A program made the position numbers and the translations under genes. DNA of 52,514 nucleotides from Acetobacteraceae bacterium (GTDB lineage Bacteria; Pseudomonadota; Alphaproteobacteria; Acetobacterales; Acetobacteraceae). The notes beneath the pieces were generated by a model that worked only from the letters and a program-made list of their open reading frames with translations, was not told where the DNA came from and did no database searches. Positions 1 to 52,514 of the stretch are shown piece by piece. Within the stretch, counting starts at the first letter, position 1, and every line of letters begins with the position of its first letter. The stretch lies in assembly GCA_030041375.1 (NCBI GenBank), contig JASHOA010000048.1, positions 1-52,514 of the forward strand. Direction: 5' to 3'.

Positions 1-1
1 C

Positions 2-142
2 GCCAAACTCAACGAGGTCGATCCGCGCGCCTGGCTCGCCGACGTGTTGGCGCGGATCGCCGATCATCCCGCCTCCCGCCTCCACGAGCTGTTGCCCTGG
101 CATTGGCCGAGGCCGAACGAGCGCCGTAGCTTGGCCGCTTGA
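2..142 (+). mobile_element. tnpC: IS66-family transposase, C-terminal fragment (open at left edge)
   Basis: The reading frame is already open at the window edge and ends with TGA at 140-142, giving 46 residues. The string VDPRAWLADVLARIADHP followed by RLHELLPWHW is the usual C-terminal tail of IS66 TnpC transposases, which catalyse DDE-type cut-and-paste transposition. Only the tail is visible, so whether the element is intact cannot be judged here. A GGTTAC at 192-197 could be the end of the right terminal inverted repeat, but its partner lies outside the window, so this is only a guess. Confidence 0.8.
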
Positions 143-469
143 GCATCCCAGACCTTGCCGGCGAATGTCCGACCCACGGTGCTCGGCGAATGGTTACTTT
201 AAGTCGGCCATTCAGTCATACCAAGCCGAACGTCCGCTTCTAGGCTGTCAAGCGATTGCTGGGACTGTCCGCAATAGACGCGAGGGCCCCGCTGCCAGGT
301 GGCGCTGAACGTCCGTTTCCGGGATTACCCGATCGGTGGGCTGGCGACCGGCTTGGATCGGCAGCCGCCTTGGCAGGCGAAAGAGTGGCTTTCTACCTGT
401 CCGCTTGGGGCGGCGTGTGTCATGCGGCCGCGTGACGATACGCAGTCGCGGCATGAAGCGGATGCTGGA

Positions 470-576
470 CTAGACCCGTGTCGGGCTGACTGTGCAGCCC
501 GACACGGGTCTCGCGCTTTATTCGAGCCCGCGATTCACGCCCTCCGACGATTCCGCCTCGGGCGATCGCGGACTAA
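470..576 (-). repeat. 107-bp two-hairpin repeat, copy A (reverse orientation)
   Basis: Full-length copy in reverse orientation. The distal 17-bp stem (AGACCCGTGTCGGGCTG and its complement) is perfect. The outer end reads CTAA, equal to TTAG in element orientation, as in copies B and F, instead of CTAG. The centre of the first hairpin reads GAATCG in element orientation, the subtype shared with B, F and G. It lies in DNA without a recognisable gene, about 330 bp from the IS66 tail. Confidence 0.9.
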
Positions 577-620
577 GACCTGAGCAGGCTGTCCGATCCG
601 GATGCGGCTACCTGCGAACG

Positions 621-635
621 CAATCACTGTGATTG
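621..635. promoter_or_regulatory. 15-bp palindrome upstream of cupin gene
   Basis: CAATCAC-T-GTGATTG is a perfect inverted repeat of 7-bp arms around one base. It ends 55 bp before the cupin start at 691, a position suited to an operator. The regulator is unknown and no adjacent regulator gene is visible. Confidence 0.35.
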
Positions 636-690
636 GTGGACAGTGACCTGTTTGTTCGGCAGTCTGGTGGCCTTACGCCGGAGGATCTCA

Positions 691-1218
691 ATGGTAACGA
701 CAGAATGTCCTTCCTTCATCGCCCATTGGAGCGGGATCGAACAACCGGACAACAGGCACTATGAGAATGACGATGAGTTGATGAGCATCGGCTCCCCTTT
801 CGGCAAATTCTTCGGCCTGACAAAGTTGGGTATTCATCACGAGAGATTGCCACCTGGCCGGCGTACATCATTTCCGCACGCGGAAAGCGCCGAGGAAGAG
901 TTTGTATATGTAATCGACGGCGAGCCAGATGTCTGGGTCGATGGCCGTCTCCATCGACTCAAGCCAGGCGATGGAGTCGGGTTTCCGGCCGGAACAGGGA
1001 TCGCGCATACCTTCCTTAACAACACCCCGGCCGAAGTCCGCCTGCTCGTGGTGGGTGAACGGAGCAAAGCCGAGAACCGCATCGTCTATCCGCTCAACCT
1101 CGATCGCAAAGCGCTACGCAAGGATTGGTGGCACGATCATCCGAAGCGCGCCCTGGGTCCTCACGACGGGTTGCCTGACCGGGTGCGCGCCGCCAAGTCC
1201 CGGCAACAAGCCGGATAA
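691..1218 (+). CDS. Cupin-domain protein
   Basis: A 175-residue single-domain cupin. The core runs from about residue 45 to 125: a Gly/Pro-rich strand, PHAESAEEEFVYVIDGEP (the first cupin motif, with His and Glu as likely metal ligands), then LKPGDGVGFPAGTGIAHTFLNN (the second motif, with a His). The frame stays open to 643, but ATG 691 is chosen because GGAGGA lies just upstream and the extra N-terminus is not cupin-like. Proteins of this class are stand-alone metal-binding beta-barrels with sugar isomerase, dioxygenase or ligand-sensing roles, and the sequence does not say which. The gene stands alone, with a palindrome (621-635) in its leader and the rpsI 3' end convergent to it. Confidence 0.75.
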   Translation: MVTTECPSFIAHWSGIEQPDNRHYENDDELMSIGSPFGKFFGLTKLGIHHERLPPGRRTSFPHAESAEEEFVYVIDGEPDVWVDGRLHRLKPGDGVGFPAGTGIAHTFLNNTPAEVRLLVVGERSKAENRIVYPLNLDRKALRKDWWHDHPKRALGPHDGLPDRVRAAKSRQQAG

Positions 1219-1409
1219 CGAGGCGGTCGTGTCGCCAGCGAATGAGCGGGTCGTTCCGGGCACGAAGGCGCCTGCACAAAGGCGAACCCGGGGATTCGAC
1301 GCTCCAATGTCCCGGGAACGGACCGGCGCCTTCCCACCTGACGCCGAAGTTCAAACCGAGACACTGCCCACCCGGCGTCCGCCTCGATGGGCCGCCCCCG
1401 GCGCCGAGC

Positions 1410-1898
1410 CTACCGCTTCGAGAACTGGAAGCTGCGGCGCGCCTTGGCGCGGCCGTATTTCTTGCGCTCCACCACGCGCGGATCGCGCGTCAGAAATCCC
1501 GCCACCTTGAGGATGCCGCGCAATTCCGGCTCGTAAAAAGTCAGCGCCCGGCTGATGCCGTGCCTGACCGCGCCCGCCTGCCCGGAAAGCCCGCCGCCCG
1601 AGACCGTGCAGATCACGTCGAACTGGTTGTAGCGGTCGGCCACCAGGAAGGGCTGCGTGATCAGCATCCGCAGCACCGGGCGGGCAAAATACTGCGCCGC
1701 CTTGCGCTCGTTGATGGTGATGTTTCCCTTGCCGGGCTTGATCCACACCCGCGCCACCGCGTTCTTGCGCCGCCCGGTCGCGTAGGCACGGCCCTTGGCA
1801 TCGCGCCTCGGCTCGAGCTTCGGCCGCTCGGCAATCTCCGGCGTGCGGGCCGCCAGCTCCTTGAGGTCGGCCAGCGTGCGCGTCTCGGATGCAGACAT
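1410..1898 (-). CDS. rpsI: 30S ribosomal protein S9
   Basis: A 162-residue S9/uS9 protein. The conserved core begins at [19 protein letters not shown] and ends in the family-typical basic tail [22 protein letters not shown], which reaches the ribosomal P site. A roughly 35-residue N-terminal extension ([17 protein letters not shown]) is common in alphaproteobacteria. The start ATG (1896-1898) has GAGGAG about 8 bases upstream, inside the end of rplM. Only 4 bases separate it from the rplM stop, so the two are co-transcribed and probably translationally coupled. Confidence 0.97.
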
Positions 1899-1902
1899 CG
1901 GC

Positions 1903-2367
1903 TCAACTCCTCGCGTTCTTCGCGTTCATCGCCGCGACATCGAGCTTCTGCGGCGCCTGCGCCGCGTGCGGATGTTCCGGCCCGGCATAGACATGCAGGT
2001 GCCGCATCTGCCGCCGCTGCAACGGCCCGCGGGTGATCATGCGCTCCACCGCCTTTTCGAGCACGCGCTCGGGATGCCGGCTCTCCAGCCGCTGGCGCAG
2101 CGTGCGTCCCTTGATGCCGCCAGGATAGCCGGTATGGTAATAGAAGACCGACTGGTCGAGCTTGTTGCCGGTGATCCGGACGCGCCCGGCATTCACCACC
2201 ACCACATTGTCTCCGCAGTCGACATGCGGCGTGAATTGCGGCTTGTGCTTGCCGCGCAGCCGGGCCGCGATCAGCGCCGCCAGCCGCCCCAGCACCAGCC
2301 CTTCGGCATCGATCAGCACCCAGTCCTTGCGGACCTCCGCAGGTTTCAGTGAAAGCGTCGTCCTCAT
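1903..2367 (-). CDS. rplM: 50S ribosomal protein L13
   Basis: L13/uL13, an early-assembling large-subunit protein. Diagnostic strings are [19 protein letters not shown], the [17 protein letters not shown] segment and the YYHTGYPGG loop. The frame is open to 2445, but ATG 2365-2367 ([16 protein letters not shown]) matches the normal family N-terminus and gives 154 residues. It is the first gene of the rplM-rpsI pair, with a sigma-70-like promoter about 28 bases upstream. It is divergent from the dehydratase gene at 2492, so the 124-bp gap must hold both promoters. Confidence 0.97.
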
Positions 2368-2394
2368 CGGCGGCGTCCTCGCAAACGGCGCCGG

Positions 2395-2423
2395 CTTATG
2401 CCGGCAAGTCCAATGCCCGTCAA
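2395..2423 (-). promoter_or_regulatory. Predicted sigma-70 promoter of rplM-rpsI
   Basis: On the minus strand TTGACG (2418-2423) is followed after 17 bases by CATAAG (2395-2400). These match the -35 and -10 consensus well in a GC-rich genome and lie 28 bases before the rplM ATG. The -10 overlaps a small GCCGGC-TTAT-GCCGGC palindrome. Confidence 0.5.
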
Positions 2424-2433
2424 GTTTTTCCCG

Positions 2434-2455
2434 TTGTGGTATCATATTACCACAA
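2434..2455. promoter_or_regulatory. Inverted repeat, candidate operator of the dehydratase gene
   Basis: TTGTGGTA, then TCATAT, then TACCACAA: perfect 8-bp arms with a 6-bp centre, AT-rich against a GC-rich background. It ends 36 bp upstream of the dehydratase ATG and also lies upstream of the rplM promoter. TGGTA/TACCA half-sites are typical of GntR-family (FCD-type) sugar-acid regulators, which would fit the neighbouring enzyme. That link is inference, and no regulator gene is adjacent. Confidence 0.45.
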
Positions 2456-2491
2456 GTTGCCGCGTCCCCCTTGCCGGCTTACCATTTGACG

Positions 2492-4195
2492 ATGCCGAAC
2501 CATTCCGAGCGCGGCCTCTCCCGCCAAACCGCCGGCTACGGCGATCGCGACTTTTCCCTCTATCTCCGCCGCTCCTTCGCCCGCTCCATGGGCTACTCGA
2601 AGGCAATCCTCGATCGTCCCGTCATCGGCATCGTCGATACCGCCTCCGGATACAACAACTGCCACCGCACCGTTCCCGATCTCGTGGAGGCGGTGAAGCG
2701 CGGCGTGCTCGCCGCCGGTGGCCTGCCGCTCTCTTTCCCCACCATCTCGCTCTCCGAGCCCTCGCTCTACCCGACTTCGATGCATTATCGGAACCTCGCC
2801 GCTCTCGATACCGAGGCGATGCTGTCGGCCCAGCCGATGGATGCGGCGGTGCTCATCGGCGGCTGCGACAAGACGGTGCCGGCGCAACTCATGGCCGCGG
2901 CTTCGGCCGATCTGCCGGTGATCGGCCTCGTCACCGGTCCGATGCTGGCCACGTCCTTCGAGGGCGAGCGCCTTGCCGCCTGCACCGATTGCCGCCGTTA
3001 CTGGGCGGCCTACCGGGCCGGGCGCGTGAGCAAGGAGCGTATTGCCGAGATCGAGGGCCGGCTCGCCACCACCGCCGGCACCTGCGGCGTGATGGGCACC
3101 GCGAGCACGATGGCCTGCCTCACCGAGACGCTCGGCTTCCTGCCCCCCGGCACCGCCAGCATCCCGGCCGTGCATGCCGAACGACTCGCCGCCGCCGAAG
3201 CCGCCGGCGCGCTGGCGATGCAGCTCGTCGATGCCCCCGTCCGGCCCTCGGACCTGATCACGCCGCACTCGGTCGAGAACGCACTCATCGTGCTGCTGGC
3301 GCTCGGCGGTTCCACCAATGCGCTCATTCATCTCACCGCGATCGCCGGCCGCCGCTCCATCCCGGTCGATCTCCACCACCTCAACGAATTGTCCCATCAG
3401 ACACCCGTGTTGGTGGACCTGAAACCGACCGGCGACGGCTACATGGAGGATTTCCACGCCGCGGGCGGGCTCCCTGCCCTGCTCTACGAACTTCGCGATC
3501 TCCTCCATCTCGACGCGATCGACGTCACGGGCACCTCTCTCGCCGATCGGCTCGCGGAGCCTCCGCCCTTCGTCGATCGGCGCTTCATCCGCTCGCCCGC
3601 GAATCCGATCTCGCCCTTGGGCGGCCTCGTCGCACTGTTCGGCACGCTCGCTCCGCGCGGGGCAATCCTGAAGCGCAGCGCCGCCACCCCTGCCCTTTTC
3701 GAGCGCGAGGCACGCGCCGTCGTCTTCGATGGGCTCGAAGATCTGGCCCGACGCATCGACGATCCTTCGCTCGAGGTCACCCCCGACGACTTCCTCGTGC
3801 TCAAGAACGCCGGCCCCCGCTCCGTGGCCGGAATGCCGGAGGCCGGCTATCTGCCGATCCCGCAGAAGCTCGCCCGCGCCGGCGTGAAGGACATGGTGCG
3901 GATCAGCGATTGCCGCATGTCCGGCACTGCCTTCGGCACCATCGTCCTGCACACGACACCCGAGGCCGCCGCCGGCGGCCCGCTCGCTCTGGTCGAAACG
4001 GGTGACCGCATTCGCCTCTCCGTCGCCGAACGGCGGCTCGACCTCCTGCTGGACGAGACAACCCTCGGCCGCCGCCGCGCCCTCTGGCGTGCTCCGCCCC
4101 TGCCGCCGCGCGGCTGGGATCGCCTGGTCGCCGAGCAGGTCCTTCAAGCCGATGCAGGCTGCGATCTCGGTTTTCTCAAACCCGCCCCCGCGTAA
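2492..4195 (+). CDS. IlvD/Edd-family dehydratase (sugar-acid or dihydroxy-acid type)
   Basis: A 567-residue Fe-S dehydratase that removes water from 2,3-dihydroxy acids. Cys57 (GYNNC), Cys125 (GGCDKT) and Cys198 (AGTCGVMG) occupy the three cluster-ligand positions of the [2Fe-2S] pentonate dehydratases. Asp126-Lys127 are the metal/carbamylation pair, and Ser477 in ISDCRMSG is the expected catalytic serine. Length and the short insertions resemble L-arabinonate/xylonate dehydratases more than IlvD, but the substrate cannot be fixed by eye. The frame is open well upstream; ATG 2492 is chosen because the family homology starts there (SERGLSRQTAGYGDRDF). An AT-rich palindrome 36 bp upstream may be a GntR-type operator. 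A DHDPS-family lyase at 31960 could act on the 2-keto-3-deoxy product, though it is far away. Confidence 0.85.
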   Translation: MPNHSERGLSRQTAGYGDRDFSLYLRRSFARSMGYSKAILDRPVIGIVDTASGYNNCHRTVPDLVEAVKRGVLAAGGLPLSFPTISLSEPSLYPTSMHYRNLAALDTEAMLSAQPMDAAVLIGGCDKTVPAQLMAAASADLPVIGLVTGPMLATSFEGERLAACTDCRRYWAAYRAGRVSKERIAEIEGRLATTAGTCGVMGTASTMACLTETLGFLPPGTASIPAVHAERLAAAEAAGALAMQLVDAPVRPSDLITPHSVENALIVLLALGGSTNALIHLTAIAGRRSIPVDLHHLNELSHQTPVLVDLKPTGDGYMEDFHAAGGLPALLYELRDLLHLDAIDVTGTSLADRLAEPPPFVDRRFIRSPANPISPLGGLVALFGTLAPRGAILKRSAATPALFEREARAVVFDGLEDLARRIDDPSLEVTPDDFLVLKNAGPRSVAGMPEAGYLPIPQKLARAGVKDMVRISDCRMSGTAFGTIVLHTTPEAAAGGPLALVETGDRIRLSVAERRLDLLLDETTLGRRRALWRAPPLPPRGWDRLVAEQVLQADAGCDLGFLKPAPA

Positions 4196-4464
4196 CCGCG
4201 CCCGCCTCGCCCGATCGGCCCCGCAGGCTTCCGCGGATCCCCGAGCCGGAGCGCGAGTTCGATGATGCCATCGGCACGCAGGCGCGAACGAAGGGCGAGC
4301 CGCATCCCGGCGGCGACGAACTGGAGATGGTCGATCTCGAGGCCCATTCCGCTCGCCGCGATCGCCCGCCAGGCCAGGCGGGCTGCTTCGGGAAGATGAT
4401 TGCCGAGGCAGCGCTCGGCCTCCGCAGTGGGAACGATGACAACCGGCGCGTTTGCCCGGACCAT
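4144..4464 (-). CDS. Small hypothetical protein
   Basis: A 106-residue product beginning at ATG 4462-4464, preceded by GAGGAG at good spacing. The N-terminal half (VVIVPTAEAERCLGNHLPEA) could fold, and the C-terminal 25 residues are Gly/Arg-rich and low-complexity. It overlaps the 3' end of the convergent dehydratase by 52 bases, so the tail may be an artefact of reading antisense to that gene. I do not recognise the family. The ribosome binding site is the main support. Confidence 0.4.
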   Translation of the reverse strand: MVRANAPVVIVPTAEAERCLGNHLPEAARLAWRAIAASGMGLEIDHLQFVAAGMRLALRSRLRADGIIELALRLGDPRKPAGPIGRGGRGYAGAGLRKPRSQPASA

Positions 4465-4775
4465 GGCGGTCTCCTCGGTTTGCTGCACGACCAAGCCGCC
4501 CGGACAGATTCCGGTTGCGGACTGATTGCTGCACCGAGGGAACGGGCTCAGAAATTCACGCGGACAACGCTCCAGGAAAGAGGGGGCTCCGGGCAAGGCG
4601 GGCGGCCCTATGCCGGATTTCTTGCGCCGTTGCAAGCATAATTCGCCATCCGGGCACGGCGCCCCGGGGGTCCCAGGCGATCATTTCGACAACAGGCAAG
4701 AACAGTTCTGAGAAGGGAAGGCGCCCCGATACACGGCTCCGGGCGGCACGCGTCGGGGATCGTCAGAAACCCTGG

Positions 4776-4882
4776 TTAGCCCGCGATCGCCCGAGGCGGA
4801 ATCGTCGGAGGGCGTGAATCGCGGGCTCGAATCAAGCGCGAAACCGGTGTCGGGCTGCACAGTCAGCCCGACACCGGTCTAG
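4776..4882 (+). repeat. 107-bp two-hairpin repeat, copy B
   Basis: Full-length copy with TTAG at the left end and CTAG at the right; subtype GAATCG. In the 17-bp stem, position 6 is changed from C-G to G-C on both arms (left AAACCGGTG, right CACCGGTCT), a compensatory double change that preserves pairing. Position 2 has a single uncompensated G-to-A change. No gene lies close by on either side. Confidence 0.9.
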
Positions 4883-4924
4883 CGAGAAGGGCCGCACCCG
4901 GCTTCGCTCAACCGCATCCCCGCT

Positions 4925-5036
4925 GGCAGCCAATGTGAGCACGATCCTCCGTTGGCGAGCGCGGCGCGATAATGGCGAGCACAGCGGCAGACAAAGTGAG
5001 CACAAGGCTCGCCCCATTGGCAGCTAATCCGAGCGG
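4925..5036 (+). repeat. Degenerate short direct repeats, possible IS21-type end
   Basis: Three related 18-mers occur: GGCAGCCAATGTGAGCAC (4925), GGCAGACAAAGTGAGCAC (4986) and GGCAGCTAATCCGAGCGG (5019). Between and after them lie shorter variants such as TTGGCGAGC, ATGGCGAGCAC and TTTGCGAGCAC. Arrays of GAGCA-type motifs are typical of IS21-family ends, where the transposase binds several repeats. No istA/istB gene is adjacent, so this would be a solo or decayed end. The repeats are seen; the IS assignment is inference. Confidence 0.4.
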
Positions 5037-5435
5037 AAAACGCCGCCGTTTGCGAGCACGAGCCCCGATGATTGCAAGCGCCTGTAGCTACGAACTCGAC
5101 ATGGAGAGCCGCATCCCGATCCTCACCTGACTTCAAATGGCGGCTGGTGACACGACTGTTGGAATGGGGCCCTATCGGGCGGGCGGGATATGACTCAGAC
5201 TTCCGTGATAGCGGGTATCAGGCCGGCGTCCCGGGAGGCTTTGTCGGGATTCTTTACAGTCGAAACGGCTCAGCGGCCGATCGGCCATCCCGAAATGTTG
5301 CCGATCAGCCCACTCGACCCGTCGCACAGGGCAAATTGCGGCAACGGCGGACGGCAGTGGTGGTCGGATCCGCTGGTCAGTTCGAACATCCGTCGGAGAA
5401 CTTTACAGATCCCGCCAGCCCGCGATCTCGCGTGA

Positions 5436-5461
5436 CCTAGCAAACTGCTGTTTCTGCTAGG
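5436..5461 (+). terminator. Hairpin CCTAGCA...TGCTAGG with T-rich tail
   Basis: Seven-bp arms (5436-5442 and 5455-5461) enclose AAACTGCTGTTTC, which can pair further (AAC with GTT). CTTTTCATTTTATT follows. It has the form of an intrinsic terminator on the plus strand. It also sits 20 bp upstream of the -24 box of the sigma-54 promoter, so it could instead insulate that promoter or bind a regulator. Confidence 0.5.
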
Positions 5462-5481
5462 CTTTTCATTTTATTGCGCCG

Positions 5482-5497
5482 CGGCACAAGAATTGCT
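5482..5497 (+). promoter_or_regulatory. Sigma-54 (RpoN) promoter of the PEP-CTERM gene
   Basis: CGGCAC-AAGAA-TTGCT matches the -24/-12 consensus TGGCAC-N5-TTGCW at every position but the first, with the exact GG-to-GC spacing. Transcription would start near 5508, leaving a leader of about 150 bases before the ATG at 5656. PEP-CTERM genes in several groups are known to be under RpoN and the PrsK/PrsR two-component system, so context agrees. Confidence 0.75.
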
Positions 5498-5655
5498 TGT
5501 CAACTGCTACCGCGACATCGTCCGAAAACGGAGGTGCGATCGCCGGCGCCGAAACTGGAAGGGTAGGGTGAGGCGCATTCTGCTCCCGGCTGCGCCAGAC
5601 ACTCAAACCGCAACGACCAGGGAGAAGCGTCGATCCCCGCGAGGACAGGAGCGTC

Positions 5656-6264
5656 ATGACAATGTTGAAATCGACAACGCGTACGTGGGGAGTCGCCGCG
5701 GCGCTGCTGGTCGGCTGTAGCCTGGCCGCCCCGCCGGCTCAGGCCGACTATATCGTGACACTCACGCAAGTGGGGGGCAACGTCGTCGCCACGGGCAGCG
5801 GAACAATCGATCTGACCGACCTGAGTTTATTCGGCACCGGCATCGTCATAACCAGTGTGACGCCAAGCAGCGGAAGAATAACGATCGGACCGGCGGCGAG
5901 TCCCGCGTTCACTACAGTCTACACGGGGTTCACGGGGCCAACGAGTTTCGGCAGCGGCGGCACTACCTTCCCCAGCAGCGGCAGCGGCCCCATCGTCGGC
6001 ACCATCACTTCCTCTCTCCTGGTCGTGCCGGAGGGCTACGTCTCCGGCAGTACCCTCTCCGACACATCGACCTACGATGACGCGACCTTCGCGAGCCTCG
6101 GCATGACCCCCGGCACCTACACATGGACGTGGGGGAGCGGATCGGCTGCCGACAGCTTCACGATCGAGGTCGTGCCGGAGCCGGAAAGCCTGGCCCTGCT
6201 CGGCACCGCGCTTCTCGGCCTCGGCCTCGTCGGCTTCGCCTCACGCCGGCGCCCGGTCGGCTGA
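5656..6264 (+). CDS. PEP-CTERM sorting-domain exported protein
   Basis: A 202-residue exported protein. Residues 1-31 form a Sec signal peptide (basic start, AAALLVGCSL core, cleavage near AQA-DY). Residues about 32-170 are Gly/Ser/Thr-rich beta-type sequence without Cys. The C-terminus has the three-part exosortase signal: VPEPES, a hydrophobic helix (LALLGTALLGLGLVGFA) and a basic tail SRRRPVG. An exosortase recognises this signal and processes the protein at the membrane, usually in exopolysaccharide-producing bacteria; none is in the window. ATG 5656 has AGGAG just upstream. It is a single gene with its own sigma-54 promoter. Its specific role is unknown. Confidence 0.85.
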   Translation: MTMLKSTTRTWGVAAALLVGCSLAAPPAQADYIVTLTQVGGNVVATGSGTIDLTDLSLFGTGIVITSVTPSSGRITIGPAASPAFTTVYTGFTGPTSFGSGGTTFPSSGSGPIVGTITSSLLVVPEGYVSGSTLSDTSTYDDATFASLGMTPGTYTWTWGSGSAADSFTIEVVPEPESLALLGTALLGLGLVGFASRRRPVG

Positions 6265-6420
6265 CGATATCCTTTGCGCGGCGATCGGGCGGCACCTGCT
6301 GCGTGCCGCCCTTCGACTCGCCCGCTGTCCGCTCGGCAGCAGCGCGGGAAGAATGGCGCGAAAAACGATTCCCCGTGGTGTTTTGCCCAATCAGGAAAGC
6401 ATCGCAAAGTGTGGGGTGGA

Positions 6421-6730
6421 TCATGCCGCGGTGGCCTGACTGGCGCTCGTGCTGTCATTGGCGAGGCCGGGGTACCAGCGCTCGAACTTCGACCGAAGGG
6501 TTCCGTCGAGCACGCGCGTTCGGGTCTGCAGCAAAAGATGGGCACCCCGCTTCGTCCATTGCATCTGCTGGCGCTTGGCGAAGCGCTTACCGATAACGGC
6601 GTTGACTGTGGACTCCGCCAGGCATGAGGAGATGCGCTCGCCGGCGCGGAACCGCTCGCCGTAGTTGATCAGGCTGGCAGCGTTGGCAGCGATGTAGTTC
6701 GCGAAATCGCGCGCTGCACGAAAGAGGGCT
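6421..6730 (-). pseudogene. ISKra4-type transposase, C-terminal remnant
   Basis: About 100 codons in frame to TGA at 6421-6423. The sequence DFANYIAANAASLINYGERF, then the ERISS motif, ESTVNAVIGKRFAKRQQMQWT and GAHLLLQTRTRVL...FERWYPGL match the C-terminal end of ISKra4-family transposases as I know them. The remaining roughly 80% of the gene is missing. At about 6725-6735 the sequence switches into a broken gamma-glutamylcyclotransferase-like gene on the same strand, so this is a deletion scar or partial IS insertion. The frame continues open upstream through the other gene out of phase, which produces a spurious long reading frame. Confidence 0.65.
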
Positions 6731-7163
6731 GCAGAAGCGGCAAGGACGCATCCGGCAGCGGCAAATCCACACCCGGCGCCTTGCTCGGCCTTTCCGGTAT
6801 ATAAACCCAAATCTTCCCCTGTGCCGGAAGGCGCTGCCGGGAGACCGCCTCGATATCGGAGCGCGGCACCTCGGCGTGTGCATAACCCGCCTCGCGCCCA
6901 TCGAACGCGGCCATCTCGTTCCCCTCGACCGGAAACAGCACGCCATTGATCGTCATCGCCTCTGCTCCGGGCCCGGGTCGCGCCAGCCCGAGCCCGGTAA
7001 ATCCTGACGCGGACCGTTCGTCCCCGGTACGCACGTAGCCGAATGCCGCGGAGACCCGCACAGGAATGGTATGGATCGGCTTCGGCGGGGTCGCGTTTCG
7101 CGAAGCGGAGTTGATGCGGGAGCCATAGCCGAAAATGAAGTTGCCCGGCTGACCCGGGAGCAT
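6726..7163 (-). pseudogene. Gamma-glutamylcyclotransferase-like gene, 3' end lost
   Basis: Begins at ATG 7161-7163 with the family hallmark NFIFGYGSRIN. The segment VRVSAAFGYVR, GFTGLGLARP and the INGVLFPV block follow, ending at PDASLPLLQ, where the family normally continues into a further helical segment. Here sequence similarity stops at about 6725 and ISKra4-type transposase sequence takes over. The frame runs on to 6669 through non-homologous residues. GGCT-fold proteins cleave gamma-glutamyl peptides to 5-oxoproline; this copy is probably inactive. Confidence 0.6.
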
Positions 7164-7264
7164 CCGGCCTCAATAATCCTGGGCAGCCGCGGCCTGCGAG
7201 GCAGCGATCAGAAGCACCGCCGCGATGATGACCGGGTTGCGCGCATCTCCCCGCCTCCTCTCAA

Positions 7265-7795
7265 TTAAGAGGGCCGAAAGCCCCCACCCACGATCGCCGG
7301 GATGACGAGAGAGAGATCGGTATCGCCGGTCTTCTCCCCGGCGCGCGTGATCAGTGCGTGCGCCTGGCCTCGATGGTGTGTCTGATGATTGAACATGTGC
7401 GTAACCAGGAGCGCGCGCGGCGCCGTGACCTCGCGCCCCGCGCTCGCGCTGAACCAGATCTGATCGGCGGCAAGCCAGGCCTCTTCCATGCTGCCGGCCC
7501 ATTCCGAGATCGCCGCATCCAACTCTTCGCGTGCCGCCGCCAGCTCGGCAAAATCCTCGATCATCCGGGCACTCTCCTTGAGCGGCACCGCCGGCTTGGG
7601 CCAGTCCGAAAAGCGCGAGAGCCAGATCGAATCGCCTCACAGGAGATGCGACAATGTACCATGCAGCGAGCCCCAGAAGGCCCCTGCCTCCCGCCGCCGC
7701 TCGGCATCCGTGAGCCGCTCCGCAGCCCCATACAGCCGGCGGTTCATCTCCCGATTGTAGGCTGCCATCGTACGGACATAAGCTGGCGTGATCAT
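7265..7795 (-). pseudogene. DinB-family (DUF1993/YfiT-like) gene with in-frame TGA
   Basis: Translation from ATG 7793-7795 gives MITPAYVRTMAAYNREMNRR, then GAFWGSLHGTLSHLL, then TGA at 7637-7639, then GDSIWLSRF in the same frame to the natural stop at 7265. DinB proteins have Trp at exactly this place (HLLWGDRIW), so the stop is most simply a TGG-to-TGA change at codon 53. The metal-binding histidines (THMFNHQTHHRGQ) in the second half are intact. DinB-fold proteins are four-helix metal enzymes, often thiol transferases. Either the gene is a recent pseudogene, there is readthrough, or the base is a sequencing error. Confidence 0.75.
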
Positions 7796-7918
7796 TCAAA
7801 GGTTCCTTGCGGCACGCGGGCGCGTGACCTTCATGTCTTGCATGTCTCCGAGGGGTGACTTGCAGCCGCAAGCTTCCTACGTCCTGTTCCAGCCGCAACG
7901 CAACGGAGGAGACCGCCC

Positions 7919-8110
7919 ATGAACAGCGAAGAACCGGTTCGCGTCGCGCGCGCGCTGATCGAGCGGCATGGCGTGCGTGCCGCCGCGGTCGCAGACGAGC
8001 GGGCCCTCGAAGCGCGGCTCGCCGGCAACACCGCCGAGCTCGATCTCTGGCAATCCGTGCAACTGGCCATCGCCGAGCTGCGACGCACCGTGCCCCGACG
8101 CGCGGCATAA
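7919..8110 (+). CDS. Small conserved protein, DUF6961-like
   Basis: A 63-residue acidic/helical protein: ARALIERHGVRAAAVADERA, then ELDLWQSVQLAIAELRR. This pattern of one helix ending in Ala/Glu repeats followed by a Trp-containing helix is common among short alphaproteobacterial proteins annotated as DUF6961. Its function is unknown. The ATG has AACGGAGGAGA upstream, a near-ideal ribosome binding site. Truncated repeat copy C begins 22 bases after its stop, and the convergent sulfotransferase gene ends at 8298. Confidence 0.7.
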   Translation: MNSEEPVRVARALIERHGVRAAAVADERALEARLAGNTAELDLWQSVQLAIAELRRTVPRRAA

Positions 8111-8132
8111 CCCTCCGCGCCCTGCCGGCGCG

Positions 8133-8212
8133 CTAGCCCGCGATCGCCCGAGGCGGAAACGTCGGAGGGCGTGAATCGCGGGCTCGAATAAAGCGCAAGA
8201 CCCGTGTCGGGC
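8133..8212 (+). repeat. 107-bp two-hairpin repeat, copy C (truncated)
   Basis: The first hairpin and the left arm of the second are present (CTAG start, GAAACG subtype, left arm up to GTGTCGGGC). The sequence then diverges into AGCAAACGTCGGGG, and the right arm is gone. It is the only truncated copy in the window and lies between convergent genes. Confidence 0.88.
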
Positions 8213-8297
8213 AGCAAACGTCGGGGGGCAGGAGACTCCGTCTCTCGCGCCTCTGAGCCGCCTCTTCGCTGCGCGGCACCGAGCCGCCCAGCCCGGC

Positions 8298-9416
8298 TCA
8301 AAGGTCGGCCGGGGCGCGGATCGTTGCGTTGTCGGCCTTTCCTTGCTCGAGGCTTGGCTCGGGCAGAGCCACGCCCGCTTCCGCCGCTGCGGCACGCGCG
8401 ATCTTGCCGGTCTCGGACAGCCGCCCGTCGAAGCGCACCAAGAGCCCGCCAAGAAAAACAACTAGATCCTCGACAGTCAGCTCGCTGCTCGCCAGCGGGT
8501 CTTCCGGCCCATCGAGCGGATCGGGAGCGAACAGTTCAGCCCTCTTGAAAGACTCCCTCGCGAGTTTCGCGTTCTCTTCCCGGAACAGTGCGGCAATCTC
8601 CGCCCGTAGCGGCCGTGAGAGGAGGCTGTGCCGGCCGAGCTCTCTCGCACTCTTGTCGGCGTTCTCGATCACCATGTCCACGAACTGCTTCCCGGGCCGG
8701 AACCGGTTCAGCAGCAGCAGGATCGCCACCTGCCGGTCTGGAATGCTGGCATTCACCTTGGGAACGGCAAAGGAAAGCCCCGCGCCGGCAATCCCGGCCG
8801 CGTCGAGGAAGTCGCCAAAGACGCCGTTCTCCCGGGCAACAGCCTCCTCGTAAATCCGGCACATGACATTTTCGTTGCCGAAGTGCCCTGTCATGGTGCG
8901 ATGGAAGGAATGGTAGCGTAGAATGTCGTTGCGCGTCGCCAGATTCCGCACATAGGCGTCGGGGGGCTCCGTATAGCCGTGCAGCCGCACTTGCTGGATA
9001 TAAGAGGAGGAAAGAATCTGGTCCTGCCTGCGGATATAGTAAATCGCCCGCACCCGGAGGCCGCTGGCGGCAAGCCGGGCGATGAATGCCGCCAGCTTCT
9101 GGTGGTCGGCAGAGGCAAACAGCTCGCTCGAGAGGAGACCACGCTCCGCAGGGCTCGCCTCGATCATGCGTTCGAGTTCGCCGAGATACCGCTCGCCGTC
9201 GGTGATCCGGCGCTGATGATGGGCGGGCAGCAGGCTGCACGCCACCTGCACACCGTTGCCGGCGGCGATCCTGCCCTTGAGCCCGCGGTCGAATTCACCC
9301 ATCCGGAAGTAATCGATCGAGCGCGTCAGCAACGCACCGTAATTGCGCGCGAAGAAGACCTGCAGCGCGGTCGAGCCGGTCTTCGGAATGCCGAGGTGCA
9401 AGAGGACTTCTTTCAC
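8298..9416 (-). CDS. Sulfotransferase-like protein
   Basis: A 372-residue protein whose N-terminus EVLLHLGIPKTGSTALQ carries the PAPS 5'-phosphosulfate loop (PKTGST) of sulfotransferases. RVRAIYYIRRQDQILSSSYIQQV follows around residues 125-150, matching the 3'-phosphate loop with its conserved Arg and Ser. It would transfer sulfate from PAPS to a carbohydrate or lipid acceptor; the acceptor is unknown. The start is taken as GTG 9414-9416 because AGGAG lies 7 bases upstream and the family begins there, though the frame is open to 9473. The gene is divergent from the secreted phosphoesterase and convergent with repeat copy C. Confidence 0.75.
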   Translation of the reverse strand: MKEVLLHLGIPKTGSTALQVFFARNYGALLTRSIDYFRMGEFDRGLKGRIAAGNGVQVACSLLPAHHQRRITDGERYLGELERMIEASPAERGLLSSELFASADHQKLAAFIARLAASGLRVRAIYYIRRQDQILSSSYIQQVRLHGYTEPPDAYVRNLATRNDILRYHSFHRTMTGHFGNENVMCRIYEEAVARENGVFGDFLDAAGIAGAGLSFAVPKVNASIPDRQVAILLLLNRFRPGKQFVDMVIENADKSARELGRHSLLSRPLRAEIAALFREENAKLARESFKRAELFAPDPLDGPEDPLASSELTVEDLVVFLGGLLVRFDGRLSETGKIARAAAAEAGVALPEPSLEQGKADNATIRAPADL

Positions 9417-9933
9417 GCACTCACTCCTGGGGTCGAAACCGATGCTCTCATGGACTGATCCCGCCGCCGGCAAGCGGGCATGCGCCCGGGCTTCGCTACC
9501 GCACAGGGACGAACGCCCCGACTGCGAAATTCATCATCTCATCGAGGCCGCCGGATCGGCATGCTCGCTCTTTGTGTTCAGTGGCCTGCTGATCCCTTTG
9601 CGTTTGCTGCCTGCGGCAGCGAACGACAAGGGCAGGAAACTAGCATAGCGCGGCAGTGGCGCAAGCAAGCTCATTCGCCCCGGTGCGTCCGGCCGGGAGG
9701 AAGGGCGGCCAGGGCAGGGCTCGCTGCGAGCCCGGAAGTAACGTTCCGGTGCTCGCGATCACGGCGGCACCGCGGGCCAGGCTCGCGCCGGCCTCAGCCG
9801 GCATGTAAAAGGGGATCGAATCAATCGCGCAAGAAGCCGTCGTGCATGCATGGGCACCCGAAGTGGCCGTGCCGGGCGTCCGCTTGCGGCGAGGGACAGC
9901 GCCTTTCTGCTGATCGATGAGGAGGCGAAGACA
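9417..9933. other. Divergent intergenic region, sulfotransferase / phosphoesterase
   Basis: About 517 bases between two divergent genes that must contain both promoters. I see a perfect 7-bp hairpin GGGCTCG-CTG-CGAGCCC at 9717-9733 and no clear -35/-10 pair. No gene is supported; the frames that cross it have no family similarity. Confidence 0.45.
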
Positions 9934-11838
9934 ATGCGCATCATGGAATTTCGTCAGGCGCTCTATGCCGGTCTGGCGCTCATCGGCACTTCCTCGGCGG
10001 GGGCCCCCGCGGCGCTGGCGGCACCGTTCGGGGGCCCGAACGACAGCACCGCGACCACGCCGATTACGCATGTTATCGTCATCATCGGAGAAAACCGCTC
10101 CTTCGATCACATGTACGCCACCTACAAACCGAAAATCGGCCAGCATGTCCTGAACCTGCTCTCGCAAGGCATCATCAACAGCGACGGCACGCCCGGCCCC
10201 GACTTTGCCAAGGCGCTCCAGAACCAAGCCTCCGACACAAAAGTCTATTCGATTCACCCGACCATCACCGGGCCTTACACCACGCTGCCGCCGCCCAATA
10301 CAGGCGCGACGCACACCTCTCCGAGCGACACCCTCCCGCCACCCTTCGCCACTCTCGCCGCTGCCAACGCCGCTGATTACGGGCTGCCGTCGGGGTTGAT
10401 CTACCTGCTCACCCTCGGTGCCTCGGGCCTGCCGAAGCACAGCATCGATACGCGGATCGCCAACGCCAACAGCCTGCCGAGTGGGCCGTACCAGATGAGT
10501 CCGGGCGTTTCCTCCGCCGATTACTCGGACGATCCGGTGCATCGCTTCTATCAGATGTGGCAGCAGACCGACTGCAGTGTCGCCTACGCCACCCACGTCA
10601 ACCCCAGCGGCTGCAGAATGGATCTGTACCCGTGGGTCGCGGTCACCGCCGGCACCGGCGACGCCGACAAGAAGCAGCCTGCCGGTTTCAACGACGAAAC
10701 GACAGGCGAAGGCGGAATCTCGATGGGCTTCTACAACATGGCGAGCGGCGATGAGCCATTCTTCCTGACACTCTCGCACGAGTACACGATCGGTGACAAT
10801 TTTCATCAGGCAGCCATGGGCGGCACGACGGCCGATCACATCATGCTCATGGCCGGGGATGCCTACTGGTTCAGCGACGGGAACGGAAACCCGATCACGC
10901 CACCTTCGGTCGAGATCGTGAATCCGAACCCGCAGCCGGGAACCAACAACTGGTACACGATGGACGGCTACCCGGGCGGCAGCTACACGGAATGCGCCGA
11001 CACGACGCAGCCTGGCGTGGCATCGATTGTCCGCTACCTCGGCAACCTGCCGAACCATCCGAGCCCGAACTGCCTGCCCGGCATCTATTACATGGTGGAC
11101 AACCACATGCCCGCCTATCTCGGAAACGGCACGCTGAATGCGACGAACAAGAATACCGAGCCGCCGTCCGCGACCCCGACCATCGCCGACGTCCTGCTCG
11201 CCGCCGGTGTCTCCTGGACCTATTACGGTGAAGGCTTCAACACCTATCTGCAGGACCCCACCAGCAACCTCTATTGCACCTTCTGCAATGCGTTCCAGTT
11301 CGAAAGTGCGATCATGACCAATGCGGCGGTCCGCACCGCCGACATCCGGGATTCGGCGGATCTGTACACCGACATTGCGGGCAACAACCTGCCTGCAGTG
11401 TCCTTCGTCAAGCCCCAGCGGTATAACGATGGCCATCCGGTCTTCTCGAAGATCGACATCTTCGCCGGGTTCGTGAAGAAGATCCTGCTGGCGATCCAGG
11501 CCAATCCGACGCTCGCGCAGAACACCGCCGTGTTCATCACCTTCGACGAGAGCGGAGGCTTCTACGACAGCGGCTATATCCAGCCGCTCGATTTCTTCGG
11601 CGACGGCCCGCGCATTCCGCTGCTCGTCGTCTCCGCGTACTCCAAAGGCGGCCGCGTCGTCCATAGCTACGCGGACCATGTGTCGATCCTGAAATTCATC
11701 GAGAAGAACTGGAACCTGCCCACCGTCAGCAGCCGCAGCCGCGACAACCTGCCCAACCCGGTCGCCACCGCATCCAATCCCTACGTGCCGACCAACGGAC
11801 CCGCGATTGACGATCTGATGAATTTCTTTCGGTTCTGA
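9934..11838 (+). CDS. Secreted phosphoesterase (phospholipase C / acid phosphatase family)
   Basis: A 634-residue protein of the phosphoesterase (pfam04185) branch of the alkaline phosphatase superfamily. Residues 1-30 are a signal peptide (LYAGLALIGTSSAGAPAALA). The catalytic block VIVIIGENRSFDHMYATY (about residue 50) has the Glu-Asn-Arg-Ser-Phe-Asp-His metal/nucleophile signature. SHEYTIGDNFHQAAMGGTTADH, FITFDESGGFYD and YSKGGRVVHSYADHVSILKFIE supply the other metal ligands. Such enzymes hydrolyse phospholipids or phosphomonoesters outside the cytoplasm, often for phosphate scavenging. ATG 9934 has GAGGAG upstream. Repeat copy D lies 135 bases downstream. Confidence 0.85.
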   Translation: MRIMEFRQALYAGLALIGTSSAGAPAALAAPFGGPNDSTATTPITHVIVIIGENRSFDHMYATYKPKIGQHVLNLLSQGIINSDGTPGPDFAKALQNQASDTKVYSIHPTITGPYTTLPPPNTGATHTSPSDTLPPPFATLAAANAADYGLPSGLIYLLTLGASGLPKHSIDTRIANANSLPSGPYQMSPGVSSADYSDDPVHRFYQMWQQTDCSVAYATHVNPSGCRMDLYPWVAVTAGTGDADKKQPAGFNDETTGEGGISMGFYNMASGDEPFFLTLSHEYTIGDNFHQAAMGGTTADHIMLMAGDAYWFSDGNGNPITPPSVEIVNPNPQPGTNNWYTMDGYPGGSYTECADTTQPGVASIVRYLGNLPNHPSPNCLPGIYYMVDNHMPAYLGNGTLNATNKNTEPPSATPTIADVLLAAGVSWTYYGEGFNTYLQDPTSNLYCTFCNAFQFESAIMTNAAVRTADIRDSADLYTDIAGNNLPAVSFVKPQRYNDGHPVFSKIDIFAGFVKKILLAIQANPTLAQNTAVFITFDESGGFYDSGYIQPLDFFGDGPRIPLLVVSAYSKGGRVVHSYADHVSILKFIEKNWNLPTVSSRSRDNLPNPVATASNPYVPTNGPAIDDLMNFFRF

Positions 11839-12382
11839 GGAGTGGCCGTCGCGTGCTGGGGAATATCGAGAGCAGCGGGCCGGCCCCGGGGTAGCGGGAA
11901 TCGCACACCGGAGCAGCGTGAATGGCACAGGAGTGACATCTTTCCCGTCATGCACCCGCTCGCCATCCCCCTCTAGCCCGCGATCGCCCGAGGCGGAAAC
12001 GTCGGAGGGCGTGAATCGCGGGCTCGAATAAAGCACGAGACGCGTGTCGGGCTGCACAGTCAGCCCGACACGCCTCTAGGGAGAAAAGCATCCGGTCGAC
12101 AACGAGCACGCAACGCGGATGAAGGGTCTACCCAACGTCACGCCGACGCCGCTGCCCGACATCTCCGCTCACAGAGCGTAGCTGCGGTTCCTTTTCGGTC
12201 ACGAACTCGAGCCGTTGTTGTACCGTGTACTCGCCCTCTGAGCAGAGTGACGCGCTGATTCCTGGTCGACGGCGCAACGCTCATCGATATAGGATGCGGG
12301 CAGCACTGCGAGCGAACCTTCGAGCGGCTGTACACCTGTCTTGTACTGCTTCGGATATCGCCCCCATCAGGAGAGAACGGCA
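11839..12382. other. Intergenic region holding repeat copy D
   Basis: Roughly 540 bases between two co-directional secreted-protein genes. Repeat copy D fills 11973-12079. The remaining 300 bases before the next start at 12383 contain no recognisable gene or clear promoter. No intrinsic terminator other than the repeat follows the phosphoesterase gene. Confidence 0.45.
11973..12079 (+). repeat. 107-bp two-hairpin repeat, copy D
   Basis: Full-length copy bounded by CTAG on both sides; subtype GAAACG. Stem position 5 has changed on both arms (left AGACGCGTG, right CACGCCTCT), converting C-G into G-C, which is compensatory. Position 4 carries an uncompensated change that leaves a C-C mismatch. 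It lies between two plus-strand genes. Confidence 0.9.
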
Positions 12383-13411
12383 TTGAACAACCCAGGTGTA
12401 CCCAGGCGACGCTGGCTGCTCACCCCGTGGAACGCGTTCGCCTTCCTGTTGATCGGATTCTCTCTGCTGGCCGGAGCCAGCCGCCCGGCCGCCGCCGCGG
12501 GCGATCCGCCGCAGATCTGGATGGCCGCGACCGAACCGGTCTGGCGTGCGGTGAATGGCTGGGGCACCAACGATTATCTCGAGCTCTTCCAGCCGGGCAC
12601 AGCTTGGCAACAGGTCGCCCAGCATCTCCAGGTCTTCCAGTTCTCGCAGCGCTTCATCGAGCGAACCGACCCCGCAACGCTCGCCCGCGTGGTCGGCTTC
12701 CTTAGCCGCCACAACATCGCGATCGCCATCCAGGCCAGCCCCAATCTGGCGACCCGTGGCTGCGGCCGTGGCATCGAGAGTTACGGCGCGCCGCACGACA
12801 TGCTCCGGGATTCGGAGCGCATCCAGAGAGCCGGCGGGGTGGTCTCCTACATCACGATGGACGAGCCGCTCAATTTCGGTCACATCTTCAATGGCCGTGC
12901 CAACAAGATCCCGTGTCATGCGCCAATTGAAACGATCGCCGGCGACGCAGCGCGCAAGATCGCCGAGACACGGCGTGTCTTTCCCTCCGTTCAGGTCGGC
13001 GAAACCGAACCCTATGGCATTCCCTCCGTGAGCAGCGCAGCCTGGGCCTCGATGATGGCGCAATGGTTCAGTGCCTTCCGCAACGCAACCGGCCAGCCGC
13101 TCGCGTACCAGCACGCCGACATCGTCTGGAACCGCCCGGATGCACTCTCCCAGTTCGAGGCCGCCCTCCCGGTCATCCGCCAGGCAGGCATTCCCCTCGG
13201 AATCATCTACAACGGAACCGCTCGGGATCCGACCTCGGCCGCCTGGGTAGCGGACGCAAAGAGCCATATCGCGCTGATCGAAGGGCGCCTCGGCATCCGA
13301 CCCCAGCATGTCATCTTCCAAAGCTGGACCGCCTTGCCCCGGATGATGCTGCCTGAGACGGCATCGGACACTCTGACCGGCCTCGTGGCGTCCTACATCG
13401 CGACCCACTGA
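12383..13411 (+). CDS. Secreted protein of unknown function, possible TIM-barrel hydrolase
   Basis: A 342-residue product. The start is read as TTG 12383, because AGGAGAG lies 7 bases upstream and this gives a signal peptide (RRRWLLTPWNAFAFLLIGFSLL, cleavage near AAA-GD). The mature part contains IWMAATEPVWR, then FLSRHNIAIAIQ, VSYITMDEPLNFGH, VGETEPYG and PLGIIYNGTARDP. Alternating strand/helix segments with acidic residues at strand ends resemble glycoside-hydrolase-like TIM barrels, but I cannot assign a family. It follows the phosphoesterase and ends 20 bases before repeat copy E. Confidence 0.7.
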   Translation: MNNPGVPRRRWLLTPWNAFAFLLIGFSLLAGASRPAAAAGDPPQIWMAATEPVWRAVNGWGTNDYLELFQPGTAWQQVAQHLQVFQFSQRFIERTDPATLARVVGFLSRHNIAIAIQASPNLATRGCGRGIESYGAPHDMLRDSERIQRAGGVVSYITMDEPLNFGHIFNGRANKIPCHAPIETIAGDAARKIAETRRVFPSVQVGETEPYGIPSVSSAAWASMMAQWFSAFRNATGQPLAYQHADIVWNRPDALSQFEAALPVIRQAGIPLGIIYNGTARDPTSAAWVADAKSHIALIEGRLGIRPQHVIFQSWTALPRMMLPETASDTLTGLVASYIATH

Positions 13412-13430
13412 TCCATCGGGCCGCCCTCGC

Positions 13431-13537
13431 CTAGCCCGCGATCGCCCGAGGCGGAAACGTCGGAGGGCGTGAATCGCGGGCTCGAATAAAGCGCGAGACC
13501 CGTGTCGGGCTGCACAGTCAGCCCGACACGGGTCTAG
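13431..13537 (+). repeat. 107-bp two-hairpin repeat, copy E (reference copy)
   Basis: Structure of the element: CTAG; hairpin 1 with 10-bp arms AGCCCGCGAT/ATCGCGGGCT and an inner CGCCC/GGGCG pair; linker CGAATAAAGCGCG; hairpin 2 with perfect 17-bp arms AGACCCGTGTCGGGCTG and its complement around CACAGT; CTAG. This copy lies between convergent genes, 20 bases after the plus-strand stop. Its right-hand CTAG provides the TAG stop (13534-13536, minus strand) of the acyl-CoA synthetase gene, so it is placed as a bidirectional terminator. Subtype GAAACG. Confidence 0.93.
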
Positions 13538-15555
13538 GGTGAATCCTTCGGTATCAAGCGTTGGAGTCGGCACACTGGATCGCCCTGTATCTCCACGTTC
13601 AAAAGCGCGTCCGCTACGACGACGCCTTCCCCTTCCGCCATCACGATCAGCGGATTGATCTCCGCTTCCACCACCTCCGGCAGGGCGGCAAGTCGCGAAA
13701 AAAGCGCAACCGTACGCGCGAGCGCGGCCAGATCGCCCTTCGGCAGTCCGCGATAGCCCCGCGCCGGAGCGAGCCCCTTCATGGCAGCGATCATCTCGTT
13801 CGCCTCGCCCACGCTGGCGGGAGCAAGCCGAACCACGACGTCGCGATCAATCTCCGCCAGCATCCCGCCGGCACCGAGTACCACGATCGGACCGACCGAC
13901 GGATCCCGCCGGAAGCCGAGCAGCACTTCCGCCACGCCGCGCGCCATGGGCTGGGCAAGAAACCCTCTGATCCGATCGCCCAGGCGTCGTCTCATTCCCG
14001 CCGCCGCCGCGCGAAGCCCGGCGGCATCCGCGACATCGAGCGCCACCGCGCCGGCCTCGGTCTTGTGTGCCAGGCCCGCTGCAACCGCCTTCAGCGCCAC
14101 CGGATAGGCCAGCGGCGGCGGCGCATCCGGATCGACCAGCCTCGCGCCATCCGGTAGCCCGAGCGCCGAAAAGACCGCACGCGCCCCCACCTCGTCGTCA
14201 GAAGCTGCAAGCATCCCGGTCGTGAAGGGCCGATCCGCCAGCGGCGGCGGCGTGCGTGGCGCCCGCCAGGCGAACCAGGCGCGAACAGCATCCGCGCAGG
14301 CTTCGGGCGTGCGAAAAGCGGCGATCCCTTGGTCCGCGAGCAGGCGAAGCGACCGCTCGGCCTCCGGCGCCAGAAATGCGACCACAGGCTTCTCCCTGTC
14401 TCCCGCGATCACACCGGCCACGGCTTCATGCGGACGGAATTGCGCGGAACTGCCGATCACCGCAATCGCCAGATCGGCACCGTCCCTGTTGCCGGCCTTC
14501 GCGAGCGCGCTCGCAACGCCCTCTTTCCCGGCCCCGGCAAGCGTGGTGTCGTGCATGTCCGCGACGCTGATGCCCGCCAGCCCGAGCCGATCGATGACCA
14601 TCGCCGCCCCGCCGCCGGTGGTCGCAACCACGCTCACCGCGCGGCGCGGCTGCTTCGGCGGACCGCACGCCGCAAGCGGCGGAATTTCGAACAGCGTCTC
14701 GAGGCAGTCCACGCGGATGATTCCGCTGGCGTGAAAGAACGCATCCGCCGCCGCATCCGAACCGACCAGCGCGCCGGTGTGCGTCACCGCCAGCCGCGCA
14801 CCTTGCTCCGAACGCCCGAGCTTGTAGGCGATCACCGGCTTCTTCGCCGCATGCGCGCGGCGCGCCGCGGCCGCCATGCGCCCGGCATCGCGGATCGTTT
14901 CGAGAAAGAGCAGGATCGCCCGGGTCTCCGGATCATCGACCAGGAGATCGGCAATCTCCCCCGCGGCGAGGTCCGCCTCGTTACCGGTCGCGATCAGCTT
15001 GGCGAACCCGATCCCTCGCGCCGCGGCGCGCGAAACGAGTGCGCCCATCATGCCCCCGGAATGCGAGATCAGCGCAAGACCTCCGGCGGGCAGGCTTTCG
15101 GCCTCGAGCGCCGCATTGACCGAGCAGGCAATCCGCCCGCTCACGTTGATCATGCCCATGCTGTTCGGCCCCAAGAGCCTGACGCCCCCCGCCCGGGCCA
15201 CGGCCAGCATCTCCTGCTGCACCGAGGCGCCTTCCGGCCCGGCATCGGAGAACCCGTCGGCGAGGATCGCGGCAACCCCAACGTGCGCCGCCGCGCACTC
15301 GGCGATCGCCTCCGCAACCAGCGCGGTCGGCAACAGCACATAGGCGAAATCGACCGGCTCCGGCACATCGGCGAGCCTCGCAAACGCCGCCTCTCCCATG
15401 ACCGTCCGGCTCCGCCGATTGATGAGATAGAGCGTGCCGGGAAACCCGTGCCGGCGCAGGTAAATGTGCGCCCGTGCCGTCATCCGCGACGCATCCGCCG
15501 AGGCACCGATCAGCGCAATGCGCCGAGGTGCGAACAGCGAGGCAAGCAGACTCAT
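13534..15555 (-). CDS. NDP-forming acyl-CoA synthetase (ATP-grasp)
   Basis: A 673-residue fusion of the two succinyl-CoA-synthetase-like halves. There is a CoA-binding domain (residues 1-130, RRIALIGASADASRMTARA), a ligase domain with the phospho-histidine motif VTHTGALVGSDAAADAFF, and a C-terminal ATP-grasp_5 domain (YPVALKAVAAGLAHKTEAGAV...GPIVVLGAGGMLAEI). It activates an organic acid to its CoA thioester with ATP to ADP, or runs in reverse. ATG 15555 overlaps the stop of the upstream acyl-CoA dehydrogenase gene as ATGA, so translation is coupled. It is the last gene of a six-gene minus-strand operon, and its TAG stop lies within repeat copy E. Confidence 0.88.
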   Translation of the reverse strand: MSLLASLFAPRRIALIGASADASRMTARAHIYLRRHGFPGTLYLINRRSRTVMGEAAFARLADVPEPVDFAYVLLPTALVAEAIAECAAAHVGVAAILADGFSDAGPEGASVQQEMLAVARAGGVRLLGPNSMGMINVSGRIACSVNAALEAESLPAGGLALISHSGGMMGALVSRAAARGIGFAKLIATGNEADLAAGEIADLLVDDPETRAILLFLETIRDAGRMAAAARRAHAAKKPVIAYKLGRSEQGARLAVTHTGALVGSDAAADAFFHASGIIRVDCLETLFEIPPLAACGPPKQPRRAVSVVATTGGGAAMVIDRLGLAGISVADMHDTTLAGAGKEGVASALAKAGNRDGADLAIAVIGSSAQFRPHEAVAGVIAGDREKPVVAFLAPEAERSLRLLADQGIAAFRTPEACADAVRAWFAWRAPRTPPPLADRPFTTGMLAASDDEVGARAVFSALGLPDGARLVDPDAPPPLAYPVALKAVAAGLAHKTEAGAVALDVADAAGLRAAAAGMRRRLGDRIRGFLAQPMARGVAEVLLGFRRDPSVGPIVVLGAGGMLAEIDRDVVVRLAPASVGEANEMIAAMKGLAPARGYRGLPKGDLAALARTVALFSRLAALPEVVEAEINPLIVMAEGEGVVVADALLNVEIQGDPVCRLQRLIPKDSP

Positions 15556-16700
15556 TCCGGCCGCTGCGAAAACGAGCGGCCGAAAATTCCCTCTGCGATC
15601 CGGTTCTTCATCATCTCGAGCGTGCCGCCGGCGATCATCAGGCCCCTGATCTTGCGCAGGCACCATTCCACCAGCAGCTCCTGCGAATAACCCGCTCCGC
15701 CCATCACCTGCATCGCCTCGTTGGCTGCGAGCCAGCCGGCCTGGTTGCACGCGAGCTTGGCAATCGCCACCTCCTGGGCGTCCGGCAGGCGATCGGCGGC
15801 GCCCACCGCGGCGCGCAACAGCAACAGCTCCGCGGCGTCCAGGGCGACCCGCATCTCGGCGAATTTCCATTGCAGGCCCTGGAACTCCATCAGCTTCCGC
15901 CCGAACTGCCGGCGCACCTCGGCGTGCGCTTTTGCCGCCCGGAAGCAATATTCCCCGAGTGCCAGCGCCCGTGCCGCGTTGCCCACACGCTCGACATTGA
16001 AGCCGGCAATCTGCTTGCGGAATCCGCCCTCCTTCAGCAGCACCAGGTCAGGCGGGATGAACACGTTGTCGAAATAAAGCGCGCACCAGCTTTCCCCGTT
16101 CATGGTAGGGCTCGGCGCACCGAGACGGAATCCCTCCATCCCCCGCTCGACCAGTACGCTGCCGATGCCCCCTACTCCCGCGCCGAACCGGCAATAGACG
16201 AGAAAAACCGAGGCATCCTCGCTGTTGGTCGTGAAGACCTTGCTTCCGTTCAGCCGGTAGCCAGCACCATCTGCCGTCGCCGTCGTCTTGAGATCCGTCA
16301 CCGCCGAGCCGGCATCGGGCTCCGTCATCGCCACCGCTGCGATCTTCTCTCCTTTCAGGAGCGGCGCAAAGAATCGCTCCTTCTGCGCCGATGTCGCATA
16401 TTCGGCGAGCGTGCGGAAAGCACCGAAATTGCCGGCCTGGAACACATCCGCGCTGCGCGGGCAGGAAGTCGCGATCTCCTGCATCGCCAGCACCGCCTGG
16501 AAAAGACTGCCCCCCGCCCCGCCTTCCGCCTCCGGCAGCATCAGGCCGAACAGGCCCGCCTCCGCCATGCTGCGGGCGACATCCCACGGAAAGCGCGCAT
16601 CATGTGCGCGCTCGAGCCGGCCTGCCGCCAGGCGGCGAGCGGCGAAGCCGCGCACGCTCTCCTGGAATGCGCGATCGGTGGCGGAGAGCGTGAAATCCAC
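15552..16700 (-). CDS. Acyl-CoA dehydrogenase
   Basis: A 382-residue FAD-dependent acyl-CoA dehydrogenase that introduces the alpha-beta double bond. Visible are the N-terminal helical domain, the flavin-binding segment AVAMTEPDAGSAVTDLKTTA with KVFTTNSEDA, and the C-terminal domain with RRQFGRKLMEFQGLQWKFAEM and MGGAGYSQ. The residue of the usual EGT catalytic-base motif is Gly (IAGGTLEMMKN), as in several bacterial subfamilies that place the base elsewhere. The start is taken as GTG 16698-16700 (VDFTLSATDRAF), 25 bases after the SDR stop; the ribosome binding site is weak. It sits between the SDR and NDP-forming synthetase genes. Confidence 0.87.
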   Translation of the reverse strand: MDFTLSATDRAFQESVRGFAARRLAAGRLERAHDARFPWDVARSMAEAGLFGLMLPEAEGGAGGSLFQAVLAMQEIATSCPRSADVFQAGNFGAFRTLAEYATSAQKERFFAPLLKGEKIAAVAMTEPDAGSAVTDLKTTATADGAGYRLNGSKVFTTNSEDASVFLVYCRFGAGVGGIGSVLVERGMEGFRLGAPSPTMNGESWCALYFDNVFIPPDLVLLKEGGFRKQIAGFNVERVGNAARALALGEYCFRAAKAHAEVRRQFGRKLMEFQGLQWKFAEMRVALDAAELLLLRAAVGAADRLPDAQEVAIAKLACNQAGWLAANEAMQVMGGAGYSQELLVEWCLRKIRGLMIAGGTLEMMKNRIAEGIFGRSFSQRPE

Positions 16701-16725
16701 CGCGCCAAACTCAGACCAGGTCCGC

Positions 16726-17646
16726 TCAGACCGGGTCCCAGGAGAACACCTCTCCGCTCCGTTCCAGCGGCACGAAGGAAGAGGCGAGCGCGGGCATCGC
16801 GTACTCGCCGATCTGCTCCGGGGTCCAGCCCTCGGCACGGTGGATTCCCCGGAGCGGCCTGCTCTGGCTCATTACGAAAATCTCGTTGTGGCGGGTCGCA
16901 AAAATCTGCCCGCTCACGTTCTTCGCCGCATCCGAGGCAAGGAATACCGCCATCGGCGCATTCTTCTCCGGCGTCATCTCGCGGATCCGCGCCACCCGTG
17001 CCTGCTGCTCGGGCGTTTCGGCCGGGATCGAGCCGGTCATGCGGCTCCAGGCGAACGGCGAAATGCAGTTCGAGCGAACATGGAACCGCTGCATGTCGAG
17101 CGCGATCGACTTCGAAAGCGCGGCGATGCCGAGCTTGGCCGCCGCATAGTTCGCCTGGCCGAAATTGCCGATCAGGCCCGAGGTGCTCGTCATGTGCACA
17201 TAGGCGCCGCTCTCCTGCCTGCGGAAGTGCTCGGCCGCGGCCCGGCTGACGAAGAAGCTGCCGTTGAGATGCACGTTGATCACCGCCAGCCAATCCTCCG
17301 GCGACATGCGATGGAAGATCACGTCCCGCAGGATGCCCGCATTGTTGACGATGATGTCGATCCGCGCGAATGCGTCGAGCGCGCTTTGCACGATTTTCCG
17401 CGCCGAATGCCACTCCGAAACGGAGTCCGCATTGACGGCGGCAACGCCCGCCTCCTGCTCGATGAGCGCTTTCGTCTCCTCCGCCGGGCTCGCCGAGCCG
17501 CCTTCGCCGCTCACCGAGACACCCAGATCGTTGACCAGCACTTTCGCCCCGGCCCGCGCCATTGCCACCGCGATCGCGCGGCCGATGCCGCCGCCGGCCC
17601 CGGTGACCACCGCCACTTTTCCCTCGAGCATCGGCCGACCCGCCAT
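16726..17646 (-). CDS. SDR-family oxidoreductase (3-hydroxyacyl-CoA dehydrogenase type)
   Basis: A 306-residue short-chain dehydrogenase. It has a TGAGGGIG nucleotide loop (15-22), NNAG (101-104), a catalytic Ser in STSG, and Tyr167/Lys171 in NYAAAKLG. The insert after strand 2 (VSVSGEGGSASPAEETKALIE) and the long C-terminal extension resemble the dehydrogenase domain of peroxisomal multifunctional enzyme type 2. That makes a 3-hydroxyacyl-CoA substrate likely and fits the operon. ATG 17646 has GGAGGGGAGGA upstream. It lies 16 bases after the ketopantoate-reductase-like gene. Confidence 0.85.
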   Translation of the reverse strand: MAGRPMLEGKVAVVTGAGGGIGRAIAVAMARAGAKVLVNDLGVSVSGEGGSASPAEETKALIEQEAGVAAVNADSVSEWHSARKIVQSALDAFARIDIIVNNAGILRDVIFHRMSPEDWLAVINVHLNGSFFVSRAAAEHFRRQESGAYVHMTSTSGLIGNFGQANYAAAKLGIAALSKSIALDMQRFHVRSNCISPFAWSRMTGSIPAETPEQQARVARIREMTPEKNAPMAVFLASDAAKNVSGQIFATRHNEIFVMSQSRPLRGIHRAEGWTPEQIGEYAMPALASSFVPLERSGEVFSWDPV

Positions 17647-17662
17647 CGATTCCTCCCCTCCT

Positions 17663-18646
17663 TCAAGCCTGTCCACTATCCCTGATCCGCACCCGCTGCC
17701 GCACCAGCCCGAGCACGGCGCGACAAAACGGCGCGGGCTCGCCGACCCATTCGCCAAGCTCCACCACGGCGCCGAGCAGCGCCTCGATCTCGAGCGGCCG
17801 GCCACGCTCGTAGTCCTGCAGCATCGAGGTGCGGTGCCGCCCGACCTCCGCCGCGCCGGCGATGCGCCGGTCCACGTCGATCGCAAACCGCACGCCAAGC
17901 CTCTCCGCGACCGCCTGGCCCTCCAGCATCATGGCGCGGACCGTCGGCAGCGTGTCCGGGTCCGTGGTGATGACATCGAGCGTCGCCGCCGTCAGCACGC
18001 TCAGCGGATTGAACGCCATATTGCCCCAGAGCTTGACCCAGATCTCGTCGCGCAGGCGCGGCCTGACCGGCGCCTTGAAGCCCGCCGCGATCAGAAGCTG
18101 CGAAAAGCGGCGGATGCGCTCACTCGATGACCCATCCGGCTCGCCCAGGCTGAACCGGTCGCCGTAGCGGTGCGCGATCACCCCCGGCTCCGAAACCTCG
18201 GCCGCCGGATAGATGATGCACCCGATGGTCTGCGCCGGCGGCAGCGCCTTCCAGAGCAGCCCCTCCGGATCGACCGCGCACAGGCGCCGGTCGGTGAACG
18301 GCGCCGGAAGGCCATAGCAGTACCACCACGGAATGCCATTGACCGCCGCAACGATCGTGGTGGACGGCCCGATCAAGGGGCTGAGCGAAGAGAGCGCAGG
18401 CGCCAGCGAGTGCGCCTTCAAGGTCAGCACGAGATAGTCCTGCGGGCCGAGGCTCGCCGGGTCTTCCGCGAGCATCGGGCGGGTGACGATGCGCTGCCCG
18501 CCGCTCTCGAGCACCAGTCCCCGCGCGCGCATGGCCGCGAAATGCGGGCCGCGCGCGACCACGGAAACCCCCGTCCCGGCAGCCTCCAGGCGCGCGGCGA
18601 TCAGCCCGCCGATCGCTCCCGCCCCGAAAACACAAACCCCCGGCAC
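17663..18646 (-). CDS. 2-dehydropantoate 2-reductase family protein
   Basis: A 327-residue two-domain ketopantoate-reductase-type protein. The N-terminal Rossmann fold opens with VCVFGAGAIGGLIAARLEAAG. The C-terminal helical domain contains the family segment EIWVKLWGNMAFNPLSVLT with the catalytic Lys. In pantothenate synthesis this enzyme reduces ketopantoate with NADPH. Its place inside an acyl-CoA degradation operon suggests a paralog with another 2-keto or 2-hydroxy acid substrate. The start codon is GTG (18644-18646), 7 bases after the stop of the upstream CoA ligase. Confidence 0.82.
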   Translation of the reverse strand: MPGVCVFGAGAIGGLIAARLEAAGTGVSVVARGPHFAAMRARGLVLESGGQRIVTRPMLAEDPASLGPQDYLVLTLKAHSLAPALSSLSPLIGPSTTIVAAVNGIPWWYCYGLPAPFTDRRLCAVDPEGLLWKALPPAQTIGCIIYPAAEVSEPGVIAHRYGDRFSLGEPDGSSSERIRRFSQLLIAAGFKAPVRPRLRDEIWVKLWGNMAFNPLSVLTAATLDVITTDPDTLPTVRAMMLEGQAVAERLGVRFAIDVDRRIAGAAEVGRHRTSMLQDYERGRPLEIEALLGAVVELGEWVGEPAPFCRAVLGLVRQRVRIRDSGQA

Positions 18647-18652
18647 GTTCGC

Positions 18653-20176
18653 TCAGCCGGCGAGGCCGAGCTTCCTGGCCAGTCCGATACGTTGCAGCTT
18701 GCCCGTCGCCCCTTTCGGGATTTCATTCATGAACAATACCTTGCGCGGTACTTTGAAGGGCGCGAGGCGGCTCGAGCAGAAGTCCCTGATGTCCCGTTCG
18801 GTGGCCGTCTGGCCCTCCCTCAGCACGACCGCCGCCGCCACGTCCTCGCCCAGCAGTTCGTGCGGCAGCGCAAACGTCACGACCTGCGCAACCGCCGGAT
18901 GATCCATCAGGATCGCATCCACTTCGAGCGGGCTGATCTTCTCCCCGCCGCGGTTGATCATCTCCTTGATGCGCCCCGTGAGCCAGAGATAGCCATCCGC
19001 GTCGAGCCGCCCCTCATCGCCGGTGCGGAACCAGCCGTTGGTGAAGGCGCGGGCATTGGCTTCCGGGTTGTCGGCATAGCCCGTGGTGACATCGGCGCCG
19101 CGGATGACCACCTCCCCGCTTGCGCCCTGCGCCAGCAGGTTGCCGGCGGCGTCCATGATGGCGACGTCCGGGCCCGCCGCCGGGCCGACCGACCCGGCCT
19201 TGCGGGGCTTCGGCGGCAGCGGATTGGAGCACATCTGGTGCGCCGCCTCGGTCATCCCGTAGGCCTCGATCACCGGCGCGCCGAACACGCCTTCCAGCGC
19301 CGCCATCACCTGGCTCGGCATCGCCGAGGAGGAAGAGCGGATGAAGCGCAGCTTCAACGCCCGCGCGCGCTCCCGCTCCCGCTCGGCCCGCGAGAGAATC
19401 GCCTGGTGCATGGTGGGCACCGCGGAATACCAGGTCGGCCCCACTTCCTCGGCCTGGCTCAGGAAGCGGATCGCGTTGAACCCGTTGGTCGCGGCAATTC
19501 CCGCACCGGCCGCGAGCGAAGAAAGCGTCGCCCCGATCAGGCCGTGAATGTGGAAGAGCGGCATGATGTTGAGGCAGACATCGCCTGCCCGAAGCGCCAG
19601 ATGGCGGCGGATGTTGTGCGCCGAGGCCGCGAGATTGGCGTTGGAAAGAGGCACGATCTTCGGCCGCGCCGTGGTCCCCGAGGTGTGCAGCACCAGCGCC
19701 GTGTCCTCCGCTTCCGCTGCCCCGCCCTTGGCCGGGCTTCTCGCCGGCATGGCAGAGCAATCCAGCCGGAAGCGCCCGGCCGGCCCGCTCTCATCGGGGA
19801 TCAGTTCGATCTCTGGCACGCCAAGCCGCGCGGCAACCGCGCGCGAGGGGCTTTCCATGCCCGCCGGGATGAGCAGCGCCTTCGGCTTCAGATCGCTGAT
19901 ATAGAAGGTGAATTCCTCGTCGCGGTAGGCCGGGTTCAGCGGCGCCGCACACGTCGCCGCAGCAACCGAAACAAAGGCCGCCGCCATCTCCGGGCCATTC
20001 GGCAGCACGATCGCAAGCCGGTCTCCACGCCCGATCCCGACCGCGTTCAGCCGCTCCCGTGTCTCCGCCATCTGCTCCAGCAGCGCCTCGGAGTAGAGCC
20101 ATTCCCGCCCCGGCGCACCGATCGCGCGCGCCGCGGGCGGCCGGGCTGAAAGAAGGCCGAGAATGGTGTCGGACAT
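18653..20176 (-). CDS. AMP-forming acyl-CoA synthetase (oxalate/fatty-acid-CoA ligase type)
   Basis: A 507-residue ANL-superfamily ligase. It has the P-loop-like LVLHTSGTTARPKIVPLS, the adenylation motif EAYGMTEA, GWFRTGDEG, the hinge GRIKEMINRGGEKISPLEVD, and the C-terminal catalytic Lys in PKGATGKLQR. The sequence most resembles the AAE3/Pcs60 branch (oxalyl-CoA synthetase and related ligases) to my eye. ATG 20174-20176 is chosen since AAGGAG lies about 8 bases upstream; an upstream ATG at 20206 would overlap the previous gene. It activates the acid that the following dehydrogenases would process. Confidence 0.86.
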   Translation of the reverse strand: MSDTILGLLSARPPAARAIGAPGREWLYSEALLEQMAETRERLNAVGIGRGDRLAIVLPNGPEMAAAFVSVAAATCAAPLNPAYRDEEFTFYISDLKPKALLIPAGMESPSRAVAARLGVPEIELIPDESGPAGRFRLDCSAMPARSPAKGGAAEAEDTALVLHTSGTTARPKIVPLSNANLAASAHNIRRHLALRAGDVCLNIMPLFHIHGLIGATLSSLAAGAGIAATNGFNAIRFLSQAEEVGPTWYSAVPTMHQAILSRAERERERARALKLRFIRSSSSAMPSQVMAALEGVFGAPVIEAYGMTEAAHQMCSNPLPPKPRKAGSVGPAAGPDVAIMDAAGNLLAQGASGEVVIRGADVTTGYADNPEANARAFTNGWFRTGDEGRLDADGYLWLTGRIKEMINRGGEKISPLEVDAILMDHPAVAQVVTFALPHELLGEDVAAAVVLREGQTATERDIRDFCSSRLAPFKVPRKVLFMNEIPKGATGKLQRIGLARKLGLAG

Positions 20177-20202
20177 CGCCAGAACTCCTTCGGAAATCCC
20201 GC

Positions 20203-21114
20203 TCACGCTCTCTCCGCCTGCGCGGTGGAAAGGATGGAAGCGGATTGCGTGGCCGGATCGCGTGCCAACCAGCGGCCGGAAGCGACATGAGTGAGAAAAT
20301 TCAGCACCACCTCGTTGAAAAGGGCCGGCTCCTCGAGGTTGATGGCATGCCCCGTGCGCGGCAGCGTGACCAGCCCGGCCATCGGAATGGTTCGCTTGAG
20401 GAAGATTCCGGGCTCCAGAGTGGGCTCGTCCTCATCCCCGCAGATGATCAGCGCCGGCACCGGCATCGCACGAAATTTCCCGGCCAGATCATAGAGGTTC
20501 GGCCGCGCGCGCTGCACGCCCAGCATGGTCAGCGCCGAACCTGCCGCGGAATGCCCGGCCAGCATCGCCTCGAACTCGGCATGTCCGCGCGGGTCCTTTT
20601 CCAGAAGCTGCAGGCGCGCCGGGCCGCGGCTGTAGGAAGTTGCCCATTTCGCCACACCCTCGGTGCGAATCTTGTCCGCCGTTGCCGCGGCCTCCCCGCG
20701 AAAGCGTGCCTGCACGCCGCTTGTGTCCTCTTCCGGGCTTGCCCCGTACCCCACCCCCGCGGCAACGAGGCTGAAGGCCATTTCCGGATATCTGAGGCCA
20801 AAATGCAGCGCTGCGAACGCGCCCATGGAGAGGCCAACCACGTGCGCCCGTGCGATGCCGAGCCCGCTGAGGACGGCCCGGATGTCATCCGTCGCCCGCT
20901 CCTGCGAATAGCAAGCCGGGTCGCCCGGCACGTCGGAAGGCGGATAGCCCCGGGCATTGTAAGCGATCACGCGATAGCGCCGGGAAAAGAAACGGAGTTG
21001 CGCCTCCCAGCTTCGCATGTCGCCGGCGAATTCGTGCACGAAGATGATCGGCACGCCCCGCCCGGCCTCGGTATAGGCAAGCTTCACCCCGTCTTCGGCA
21101 GTCACCGTCGGCAT
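20203..21114 (-). CDS. Alpha/beta-fold hydrolase
   Basis: A 303-residue alpha/beta hydrolase. The nucleophile elbow is GLSMGAF with Ser96, the oxyanion segment is IIFVHEFAGD, the acid lies in IICGDEDEPTLEPG and the catalytic His in RTGHAINLEEP. It is similar in layout to carboxylic-ester, lactone and 3-oxoadipate enol-lactone hydrolases. ATG 21112-21114 is preferred over the ATG 27 bases earlier because GGGGAGGGGG precedes it. It is the first gene of the six-gene minus-strand operon and is divergent from the SUF operon, with 186 bases between them. Confidence 0.82.
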   Translation of the reverse strand: MPTVTAEDGVKLAYTEAGRGVPIIFVHEFAGDMRSWEAQLRFFSRRYRVIAYNARGYPPSDVPGDPACYSQERATDDIRAVLSGLGIARAHVVGLSMGAFAALHFGLRYPEMAFSLVAAGVGYGASPEEDTSGVQARFRGEAAATADKIRTEGVAKWATSYSRGPARLQLLEKDPRGHAEFEAMLAGHSAAGSALTMLGVQRARPNLYDLAGKFRAMPVPALIICGDEDEPTLEPGIFLKRTIPMAGLVTLPRTGHAINLEEPALFNEVVLNFLTHVASGRWLARDPATQSASILSTAQAERA

Positions 21115-21242
21115 CCACCCCCTCCCCGCACGCACCGGCAAAGGCTACAGCCGCGAGAGTTGGGCGCAACCCCCGAGGAACGGCCCCGAATTCGCCCCCG
21201 GAGGCCCTTGACGACAGTTTCGTCTTGCGCCATTTCCCCAAT

Positions 21243-21261
21243 CAGGACTGCTTAAGTCCTG
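21243..21261. promoter_or_regulatory. IscR-type operator of the SUF operon
   Basis: CAGGACTGCTTAAGTCCTG is a perfect 7-bp inverted repeat with a 5-base centre. The core GACT-N5-AGTC has exactly the spacing of the type-1 IscR site. It lies 40 bp before the Rrf2-family regulator gene that would bind it, so autoregulation of the SUF operon by the Fe-S-loaded regulator is the natural reading. Confidence 0.65.
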
Positions 21262-21300
21262 TTAGCGTGATACAAGGTCGGAGGGGGGCGCAGGGGAAAG

Positions 21301-21777
21301 ATGCTACGGCTTTCCAAGCTCACCGACTATGCGGTGGTGGTGCTGGTTCGGCTCTCGCAGAGCGCCGAGGTGCAGACTTCGCCCGGCATCGCCGCGGCCA
21401 CGGGAATCCCCGAGCCGACGGTTGCCAAGGTCCTGAAGACACTGGCGGCGCGGGGCTTTGTCGCCTCGCAGCGCGGGGCCCACGGCGGATACCGCCTGGC
21501 GCGGCCGCTCGCCGGAATCGCCATTGCCGAAGTGATCGGTGCGATCGACGGGCCGATCGCTCTGACCGCTTGCGTGGACGGTGCGAATGCCGGCTGCGAC
21601 GTGCTCCAGGTCTGCCCGGTGCGCGGCCGGTGGGATCCCGTCAACGCCGCCATCCGCGAAGCGCTGGCCGCGATCTCGCTCGAGGACATGCAGCTCGCCT
21701 CCGTCTCCCGCCCGTTCCACATCGTCTCTCTCGCCAGGCCCGCCGCCAGCACTTCTCCCGTTCCCGTTGTCGAATAG
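21301..21777 (+). CDS. iscR: Rrf2/IscR-family SUF operon regulator
   Basis: A 158-residue winged-helix regulator. RLSKLTDYAVVVLVRLSQ opens the domain. The recognition helix region is IPEPTVAKVLKTLAARGFVASQRGAHGGYRLARP. Cys91, Cys99 and Cys105 form the three-cysteine Fe-S cluster cluster-binding loop. It belongs to the subgroup that heads SUF operons and represses them when clusters are plentiful. It is the first gene of the operon, 6 bases before sufB, with a matching palindrome 40 bp upstream. The symbol follows the family; some annotations call it SUF-system regulator. Confidence 0.92.
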   Translation: MLRLSKLTDYAVVVLVRLSQSAEVQTSPGIAAATGIPEPTVAKVLKTLAARGFVASQRGAHGGYRLARPLAGIAIAEVIGAIDGPIALTACVDGANAGCDVLQVCPVRGRWDPVNAAIREALAAISLEDMQLASVSRPFHIVSLARPAASTSPVPVVE

Positions 21778-21783
21778 GGTGCC

Positions 21784-23250
<1,467 letters not shown>

Positions 23251-23254
23251 AGAA

Positions 23255-24013
23255 ATGGCGCTGCTCGAAATTCGCGGCCTCGCGGCAGAGGTCGAAGGAA
23301 AGCCGATCCTGCGCGGCGTCGATCTTTCGCTTCCCGAGGGCGAAGTGCACGCGATCATGGGCCCGAACGGCTCCGGCAAGTCCACCCTCGCCTACGTGCT
23401 GGCCGGGCGCGAGGGCTATTCGGTCAATGCGGGCTCCGTGCGCTTCGACGGTGAGGATCTGCTCGCCATGGATCCGGAGGCGCGCGCCGCCGTGGGCCTC
23501 TTCCTCGCCTTCCAGTATCCGGTCGAGCTTCCGGGCGTCGGCAACGCCAACTTCCTCCGCACCGCCCTCAACGCGGTGCGCCGCGCCCGGGCCGAGCCCG
23601 AGATCGACGCCATGAAGTTCCTCAAGGAGGCGCGCGCCGCGCTGAAGCGGCTTTCGATGTCCGAAGAGATGCTGAAGCGCAACGTCAATGTCGGCTTCTC
23701 GGGCGGCGAGAAGAAGCGGAACGAAATTTTCCAGATGGCGCTGCTCCGCCCCAGGCTCGCCATCCTCGACGAGACCGACAGCGGCCTCGACATCGACGCC
23801 TTGAAGATCGTGGCCAACGGCGTGAATGCGCTGCGCGGCGAGAAATTCTCCGCCCTCGTCATCACCCACTATCAGCGCCTGCTCGATCACATCGTGCCCG
23901 ACAAGGTGCACGTTCTCTCCGAGGGCCGGATCGTCCGCTCCGGCGGCCCGGAACTCGCCCTCTCGCTCGAGGAAAGCGGCTATGCCGGTCTCGTCGCCGA
24001 GGCAGCCGCATGA
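23255..24013 (+). CDS. sufC: Fe-S cluster assembly ATPase SufC
   Basis: A 252-residue ABC-type ATPase of the SufBCD scaffold. Walker A is GPNGSGKST, the Q-loop lies in LAFQYPVELPGV, the signature is FSGGEKKRNEIFQ (the Lys-Lys-Arg-Asn-Glu version specific to SufC), and Walker B is LAILDETDSGLD. It has no membrane partner, as it works in the cytosol. Its stop overlaps the sufD start by 4 bases (ATGA). Confidence 0.97.
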   Translation: MALLEIRGLAAEVEGKPILRGVDLSLPEGEVHAIMGPNGSGKSTLAYVLAGREGYSVNAGSVRFDGEDLLAMDPEARAAVGLFLAFQYPVELPGVGNANFLRTALNAVRRARAEPEIDAMKFLKEARAALKRLSMSEEMLKRNVNVGFSGGEKKRNEIFQMALLRPRLAILDETDSGLDIDALKIVANGVNALRGEKFSALVITHYQRLLDHIVPDKVHVLSEGRIVRSGGPELALSLEESGYAGLVAEAAA

Positions 24014-25287
24014 GCGCAGCGCTGAGGCAGACCGGGGAAAATTTCTCCGCCCGCTACCAGGGCCTCGCACCCCGCCTGCCCGGCCCGCCCGATCTGCGCC
24101 GCCGCGCCGCCGCCTGGTTCGACCGCCACGGTCTTCCCGACACGCGCGACGAATCCTGGCGTTTCACCAGCCTCCGCCCGCTCGCCGGAATCGTCTTTTC
24201 GCGCGCCGAAGATCAGGACGACACCGCGCCGAGCCTCCTCGCACGCCTGCCGCCAACCGAGGCACCGCTCCTCGTCTTCGCCCAGGGGCGGATGCGCGCC
24301 GACCTCTCCCGCTTTCCCGCCGGCGGCCAGGCGGGCCTCAGCGTGGCGTCCTTCGCCAACGAGCCTTCGTTCGGCAACGTGCCCGAGAGCGAAACTGAGC
24401 CGCTTTCCGCCCTCAACACGATGCTCGCGGAAGACGGTGCACGGATCGCCGTCGCACCTTCTGCCGACGCCGGCACCCTGGTCCTGCTGCACCTCGCCTC
24501 CGGCCATGCGGAGCACCCGCCCGCCTTCCATCCGCGCCATCAAATCCGCCTCGGCGCCGGCGCGCGCCTCACCCTGATCGAAATTGCCCTGGGGACGTCG
24601 GTCTATCTGCACAATCCGCTGACGGAAGTCGTTCTCGCTGAACAGGCGGAACTTCTGCATCTCCGCCTGCAGGACGAATCCGCCGCCGCCTTTCATCTTG
24701 CCAGCCTGCACGTCGCACTCGGCCCCGGGAGCGCTTACGAAAGTGTGGCACTCGTGCGCGGCGCGCGCATCGCCAGGAGCGAACTCACTGCCGCGATCGT
24801 TGGCGAAGGCGCCCGTTTCGCCTTGCACGCAGCGCAAATCCTGGGTGGCGAGCAGCTCGCCGACATCACGACCGTCGTCCGGCATCTGGCACCCGGCGCA
24901 TCCTCGCGCCAGTCGATCCGGAACGTGCTGACGGAGCGCGCACACGGCGTCTTCCAGGGCCGCATCGCTGTCGATCGCATCGCCCAGAAAACCGATGGCT
25001 ACCAGATGAACAAGGCGCTGCTCCTCTCCGAAGAGGCGCAGATCAACAGCAAGCCGGAACTCGAAATCTTCGCCGACGACGTGAAATGCAGCCATGGCGC
25101 GACCGTCGGCGCGCTCGATCCGAATCAGCTTTTCTATCTGCAAAGCCGCGGCGTGCCGAAAGCGGAGGCGCGGGCCATTCTTGTCGCCGCCTTCCTCGGC
25201 GAGACGCTGGAAGCGATCCCGCATTCGTGGGGCCGCTCCGTCCTCGAAGGCGCCGTGCAATCCTGGTGGAAGGATCGCCCCCTATGA
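24010..25287 (+). CDS. sufD: Fe-S cluster assembly protein SufD
   Basis: 425 residues. It is the SufB paralog that completes the SufBC2D complex and helps iron entry. The N-terminal part is divergent, as is usual (LPDTRDESWRFTSLRPL). The C-terminal beta-helix is typical: LTERAHGVFQGRIAVDRIAQKTDGYQ and ADDVKCSHGATVGALDPNQLFYLQSRGVPKAEAR, with the conserved Cys-Ser-His. It overlaps sufC upstream (ATGA) and sufS downstream (ATGA at 25284). Confidence 0.96.
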   Translation: MSAALRQTGENFSARYQGLAPRLPGPPDLRRRAAAWFDRHGLPDTRDESWRFTSLRPLAGIVFSRAEDQDDTAPSLLARLPPTEAPLLVFAQGRMRADLSRFPAGGQAGLSVASFANEPSFGNVPESETEPLSALNTMLAEDGARIAVAPSADAGTLVLLHLASGHAEHPPAFHPRHQIRLGAGARLTLIEIALGTSVYLHNPLTEVVLAEQAELLHLRLQDESAAAFHLASLHVALGPGSAYESVALVRGARIARSELTAAIVGEGARFALHAAQILGGEQLADITTVVRHLAPGASSRQSIRNVLTERAHGVFQGRIAVDRIAQKTDGYQMNKALLLSEEAQINSKPELEIFADDVKCSHGATVGALDPNQLFYLQSRGVPKAEARAILVAAFLGETLEAIPHSWGRSVLEGAVQSWWKDRPL

Positions 25288-26537
25288 ACGTGATGCGCCT
25301 TCCAAAGGAATCGGTGGCCAAAACCCTCGCCGATGCACGGGCGGATTTTCCGATCCTCGGCGAGAAGGTGCACGGCGTGCCCCTCATCTATCTCGACAGC
25401 GCCGCCTCCGCGCAGAAGCCGCGCGCGGTGATCGCGGCGATGCTCGGGACGATGGAGAGGCAATATGCCAACGTGCACCGCGGCCTGCACTGGATGAGCG
25501 AGCGCACGACCGACGCCTACGAGTCCGCCCGGATGGCAGTGGCACGGCTCCTCAACGCGCGCGAGCCGGAAGAGATCGTCTTCGTGCGCAACAGCACCGA
25601 AGCCATCAACCTCGTCGCCCATTCTTATGGGCGCGGTGTGCTCGAGCCGGGCCGGGCGGTGCTGATCTCCGAAATGGAGCACCACTCGAATATCGTGCCC
25701 TGGCAGCTTCTGCGCGATGAGCGCGGCACCGGACTTCGCGTCGTGCCCGTCACCGATGCCGGCGAACTCGATCTCGCCGCTTATGAGCGGCTGCTGGCCG
25801 CGGGCCCGGTCGGGCTCGTTTCAATCACCCACATGTCGAACGTGCTCGGCACCGTGACCCCCGCCGAACGCATCATCCGCCTGGCACACGAGGCCGGAGC
25901 CAAAGTTCTGCTGGACGGCTCGCAGGCCATCGTGCATCGCCCGGTCGACGTGCAGGCTCTGGACGTGGATTTCTACGTCTTCACCGGCCACAAGCTCTAT
26001 GGCCCGACGGGGATCGGCGTGCTCTGGGCACGCCGCGAGCTCCTGGAGCGGATGCCTCCCTTCCTCGGCGGCGGCGAAATGATTTCCGAGGTCACGTTCG
26101 AGCGTTCGCGCTGGGCTCACGTGCCGCACAAGTTCGAGGCCGGCACCCCGGCGATCGTCGAGGCGATCGGGCTTGGCGCGGCCATCCGCTACGTAGAGGA
26201 GATCGGCTATCCGGCGATCACCGCGCACGAGGCCGCACTGACCGAACATGCGCTGGCACGCCTTGCCTCGGTGGAGGGCCTCCGCGTTCTCGGCCAGGCG
26301 CAGGACCGCGGCGGCGTCGTCTCCTTCGCCTTCGAGCGCATCCACGCCCACGATGTCGCAACCCTGCTCGACCGCTCGGGGATCGCGGTCCGCGCCGGGC
26401 ATCATTGTGCCGAGCCGCTGATGCGCCGCTTCGGTCTCGACAGTACGGCGCGCGCCAGCTTCGCGCTCTACACCACTTCCGGGGAGATCGACGCCCTCGC
26501 CGATGCCCTCGCCAAGGTGCGGGAGTTCTTTCACTGA
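25284..26537 (+). CDS. sufS: Cysteine desulfurase SufS
   Basis: A 417-residue class II cysteine desulfurase that takes sulfur from cysteine using PLP. The PLP lysine is Lys237 (FTGHKLYGPTGIG). The catalytic persulfide cysteine is Cys375 (RAGHHCAEPLMRRFG). NVHRGLHWMSERTTDAYE and EMEHHSNIVPWQ are family hallmarks. It is coupled to sufD by an ATGA overlap and to sufU by a TGATG overlap, suggesting that SufS hands sulfur to the adjacent SufU. Confidence 0.97.
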   Translation: MNVMRLPKESVAKTLADARADFPILGEKVHGVPLIYLDSAASAQKPRAVIAAMLGTMERQYANVHRGLHWMSERTTDAYESARMAVARLLNAREPEEIVFVRNSTEAINLVAHSYGRGVLEPGRAVLISEMEHHSNIVPWQLLRDERGTGLRVVPVTDAGELDLAAYERLLAAGPVGLVSITHMSNVLGTVTPAERIIRLAHEAGAKVLLDGSQAIVHRPVDVQALDVDFYVFTGHKLYGPTGIGVLWARRELLERMPPFLGGGEMISEVTFERSRWAHVPHKFEAGTPAIVEAIGLGAAIRYVEEIGYPAITAHEAALTEHALARLASVEGLRVLGQAQDRGGVVSFAFERIHAHDVATLLDRSGIAVRAGHHCAEPLMRRFGLDSTARASFALYTTSGEIDALADALAKVREFFH

Positions 26538-26992
26538 TGTTCGGCGATCTCGCAGACCTTTATCAGGAAGTCATTCTCGAGCACAGCCAGCGGCCGCGCC
26601 ACGGCAAGCGGCTTGCCTGCTTCGACGCCTCCGCCAAGGGCGACAACCCGATGTGCGGCGACCGGGTGCAGGTGTTCGTGAAACATGCGCCGGACGGAGC
26701 AATCGCCGATGTCGGGTTCGAAGCCCGTGGCTGCGCGATCAGCGTCGCCTCGGCCGACCTGATGGCCGAGGTCGTGCGCGGCCGGAGCGCGGCGGAGGTG
26801 AAAGAGATCGCCGGGAAATTCCGCGCCCTCGCCCGCACCGGCCACTCCGAGAACCCGGACGACGAGGCGCTGGAGGCATTGCAGCCGCTCGCCGGCGTGC
26901 ATAGCTATCCTTCGCGCGTGAAGTGCGCCACGCTCGCCTGGCACGCGCTGCTCGCGGCGTTGCAGGGCCGGAAGGAGGCCAGCAGTGAGTGA
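26537..26992 (+). CDS. sufU: SufU-type Fe-S assembly / sulfur transfer protein
   Basis: A 151-residue IscU-like fold. Cys40-Gly-Asp42 (NPMCGD), Cys66 (ARGCAIS) and Cys130 (VKCATLAW) are the zinc ligands of SufU, which accepts persulfide from SufS by ligand swapping. The start ATG overlaps the sufS stop by one base. SufU in place of SufE is common in SUF operons of Gram-positives and some alphaproteobacteria. The last bases overlap the next gene. Confidence 0.93.
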   Translation: MFGDLADLYQEVILEHSQRPRHGKRLACFDASAKGDNPMCGDRVQVFVKHAPDGAIADVGFEARGCAISVASADLMAEVVRGRSAAEVKEIAGKFRALARTGHSENPDDEALEALQPLAGVHSYPSRVKCATLAWHALLAALQGRKEASSE

Positions 26993-27347
26993 AGACCAGA
27001 CCGCAGTGCACGGCTCCTGGACCCCGGAAGGCGAAACCCCGCCCAAGGTCTCGGAACTCGCCGTGATCGATGCGATTTCCGGCATCTACGACCCGGAGAT
27101 CCCGGTCAACATCTATGAACTCGGCCTGATCTACGCGATCGAGATCGACGACGAAGGCCTTGTCCGCGTCGAGATGACCCTGACCGCCCCCGGCTGTCCG
27201 AGCGCGCAGGAACTGCCCGACCAGGTGCACGATGCGGTCCTCGCCGTGGACGGGGTGAAGGACGTCATCGTCGATACGGTCTGGGATCCGCCCTGGGATC
27301 CGAGCCGGATGAGTGAAGACGCGCGGCTGCAGTTGAACATGTATTGA
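26985..27347 (+). CDS. sufT: SufT-like MIP18/DUF59 protein
   Basis: A 120-residue MIP18 (DUF59) domain protein: AISGIYDPEIPVNIYELGLIY, then MTLTAPGCPSAQELPDQV with the family's conserved Cys. SufT proteins help deliver or mature clusters on target enzymes. The start is GTG 26985, 8 bases inside the end of sufU, and the ribosome binding site GGAGG lies in sufU. It is followed by sufA after 10 bases. Confidence 0.92.
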   Translation: MSEDQTAVHGSWTPEGETPPKVSELAVIDAISGIYDPEIPVNIYELGLIYAIEIDDEGLVRVEMTLTAPGCPSAQELPDQVHDAVLAVDGVKDVIVDTVWDPPWDPSRMSEDARLQLNMY

Positions 27348-27357
27348 TGGATCGCCG

Positions 27358-27732
27358 ATGAGCACGACCAATCAAATTCCGGCCCGGAAACCCAAACGCG
27401 TCCTGCCGCCCCTGATGGCGCTGACCGATGCCGCGGCCGAGCGCCTGCGCGCCCTCTACGCCAAGGGCCGCGAAGGGATGACGCTCCGCATCGGCGTCAG
27501 CACCAAGGGTTGCTCCGGTCTCTCCTACGAGATGACCTGGGTGGATGCGCCCGGCCCCGGCGACGAGGTCGTCACCGACAAGGGCCTCACCCTCCTCATC
27601 GACCGCAAGGCCTCCCTTTTCCTGATCGGCACGGTGATGGATTACGAGGTGAAAAGCCTTTCCTCCGGCTTCACCTTCAGCAATCCGAACGAGAAGGGCC
27701 GCTGCGGCTGCGGCGAAAGCTTCCACGTGTGA
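27358..27732 (+). CDS. sufA: A-type Fe-S carrier SufA
   Basis: A 124-residue A-type carrier with the three ligand cysteines Cys52 (KGCSGLSY), Cys116 and Cys118 (GRCGCGESF). It receives clusters from SufBCD and passes them to apo-enzymes. It ends the SUF operon. Its last 70 bases, including the stop, are repeated exactly at 30414-30483, so the gene's 3' end coincides with the left border of an accessory islet. A hairpin lies 9 bases past the stop. Confidence 0.95.
   Translation: MSTTNQIPARKPKRVLPPLMALTDAAAERLRALYAKGREGMTLRIGVSTKGCSGLSYEMTWVDAPGPGDEVVTDKGLTLLIDRKASLFLIGTVMDYEVKSLSSGFTFSNPNEKGRCGCGESFHV
27663..27732 (+). repeat. 70-bp direct repeat, left copy (3' end of sufA)
   Basis: These 70 bases, from CTCCGGCTTCACC to the TGA stop of sufA, are identical base for base to 30414-30483, 2751 bp away. 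The repeat ends exactly at the sufA stop. This is the pattern left when an element integrates in a gene's 3' end and rebuilds it, or by a recent local duplication. Confidence 0.9.
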
Positions 27733-27740
27733 GGGACTTG

Positions 27741-27767
27741 CCGGCCCGCTCTGTCGCCGCGGGCCGG
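27741..27767 (+). terminator. Hairpin after sufA
   Basis: CCGGCCCGC (27741-27749) pairs perfectly with GCGGGCCGG (27759-27767) around a 9-base loop, starting 9 bases after the sufA stop. There is no T-run, so termination would be weak or factor-assisted. Confidence 0.5.
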
Positions 27768-27827
27768 GGATTACCGGCCGGGGCGCCCAAGGGCGGAAGG
27801 CGACCCCGCTCACGCTTTTAATAGATT

Positions 27828-27980
27828 GTGGCCCACTCGGTGATCCCGGCGTTGTGGCGGCGAATGGACCCGGAAGTGATCGACGGCATTTATCTTACGG
27901 ACCACCACCCTGATCACGTTCTCGGCCTGGCGCCACTCTTGGATCGCTTCGGGTACGCGGGCCGACGCCGAGGCGTGCCG
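27828..27980 (+). pseudogene. Metallo-beta-lactamase-fold remnant
   Basis: About 50 codons read MDPEVIDGIYLTDHHPDHVLGLAPLLDRFG-like sequence, which matches the metal-binding core of metallo-beta-lactamase-fold hydrolases, where THxHxDH is expected. Here the first His is Asp (TDHHPDH), and both the N-terminal strands and the C-terminal half are missing. Sequence after about 27980 is unrelated. It is a decayed fragment at the left end of the islet. Confidence 0.5.
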
Positions 27981-28099
27981 ATGCGTGGCGGAGGATCCGG
28001 CGTCCTCGACATCCGCCGGGGCTTGCACCCAATGGAACACCGGGGTCCGGCGCTACCCGCTGGATCGTCTCGCCCGTCTGCGCGCGCGTGGCCCTGGCA

Positions 28100-28684
28100 A
28101 TGACCGCTCGAGAAAAGCGATTGATCGTCGTGCATCGCTTCATTTGCGCCCTGCTCGACATACAACGTGAACGCGGTTTTTGGGCGACGGGGTCGAAGAC
28201 CCGGGATTCGATCAAGTGGTTCTATGGTGATGTCATGATTTCGGAGCGCGCCCTCCGAGAATGGTTCAAAAGACCTGAAATCATCCGCTACCAGCACCCC
28301 GCGTCATCCATGGGCGGTAGGAAGGGGAGCCGCGCCTTCGTCGCGGATCATCCGTTTCCCACGAAAGAGCTGCAAAACCTCGTATTAAGCCGGTACCGAC
28401 GCACGAACCCGACGCTAAAGCAGATTGAAGAACTTCTTCGGACGCACAATCGGATCTGCTATGTGTGGTTCGAAGAAGATGAACGGCTGCGGGCCGCTGG
28501 TTATAATTCACGAAATCCCGACAGTGCTGATCCAGACGATGTGTTCGCGCGGTACAAGGAAGTCGAAATCCATGCGCTTGGTACAAGGTTTCCGGATGGG
28601 AAATATCTATTCAAATGCTTGTCTGAGTTGAGACACGACCACGTGAGCGTCGCTCGAGCTAAGGAGAAGCTGAATGCCTCATAA
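28100..28684 (+). CDS. Uncharacterised protein, first gene of low-GC cassette
   Basis: A 194-residue product, read from ATG 28100 (GTG 28088 is an alternative; neither has a strong ribosome binding site). The N-terminus is basic and helical (REKRLIVVHRFICALLDIQRERGFW). KWFYGDVMISERALREWFKRPEI and TLKQIEELLRTHNRICYVWFEEDERL follow, and the C-terminus is charged. I do not recognise a family and see no membrane segment or metal motif. Base composition falls to roughly 50% GC against about 65% in the flanking SUF genes, a sign of transfer. It overlaps the next gene by 11 bases, and the pair should act together. Confidence 0.6.
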   Translation: MTAREKRLIVVHRFICALLDIQRERGFWATGSKTRDSIKWFYGDVMISERALREWFKRPEIIRYQHPASSMGGRKGSRAFVADHPFPTKELQNLVLSRYRRTNPTLKQIEELLRTHNRICYVWFEEDERLRAAGYNSRNPDSADPDDVFARYKEVEIHALGTRFPDGKYLFKCLSELRHDHVSVARAKEKLNAS

Positions 28685-29666
28685 GGCGATCGCTCTCATT
28701 CACCCGGGTACTGAATTCAATGTGGACCCACCGCCGCCCTGTGCGGAGCAATGGGTTTGGGAAGAGCCTGGTCACATCGGTATACGTCAGTGGAACAATG
28801 AGCTCAGTCACAGGCGCAAGTTCCTGATTGCAAAAGGAAAATATCGGGAGCTGCCCAATTCGCCTGACAAGTGTGGGGCAATAACCTTCTGGGGGGAATG
28901 GGAACCGCGGTCGCGGGCGACCAGATTGGTTGCTCGGAACAATAGAAAATGCCTGCAACCCGAATTTGTTCACCGACCGATACCGGTCTTAGCCGGAGAG
29001 CCACGCGGTTGCCAGAATACCGACCCATTCGTATTTGGAGACAGGTTCTATTATACAAACTGTAGCCAGACAGGAATAATGCGATTGCTCGACAATGGAT
29101 CTGTAATTCTTTTTGGAACGCCGTATCCACATAGCGATGAATTTCATGTCGATACGGTATTCGTTGTAAGAGATTACGTTTCTCCTTGTGCATATCTTGC
29201 GGCGCCGGATCATTTACCGCAACAACTTCGTCTTGCCACGCTTGACCTCGGCGGTTTGGCCGCCAACAATCTTGGGCTCAGATTTTACAAAGGGGCCACG
29301 CCAGCCGATGGATGTCCGTTTTCATTTGTGCCGTGCCGTCCCGCGCCTGGCGATCAGCCTCTGGGCCATGCCCGGCTAAGACTTTGCCGCCGGGCGTTTG
29401 GGATAAGAAGGACGTTTCAAGGACATCCATTTATTGAGTGTGTAGAAACCCAGGACCAATGCTCCGAATTCTGGTGGAGAGTCGTGAAGGAATGCAAAAA
29501 GCAGGGGCTGTTTCTCGGTCACTCGATCATTCTGCCGCCCTTCCCCGATGTCGAACGCGGAGCCGATGCTCTTCATAAGAGGGCTGTCAGTGGGTGTTCC
29601 GCGCCGGACCCGCCAGTAGCCGCCTCTCCAGTACGATCATCGCCCAGGTGTCGCGGTCGCAGTTAA
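28674..29666 (+). CDS. Uncharacterised protein, second gene of low-GC cassette
   Basis: A 330-residue product starting at ATG 28674 with AAGGAG upstream, inside the preceding gene. Conserved-looking blocks are ALIHPGTEFNVDPP, then KCGAITFWGEWEPRSRA, CQNTDPFVFGDRFYYTNC, LDNGSVILFGTP and EFHVDTVFVVRDYV, later LGLRFYKGATPADGCPFSFVPC and SEFWWRVV. I recall similar Asn-Thr-Asp-Pro-Phe and Trp-Gly-Glu-Trp-Glu motifs in unnamed proteins of other bacteria but cannot name the family. No membrane segment was seen. GC is low up to about 29230 and rises after. The last 25 residues (SGCSAPDPPVAASPVRSS) look like run-on into unrelated DNA. Confidence 0.6.
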   Translation: MPHKAIALIHPGTEFNVDPPPPCAEQWVWEEPGHIGIRQWNNELSHRRKFLIAKGKYRELPNSPDKCGAITFWGEWEPRSRATRLVARNNRKCLQPEFVHRPIPVLAGEPRGCQNTDPFVFGDRFYYTNCSQTGIMRLLDNGSVILFGTPYPHSDEFHVDTVFVVRDYVSPCAYLAAPDHLPQQLRLATLDLGGLAANNLGLRFYKGATPADGCPFSFVPCRPAPGDQPLGHARLRLCRRAFGIRRTFQGHPFIECVETQDQCSEFWWRVVKECKKQGLFLGHSIILPPFPDVERGADALHKRAVSGCSAPDPPVAASPVRSSPRCRGRS

Positions 29667-29824
29667 GTCCTGAGCCCGTGGCCAGTAACTCGCGCCGGTT
29701 CGCGCTCGCCTCGGGTGAGCTTGCGTCGAGGAGACCTCTTGAGCCTAGCCCTGCACCCCTCGGCCAGTTCCGGCAAATGGATCGAGTCCCGGATGACGGC
29801 GTGATGTGTGACCGAACTTGAGCC

Positions 29825-30085
29825 ATGCCGACGCTCAGCGCGTTCTACGGCATCTTGATTCAAATGTTCTGGCAGGATCACCCGCCGCCCCATTTCCATG
29901 CCCTCTATGCAGAATACGAAGCCCTCATTGACATTCGAACCCTGGAAGTGATCGAGGGAGACGTGCCGCGACGCGCACTTGCCCTTGTGCTGGAATGGGC
30001 GCAGGAACATCGCAGTGAACTGATGGAGGATTGGGAACTATGCAAGCGCAGGCAAGCGCCGAAGAAGATCGAGCCGCTTCCGTAA
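29825..30085 (+). CDS. DUF4160-domain protein
   Basis: An 86-residue protein with the DUF4160 pattern: a short strand, IQMFWQDHPPPHFHALYAEYEALIDI, then RRALALVLEWAQEHRSELMEDWELCKRR. DUF4160 genes typically sit next to DUF2442 genes, as here, and the pair has been listed as a putative toxin-antitoxin module; biochemical proof is scarce to my knowledge. The ribosome binding site is weak (TTGAG). It overlaps the DUF2442 gene by 46 bases. Confidence 0.8.
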   Translation: MPTLSAFYGILIQMFWQDHPPPHFHALYAEYEALIDIRTLEVIEGDVPRRALALVLEWAQEHRSELMEDWELCKRRQAPKKIEPLP

Positions 30086-30369
30086 CGCCGCCCGTGCGAC
30101 CATCCATGCCGTGGCGCGTGCGTGAAGTCACCGCTCTGCCGGACTATCGTCTGTCGGTCCGGTTTGTTGACGGCCTTAGCGGAATCGTCGACATGTCCGC
30201 CCTGGTATCCTCGCCGGGTGCGGGTGTTTTCTCGTGCCTGCGGGATCGGGAACGCTTCGAGCAGGTCTATCTCGACCACGGAGCTGTCGTATGGCCAGGG
30301 GAGTTGGACCTTGCTCCGGACGCCATGCACTCGGCGATCAAACAAAATGGCGAATGGAGGCTTGTCTGA
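30040..30369 (+). CDS. DUF2442-domain protein
   Basis: A 109-residue protein. The DUF2442 core is WRVREVTALPDYRLSVRFVDGLSGIVDM, then FEQVYLDHGAVVWPGELDLAPDAMH. ATG 30040 is chosen because GGAGGA lies about 10 bases upstream; TTG 30031 is possible. It is co-transcribed with the overlapping DUF4160 gene. Family members occur as putative antitoxin-like partners or fused to DUF4160. It ends 44 bases before the right-hand copy of the 70-bp repeat, so it marks the right end of the islet. Confidence 0.8.
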   Translation: MQAQASAEEDRAASVTPPVRPSMPWRVREVTALPDYRLSVRFVDGLSGIVDMSALVSSPGAGVFSCLRDRERFEQVYLDHGAVVWPGELDLAPDAMHSAIKQNGEWRLV

Positions 30370-30413
30370 GAGAATTCCGCTAACCGCGGCAGTCCGCCGC
30401 AAACCTCCGACCA

Positions 30414-30483
30414 CTCCGGCTTCACCTTCAGCAATCCGAACGAGAAGGGCCGCTGCGGCTGCGGCGAAAGCTTCCACGTGTGA
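30414..30483 (+). repeat. 70-bp direct repeat, right copy (orphan sufA 3' end)
   Basis: Identical to 27663-27732 over all 70 bases, but here there is no sufA upstream. The preceding sequence (AAACCTCCGACCA) is unrelated beyond the border. Together the two copies bracket about 2.7 kb of atypical DNA. No integrase gene is inside the bracket. Confidence 0.9.
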
Positions 30484-30487
30484 TCTG

Positions 30488-30504
30488 CGAGAACAAGCTT
30501 CTCG
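30488..30504 (+). terminator. Short hairpin after the orphan sufA end
   Basis: CGAGAA-CAAGC-TTCTCG starts 5 bases after the right-hand repeat. With a 6-bp stem and only TT following, it is weak. It may be part of the ancestral downstream region of sufA. Confidence 0.3.
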
Positions 30505-30537
30505 TTGGGACGCTATCTGATCGGGGCCGGAACGGAA

Positions 30538-31053
30538 TCAGGGAAGAGCCGTGCGGCCCTCCTTCCGCATCTGGGATTCCGGATTGTAGGCCATGAAACG
30601 GACGATCTTCCAGGAGCCGTCCGGCTGGCGGCGGAAGATGTCCATGCCGGCCTCGTGGGAGGTCTCCGGGGGACCTTGTGCAGGCGTTGCTGTGAGCGTC
30701 CAGTCCAGGCGAACGACGGTAAGGTTGCCGGCGGTGATGATGTCATTGATGCGATCGAGCGCGTAACGGAACGTCGGCTCCGGATTAGAGATCAAGTGTC
30801 GCAGGCGGTCGCAGAGCCCGGAATAGGTGCCGTTCCGGATCGGGCCGGCATCGTATCGGAGATCCGGTGCAAAGACATCGCAGACGTGGGCGGTGTCGCG
30901 GGCGTTGAAGGCGGACGTCCAGGAAGCGAGCGCGCTCCGGATCGCGGTGGCAGTCGGCGATGGCGAGGCCGGCGGTTGAGCGCCGGCAGTGCCGAGGCTG
31001 GCGGCAAGGCCCAGCAGGATCGGCGGAAGGACCGCAAGATGCCGGAAATGCAT
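30538..31053 (-). CDS. Secreted SnoaL/NTF2-like (DUF4440-type) protein
   Basis: A 171-residue product read from ATG 31051-31053, which gives a signal peptide (FRHLAVLPPILLGLAASL, cleavage near AGA-QP) and has GGGGGG just upstream; the frame is open to 31089. The mature domain ATAIRSALASWTSAFNARDT, then VCDVFAPDLRYDAG, NGTYSGLCDRLRHLI and SHEAGMDIFRRQPDGSWKIVRFM is a typical NTF2-like cone fold. Such proteins bind small molecules or act as isomerases; no function can be assigned. It is convergent with the islet border, and repeat copy F lies 42 bases upstream of its start. Confidence 0.75.
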   Translation of the reverse strand: MHFRHLAVLPPILLGLAASLGTAGAQPPASPSPTATAIRSALASWTSAFNARDTAHVCDVFAPDLRYDAGPIRNGTYSGLCDRLRHLISNPEPTFRYALDRINDIITAGNLTVVRLDWTLTATPAQGPPETSHEAGMDIFRRQPDGSWKIVRFMAYNPESQMRKEGRTALP

Positions 31054-31095
31054 CGAACCCCCCGCACAGGAATCTCCGGTCTCAGTCAAGGAGCC

Positions 31096-31202
31096 TTAGC
31101 CCGCGATCGCCCGAGGCGGAATCGTCGGAGGGCGTGAATCGCGGGCTCGAATAAAGCGCGAGACCCGTGTCAGGCTGCACAGTCAGCCCGACACGGGTCT
31201 AG
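31096..31202 (+). repeat. 107-bp two-hairpin repeat, copy F
   Basis: Full length, TTAG left end, CTAG right end, subtype GAATCG. One stem base differs on the left arm only (GTGTCAGGCTG), leaving an A-C mismatch. It lies between two minus-strand genes, just upstream of the SnoaL-like gene, so here it cannot be a terminator for a convergent pair. Confidence 0.9.
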
Positions 31203-31296
31203 TCAAGCAGCGGAGGACTGGGTTCGTAAAGAACGGGCAAACGAGGAGCGATCAGCGCGCCAGGCGTCTCATCCGCCCACCCGCCGCGACCAGAGA

Positions 31297-31335
31297 CACC
31301 CGTTCCCCGCTCGCGCGGGAGAGAGGCGACGGGTG
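31297..31335 (-). terminator. Two-part hairpin downstream of secreted-protein gene
   Basis: CACCCGT (31297-31303) pairs with ACGGGTG (31329-31335), and inside it CCCGC pairs with GCGGG around TCGC. It lies 19-57 bases past the stop of the minus-strand gene at 31354, as expected for its terminator, but no U-run is evident. Confidence 0.4.
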
Positions 31336-31353
31336 CCCCCGACTTTCTTGGCG

Positions 31354-31776
31354 CTACTTGCCGGCTTCCTGGATCGCGAGGTCGGTGAAATGCCCGGCCT
31401 GGGCCAGATCGTTCCGGCCGAGCGCATCGCGCGCCTGGCTCAGGTTCCTGACCAGGTCCGAGCTGTCAGGCACATTGCTGGTTCCGAACGTGACGGAACG
31501 CGTGAGCGCCTGCGTCTCCGCATTCTCGAGCGCCTCCTGGGCGAGGCCCGTCTTGCCTTCCGTCAGGGCCGAACGCGCGACCGCGAGAATCTGCCCGATC
31601 GTCGCATCGGGACCGAGCCCCGTACTCGGAAGCTGCGGCGCAATCGGCGAGGTGATGGTACTCGACGGAAGGTTGCTCGCCTTGGTCGAAACGGGATTCG
31701 CGGCAAAGCCCGGCAGAGCGGCGAGCGCCAGCCCTGCAAACATCGACCAGCCCAGCAAAATCTCTCTCATCCTCAT
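31354..31776 (-). CDS. Small secreted protein of unknown function
   Basis: A 140-residue product with a signal peptide (MREILLGWSMFAGLALAALPGFA-AN). The mature part has a Ser/Thr/Pro-rich linker (NLPSSTITSPIAPQLPSTG) and then a helical region with repeated Ala and Gln: GQILAVARSALTEGKTGLAQEALENAETQAL and LVRNLSQARDALGRNDLAQAGHFTDLAI. This resembles TPR-like or heme-less helical hairpins seen in small periplasmic proteins. No known family was recognised. AAGGAG precedes two closely spaced ATGs (31776 and 31770); either may be used. Confidence 0.65.
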   Translation of the reverse strand: MRMREILLGWSMFAGLALAALPGFAANPVSTKASNLPSSTITSPIAPQLPSTGLGPDATIGQILAVARSALTEGKTGLAQEALENAETQALTRSVTFGTSNVPDSSDLVRNLSQARDALGRNDLAQAGHFTDLAIQEAGK

Positions 31777-31959
31777 GGCTCCTTCCCTTCAACGGACATT
31801 CCAGGGATGGGCGTTGGCTTGTTTCCTCACCCTGGGGAAAGATAGGTCCACTCCCGGCAATGGGCAACCGCGCGCCCGCCAGGTGCCGCTCCGGCTTGAC
31901 CAGGCCGCCTGAAATGGGCAGGGCAATCGGCCGGTAACAAAGCCAGGGAGCGTCCTGCA

Positions 31960-32892
31960 ATGAGCGAGAAAAAGCCCTCCACAGCCTATCGCGGCGTGTT
32001 CCCCGTCGTGCCGACGATCTTCGACGAAGAGGAAAATCTCGACCTTGCCGGCCAGCGCCGGGCCGTCGACTTCATGATCGAGGCCGGCTCCGAAGGCCTC
32101 TGCGTTCTTGCCAATTATTCCGAGCAATTCTCGCTGACGGATGCTGAGCGCGAGCAGGTGATGCGGGCGGTGCTCGAGCATGTCGCGGGCAGGGTGCCGG
32201 TGATCGTGACCACCAGCCACTTCAGCACCCGCATCTGCGTCGAGCGCAGCCGCCAGGCCCAGGCCGCCGGTGCGGCGATGGTGATGGCCATGCCACCCTA
32301 TCACGGCGCCACCTTCCGGGTGGCCGAAGCCGGAATTTTCGCTTTCTTCCGAGCCCTCTCCGAGGCGATCTCGATCCCGATCATGATCCAGGACGCACCG
32401 GTGGCCGGCACCCCGCTTTCCCCCGCCTTCCTCGCCCGCATCGCGCGCGACATCGAGCACGTGGCCTATTTCAAGCTCGAAGTGCCGGGCACCGCGGCCA
32501 AGATCAGGGAGTTGATCGCCCTCGGCGGGGCAGCAATCGTCGGTCCTTGGGACGGCGAGGAAGGAATCACGCTGCTCGCCGATTTCGAGGCCGGCGCCAC
32601 CGGCACGGTAACCGGCGGCGGCTATCCCGACGGCATCCGCCAGATCACCGATCCCTTCCTCGCGGGCCGCCGTGACGACGCTGCCGCCGCCTATGCACGA
32701 TGGCTGCCGCTGATCAATTACGAGAACCGCCAATGCGGGCTTGCCGCCTGCAAGGCGCTGATGAAGGAAGGCGGCGTCATCGCCTCCGATGCCGTGCGCG
32801 CCCCGCTCCAACCGCTGGCACCCGCCGTGCGTGCCGGCCTCATCGCGATCGCATGTCGCCTCGACCCGGTGGTGCTGCGCTGGGGCCGCTGA
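31960..32892 (+). CDS. Dihydrodipicolinate synthase / N-acetylneuraminate lyase family protein
   Basis: A 310-residue class I aldolase-fold lyase. FPVVPTIFDEEENLDL opens the barrel, EGLCVLANYSEQFSLTDAER replaces the usual GTTGE block, PPYHG holds the conserved Tyr, and VAYFKLE supplies the Schiff-base lysine. The C-terminal region has GPWDGEEGITLLADFEAGATGTVTGG. Departure from the GTTGE motif makes true DapA unlikely. Family members of this kind act on 2-keto-3-deoxy sugar acids as aldolase or dehydratase, which would suit the IlvD/Edd-type dehydratase at 2492. AGGGAG precedes the ATG. Repeat copy G starts 10 bases after the stop. Confidence 0.8.
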   Translation: MSEKKPSTAYRGVFPVVPTIFDEEENLDLAGQRRAVDFMIEAGSEGLCVLANYSEQFSLTDAEREQVMRAVLEHVAGRVPVIVTTSHFSTRICVERSRQAQAAGAAMVMAMPPYHGATFRVAEAGIFAFFRALSEAISIPIMIQDAPVAGTPLSPAFLARIARDIEHVAYFKLEVPGTAAKIRELIALGGAAIVGPWDGEEGITLLADFEAGATGTVTGGGYPDGIRQITDPFLAGRRDDAAAAYARWLPLINYENRQCGLAACKALMKEGGVIASDAVRAPLQPLAPAVRAGLIAIACRLDPVVLRWGR

Positions 32893-32901
32893 GCATCGGA
32901 C

Positions 32902-33008
32902 CTAGACTCGTGTCGGGCTGACTGTGCAGCCCGACACGGGTCTCGCGGTTTATTTGAGCCCGCGATTCACGCCCTCCGACGATTCCGCCTCGGGCGATCG
33001 CGGGCTAG
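32902..33008 (-). repeat. 107-bp two-hairpin repeat, copy G (reverse orientation)
   Basis: Full length, CTAG at both ends, subtype GAATCG. The arm read at 32904-32920 has AGACTCGTG, giving a single wobble/mismatch pair. It lies between convergent genes, 10 bases after one stop and 67 bases before the other, a terminator-like placement as for copies C and E. Confidence 0.9.
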
Positions 33009-33074
33009 CGTCACCACGCCCTCCCCACACCCCGTCAGACCCGTTGCGCGGCCGGCGCCGGCCGCGCTGCGCCC

Positions 33075-36000
33075 TCAATGTTCATCCCATCGTGGCGGCC
33101 GGCGCAGGGTGATGGACGCCGGCCAGTGATCGTCATGGCGGTGCACCCGGACGCTGACCAGGATCCGCTTGATCCAGGCCTCCCTGACCAGGTCTTCGAC
33201 CGCTCTCTCATGGGCGCGGAAGGATCGCTCGTGCCCGGCCTCGGTGATCAGGGTGAAGCCCTCGAAATCTCCGAAGCGGTCGTACCTCAGGTCTGCCACT
33301 TTGCCGGTATACTCGGCCTCGCCCGCGTGCGGCGGGTGCGGCGGCTTCGGCTTGGGCTGGTTTGCGGTGCCCCATTGCGAGGGCGGGATCAGCACCGGGT
33401 TTCCGCCGAGCCCTTGAACGCGCCCGGTCACGACGTCGATCCAGCGCCTGAGCACGGGGTACCAGCGGTCGGTGGCCGGGATGCGCTGCTGGCGCCATTT
33501 CAGAATCGCGAGCAGGTTCTCTTCGGCGGGCAGAATTTCCTCATCGCGCTCCACCGGCACCCGCATCTGGAACGCACCGACCACGTAGCGCCAGTTCACG
33601 TCCGCCGCCGCCGGCCCTGCCGCTCTGCTGCCGGCCGACGCTATCACGACCGGCTGGTAGCGCCGCGAGGTCAGGCGCCGCACCACGATATCGAAGCTCT
33701 CGCCGGCGCGGATACCGTTTGGCAACTGCAATGTCATCAGCCCGGCGAAGCTCGCATTGCCGCCCCGCGGGATCGGCACGTACGTATAACCTGCACCGAC
33801 GGTGCAGCCGATGGTGTGGCTGTCCACCGCCGTCAGCGTGACCGTCGGATAGAGGCTCGCCGCAAGGCTCAGCACATCGGCAGAGTTCACCTGCGGCCAA
33901 TAGATCTCGGCCGTGCTGCCGTCCGGGGTATCGCCCCAGTCGATCATCAGCTCATCGGGATAAGTCGAAATCCCGGTGCCGAACGGCATCGGGCTCGGCC
34001 GCGCATCGAAGGTTTGCGGAATCACGTGCGTGGCCGGAAATCCCGGATTGCCGGATGGCTTCACTTGCAGGTTGCGTTGCGCGAGAAGGCTGGAATTGCC
34101 GGGATTCTCGACGATTCCGTTCTCGTTCTCGATCGGCGTGCCGCTGAACGCGATCTCGGCCACGAGACAGCAGTGCTCGCTCGCCGGCAGCCAGTACTGC
34201 GGGTCGTGCCCGCCGATCTCGAGCGTCGTATCATAGACGTTGAGGAAGCAGCCGAAATAGGCCCAGGTCTGATCGCGCCCGCTCGGAATTTCGATCGTTT
34301 GCAGGTTGACGCCGCCCGTCGCGAGGTCGGATTGATCGGCCGCGGCAAAGAACGGCAGGGTGCAGCCGTTGATATTGCCACTGGCATCCGTCCCCGGCAG
34401 CGGTGACGTCGGCGCATCCGGGCTTGCCGTGGGCAGGCTCGGATAGGTGATGTTCGGATCGTTCGACGACACGGCACCCGCCGTATTGATGTAGTCGGTA
34501 TCGAATGTCTGCGTCGTGAACATCCGGAAGAACACGCGCACGTCGGGCGCCTCGCCCGCCATCCCGGAGGCGCCTTGCAGCCGCACCCTCGCCAGCGCGA
34601 AATTGTAATTCATGTACGGATGCGCGGTATCGGACGGATTCGCCGTCGCCGGCGTGACCGTCGAATCGCCGGTCAGGGCATTTCCCTGCCCGGGCAGCAC
34701 CGGGTGGTTCAGGTCGAACGGATCGACACCGCCCGGATCGCCGTACGTATTGTCGAAATGCGTGATCAGCGCCCGAATATAGCTGTATGCCGCCGCCGTA
34801 TCGAGCGTGGTCGGATTGCCGCCCTGGAACGTGAACGGTACATTGTCGATCGGAGTCTGGTTGTTCGCAGTCGGCGTGATCGTGAAGACACGTAAGTCCT
34901 GGCTGAGATAGAACGCGTTCCCCTGCTGCGGATCCACATTGGTGAAATAGGGAGCCGCGCCGGCGGCGAGGAACATCTCCGTACTCGCCGTCAGATCCTG
35001 TGCACTGCCGAGCGCCGCCGAGCCGAATTTGATCTCCGCGCTCATCGCGACCGGCGTGATGCCGGTGGAAGGAAAGTCGTTGTTGACGGCGGCCGTCGTG
35101 AAAATGATGTCGAACGGGAAAAGGATGCGCTGCGGCGAATAGAGATTGCTCGAATCATAAACCGGCGCATAGGTCGCGCTCGGCTTGACGGTGACACCTT
35201 GCAGCGCGGGGAAGGCACCGCCGACAGCAGGCCAGACGATGCTCGGCACATCGATGCTAAGCTGCTGGACCGTGAATCCCTCGAGGGCAAGGAAGAACGC
35301 GCCGCTGAAAACCCCGCCGCTCTTGGCGATCACATCCTTCACTTCGTCCAGCCCGAATGTGCCCTTGTCCACGACGAAATAGAAGTTGGTCGCCGGCTGC
35401 TTGTAGTAGAGGTAGACGGCTCCTCCGGGCGAGTCGTCGCTCACGATCAGGCAGTTTTGCCCGCAGTCGGAATAGACCGTCTCTGCCTGCCACGAAATCG
35501 TCGCATCCGTGCTCGTGGCAACCGAATCCCCGACCTTGACCTCGATGTCGTACATCGCCGTCATCAGCGTATCGGGGTAGTCGGAGCACTGGGTGAGGCT
35601 CGAATTCGACGGTCCATAGCATTCCAGGGTTTCGCAGGCCCAGGTCAGCTCGTCGATGTCCGCCACGGTCAGGTCGGCCGCCGAATAACCCACAAACGAC
35701 GAGAGATAACTGTATTCGCTGCCGGACTGGCCGGTCAGCGTCATCACTCCCTGCAGCACGTCGCCGGGATTGACCGTGATCAGGCTCTTATAGAGCGCGG
35801 TGCCGCCCGGCCCGTCCACGTACCAGTTGGTGATCGACCAGTAGCTTCCGCCGCCGGCCTCGCTCGGCCCCCATTGCAGAACCGGCTGCAGAATGAACGG
35901 GCCGTTCGGCGTGGCTCCGCTGCCGCCCTGCTCGAGGCCGTTGAAGATGAATACGACCTGTCCATCATTGCTGCTCGGCGCCGGCGGCACGATCCAGGTG

Positions 36001-36356
36001 GTGCTGAAATACGCAATCGGGCTGGTCCCGGTATTCGACCAGCCGGTGTTTTCGATCCACCCGACATCGGGCAACGGCGCCGCAGCGGCGCGGGGCCTGG
36101 CCTTTCCGCCGGGCCTGTTGTGCTTCTGCTTCGAGGCCTCGCCCAGATCCTTGACCACCTTGCCGGTGGCGGTCTCAATGATTTGCAGGCGACCTCCCTT
36201 GCCGCTGACGTGATGACCGTGCTCGACGCGATGCACCTTCGACTTCGGACGCCAGCCTCCCGGCGTCAGGACCAGTTCCTCCTGCCCGGGCCTGGCGGTG
36301 CCCGGCGTCGGTGTCGGCGGTTTCGGGTCGGTCGGGGGATGTGGTGGGCGCGCCAT
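33075..36356 (-). CDS. Large uncharacterised protein (1093 aa)
   Basis: ATG 36356 has AAAGGA at good spacing. Residues 1-90 are Pro- and Lys-rich, with no signal peptide. Residues about 95-330 contain GWIENTGWSNTGTSPIAYFSTTWIVPP, then FIFNGLEQGG, ILQPVLQWGPS, GGSYWSITNWYV and the LTGQSGSEYSYLSSFVGY block; this reads as a concanavalin-A-like beta-sandwich of the kind seen in eqolisin-like and fungal secreted proteins. The middle is beta-rich with many Cys pairs. The C-terminal 90 residues (AEYTGKVADLRYDRFGDFEGFTL, then HERSFRAHERAVEDLV) form a separate charged domain after a Pro-rich linker. The function is unknown. Lack of a signal suggests a cytosolic protein or non-Sec export. A CRP-like palindrome lies 230 bp upstream. 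Confidence 0.7.
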   Translation of the reverse strand: MARPPHPPTDPKPPTPTPGTARPGQEELVLTPGGWRPKSKVHRVEHGHHVSGKGGRLQIIETATGKVVKDLGEASKQKHNRPGGKARPRAAAAPLPDVGWIENTGWSNTGTSPIAYFSTTWIVPPAPSSNDGQVVFIFNGLEQGGSGATPNGPFILQPVLQWGPSEAGGGSYWSITNWYVDGPGGTALYKSLITVNPGDVLQGVMTLTGQSGSEYSYLSSFVGYSAADLTVADIDELTWACETLECYGPSNSSLTQCSDYPDTLMTAMYDIEVKVGDSVATSTDATISWQAETVYSDCGQNCLIVSDDSPGGAVYLYYKQPATNFYFVVDKGTFGLDEVKDVIAKSGGVFSGAFFLALEGFTVQQLSIDVPSIVWPAVGGAFPALQGVTVKPSATYAPVYDSSNLYSPQRILFPFDIIFTTAAVNNDFPSTGITPVAMSAEIKFGSAALGSAQDLTASTEMFLAAGAAPYFTNVDPQQGNAFYLSQDLRVFTITPTANNQTPIDNVPFTFQGGNPTTLDTAAAYSYIRALITHFDNTYGDPGGVDPFDLNHPVLPGQGNALTGDSTVTPATANPSDTAHPYMNYNFALARVRLQGASGMAGEAPDVRVFFRMFTTQTFDTDYINTAGAVSSNDPNITYPSLPTASPDAPTSPLPGTDASGNINGCTLPFFAAADQSDLATGGVNLQTIEIPSGRDQTWAYFGCFLNVYDTTLEIGGHDPQYWLPASEHCCLVAEIAFSGTPIENENGIVENPGNSSLLAQRNLQVKPSGNPGFPATHVIPQTFDARPSPMPFGTGISTYPDELMIDWGDTPDGSTAEIYWPQVNSADVLSLAASLYPTVTLTAVDSHTIGCTVGAGYTYVPIPRGGNASFAGLMTLQLPNGIRAGESFDIVVRRLTSRRYQPVVIASAGSRAAGPAAADVNWRYVVGAFQMRVPVERDEEILPAEENLLAILKWRQQRIPATDRWYPVLRRWIDVVTGRVQGLGGNPVLIPPSQWGTANQPKPKPPHPPHAGEAEYTGKVADLRYDRFGDFEGFTLITEAGHERSFRAHERAVEDLVREAWIKRILVSVRVHRHDDHWPASITLRRPPRWDEH

Positions 36357-36667
36357 GGTCAGGTCCTTTCAGCGTTCTGAAGCGGGATTCCGATCGGTGC
36401 ATCTTTGCACTGTTCCGACTTAAAAACAACATCTCCGCCCGGAACCGCGATCGAGGCTCCCTCGCCACTCTCCTTGTCGCGGTGTATTCGAGGTCGATCC
36501 GCTCGCGGAGCGATGCCGGACCGTGCCCGAACCGGCAAGGGTCGTTCCGAGATCAGACGGATTAGCGTATGGAACTCGAAACGAATGTGACGCCGGTCAC
36601 ATCCGAAACGATCTGCCGGAGAGAGGCGCCGGGCCGGCGGGAGGAGGCCCGATCCGCCCGGATGCCG
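36357..36667. other. Intergenic region upstream of the 1093-aa gene
   Basis: 311 bases between the gltX stop and the start of the large gene, both on the minus strand. It holds the palindrome at 36585-36602 and an AT-rich patch (GACTTAAAAACAACAT, 36418-36433) likely to contain the promoter. No gene is supported here. Confidence 0.45.
36585..36602. promoter_or_regulatory. CRP/FNR-type palindrome
   Basis: ATGTGACGCCGGTCACAT is a perfect 7-bp inverted repeat whose core TGTGA-N6-TCACA equals the classical CRP consensus. It lies 229 bp upstream of the 1093-residue protein's ATG and 66 bp past the gltX stop (transcriptional sense). The actual regulator is unknown. Confidence 0.5.
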
Positions 36668-38014
36668 TCAGGCCGTGCTCCGCGCCGCCTCCTCGATCCG
36701 CGCGGCAGCGCGAGCGCGGCCGATCAGCGCCAGCAGGCTGGCCAGCGACGGGCCGTCCTCTTCGCCCGTGAGCGCCAGCCGGAGCGGATGGTAGAGCGCC
36801 CTCCCCTGCCTTCCGGTCGCGGCCGTGAGCGCCGCCGCATAATCCTTCCAGGTCCCCGCGCCCCACGGCTCAGGCGGCAGAAGAGCGGCCGCGGCGCGCA
36901 GGAATGCCTCCTCCCCTTCCTGCGCCACCGGCACGATCTCGCCTGCGACCACCTCCCACCACTGCCGCGCTTCGCTTAAGAGATCGATGTTCTCGCGCAC
37001 GGCATTCCAGAATTCCTCCGTCGCCCCCGCCGGCAAATGCGCACTCACCGTCGCGAACGGCAGATGCTGCAGCACGTGGCGATTCAGGATCAGAAGCTGA
37101 TGCATATCGAACCGCGCCGGGGAGCGCGAAAAGCCGGCGAGATCGAATCCCTCTGCAAGCGATTCGAGAGAGGAAATCCCGGCGTTTCCCGTCGTGCCGA
37201 GCCGCGCGAGATAGCACGCGAGCGCCTCGTGCGTGACACCATCGTCGCGCAAGGTGCGGATACCGAGGCTGCCGAGCCGCTTCGACAGCTTGCCCCCCTC
37301 TTCGTCGGTGAGGAGTGGCAGATGCGCAAAGGCCGGCAGCGCCGCGTTTTCTCCCAAGGCTTCCCAGAGATCGATCTGCACCGCCGTGTTGGTGACGTGA
37401 TCCTCGCCGCGAATCACGTGCGTGATGGCGAATTCCCGGTCGTCCACGATCGAGCTGAAGGTGTAGAGCGGCGTCCCGTCTGCGCGGACAAGCACCGGAT
37501 CCGAAAGGCTCGGCAGCGGTATCCGCCTCTCTCCAAGCACAAGGTCGTGCCAGCCGACGCTCTGCTCGGAAAGCAGAAAGCGCCAGTGCGGCGTCCTCCC
37601 GGAAGCTTCCAGGCGCGCCCGGTCTCGAGCGGTCAGATGAAACCCGGCGCGATCATAGATCGGCGGGCGACCGCGCCGCCTGAGCGCCTCCCGCTTGCCC
37701 GCCAGTTCCTCTTCCGTCTCGTAACAGGCATAGAGCCGGCCGCGCTCGCGCAATTCCGCCGCCGCCGCCTGGTATTGCGCCAGCCGCCGCGATTGATATT
37801 CCGGTCCCTCCCAGGCAAGACCGAGCCACGCGAGATCCTTCAGAATCCCCGCCACATGCTCGGGGCGGGAGCGATCGCGGTCCGTATCGTCGAAGCGGAG
37901 CAGGAAAGTTCCCTGATGCCTGCGCGCAAACAGGAAATTGAGCAGCGCTACGCGCGCATTGCCGATATGCAAAGGCCCGGTCGGGCTTGGCGCAAACCGG
38001 ACGCGAACGCTCAT
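36668..38014 (-). CDS. gltX: Glutamate-tRNA ligase (second, GltX2-type)
   Basis: 448 residues, class I aminoacyl-tRNA synthetase. RFAPSPTGPLHIGNARVALLN has the HIGH-type motif as His16-Ile-Gly-Asn19. GKLSKRLG (242-246) is the KMSKS equivalent. The YACYETEEEL segment and GEDHVTNTAVQ are typical. The short C-terminal anticodon-binding domain and KLSKR form resemble the second GltX copy of alphaproteobacteria, one of which charges tRNA-Glu and the other tRNA-Gln for later amidation. It is the last gene of a five-gene operon, 9 bases after nadE. Confidence 0.93.
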   Translation of the reverse strand: MSVRVRFAPSPTGPLHIGNARVALLNFLFARRHQGTFLLRFDDTDRDRSRPEHVAGILKDLAWLGLAWEGPEYQSRRLAQYQAAAAELRERGRLYACYETEEELAGKREALRRRGRPPIYDRAGFHLTARDRARLEASGRTPHWRFLLSEQSVGWHDLVLGERRIPLPSLSDPVLVRADGTPLYTFSSIVDDREFAITHVIRGEDHVTNTAVQIDLWEALGENAALPAFAHLPLLTDEEGGKLSKRLGSLGIRTLRDDGVTHEALACYLARLGTTGNAGISSLESLAEGFDLAGFSRSPARFDMHQLLILNRHVLQHLPFATVSAHLPAGATEEFWNAVRENIDLLSEARQWWEVVAGEIVPVAQEGEEAFLRAAAALLPPEPWGAGTWKDYAAALTAATGRQGRALYHPLRLALTGEEDGPSLASLLALIGRARAAARIEEAARSTA

Positions 38015-38023
38015 CGAGGCCGG

Positions 38024-39688
38024 TCAGAAGATCAAATCGGTGAAGCCGTTGGTGATCGGGTAGCGTCGGTCGCGACCGAAGGCTCGCGACGTGATCTTCA
38101 CGCCCGGTGGCGCCTGGCGGCGCTTGTATTCGGCCCGATCGAGCATGCGCCAGACCCGGAGCACCGTCGGGCGGTCGAAGCCCCTGGCAACCAGCGCATC
38201 AACCGACTGCTCGCCCTCGATCAGCCCTTCCAGGATCGCATCGAGCACGTCGTAGGGAGGAAGCGTATCCTGGTCCGTCTGGTTCGGCTTCAGTTCCGCC
38301 GACGGCGGCTTGGTGATGATACGCTCCGGAATCGGTGAGCGGGCAGAGGAGAGAGAGTGCGGCGGAACCTTCTCGTTTCGCCAGCGTGCCAGCGCGAACA
38401 CGGTCGTCTTGTAGACATCCTTCAGCACCGAGTAGCCGCCGCACATGTCACCGTAGAGAGTCGCGTAGCCCACCGACATCTCGCTCTTGTTGCCGGTCGT
38501 GAGCAGCATGTCGCCGAACTTGTTGGAGAGCGCCATCAGGGTGATGCCGCGCGCGCGGGCCTGGATGTTCTCCTCCGTCGCATCGGCCTGCCTGCCGTCG
38601 AAGACCGGCGCCAGCATGCTCTGGAAGGCCCCCATCGCCGGCGAGATCGGAATGGAATCGCAACCGATTGCCAGCCGCCTGGCGCATTCGAGCGCGTCTT
38701 CGAGGCTCTCGGCGCCGGTGTAAGGGCTTGGCAGCATCACTGCCCGCACGCGCGCGGGGCCCAGCGCATCAGCCGCCACGGCTGCGGAAAGCGCGCTGTC
38801 GATTCCCCCCGAAAGCCCGAGAATGACTCCGGGAAAACGGTTCTTGCGCACGTAATCGGCAAGCCCCAGCATCATCGAGCGGTAGATCTGCTCGAGCCGT
38901 GGCGGCTCGGCGGCGATCTCGCCAGGCGTGCAAACCAGGCGGCCATCGCGTCGCTGCCATTCGGTCAGCGCCAGCCGCTCCTCGAAGAAAGGAAGCTGCA
39001 CGGCCAGCGAGCGGTCCGGATTGAGCACGAAAGAGGCGCCTTCGAAGACCAGTTCGTCCTGCCCCGCGACCTGCGCGCAGAAAACGAAGCCAAGCCCCGT
39101 CTCCACTACGCGCGAGAGGGCAAGTTGGATGCGATGCTCCTGCTTTTCCACCTCGAACGGCGACCCGTTGATGGAAAGCAGCACCTCGGCGCCGCTTTCG
39201 GCGAGAGTCTCGGCAACCGTCGGCAGCCACCAGTCCTCGCAGATCATCAGCCCGAGCCGGAAGCCGCGGAACGAAACCGGGCCGGCCAGCGGACCCTGGT
39301 CGAACACCCGCTTGTCGTCGAACACACCGTAATTCGGCAGTTCGTGCTTGGCCCGCCGCGCGACGATCGCTCCGCCATCGAGAAGAAAAGCGGCGTTGTA
39401 GAGCTTCCCGTCCTCCCGCCAGGGCCCGCCCACGACCACGCCGGGTCCGCCATCGACGGTATCCGCGGCGAGCGCCGCTATCGCCTCTTCGCAGGCAGCG
39501 ACAAAAGCCGGCTTGCGCACCAGATCCTCCGGCGGGTAGCCGCCGATCGAGAATTCCGGCGTCACGAGAAGATCGGCACCCAGCCGGGCAGCCTCCGCCC
39601 GCGCCCGCCGGATGCCGGCAAGATTCGCTTCAACCGCCCCGATATGCGGATCGAGCTGGGCGAGTGCCAACTTCAGCGTTTCGGCCAT
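38024..39688 (-). CDS. nadE: Glutamine-dependent NAD+ synthetase
   Basis: 554 residues in two domains. The N-terminal nitrilase-like glutaminase has the triad Glu45 (TPEFSIGG), Lys114 (AKHELPNY) and Cys150 (MICEDWW). The C-terminal NAD synthetase has the P-loop GLSGGIDSAL and the TTGNKSEMSVGYATLYGDMCGGYSVLKDVYKT block. It makes NAD from deamido-NAD, ATP and glutamine-derived ammonia. It is 12 bases downstream of the TonB-like gene and two genes from the nicotinate phosphoribosyltransferase, placing two steps of NAD synthesis in the operon. Confidence 0.96.
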   Translation of the reverse strand: MAETLKLALAQLDPHIGAVEANLAGIRRARAEAARLGADLLVTPEFSIGGYPPEDLVRKPAFVAACEEAIAALAADTVDGGPGVVVGGPWREDGKLYNAAFLLDGGAIVARRAKHELPNYGVFDDKRVFDQGPLAGPVSFRGFRLGLMICEDWWLPTVAETLAESGAEVLLSINGSPFEVEKQEHRIQLALSRVVETGLGFVFCAQVAGQDELVFEGASFVLNPDRSLAVQLPFFEERLALTEWQRRDGRLVCTPGEIAAEPPRLEQIYRSMMLGLADYVRKNRFPGVILGLSGGIDSALSAAVAADALGPARVRAVMLPSPYTGAESLEDALECARRLAIGCDSIPISPAMGAFQSMLAPVFDGRQADATEENIQARARGITLMALSNKFGDMLLTTGNKSEMSVGYATLYGDMCGGYSVLKDVYKTTVFALARWRNEKVPPHSLSSARSPIPERIITKPPSAELKPNQTDQDTLPPYDVLDAILEGLIEGEQSVDALVARGFDRPTVLRVWRMLDRAEYKRRQAPPGVKITSRAFGRDRRYPITNGFTDLIF

Positions 39689-39700
39689 CCAGGGCTTCCT

Positions 39701-40687
39701 TCACTCGATGAGTATGTAATGCATGGTGGCACGGATGGTAATCCGCGGAGCGTCGGTCCCCGGCGGGAAGGGCGGCACCCACGCGCCCCGGAACATGCCG
39801 AGCCAGGCGGAATCGAGGAAGGGCGAGCCGGAACTTTGCAGCAGGCTGACCGCCGACACCTTGCCGCTCTTCTCGATCACCAGTCGGATCTCGACCGAAC
39901 CTTGCTGATCCATTTCAAGAGCGGAATATGGATAGTATTTCCGCTCATCGACCCAGCGGGTCAGCTCGGCCCGCCAGTCGGGGCCGATATTCCCCTCGAT
40001 CGCGAAATCCGGGGCAAACGCGCGGTGCAATTCCGATTGGCTGAGCGCGAGATTGAGCCCGCGGCTCGGTGCCGCCGGCGCCGCGCGCGGCGGCGTGCCG
40101 AATGAGAAAGTGGGCAGATAGAGGGTCCGGGGTGGCACCGGCGCCGGCCTCCTCGCGGGCGCGGGTGGGGCCACCGGCAACGGCGCCGGGCGCGACAGAG
40201 GTGGGGGCTGGAGGAACGCCTGCACTTCCGGCGCGGAGGGGACACGCACCGCGATGCCTGGCGCAATGTGCGGCAGCGGCGGCGGCACAGGCAGCGGGAG
40301 CGCCAGTGGCGGCGGCAGGGCCGTCGGCGCCGGCCGGGCATTCCTCTCCGGCGGTGCGGTCGGCGCCGGCAGGCTGGTCGGCGAGGCGGCAAGTGGCGGC
40401 CCATGCCGCATCGGGCGCGGCGCCGTCGTCCGCGCCGCGCCGCCGTGCTCGAACACGACCGCGATCGGTGCCGGCGGCACGAACGCCTCCTCGCGGTGCC
40501 GTTCGATGCCGATCACCAGTGCCGCCAGCACCACGAGATGCAGCAGAACCGACAGTGTTGCCGAACGCGAAAGCCGCCCGTAAGGCTCCCTGTTCGCTCT
40601 TCCGGTGAACCGCCGCCAATGCTGATCCGCCGGGGCCCGCCGCCGCCGCGTGGTCGTTCGCATGGCCGCTCGGGTACCCGCGCTCAC
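39701..40687 (-). CDS. TonB-like energy transducer
   Basis: A 328-residue protein with a cytoplasmic Arg-rich N-terminus (RTTTRRRRAPADQHWRR), one transmembrane helix (about residues 42-62, SATLSVLLHLVVLAALVIGI), a long Pro/Ala-rich periplasmic spacer (about 70-215) and a C-terminal TonB-type domain (AELTRWVDERKYYPYSALEMDQQGSVEIRLVIEKSGKVSAVSLLQSSGSPFLD). It would transmit proton-motive force to outer-membrane receptors. The start is GTG 40687, overlapping the upstream stop as GTGA; ATG 40663 is an alternative. No exbB/exbD or receptor gene is nearby, and its setting among NAD genes is unusual. Confidence 0.85.
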   Translation of the reverse strand: MSAGTRAAMRTTTRRRRAPADQHWRRFTGRANREPYGRLSRSATLSVLLHLVVLAALVIGIERHREEAFVPPAPIAVVFEHGGAARTTAPRPMRHGPPLAASPTSLPAPTAPPERNARPAPTALPPPLALPLPVPPPLPHIAPGIAVRVPSAPEVQAFLQPPPLSRPAPLPVAPPAPARRPAPVPPRTLYLPTFSFGTPPRAAPAAPSRGLNLALSQSELHRAFAPDFAIEGNIGPDWRAELTRWVDERKYYPYSALEMDQQGSVEIRLVIEKSGKVSAVSLLQSSGSPFLDSAWLGMFRGAWVPPFPPGTDAPRITIRATMHYILIE

Positions 40688-41862
40688 CCGCCCCGGCCGC
40701 CTCCGTGGCCGCCCCCGCCCTCCGGACGACGCAGCAGAAATTCACGCCCGACCTTCACCATCGCGACACCGTCATAGGCAACGATATCGGCCGTCGCATA
40801 GGTCTCCGACCAGATCTCCGGCAGGAAGCTGCCGGTGCCGACCACATCGATCGGCACCGCGGCATCCGCCATCACCTGGCATTTTCCGACCGAAAAGCCG
40901 GACGAGGCGACAATGCGCGCGGCGGGGAATCCGGCCTCGTCCAGCGCCTCGCGCAGGCGCCAGATCGCCGCCGCCGAAACCCCCGTGCCGACGAGATAAC
41001 GCAGTTCCGTCTCGCTGCGATAGCGCCGGATCGCCCCCGGCGCATGCCGCTCCAGAACGGCGTAGCTTTCCGCCGGATCGAGCCCCTCGATGAACCGCCC
41101 GCCATGCGTATCGAGGCGGACTGCCAGCCGCCCGGCCTCCGCAAGGCGGCGAAAATGGCGGCAGACAGCAAGCGAATCTGTAATTTCTTTACCGAAATAA
41201 TCGACCAGGACCGTAAGATTTTCTTCCGGAAAGGTCGCATGGAACATCTCGGCGGCGCGGAGCGTCGAACCGGCATAGCCGATCAGTGCGTGCGGCATGG
41301 TGCCGAGCCCGTGCGGCCGGCCGAACCAGTGCGCGGTCGCATTGTTGGCATTGCCGATGAATCCCCGCGCCCCTTCGCTCACCGCCGCAGCACTGCCGAC
41401 CGCGGCCGCATACGCCATCATCTCCTGCATCTCGGCCCCGGCGCAGTGCCGCGCCTCCATCGCCAGGAACCCGGCGTGCGGCAGTGCCAGGCACATCTGG
41501 TAGGCGTTGTGGGCGGCAACCGAAGGCGGCCCGATCTTCTGCAGGAACAGCGTTTCGAGATCCGAAAGCTGCGACAGGCTGCCGGTGATGTAGGCAAGCG
41601 GCTCGCCGGCGCCGACCCAGTTGCCCTCCGGATACATCACCTCGATGACGAACTCGCTCCCGCGCGCCTCCGCCGCCTGCTCCAGCCAGGAAACCATCAG
41701 CCTTGGCGCCGAGATCACCGGCCGGCGCAGGAACACCGCGTAGGTGACGCGCTTGTCCCCGTAGCGGTCCACCACGCGGCGCGTGCGGCTGAAATAGGTA
41801 TCCGTGCGCGCGGCGATATCGGCGTCCAGCAGAGAGAGGGCCTCCGGCCCGTCCGCAGCCAT
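40684..41862 (-). CDS. Nicotinate phosphoribosyltransferase-like protein
   Basis: A 392-residue NAPRTase-fold protein that would convert nicotinate and PRPP to nicotinate mononucleotide. Visible are ARTDTYFSRTRRVVDRYGDKRVTYAVFLRRP, ARHCAGAEMQEMMAYAAAVG, GTMPHALIGYAG, VDYFGKEITDSLAV, LDTHGG, and near the end IVASSGFS and DVVGTGSFLPE (phosphate-binding). ATG 41860-41862 is chosen since the earlier in-frame Met lies inside the DAHP synthase gene. The C-terminus is a Gly/His-rich tail (GGGGHGGGRGG). It is in one operon with nadE. Confidence 0.87.
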   Translation of the reverse strand: MAADGPEALSLLDADIAARTDTYFSRTRRVVDRYGDKRVTYAVFLRRPVISAPRLMVSWLEQAAEARGSEFVIEVMYPEGNWVGAGEPLAYITGSLSQLSDLETLFLQKIGPPSVAAHNAYQMCLALPHAGFLAMEARHCAGAEMQEMMAYAAAVGSAAAVSEGARGFIGNANNATAHWFGRPHGLGTMPHALIGYAGSTLRAAEMFHATFPEENLTVLVDYFGKEITDSLAVCRHFRRLAEAGRLAVRLDTHGGRFIEGLDPAESYAVLERHAPGAIRRYRSETELRYLVGTGVSAAAIWRLREALDEAGFPAARIVASSGFSVGKCQVMADAAVPIDVVGTGSFLPEIWSETYATADIVAYDGVAMVKVGREFLLRRPEGGGGHGGGRGG

Positions 41863-41872
41863 CGAGGAAACT

Positions 41873-43270
41873 CTATTCTGCCGCCGCCGCAACACGACCC
41901 GCCTCGCCGGACCGGCGCGCCTTCAGCTCCTGCGCAACCAGGAAGGCAAGCTCCAGCGCCTGCTCCGCGTTCAGCCTCGGATCGCAGTTCGTCTCGTAGG
42001 CGGTGGCGAGGTCCGCCTCCGTCAGCCGGTAGGCGCCGCCGGTGCATTCGGTCACGTTGCGCCCGGTCATCTCCACATGCACGCCGGCGGCGATCGTGCC
42101 CTCCGCGGCATGCGCATCGAAGAACCGCTTCACCTCGGTCAGGATCGCCTCGAAGTTTCGCGTCTTGATGTTGGCGGCCGTCGTCACCGTGTTGCCGTGC
42201 ATCGGATCGCAAAGCCAGACCACCGTTGCCCCTTCGCGACGCACCGCCCTCAGGAGCGGCGGCAGCTTGGCCAGCACCTGCTCCTTGCCCATGCGGCTGA
42301 TCAGCGTCACCCGCCCCGGCTCGTTGGCCGGATTGAGGGTGGCGAGCATGCGCAAGAGATCGCTTTCCGGCGTGGTCGGCCCGACCTTGATGCCGATCGG
42401 GTTCTTCAGTCCGCGCAGGAACTCGACATGCGCCCCGTCCGGCTGGCGCGTGCGATCGCCGATCCAGAGGAAATGCGCCGAGCAGCCGTACCAGTCCCCG
42501 GTCGTCGAATCCACGCGCGCCAGCGCCTGTTCGTAAGGCAGCAGCAGCGCCTCGTGGCTGGTATAGAAGTCGGTCTCGCGGATTTGCGGTGTCGTGCCGC
42601 CGTTCATGCCGCAGGCGGCCATGAAGGCAAGCGTCTCGTCGATGCGCTGGCAGAGATCCTGATAGCGCTCGGCGAGCGGCGAGCGGGCGACGAAATCGAG
42701 ATTCCAGCGGTGCACGTGATGCAGATCGGCGTAGCCGCCGGAGGCGAACGCGCGCAGCAGGTTCAAGGTCGAGGCGGACTGGAAATACCCGAACTCCATG
42801 CGCTCCGGGTCCGGCGCCCGCGCCTCGGCAGTGAATTCCGGGCCGTTGATCATGTCGCCGCGATACGAAGGCAGCGTCACGCCGCCCACCGTTTCCTGAT
42901 CCAAGCTGCGCGGCTTGGCAAACTGCCCGGCCATCCGCCCCATCTTCACCACCGGCAGCCCGGCCCCGAAGGTCAGCACCACCGCCATCTGCAGCAGGAC
43001 GCGAAAACTGTCGCGGATGACATTGGCGGTGAAGTCGGCGAAGCTTTCCGCGCAGTCCCCGCCCTGCAGCACGAAAGCGCGCCCCTCGGCGGCCAGCGCC
43101 AGCGCCGCTTTCAGCCGCCGCGCCTCGCCGGCGAAGACGAGCGGCGGAAAACGCGCCAGCCGCGCCTCCGTCCGGGCGAGCGCCGCCGCATCCGGATAGG
43201 CCGGGGCCTGGCGGATCGGGCATCCGCGCCAGGAATCCGGGCTCCAGTCTCGGGAACGCGCATCAGGCAT
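41873..43270 (-). CDS. Class II 3-deoxy-7-phosphoheptulonate (DAHP) synthase
   Basis: A 465-residue plant/mycobacterial-type DAHP synthase, the first enzyme of the shikimate pathway, which condenses phosphoenolpyruvate and erythrose 4-phosphate. WSPDSWR near the start, [15 protein letters not shown] (metal-binding Cys73), [42 protein letters not shown] and LCDPMHGNT are diagnostic. It starts the five-gene minus-strand operon that continues with the nicotinate phosphoribosyltransferase gene after 10 bases. The 200-bp gap upstream should hold the promoter. Confidence 0.95.
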
Positions 43271-43470
43271 CTGGGGCAGCCCTCCTCAACCCGCAGCGGC
43301 AATTATCCACCGATTGCCGCACGATGGCTACTCGGCGGGCCGGGGCGGACTCTCGCCATTCCCCCCGATGCCCCCGCGCCGCCGGCCTCGCGCATGCCGC
43401 CGAACCCCTGCCGTCAGCCGATGCCCGCACCGCCTGGCGCCCTCCGCCTCCGAGGCGGCGCCAACACGCT

Positions 43471-44844
43471 CTACTCGGCCGCTCGCGATACCTGAGCCAC
43501 CCGCGTCAGCGCGCGAAGCGTAACGAATTCCTCCGCCGCCGTCGGGTGGATGCCGATCGTCCGGTCGAAATCCGCCTTGCTCGCTCCGGCGGTCATGGCG
43601 ACCGCGAGGCCCTGCACGATCTCGGGCGCGTCCTCGCCCAGCATATGCGCGCCGAGCACGCGCCCGCGCGGCGCCTCCACCACGAGTTTCATCAAGGTCT
43701 GCCGCCGCCGCCCGGTCAGATTGTGGCGCATCGGCGTGAAGCGCGTGAGGTAGATTTCGGCGGTGCCGCGCCGCGCGGCCTCCTCCTCCGTCAGCCCGAC
43801 GGTCGCGATCGGCGGGCTCGTGAAGACCGCGGTCGGCACCGCGGAAAAATTGAACGGCCGCGGCCCCGGCCCGAACAGGGCATCGGCGAGCGCGTGGCCC
43901 TCCGCCGTGGCGACCGGGGTCAGATGTTTCCCCTCCGTCACATCGCCGATCGCATGGATATGCGGCTGAACGGTGCGCCACATGGAATCGACCGCAATCG
44001 CACCGGTTGGGGTGCGCACGATGCCGGCCTCCGAAAGTCCGAGGCCGGCCGTGTTGGCCACCCGCCCGGTCGCGAAGAAGACCGCTTCGGCCTCGAGTTT
44101 CCCTCCACCGGCGAGATGCAGCACCCGCGCTCCCTCATCGCCCGTCACGCGCTCAGGGCGCGTCCTCGGATGCAAGATGACGCCTTGTCCGGCCAGCGCC
44201 TCGGCGAGCGCGTTGCGCAGATCTCCATCGAACCCGCGCAACGGCAGCGGCTGGCGATAGACGAGGTGCGTCCTGGCCCCGAGGCCGGCGAATATGCCGG
44301 CAAACTCGGCCGCGATATAGCCCGAGCCGACGATCGCGATCCGCCGCGGCATGGCGGGCAGGAAAAAAGCGTCATCCGAAACGATGCCCAGCTCCGCGCC
44401 GGGAATTTCAAGCCGTACCGGATGGCCCCCGGTCGCGATGATGATGCGCTCTGCCGTGAGCGATCTCTCTCCGACCCGAAGCCGGTGCGGGCTCTCGAAC
44501 CGCGCCCGCGCCTCGAACACCGCGACCCCGGCATCCTCGAGAATGTCGCGATAAACGCGGCTCAGCCGCGCGATCTCGCGGTCCTTGGCCGCGATCAGCG
44601 CCGCCCAGTCGTGCTCGGGCCGCACCGAGTTCCAGCCAAAACCACGCGCGTCCTCGGCCAGCGCGCCGTATTCCGCCGCTTGCACCAGCAGCTTCTTCGG
44701 CACGCAACCGACATTGACGCAGGTGCCGCCCCAGAAGCGGCATTCGGCAATGCCGACCCGCGCGCCGTGCTGCGCCGCGATGCGCGCCGCACGCACGCCC
44801 GCCGAACCTCCGCCAATGACGAAGAGATCGAAATCATGAGCCAT
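43471..44844 (-). CDS. gor: Glutathione-disulfide reductase
   Basis: A 457-residue FAD-dependent pyridine nucleotide-disulfide oxidoreductase. FAD-binding GGGSAG, the redox-active disulfide Cys42-x4-Cys47 (GGTCVNVGCVPKK), the NADPH site VGSGYIAAEFAGIFAGLG followed by Arg residues (YRQPLPLRG), and the C-terminal catalytic IHPTAAEE. It reduces GSSG to glutathione with NADPH in the cytosol. It lies 6 bases after the amidase stop and is the last gene of that unit; the reason for the pairing with an amidase is not obvious. Confidence 0.94.
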   Translation of the reverse strand: MAHDFDLFVIGGGSAGVRAARIAAQHGARVGIAECRFWGGTCVNVGCVPKKLLVQAAEYGALAEDARGFGWNSVRPEHDWAALIAAKDREIARLSRVYRDILEDAGVAVFEARARFESPHRLRVGERSLTAERIIIATGGHPVRLEIPGAELGIVSDDAFFLPAMPRRIAIVGSGYIAAEFAGIFAGLGARTHLVYRQPLPLRGFDGDLRNALAEALAGQGVILHPRTRPERVTGDEGARVLHLAGGGKLEAEAVFFATGRVANTAGLGLSEAGIVRTPTGAIAVDSMWRTVQPHIHAIGDVTEGKHLTPVATAEGHALADALFGPGPRPFNFSAVPTAVFTSPPIATVGLTEEEAARRGTAEIYLTRFTPMRHNLTGRRRQTLMKLVVEAPRGRVLGAHMLGEDAPEIVQGLAVAMTAGASKADFDRTIGIHPTAAEEFVTLRALTRVAQVSRAAE

Positions 44845-44850
44845 CTTCTC

Positions 44851-46263
44851 TCACCCTTCGCCGCCAGGCAAAAGAGAGAGCGCGATGTCTTCCCACCCGG
44901 ACAGCCGCTCGATCGCCCGCGCCACCCTGAAGACCATCGCCTCGTCGAACGCCCGGCCCACGAGCTGCACCGAAAGCGGCAGCCCGGCAGCAGAGAGCCC
45001 CACCGGAACGCTGATCGCCGGATGCCCGGTCAGGTTGAAGGCGCCGGTCTGAATCGGCGAATGGAGCGCGCGGGGATCGACCGGCGCATCGAACCGCGGC
45101 GCCGGCGCCAGCGCGCAAGCCGTGAGCAACACCTCGCAGGAGCCGAGCGCCTCGTTCACCGCATCGGCCAGGCGCCGCCTTTGCCGGCCCGCCTGCACCA
45201 GATCCGCCGCCGTAATCAGCGCCCCGCTCACCAGGCGCATGGCCGTATTCCGCGCATAATCCTGAAGCCGGCGCCGGAGATTGTCGGCATGAACCGCGAA
45301 CGCCTCGGCCAGCAGGATCACGCGATTGGCGACGGCAAAGAGCGCATAGTCGGGAAGCGCGACTTCGAACACCCGCGCCCCCGCCTTGCCGAGCAAAGCC
45401 AGGGTGCGATCGATCGCCGCCCCCACCTCGTTCGTGAGTGCCGGTGCCGCGGCAAAGAAGGCGCGCGGAATGCCGATGCGAAGCCCCTCGACTCCCGCCT
45501 CGAGCCCGGCCCGATAGTCCGGAACCGGAACGTCCGCGCTGCCCGGATCGAGCGCATCGTGCCCGGCCATCACCCCGAGTGCGATCGCCGCATCCTCGAC
45601 CGACCGCGCGAGCGGCCCGCAATGATCGAGCGCGTAGGAAAGCGGGAACACGCCACGCCGGCTGACCCGGCCATAGGTGGGCTTGATCCCGACCGTTCCG
45701 CAATAAGCCGCCGGCCCGCGGATCGAGCCCCCGGTGTCCGAGCCGCTCGCCATTCGAACCAGGCCCGCCGCCACCGCCGCGGCCGAGCCGGAAGAAGAGC
45801 CGCCGGTGATATGATCGGGATTCCACGGATTGCGCGCCGGCGGAAACGGCAGATCGAAGCTCGGCCCGCCGATCGCGAATTCATGCGTCGCCAGTTTCCC
45901 GAGCAGCACGCCGCCCGCTTTCCGAAGCCGCTCCGCCACCGCACTGTCGGCGTCCGGAACGTTCGCAAGCCGCAGCCGCGAATGGCAGGTCGTGGCGATC
46001 CCCGCCGTGTCGTAGATGTCCTTCAGCGCATAGGGAATGCCGTGCAGAGGGCCACGATCGGCGCCCGCCGCAAGTTCGGCATCGGCACGGCTGGCGTCGG
46101 CGAGCGCACGCTCCCTCGTCACCAGAATGAACGCGTGCAGCCGATCGTTGCTGGCGCCGATGCGCTCGAGGGCATGGCGGGTCAGTGCCACCGACGTGAG
46201 CCGGCCGGCCCTGAGCGCATGGCCGGCCTCGGCAATGGAAAGAAGGTACGGCGCGCGATTCAT
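44851..46263 (-). CDS. Amidase (amidase-signature family)
   Basis: A 470-residue amidase-signature enzyme with the Ser-cisSer-Lys triad: Lys81 (GIPYALKDIYDTAG), the cis-Ser in HITGGSSSGSAAA (about 156) and nucleophile Ser180 (SDTGGSIRGPAAYCG). It hydrolyses an amide or transfers ammonia; substrate unknown. Its ATG overlaps the stop of the 74-residue AtzG-like gene as ATGA. That arrangement recalls AtzE-AtzG and GatA-GatC, in which a small helical protein stabilises the amidase. Confidence 0.9.
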   Translation of the reverse strand: MNRAPYLLSIAEAGHALRAGRLTSVALTRHALERIGASNDRLHAFILVTRERALADASRADAELAAGADRGPLHGIPYALKDIYDTAGIATTCHSRLRLANVPDADSAVAERLRKAGGVLLGKLATHEFAIGGPSFDLPFPPARNPWNPDHITGGSSSGSAAAVAAGLVRMASGSDTGGSIRGPAAYCGTVGIKPTYGRVSRRGVFPLSYALDHCGPLARSVEDAAIALGVMAGHDALDPGSADVPVPDYRAGLEAGVEGLRIGIPRAFFAAAPALTNEVGAAIDRTLALLGKAGARVFEVALPDYALFAVANRVILLAEAFAVHADNLRRRLQDYARNTAMRLVSGALITAADLVQAGRQRRRLADAVNEALGSCEVLLTACALAPAPRFDAPVDPRALHSPIQTGAFNLTGHPAISVPVGLSAAGLPLSVQLVGRAFDEAMVFRVARAIERLSGWEDIALSLLPGGEG

Positions 46264-46484
46264 TGGCTGCTATCCCGATCGGCGGCCCGATAAACCGCCG
46301 CCGGCTCGGCATCCGGTCCCAGCGCCTCGCCAAGACGCGCGATCTCGGCGCGAAGATCGGCGAAAGCAGCCAGCAGCTCCGCCCGCCGATCCTCCGGAAT
46401 CGTCAGTCCCGCTCGCGCAATCAGCACGTCGAACTCCGCGCCGAGAAGCGCCGCCGCTTCCCTCTCCTCGGCCTCCTTCGTCAT
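46260..46484 (-). CDS. AtzG/GatC-like small helical protein
   Basis: 74 residues, all predicted helix: EREAAALLGAEFDVLIARAG, then IPEDRRAELLAAFADLRAEIARL, and a C-terminal tail EPAAVYRAADRD. The helix-turn-helix-tail layout and the position directly before an amidase match the DUF4089/AtzG group, which binds its amidase as GatC binds GatA. The evidence is context plus pattern, not a strict motif. It begins the unit that continues with the amidase and gor. Confidence 0.65.
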   Translation of the reverse strand: MTKEAEEREAAALLGAEFDVLIARAGLTIPEDRRAELLAAFADLRAEIARLGEALGPDAEPAAVYRAADRDSSQ

Positions 46485-46604
46485 CCGCTGCTTCCTTCTT
46501 TCTTCTCCGCTCGCCCCGCGGCCGTTGCCCGCCCACCCGCACCGCCGGCGCGGCTCGGCGAAGGCGGGAGCCGCACCGTCTTAAGGACGGCGGCGCGGGG
46601 CCGT

Positions 46605-48083
46605 TCAGGTACCGATGCCTCCGACCGCCAGGTACTTGATCTCGAGGAACTCCTCGATCCCGTATTTGGAGCCTTCGCGGCCGAGGCCGGACTCTTTCAT
46701 GCCGCCGAACGGCGCGACCTCGGTCGAGATGATGCCTTCGTTGACGCCGACGATGCCGTATTCCAGCGCCTCGGCAACCCGGAAGCAGCGCCCGAGATCA
46801 CGCGAGTAGAAGTAGGCAGCCAGGCCGAATTCGGTATCGTTCGCGAGGCGAATCGCCTCCTCTTCGGTCTTGAAGCGGAACAGGGGCGCCACCGGCCCGA
46901 AGGTCTCCTCGCGGAAAATCATGGCCGAGGCCGAAACATCCGCCAGCACGGTCGGCTGGAAGAAATTGCCGCCGAGCGGATGTCGCTTGCCCCCCGTAAC
47001 GATTTTCGCGCCGTGGCTCACGGCATCCGCAATGTGCTCCTCCACCTTGGCGACCGCCGCCGCATTGATCAGCGGCCCCTGCGCGACGCCCGGCTCCATT
47101 CCGTTGCCGACCTTCATTTTCTCGACCTCGGCCTTCAACCGCGCCGAGAACGCGTCGAACACGCCATCCTGCACGAGAATCCGGTTGGCGCACACACAGG
47201 TCTGCCCGGTATTGCGATATTTGCTGGCCAGGAGCCCGGGGATTGCCGCATCCAGGTCGGCGTCGTCGAAGACGATGAAGGGCGCATTGCCGCCCAGTTC
47301 CATGCTCGTCTTCTTGATCGTCGGTGCGCATTGCGCCAGGAGCTTCGCACCCACTTCCGTCGAGCCGGTGAAAGAGAGCTTCCGCACCAGCGGGTTGGAG
47401 GTCAGCTCGGCCCCGGTCTCCGCGGCAGGCCCGGTGATGATATTGCACACGCCAGGCGGCATGCCGGCGCGCTCGGCGAGCACGCCGAGCGCCAGCGCCG
47501 AAAACGGGGTCTGGCTCGCCGGCCGGATCACGCCAGTGCAGCCCGCCGCCCAGCCGGGACCGGCCTTGCGCGTGATCATGGCAGCGGGAAAATTCCACGG
47601 CGTGATCGCGGCGAAAACGCCGATCGGCTCCTTCTGAACGATGATCCGCCGTCCCTTGTTGGTCTGCGGAATGGTATCGCCGTAGACCCGCTTGGCCTCC
47701 TCGGCGAACCATTCGATGAAGCTTCCGGCATAGACGATCTCGCCGCGGCTCTCGCTGAGCGGCTTGCCCTGCTCGGCGGTCATGATCAGCGCGAGATCTT
47801 CGGCATTCGCGATCATCAGCTCGAAGAGCTTGCGCAGGATGCCGGCCCGCTCCTTGGCAAGCCTGGCCCGCCAGGCCGGGAAGGCGCGGGCAGCGGCCTC
47901 GATCGCCCGTCGCGTCTCCGCGGCACCCATCGCCGGGACCTCGCCGACTGCCTCGCCGCTCGCCGGGTTCTTGACGACGATCGTCCGGCCCGAGCCGGCC
48001 TCCACCCACTTCCCGTCGATCAGGTTCGCCTGGCGAAACAGGCTGGGATCCTTCAGCGGCAGGGGCGAGACGGGATTGAGCAT
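46605..48083 (-). CDS. gabD: NAD(P)-dependent succinate-semialdehyde-type dehydrogenase
   Basis: A 492-residue aldehyde dehydrogenase. Catalytic Glu262 (MELGGNAP) and Cys296 (NTGQTCVCANR). ITPWNFPAAMITRK, KLSFTGSTEVG, FREETFGPVAP and GGMKESGLGREGSKYGIEEFLEIKY place it in the succinate-semialdehyde dehydrogenase group (GABA shunt, succinic semialdehyde to succinate). The cofactor-binding KPA motif reads RPA (Arg187), an unusual change. A strong GGAGGA site precedes the ATG. It ends 120 bases before the AtzG-like gene. Confidence 0.88.
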   Translation of the reverse strand: MLNPVSPLPLKDPSLFRQANLIDGKWVEAGSGRTIVVKNPASGEAVGEVPAMGAAETRRAIEAAARAFPAWRARLAKERAGILRKLFELMIANAEDLALIMTAEQGKPLSESRGEIVYAGSFIEWFAEEAKRVYGDTIPQTNKGRRIIVQKEPIGVFAAITPWNFPAAMITRKAGPGWAAGCTGVIRPASQTPFSALALGVLAERAGMPPGVCNIITGPAAETGAELTSNPLVRKLSFTGSTEVGAKLLAQCAPTIKKTSMELGGNAPFIVFDDADLDAAIPGLLASKYRNTGQTCVCANRILVQDGVFDAFSARLKAEVEKMKVGNGMEPGVAQGPLINAAAVAKVEEHIADAVSHGAKIVTGGKRHPLGGNFFQPTVLADVSASAMIFREETFGPVAPLFRFKTEEEAIRLANDTEFGLAAYFYSRDLGRCFRVAEALEYGIVGVNEGIISTEVAPFGGMKESGLGREGSKYGIEEFLEIKYLAVGGIGT

Positions 48084-48164
48084 GGCGGTCCTCCTCCTTT
48101 CCGATCCGAAGGGAAAGATAGGTCAGGGGAGGCGCGATGTCAGGCCCGCCCCCGATTGCTGGCC

Positions 48165-51100
48165 TCAGAAATCCAGCCTGGCGATGTTGGGCAGCGGGAA
48201 GCCGCCGATATCGGTCCAGCTCTCGCCGATCTCAGCCGGAATCGTCAGCAGCACGATCGGCGGCAGCGTGATGGCCGGCGAGAGCGACGGTCCGCCGTTG
48301 GTGGCGAGAAGGTTCGGGGTTCCCGGCGGCACCTGACCAAGAACAAGCGTCGTCGAGCAGATCGTGCTCTCGATGACGCAACGGTTGAAGAGATAGTTCG
48401 TGCTGATGCTGGGTTCGATCCGCGCCACCCTTGCCGCGGCCAGCCCGGTGATCCCGCCAACGGATCCGAATAAATCCGCGCTCCCGCCCGTTCCGATCAC
48501 CAGGAGCCCGCCCAGCGCCATCGTTCCCGTGGCCGTCCCGGGCCCCAGCGCCAGTACCAGATTCACGGCGCCAGCCTGGAGATTCGCGAAGCTCGCCGTC
48601 CCGCCGGCGGCCGGAAGCTGGATCCGTAGCGTGGCACTCCCGCCGCCGAGCGGCGCGATCACGCTGGTGCCGAGTTCCTGGAACACCCCGCCACTGAGTA
48701 CCTCGAGCACGCTTCCGGGCAGCGCCGGATTGGCGCCGCTCTGATCGGCAAGCGGCAGGCCGGTGGTGAAGATCGTTCCGGAAAGCGTCAGCGTACCGGG
48801 TGCCGCAATGTCGAGAAACGCGGCGCTGACGGGCCCCGAGATCGTGAGCGCACCGGTGCTCGTGAGGGACAGGTCTCCCGCTGCACCGGAGACACTGAAC
48901 GAGCCGAGCGTGGCGACATCCGCGGTTCCAAGCTGGGCGAGCCCGGAGGCCGCTCCGCTCAGCGTGTCGGCAGCCAGGGAGCCGTTCGCAACGGTGATGC
49001 TGCCATCCGGCACCACGAGATTCATGCCGGCCGCGGTGGTGAGGAAGCCCGCCTGCCCGTTCGCCCCGACCACGAGATTCCCCGGCGCAACATCGAGCGC
49101 AATTCCGCCCGGCGCACTCAGCGTGCCGAGCACCGCAAGCCTTTCGCCGTCGGCCAGGGAGAAGGTTGAGCCGGACGTGAATCCGTGCAGGGTTTGCACG
49201 AGGTTGGGCCCATTGAGCGCAACCGAGGAGGCACTGCCGGTCAATGCGCCGACATCGAGCGACGCTCCGCCAGTCTCGGACAAAACCCCGCCCGCCGTCG
49301 CCAGCAGCGTCCCGACACCGCTCGCCTGGCCGGTATTCGGATCGGTGAGATTGCCGAGTTGATTGGCCCCGGAGATCGTAATCGGTTCGGATCCAAAAGA
49401 AGTAAGCTGAAGCGTGCCGGCCGTGATCGCCGCCAGCAGCGCGTCGTCGAGGGAAACCGTCCCCGCCGGCTGCGTGCCGGCTCCGACCAGCGCCACCGGC
49501 ACGTTCGCCGAGAACGGTTCGATCGAAACCTCACCGCCCGGGGCCTCCAGCGCTCCGAACACTGTCACGCTGCCCGGTGCTGCCACGCTGCCCGTCGAGG
49601 TGAAAATGGTCTGCGAACCCTCGATCAAACCATTCGTCGCCAGCGCGATGGTATCACCCGCCGGCACGCTGACGGGAGCCTCGAGCGTGAGCGGCGTGCT
49701 GTCCACGAGGGTGAAATTACCCCCGGCAATGAATGCGTCGAAGGGGCTGCTCTGCAGCGAATTAGAGACGTCGGCCAGCGTGCCGATCGTATTGGTGCCG
49801 GTGAAGAGCGCGGCCCCGCCACTGGTGCCGTTCAGCACGCTGGCGAGGATCGCCCCGCCGGGCTCGGTGATGCCGCCCCCGGCACTCAGCACGACCGTCC
49901 CGCCCGTCGCGTTCAATTCGCCGGACAAAACCAGATCGCCGGCACTCGCAAGCGAAACGAAGCCGTCGATCGCACTCACCGGCCCGGCGAGCGTGAGATT
50001 GGTCGCATCGTTGAGGAAAATTTCGTCGCCCGCAGGCACACTGAAGGCCCCGAGCGTAGCGATGGCATTGTCGCCGTCGAGGAACGCGTTGCTGGCGCTT
50101 CCGGTGAGCGTTCCCGCCGTGATCGTGCCGGTGAACTGGTCGAGAAACCCGGATGTCGTCAGCGCGACCGTGCCGCTGGTCGGATTGGTGGACAGACTCC
50201 CTTGGCCTGGCGTGCCGTTGCCGAGCGTGATGCCGCTGGATGACGCAACGTCGAGCGTGATACCCGTCGGGTCGCTGACCGTGCCGAGCACCGTGAGGCC
50301 GCTCGTATCGGTCAGTTCGGACCCGCCGGTGGAAGAGAACTGGTCGAGGATCGGGATGACATTGGCCCCGCCGAGCGCCACCGATGCCGCACTGCCGCTC
50401 AGCACGCCGACATTGAGCGACGCTCCGGCCGCCTCGGAAAAAGCCCCGCCCGCGGCCACCAGCAGCGTCCCGACACCGCTCGTCTGGCCGGTATTCGGAT
50501 CGATGAGATTGCCAAGCTGATTGGCGCCCGAAACCGTTATGGGTTCGGATCCGAAAGAAGTCAGCGCCAGCGTGCCGGCGGTGATCGCCTCCAGCAGCGC
50601 CTCGTCGATCGCAAGCGTCCCTGCCGGCAGCGTACCACCCCCGACCAGCGTCCCGACCAGCGCCACCGGCACGTCCGCCGAGAACGGCTCGATCGAAACC
50701 TCCCCACCGGGGGCCTGTAGCGCTCCGAAGATCGCGAGACTGCCCCCCTCCGTGGAAATCGTCTGCGAACCCTCGATCAGGCTGTCGGTTACGACCGCAA
50801 TGGTATCGCCGTTCGGAACCGTGATCGGCGCCGTGAGCGTCAGCGGCGTGCTGTTCACAAGAGTGAAATTGCCACCCGCCGAGAAAGCAGGCGGTGCCGG
50901 CGGATCGTCGCTGACGATCACGGCAAGCGTGTCGATGGCGTTGTCGCCCGTGAAGAGCGCCGCCCCGCCGCTCGAGCCGCTCAGCGTACCCGCGTCAATG
51001 AATCCACCCTGCTCGGTGATACTGCCCCCGGAGGTCAGCATCACCGTCCCGCCCGTCGCGTTCACCTCTCCGGTGAATACGAGATTGCCGCCGGCGGAAA

Positions 51101-52514
51101 TGCTGACGGACGAGATGAGAATGCTGTCGCTCGGCGCGCTGATCGGCCCAGCGACCGTCAGGTTGCCCGCGTCGTTGAAGAGGAACAATTGGCCGGCCGA
51201 AATGCTGAACGCCCCAAGTGTGCCGACTTCATTCGCAGAGTCGATCAAGGCGCCGGTGGCGTTTCCGGTGAGCGTCCCCGCCGTGATGATGCCGCCATCC
51301 TGCTCGATAAACCCGCTCGTCGAGAGCAGCACCGTCCCCGTAGTCGGATTGGCGGAAAGATTCCCGATCGGCGGCCCAAACCCGAACGATCCGAGGAAGA
51401 TGCCGTCACTCGCGGTCAGGCTGATATTGTCCGTCGCCGTCACCTGGCCGAGGATTCCGATCTCCCCGTCATTCGCTACCACCGTTGCCCCCGAAATCTC
51501 GCCGGCAAACTGTTCGAAATCCCCCGATGTCGTGAGCGTCACTGTACCCGTGCTCGTGTTCGCGGAAAGATTCCCGCTCGCAAGCGTCCCGAAGCCGAGG
51601 ACGATCCCGCCCGTCCCGGCGGAAACAATGAGATTGCCACCTGCCTGCACAGCACCGTCGATTGTCAGAGTACCGTCGCTCCCGGCGGAAAAGGTGAGAT
51701 TGCCGCCTGCCTGCACAGCGCCGTCGATTGTCAGAGTACCGCCGCTACTGAATCCCGGGATCGCACTCGATGCGGCATCCATCTCCACGTTCCCGTTCGC
51801 CGAAACGGTGACGCCGGCATCGACCGTGACATTGTTCCCGGCCTGCACCAGCAGGGACTGGTTCGTCCCCGTCAGCGAGAGGTTGGCCGAGATTTCGACG
51901 TTGTTGATCGCCTGCAACGTGACATTGCCGGTGAGCGCCTCGATCGCGCTCGCGGAAACCGTATCGGTCGAGCCCGATGTGATGTCCCCCGCGGTGTAGG
52001 GGACGCCGGTCGGACCGACGTCACCGTCGTTGGTGCCGGTCCCCACGATCTGCAGATTGTAGGGATCGAGCAAAATCGTGCCCATCGCCCCGAGCGGCGC
52101 GCCGGTATTCACCGTGCCGTCGAGCGCAAGATTGTGCCCGGAGATCTCGACGAATCCGCCATTGCCGCCAAGAGATCCGCCCTCCGCGGTGATCGCGCCG
52201 TGGTCCGCGGTGGTCACCGTCGAAAGCACCGCGACGCGCCCGCCATTGCCGGCCGCGGTCGCATCGGCGCTGATCGTGGCCCCCGGCGCGATCAGCACCT
52301 GCGCCGCCGTCAACGTCGCCGTCGTGCCCGGCCCGCCCTTGGCACGCGCCAGCGTCGTGCCGACCGCGACCAGCCCGCCGCCCGCCGGCCCCGAGGCATC
52401 GACGCGCGCACCGTTCGCAACGGTGACCCGGCCGGTCGCATCGAGACCGATCGCGCCACCCGTTCCACCCGGCCCCTCCCCATTCGCCGTGAGCGTCCCG
52501 GCGATGCGGATCGA
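48165..52514 (-). CDS. Giant repetitive adhesin-like protein (C-terminal part, open at right edge)
   Basis: The frame is open from the window edge to the stop at 48165, at least 1449 residues, so the N-terminus (where a signal and a filamentous-haemagglutinin secretion domain would lie) is outside. Composition is Gly/Ala/Thr/Ser-rich with no Cys until the last 80 residues. There are endless beta-strand units such as GNLTFSAGSDGTLTIDGAVQ, NLSANPTTGTVLLSTSGF and GSITEQGGFIDAGTLSG, typical of right-handed beta-helix surface proteins. A 386-residue block is duplicated in tandem (APGGEVSIEPFSA and LTSFGSEPIT occur in both), with 22-residue repeats near 51629. The C-terminus has Cys-x7-Cys (NRCVIESTICST), perhaps an anchor. 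Two-partner or similar secretion is inferred. Confidence 0.8.
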   Translation of the reverse strand, partial: SIRIAGTLTANGEGPGGTGGAIGLDATGRVTVANGARVDASGPAGGGLVAVGTTLARAKGGPGTTATLTAAQVLIAPGATISADATAAGNGGRVAVLSTVTTADHGAITAEGGSLGGNGGFVEISGHNLALDGTVNTGAPLGAMGTILLDPYNLQIVGTGTNDGDVGPTGVPYTAGDITSGSTDTVSASAIEALTGNVTLQAINNVEISANLSLTGTNQSLLVQAGNNVTVDAGVTVSANGNVEMDAASSAIPGFSSGGTLTIDGAVQAGGNLTFSAGSDGTLTIDGAVQAGGNLIVSAGTGGIVLGFGTLASGNLSANTSTGTVTLTTSGDFEQFAGEISGATVVANDGEIGILGQVTATDNISLTASDGIFLGSFGFGPPIGNLSANPTTGTVLLSTSGFIEQDGGIITAGTLTGNATGALIDSANEVGTLGAFSISAGQLFLFNDAGNLTVAGPISAPSDSILISSVSISAGGNLVFTGEVNATGGTVMLTSGGSITEQGGFIDAGTLSGSSGGAALFTGDNAIDTLAVIVSDDPPAPPAFSAGGNFTLVNSTPLTLTAPITVPNGDTIAVVTDSLIEGSQTISTEGGSLAIFGALQAPGGEVSIEPFSADVPVALVGTLVGGGTLPAGTLAIDEALLEAITAGTLALTSFGSEPITVSGANQLGNLIDPNTGQTSGVGTLLVAAGGAFSEAAGASLNVGVLSGSAASVALGGANVIPILDQFSSTGGSELTDTSGLTVLGTVSDPTGITLDVASSSGITLGNGTPGQGSLSTNPTSGTVALTTSGFLDQFTGTITAGTLTGSASNAFLDGDNAIATLGAFSVPAGDEIFLNDATNLTLAGPVSAIDGFVSLASAGDLVLSGELNATGGTVVLSAGGGITEPGGAILASVLNGTSGGAALFTGTNTIGTLADVSNSLQSSPFDAFIAGGNFTLVDSTPLTLEAPVSVPAGDTIALATNGLIEGSQTIFTSTGSVAAPGSVTVFGALEAPGGEVSIEPFSANVPVALVGAGTQPAGTVSLDDALLAAITAGTLQLTSFGSEPITISGANQLGNLTDPNTGQASGVGTLLATAGGVLSETGGASLDVGALTGSASSVALNGPNLVQTLHGFTSGSTFSLADGERLAVLGTLSAPGGIALDVAPGNLVVGANGQAGFLTTAAGMNLVVPDGSITVANGSLAADTLSGAASGLAQLGTADVATLGSFSVSGAAGDLSLTSTGALTISGPVSAAFLDIAAPGTLTLSGTIFTTGLPLADQSGANPALPGSVLEVLSGGVFQELGTSVIAPLGGGSATLRIQLPAAGGTASFANLQAGAVNLVLALGPGTATGTMALGGLLVIGTGGSADLFGSVGGITGLAAARVARIEPSISTNYLFNRCVIESTICSTTLVLGQVPPGTPNLLATNGGPSLSPAITLPPIVLLTIPAEIGESWTDIGGFPLPNIARLDF
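51629..51746 (-). repeat. 66-bp tandem repeat inside the adhesin gene
   Basis: Two near-identical 52-bp stretches start at 51629 and 51695 with a period of 66 bp, encoding the 22-residue units GTLTIDGAVQAGGNLTFSAG and GTLTIDGAVQAGGNLIVSAG. Only a few bases differ. Such in-frame repeats can vary in number by slippage and so change adhesin length. Confidence 0.75.

What the first reader, a model, noticed from the sequence alone, without database searches (positions are those of the whole stretch)
470..33008. Seven copies of a 107-bp two-hairpin repeat with CTAG/TTAG ends
Copies lie at 470-576, 4776-4882, 8133-8212 (cut), 11973-12079, 13431-13537, 31096-31202 and 32902-33008, five forward and two reversed. 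Six are exactly 107 bp. Each has a first hairpin with 10-bp arms, a short linker and a second hairpin with 17-bp arms. All are outside recognised genes except for a 3-base stop codon overlap. None occurs in the conserved blocks 13.5-31 kb or 33-52.5 kb. This is the profile of a REP/BIME- or MITE-type non-autonomous element, but with two different hairpins per unit. I do not recognise it as a named family.
Basis: partly seen in the sequence, partly recalled or inferred. Interest (0 to 1): 0.82.

Follow-up and report, generated by a model that had tools for sequence, protein, structure and literature searches.

The report
Mobile two-hairpin repeat in Acetobacteraceae
A 103-letter piece of DNA that folds into two hairpins has copied itself to about 300 places in this bacterial genome, and relatives with the same design occur across the bacterial family, but the enzyme that moves them has not been found.

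Summary
The repeat is real and far larger than seven copies. Its 31-nt core (up to 3 mismatches) occurs 300 times in the 4.5-Mb genome, control 0; of 59 other genomes searched, one sister species has 48, a second has one, 57 have none. It is mobile: at 9 own sites both flanks were found together in held sister-species DNA, and 8 are empty there, 1 occupied. Net insertion is 103 bp. The moving unit runs from the foot of hairpin 1 (AG) to the foot of hairpin 2 (CT), in YNRR targets, often CTAG, which is about ninefold depleted here. A regular target duplication is not seen. A second, 131-bp family has the same layout; it matches in 34 of 200 Acetobacteraceae genomes, 25 of 102 genera, with compensatory pairing. 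This is REPIN/BIME-like anatomy, but PF01797 (Y1/RAYT) was not found in the five genus genomes searched, Y1 does not track the second family, and none of the 57 IS630 and 12 Y1 loci read has matching ends. Verdict: a REPIN-like element with an unidentified mobiliser.

The parts
470..576 (-). family-1 two-hairpin element, full length (moving unit AG..CT 472-574)
   Evidence: empty site TTAG in sister species G001
4776..4882 (+). family-1 element, full length
   Evidence: empty TTAG in similar (not certainly orthologous) sequence of G001 and G002
8133..8212 (+). family-1 element cut inside hairpin 2
8213..8233 (+). sequence like the 3' arm of a family-2 bulged hairpin, fused to the cut family-1 copy
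   Evidence: read by eye
11973..12079 (+). family-1 element, full length
13431..13537 (+). family-1 element, full length; its terminal TAG gives the stop codon of the gene called at 13534-15555 (-)
   Evidence: the element and about 40 bp beside it are absent from G001
13538..13576 (-). remnant of a family-2 perfect hairpin at whose internal CTAG the 13431 copy sits
   Evidence: read by eye: sequence compared with the family-2 unit
31096..31202 (+). family-1 element, full length
32902..33008 (-). family-1 element, full length
9555..9646 (+). family-2 element, bulged-hairpin half (CTCTTTGTGTTCAGTGGCCTGCTGATCC ... AAACTAG)
   Evidence: relatives of the family-2 unit in 25 genera

Best explanation
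The repeat is a non-autonomous mobile element of REPIN/BIME-like design. The moving unit is 103 nt, from the 5' foot of hairpin 1 (AG) to the 3' foot of hairpin 2 (CT), and it enters a YN|RR target, often CT|AG, without a regular target duplication. One hairpin is bulged and nearly invariant in sequence and is taken as the recognition site; the other is kept by pairing more than by sequence and is taken as the partner end. Head-to-tail arrays that share CT|AG or CT|CG look like rejoined ends. Shown: mobility, length of the insertion, target preference, structure conservation, a second family of the same design across Acetobacteraceae. Inferred: the exact cut point, and that an enzyme acting in trans recognises the folded single strand and cuts after CT at the hairpin feet, as TnpA-REP does. 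The enzyme is not known and no Y1 (PF01797) protein was detected in these genomes.
For: 300 core matches in the genome, 48 in G001. Empty sites at 8 of 9 own sites that could be compared; 7 of these 8 give exactly a 103-bp net insertion, the eighth (C17) is read from the alignment because its right flank is partly unaligned. One G001 copy has CTAG left and CTGA right while its own-genome site is empty CTGA. Where the left dinucleotide is not TA, the right one equals it in only 4 of 29 copies; outer positions vary more than inner ones, 35 against 17, p 0.018. Hairpin 2 keeps pairing through changes on both sides (19 cells against 3.4 shuffled, slid versions 0-8), while hairpin 1 is nearly invariant in 77 copies. 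Tandem arrays of 103 bp and 131 bp in family 2. Family 2 repeats the layout with covariation in its bulged hairpin (52 cells against 20.1 shuffled; slid 5-12). TnpA-REP cuts at CT 5' or 3' of the hairpin and, in E. coli, needs a bulge (PMC8266576, passages).
Against: PF01797 in 0 of 5 genus genomes; Y1 in 4 of 34 family-2-positive and 20 of 166 negative genomes. No GTAG at the hairpin foot. No link between element orientation and GC skew, which a lagging-strand ssDNA route would predict (44 own copies and 19 in G001 counted). The 4 of 29 agreeing dinucleotides are more than chance (1.1 expected, P 0.018), so a 2-nt duplication or a 2-nt core exchange at some sites is not excluded. For the five clean comparisons whose empty site is not CTAG/TTAG, my own count needs about 5 substitutions without duplication and 6 with a TA-type duplication, so they do not decide. 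In one search one of five measures (further pair types, 18 against 17.5) does not exceed its control.
Confidence: 0.6

Rival explanations
1. A MITE mobilised by an IS630/Tc1-mariner type DDE transposase: target TA inside CTAG, duplicated on insertion; end variation arose later by mutation of the disfavoured CTAG.
For: The genus carries IS630 elements with ends TA|GAGCGGTTTC, TA|GTACCC and TA|GTGT placed in CTAG or TTAG. Two empty sites are TTAG and two CTAG. Many end variants are single transitions of CTAG. In other genera family 2 has matching ends AGTGTCC..GGACACT of 7-9 bp.
Against: None of 57 IS630 loci read carries these ends (27, 30 of the more than 100 matches); many of these stretches are cut by contig ends. 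In one, L269, a family-2 copy abuts the IS630 at a shared CTAG, but the IS end itself is TAGAGCATG. Family-1 ends share only TAG plus scattered bases. Left and right dinucleotides differ in 25 of 29 informative copies. IS630 needs no hairpins (recalled), yet pairing is conserved.
Confidence: 0.2
2. A classical RAYT-driven REPIN whose RAYT sits in an assembly gap, on a lost replicon, or was lost recently.
For: Anatomy, CT|AG feet, tandem arrays and extragenic placement agree with REPINs (PMC3116915 and PMC8266576 passages).
Against: Not found in 5 genus genomes, three of them 98-100% complete, and no association over 200 genomes; none of 12 Y1 loci read (of 29 Y1 matches listed) is flanked by the elements.
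Confidence: 0.12
3. A structured RNA or regulatory element (terminator, mRNA stabiliser) spread by selection, not a selfish element.
For: Compensatory pairing; enrichment between convergent genes, 16 copies in 48 convergent gaps against 6 in 52 divergent.
Against: No Rfam match above the gathering score on the elements examined (one 6S RNA lies beside a family-2 copy; a sub-threshold match to a Brucella sRNA, E 0.12, overlaps another). No orientation preference in one-direction gaps, 11 same and 14 opposite. No T-run after hairpin 2. 300 against 48, 1 or 0 copies between species.
Confidence: 0.08

Closest known systems
REPIN / BIME with RAYT (TnpA-REP)
   Same: Two hairpins per unit, hundreds of extragenic copies, tandem arrays, terminal TAG used as stop codon, compensatory changes, a bulged hairpin in E. 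coli, CT at the cut points (PMC3116915, PMC8266576, PMC3733652, passages)
   Different: PF01797 not found in the genus; no GTAG; hairpins of about 40-60 nt with different partners; target CT|AG
CGTC-tagged REPs of Alphaproteobacteria
   Same: Alphaproteobacterial palindromic repeats, mostly inverted dimers, without an associated transposase (PMC3733652, section 6 and passages)
   Different: Those have 8-9 bp stems, 4-5 nt loops and a CGTC tag at one end; here stems are longer, ends are AG..CT and the unit is 103 or 131 nt
Bru-RS of Brucella and RIME1 of Rhizobium
   Same: About 103-109 bp palindromic repeats (Bru-RS length seen in a table passage of PMC2267715; RIME1 size and its two palindromes recalled only)
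   Different: Sequences not compared directly; the family-1 query gave no blastn match in 72,556 plasmid records, which I presume include rhizobial ones
RUP and other IS630-type MITEs
   Same: Similar length (RUP 108 bp in the table passage of PMC2267715), TA/CTAG-type targets, IS630 elements present in the genome; mobilisation of RUP by an IS630 is recalled
   Different: No matching IS ends among loci read, no consistent TA duplication, two separate hairpins

Membership tests
REPIN/BIME with RAYT | two palindromes per unit in many extragenic copies | tested here: met
REPIN/BIME with RAYT | cognate Y1 tyrosine transposase (RAYT) in the genome | tested here: not met
   PF01797 in 0 of 5 genus genomes; the same search rings in 5 of 14 control genomes
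REPIN/BIME with RAYT | GTAG (or GTGG) guide at the hairpin foot | tested here: not met
   feet are mostly CTAG, TTAG, CCAG
REPIN/BIME with RAYT | cut at CT beside the hairpin, no target duplication | tested here: inconclusive
   unit ends CT|AG; 4 of 29 informative dinucleotides agree
IS630-type MITE | TA target-site duplication | tested here: inconclusive
   CTAG or TTAG at 4 of 8 own empty sites, but ends do not covary
IS630-type MITE | terminal inverted repeats shared with an IS630 | tested here: not met
   0 of 57 IS630 loci read, a part of those found, many cut by contig ends
CGTC REP | 8-9 bp stem with 4-5 nt loop and terminal CGTC tag | tested here: not met
   definition from PMC3733652 section 6
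IS200/IS605 derived element (name PATE recalled) | TnpA Y1 acting in trans | tested here: not met
   no PF01797 in the genus; guide pairing not tested
Rfam RNA family | match above the gathering score | tested here: not met
   window and 8 loci

The most novel reading that the evidence does not exclude
Acetobacteraceae carry their own superfamily of paired-hairpin mobile elements (at least two sequence families sharing AG..CT feet, a TTTRTT linker, a bulged recognition hairpin and CT|AG insertion) that is moved by a hairpin-reading recombinase outside the known Y1/RAYT family.
Probability: 0.35. Interest if true: 0.82.

Novelty: new variant of a known kind. Interest (0 to 1): 0.62.

Why it matters
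Alphaproteobacterial palindromic repeats without a transposase are an open puzzle (PMC3733652 says so of the CGTC repeats). Here is a set with a defined unit, likely cut points, recent bursts (300, 48, 1 and 0 core matches in members of one genus) and empty sites in sister species, so the mobiliser can be hunted by presence and absence. If it is not a Y1 enzyme, it is a new way of moving DNA hairpins.

Tried and rejected
RAYT/IS200 origin: PF01797 not found in own and four sister genomes; 24 of 200 family genomes have it, without association with family 2 (Fisher p 1; handles show the same 200 genomes). IS630 parent: 27 loci of the genus and 30 loci from 23 chosen family-2-positive genomes read; none has the ends, and for most of them no inverted-repeat ends could be located at all. 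L269 holds a family-2 copy that abuts an IS630 at a shared CTAG; the IS has its own end. Larger element made of one hairpin 1 and one hairpin 2 around a gene: no such pair within 5 kb in held own and G001 DNA. Genes beside two family-1 arrays and one family-2 array: proteins with a hit are transporter permeases, dehydrogenases, a P5C reductase, an epimerase, a glyoxalase, lgt and a glycerate kinase, none a transposase; several have no hit. Orientation against GC skew: none. Orientation against genes: none. Plasmids and phages: no match for family 1; plasmids none for two family-2 units; IMG/VR: 2 contigs with the family-2 core, not followed. A first script for empty sites had a sign error for minus-strand matches and was replaced. 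nhmmer also reports opposite-strand hits of the self-complementary hairpin 2; these were left out by requiring nearly full-length matches, and tandem copies (20 of 82 own, 1 of 23 G001) were left out of the empty-site test. Other transposase families (IS5, IS110, IS91 and so on) were not searched.

Limits: own copies were not drawn at random. L001-L030 are the best-scoring ones and the 20-kb stretches were chosen around exact core matches, so the invariance of hairpin 1 is somewhat overstated. One search scored only 4 candidates per genome, so 34 of 200 is a lower bound. Gene calls come from a simple codon model of my own. Alignment A3 holds 23 of the 43 family-2 hairpins, picked by hand for similar length (shorter ones were left out), and its structure was taken from one of its rows; A4 holds 50 of the 88 distinct family-1 copies.
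Full report
What was checked. The seven copies are as described. On its own strand the unit is CT|AG-hairpin 1-linker-hairpin 2-CT|AG. The DNA fold of copy 13431 gives hairpin 1 at positions 3-52 (10-bp stem, TGA bulge on the 3' arm, 5-bp stem, internal loop, GGCG-GAAW-CGTC tip), a 13-nt linker with AATAAA, and hairpin 2 at 66-105 (17 bp); z -9.2. Both hairpins start with AG and end with CT.

How many and where. The genome (95 contigs, window = C39) holds 300 matches to the 31-nt core within 3 mismatches, 165 forward and 135 reverse, control 0. Of 60 genomes searched, own included, three match: own, G001 with 48, G002 with one; two further members of the genus and 55 genomes of other genera have none. 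BLAST with the window start shows a few degenerate copies also in G002 and G004. In 437 kb of own DNA with my own gene calls, 52 full-length copies fall 25 in one-direction gaps, 16 in convergent, 6 in divergent, 4 at edges and 1 inside a gene, although 81% is coding. Genes beside the arrays looked at are ordinary ones.

Mobility. Of 62 own full-length, non-tandem copies tested against held G001 DNA, 9 had both flanks side by side: 8 empty (TTAG, TTAG, CTAG, CTAG, CTGA, CTGA, CCGG, CGAG) and one occupied in both species. Seven of the 8 give exactly 103 bp net insertion. The eighth, C17 (CGAG), has a partly unaligned right flank and is read. The window 4776 site is inside a repeated sequence, so its empty counterparts in G001 and G002 are similar, not certainly orthologous, sites. 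Of 21 G001 copies tested, 4 could be compared: one is the shared site, one has a clean empty site in own (CTGA), one a near-empty site with a 5-nt offset, one a rearranged site. The window 13431 copy is missing in G001 together with about 40 bp of a family-2 remnant; it is not among the 9.

Unit ends. In 83 non-tandem copies (62 own, 21 G001) the left tetranucleotide varies at positions 1 and 2 (20 each) and 3 (12) but never at 4; the right one varies at 106 (15) and 107 (14) more than at 104 (3) and 105 (5). Where the left dinucleotide is not TA, the right one equals it in 4 of 29 (1.1 expected; P 0.018). I read this as a YN|RR target and an AG..CT unit without regular duplication. Positions 3 and 105 also pair at the hairpin feet, which by itself would keep them. 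A 2-nt core exchange, or duplication at a minority of sites, is an alternative that I cannot exclude. CTAG itself occurs 145 times in 437 kb against 1351 expected from base composition, and 65 of the 145 lie at elements.

Conservation. In 77 copies hairpin 1 is nearly invariant apart from a few positions, while hairpin 2 carries shared variants, many compensated. Counted on 50 distinct sequences: 97.3% of cells paired, 19 cells changed on both sides against 3.4 in shuffles and 0-8 when slid. The double changes are in hairpin 2 only; hairpin 1 varies too little to test.

A second family. Window 9555-9646 led to a 131-bp unit, AGTGTGCCGAC..GTCGGCACACT - linker with TTTATT - AGTGGCCTGC TGAT CCCC..GGGGCAGGACACT, with tandem arrays of 131-132 bp joined at CT|AG or CT|CG and a 131-bp spacing of three own copies. 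Own has 46 core matches within 1 mismatch. In 200 Acetobacteraceae genomes 34 match, 25 of 102 genera, own genus included, outside the genus mostly over the bulged half and its linker. Other genera keep sequence close to CTTTGTTTTCAGTGGCCTGCTGATCC and GGGCAGGACACT while the upper stem changes in step: in 23 chosen sequences, 52 cells changed on both sides against 20.1 shuffled and 5-12 slid; pairs with a double change 9 against 6.8; further pair types 18 against 17.5, no excess. In 385 class-wide genomes, five of them (own included) of the same family, only own and one single-mismatch match were found. Family 1 read on its minus strand has the same layout: perfect hairpin, linker with TTTATT, then a hairpin with a 10-bp lower stem, a 5'-side TCA bulge and a C-rich upper stem. 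Relationship of the two families is inferred from layout, not from an alignment score.

Mobiliser. Y1_Tnp (PF01797) was not found in five of five genus genomes, while the search rings in 5 of 14 control genomes. Over the family it is in 24 of 200 genomes, 4 of 34 with and 20 of 166 without family 2. None of 12 Y1 loci and none of 57 IS630 loci read has the ends; these are parts of the matches found, and many IS630 stretches are cut by contig ends. In L269 a family-2 copy and an IS630 with its own end TAGAGCATG meet at one CTAG, as family-1 copies do with other IS630 ends; this fits a shared liking for CTAG. Other transposase families were not searched. Orientation shows no link with GC skew or with gene direction.

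Known kinds. From passages read: REPINs are REP doublets with compensatory changes, moved in trans by RAYTs by proposal (PMC3116915); TnpA-REP needs GTAG and, in E. coli, a bulge, and cuts at CT (PMC8266576); CGTC repeats predominate in Alphaproteobacteria and seem to lack a transposase (PMC3733652). A 2025 survey reports 1,369 REPs in its text and 6,569 in its table for Lichenicola cladoniae, an Acetobacteraceae member (PMC12306157, passages; taxonomy), without describing this design in the passages seen. Searches with Acetobacteraceae, Acetobacter, REP, REPIN, RAYT, MITE and CTAG terms (12, 12 and 15 papers listed of 270, 20 and 138) showed no title on such an element; absence from print is not proven.

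Verdict. Works like a REPIN (fair confidence), is not a member of the RAYT-REP family as defined (features tested and not met), and is a new variant of a known kind. The open and testable point is the missing enzyme.

Noticed in passing
window 9555-9646; L182:6556-6686 (-): A second, 131-bp two-hairpin repeat family found across Acetobacteraceae; it became part of the argument.
   Followed up: yes
L174 near 14940-14980: A further AG..CT perfect hairpin (AGAGCGTGTTCAG..CTGAACACGCTCT) abuts a family-2 copy in G001; possible third family.
   Followed up: no
L074:6985-7226, L079:18388-18619, L085:14034-14202: Solo hairpin-1 units and 57- or 63-bp tandem arrays of hairpin 1 joined at its 5' foot, without hairpin 2 between them.
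   Followed up: partly
held own DNA (437 kb): CTAG is about ninefold rarer than base composition predicts, and nearly half of the remaining ones lie at these elements.
   Followed up: partly
window 6421-7173 (-): Partial match to an ISKra4 family transposase (75 residues at the C-terminal end of the model), below the curated cut-off.
   Followed up: no
L114/L136, L125/L131, L269:853-1000: IS630 elements with ends TA|GAGC.. and TA|GTACCC sit in CTAG or TTAG; family-1 copies lie right at sequences like the GTACCC end and in another genus a family-2 copy abuts an IS630 at a shared CTAG.
   Followed up: partly
L216:1247-1402 (-): A 6S RNA gene (Rfam RF00013) about 40 bp from a family-2 element in another genus.
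   Followed up: no
L279, L280: Two IMG/VR contigs carry the family-2 core, so phage-like DNA may carry these elements.
   Followed up: no
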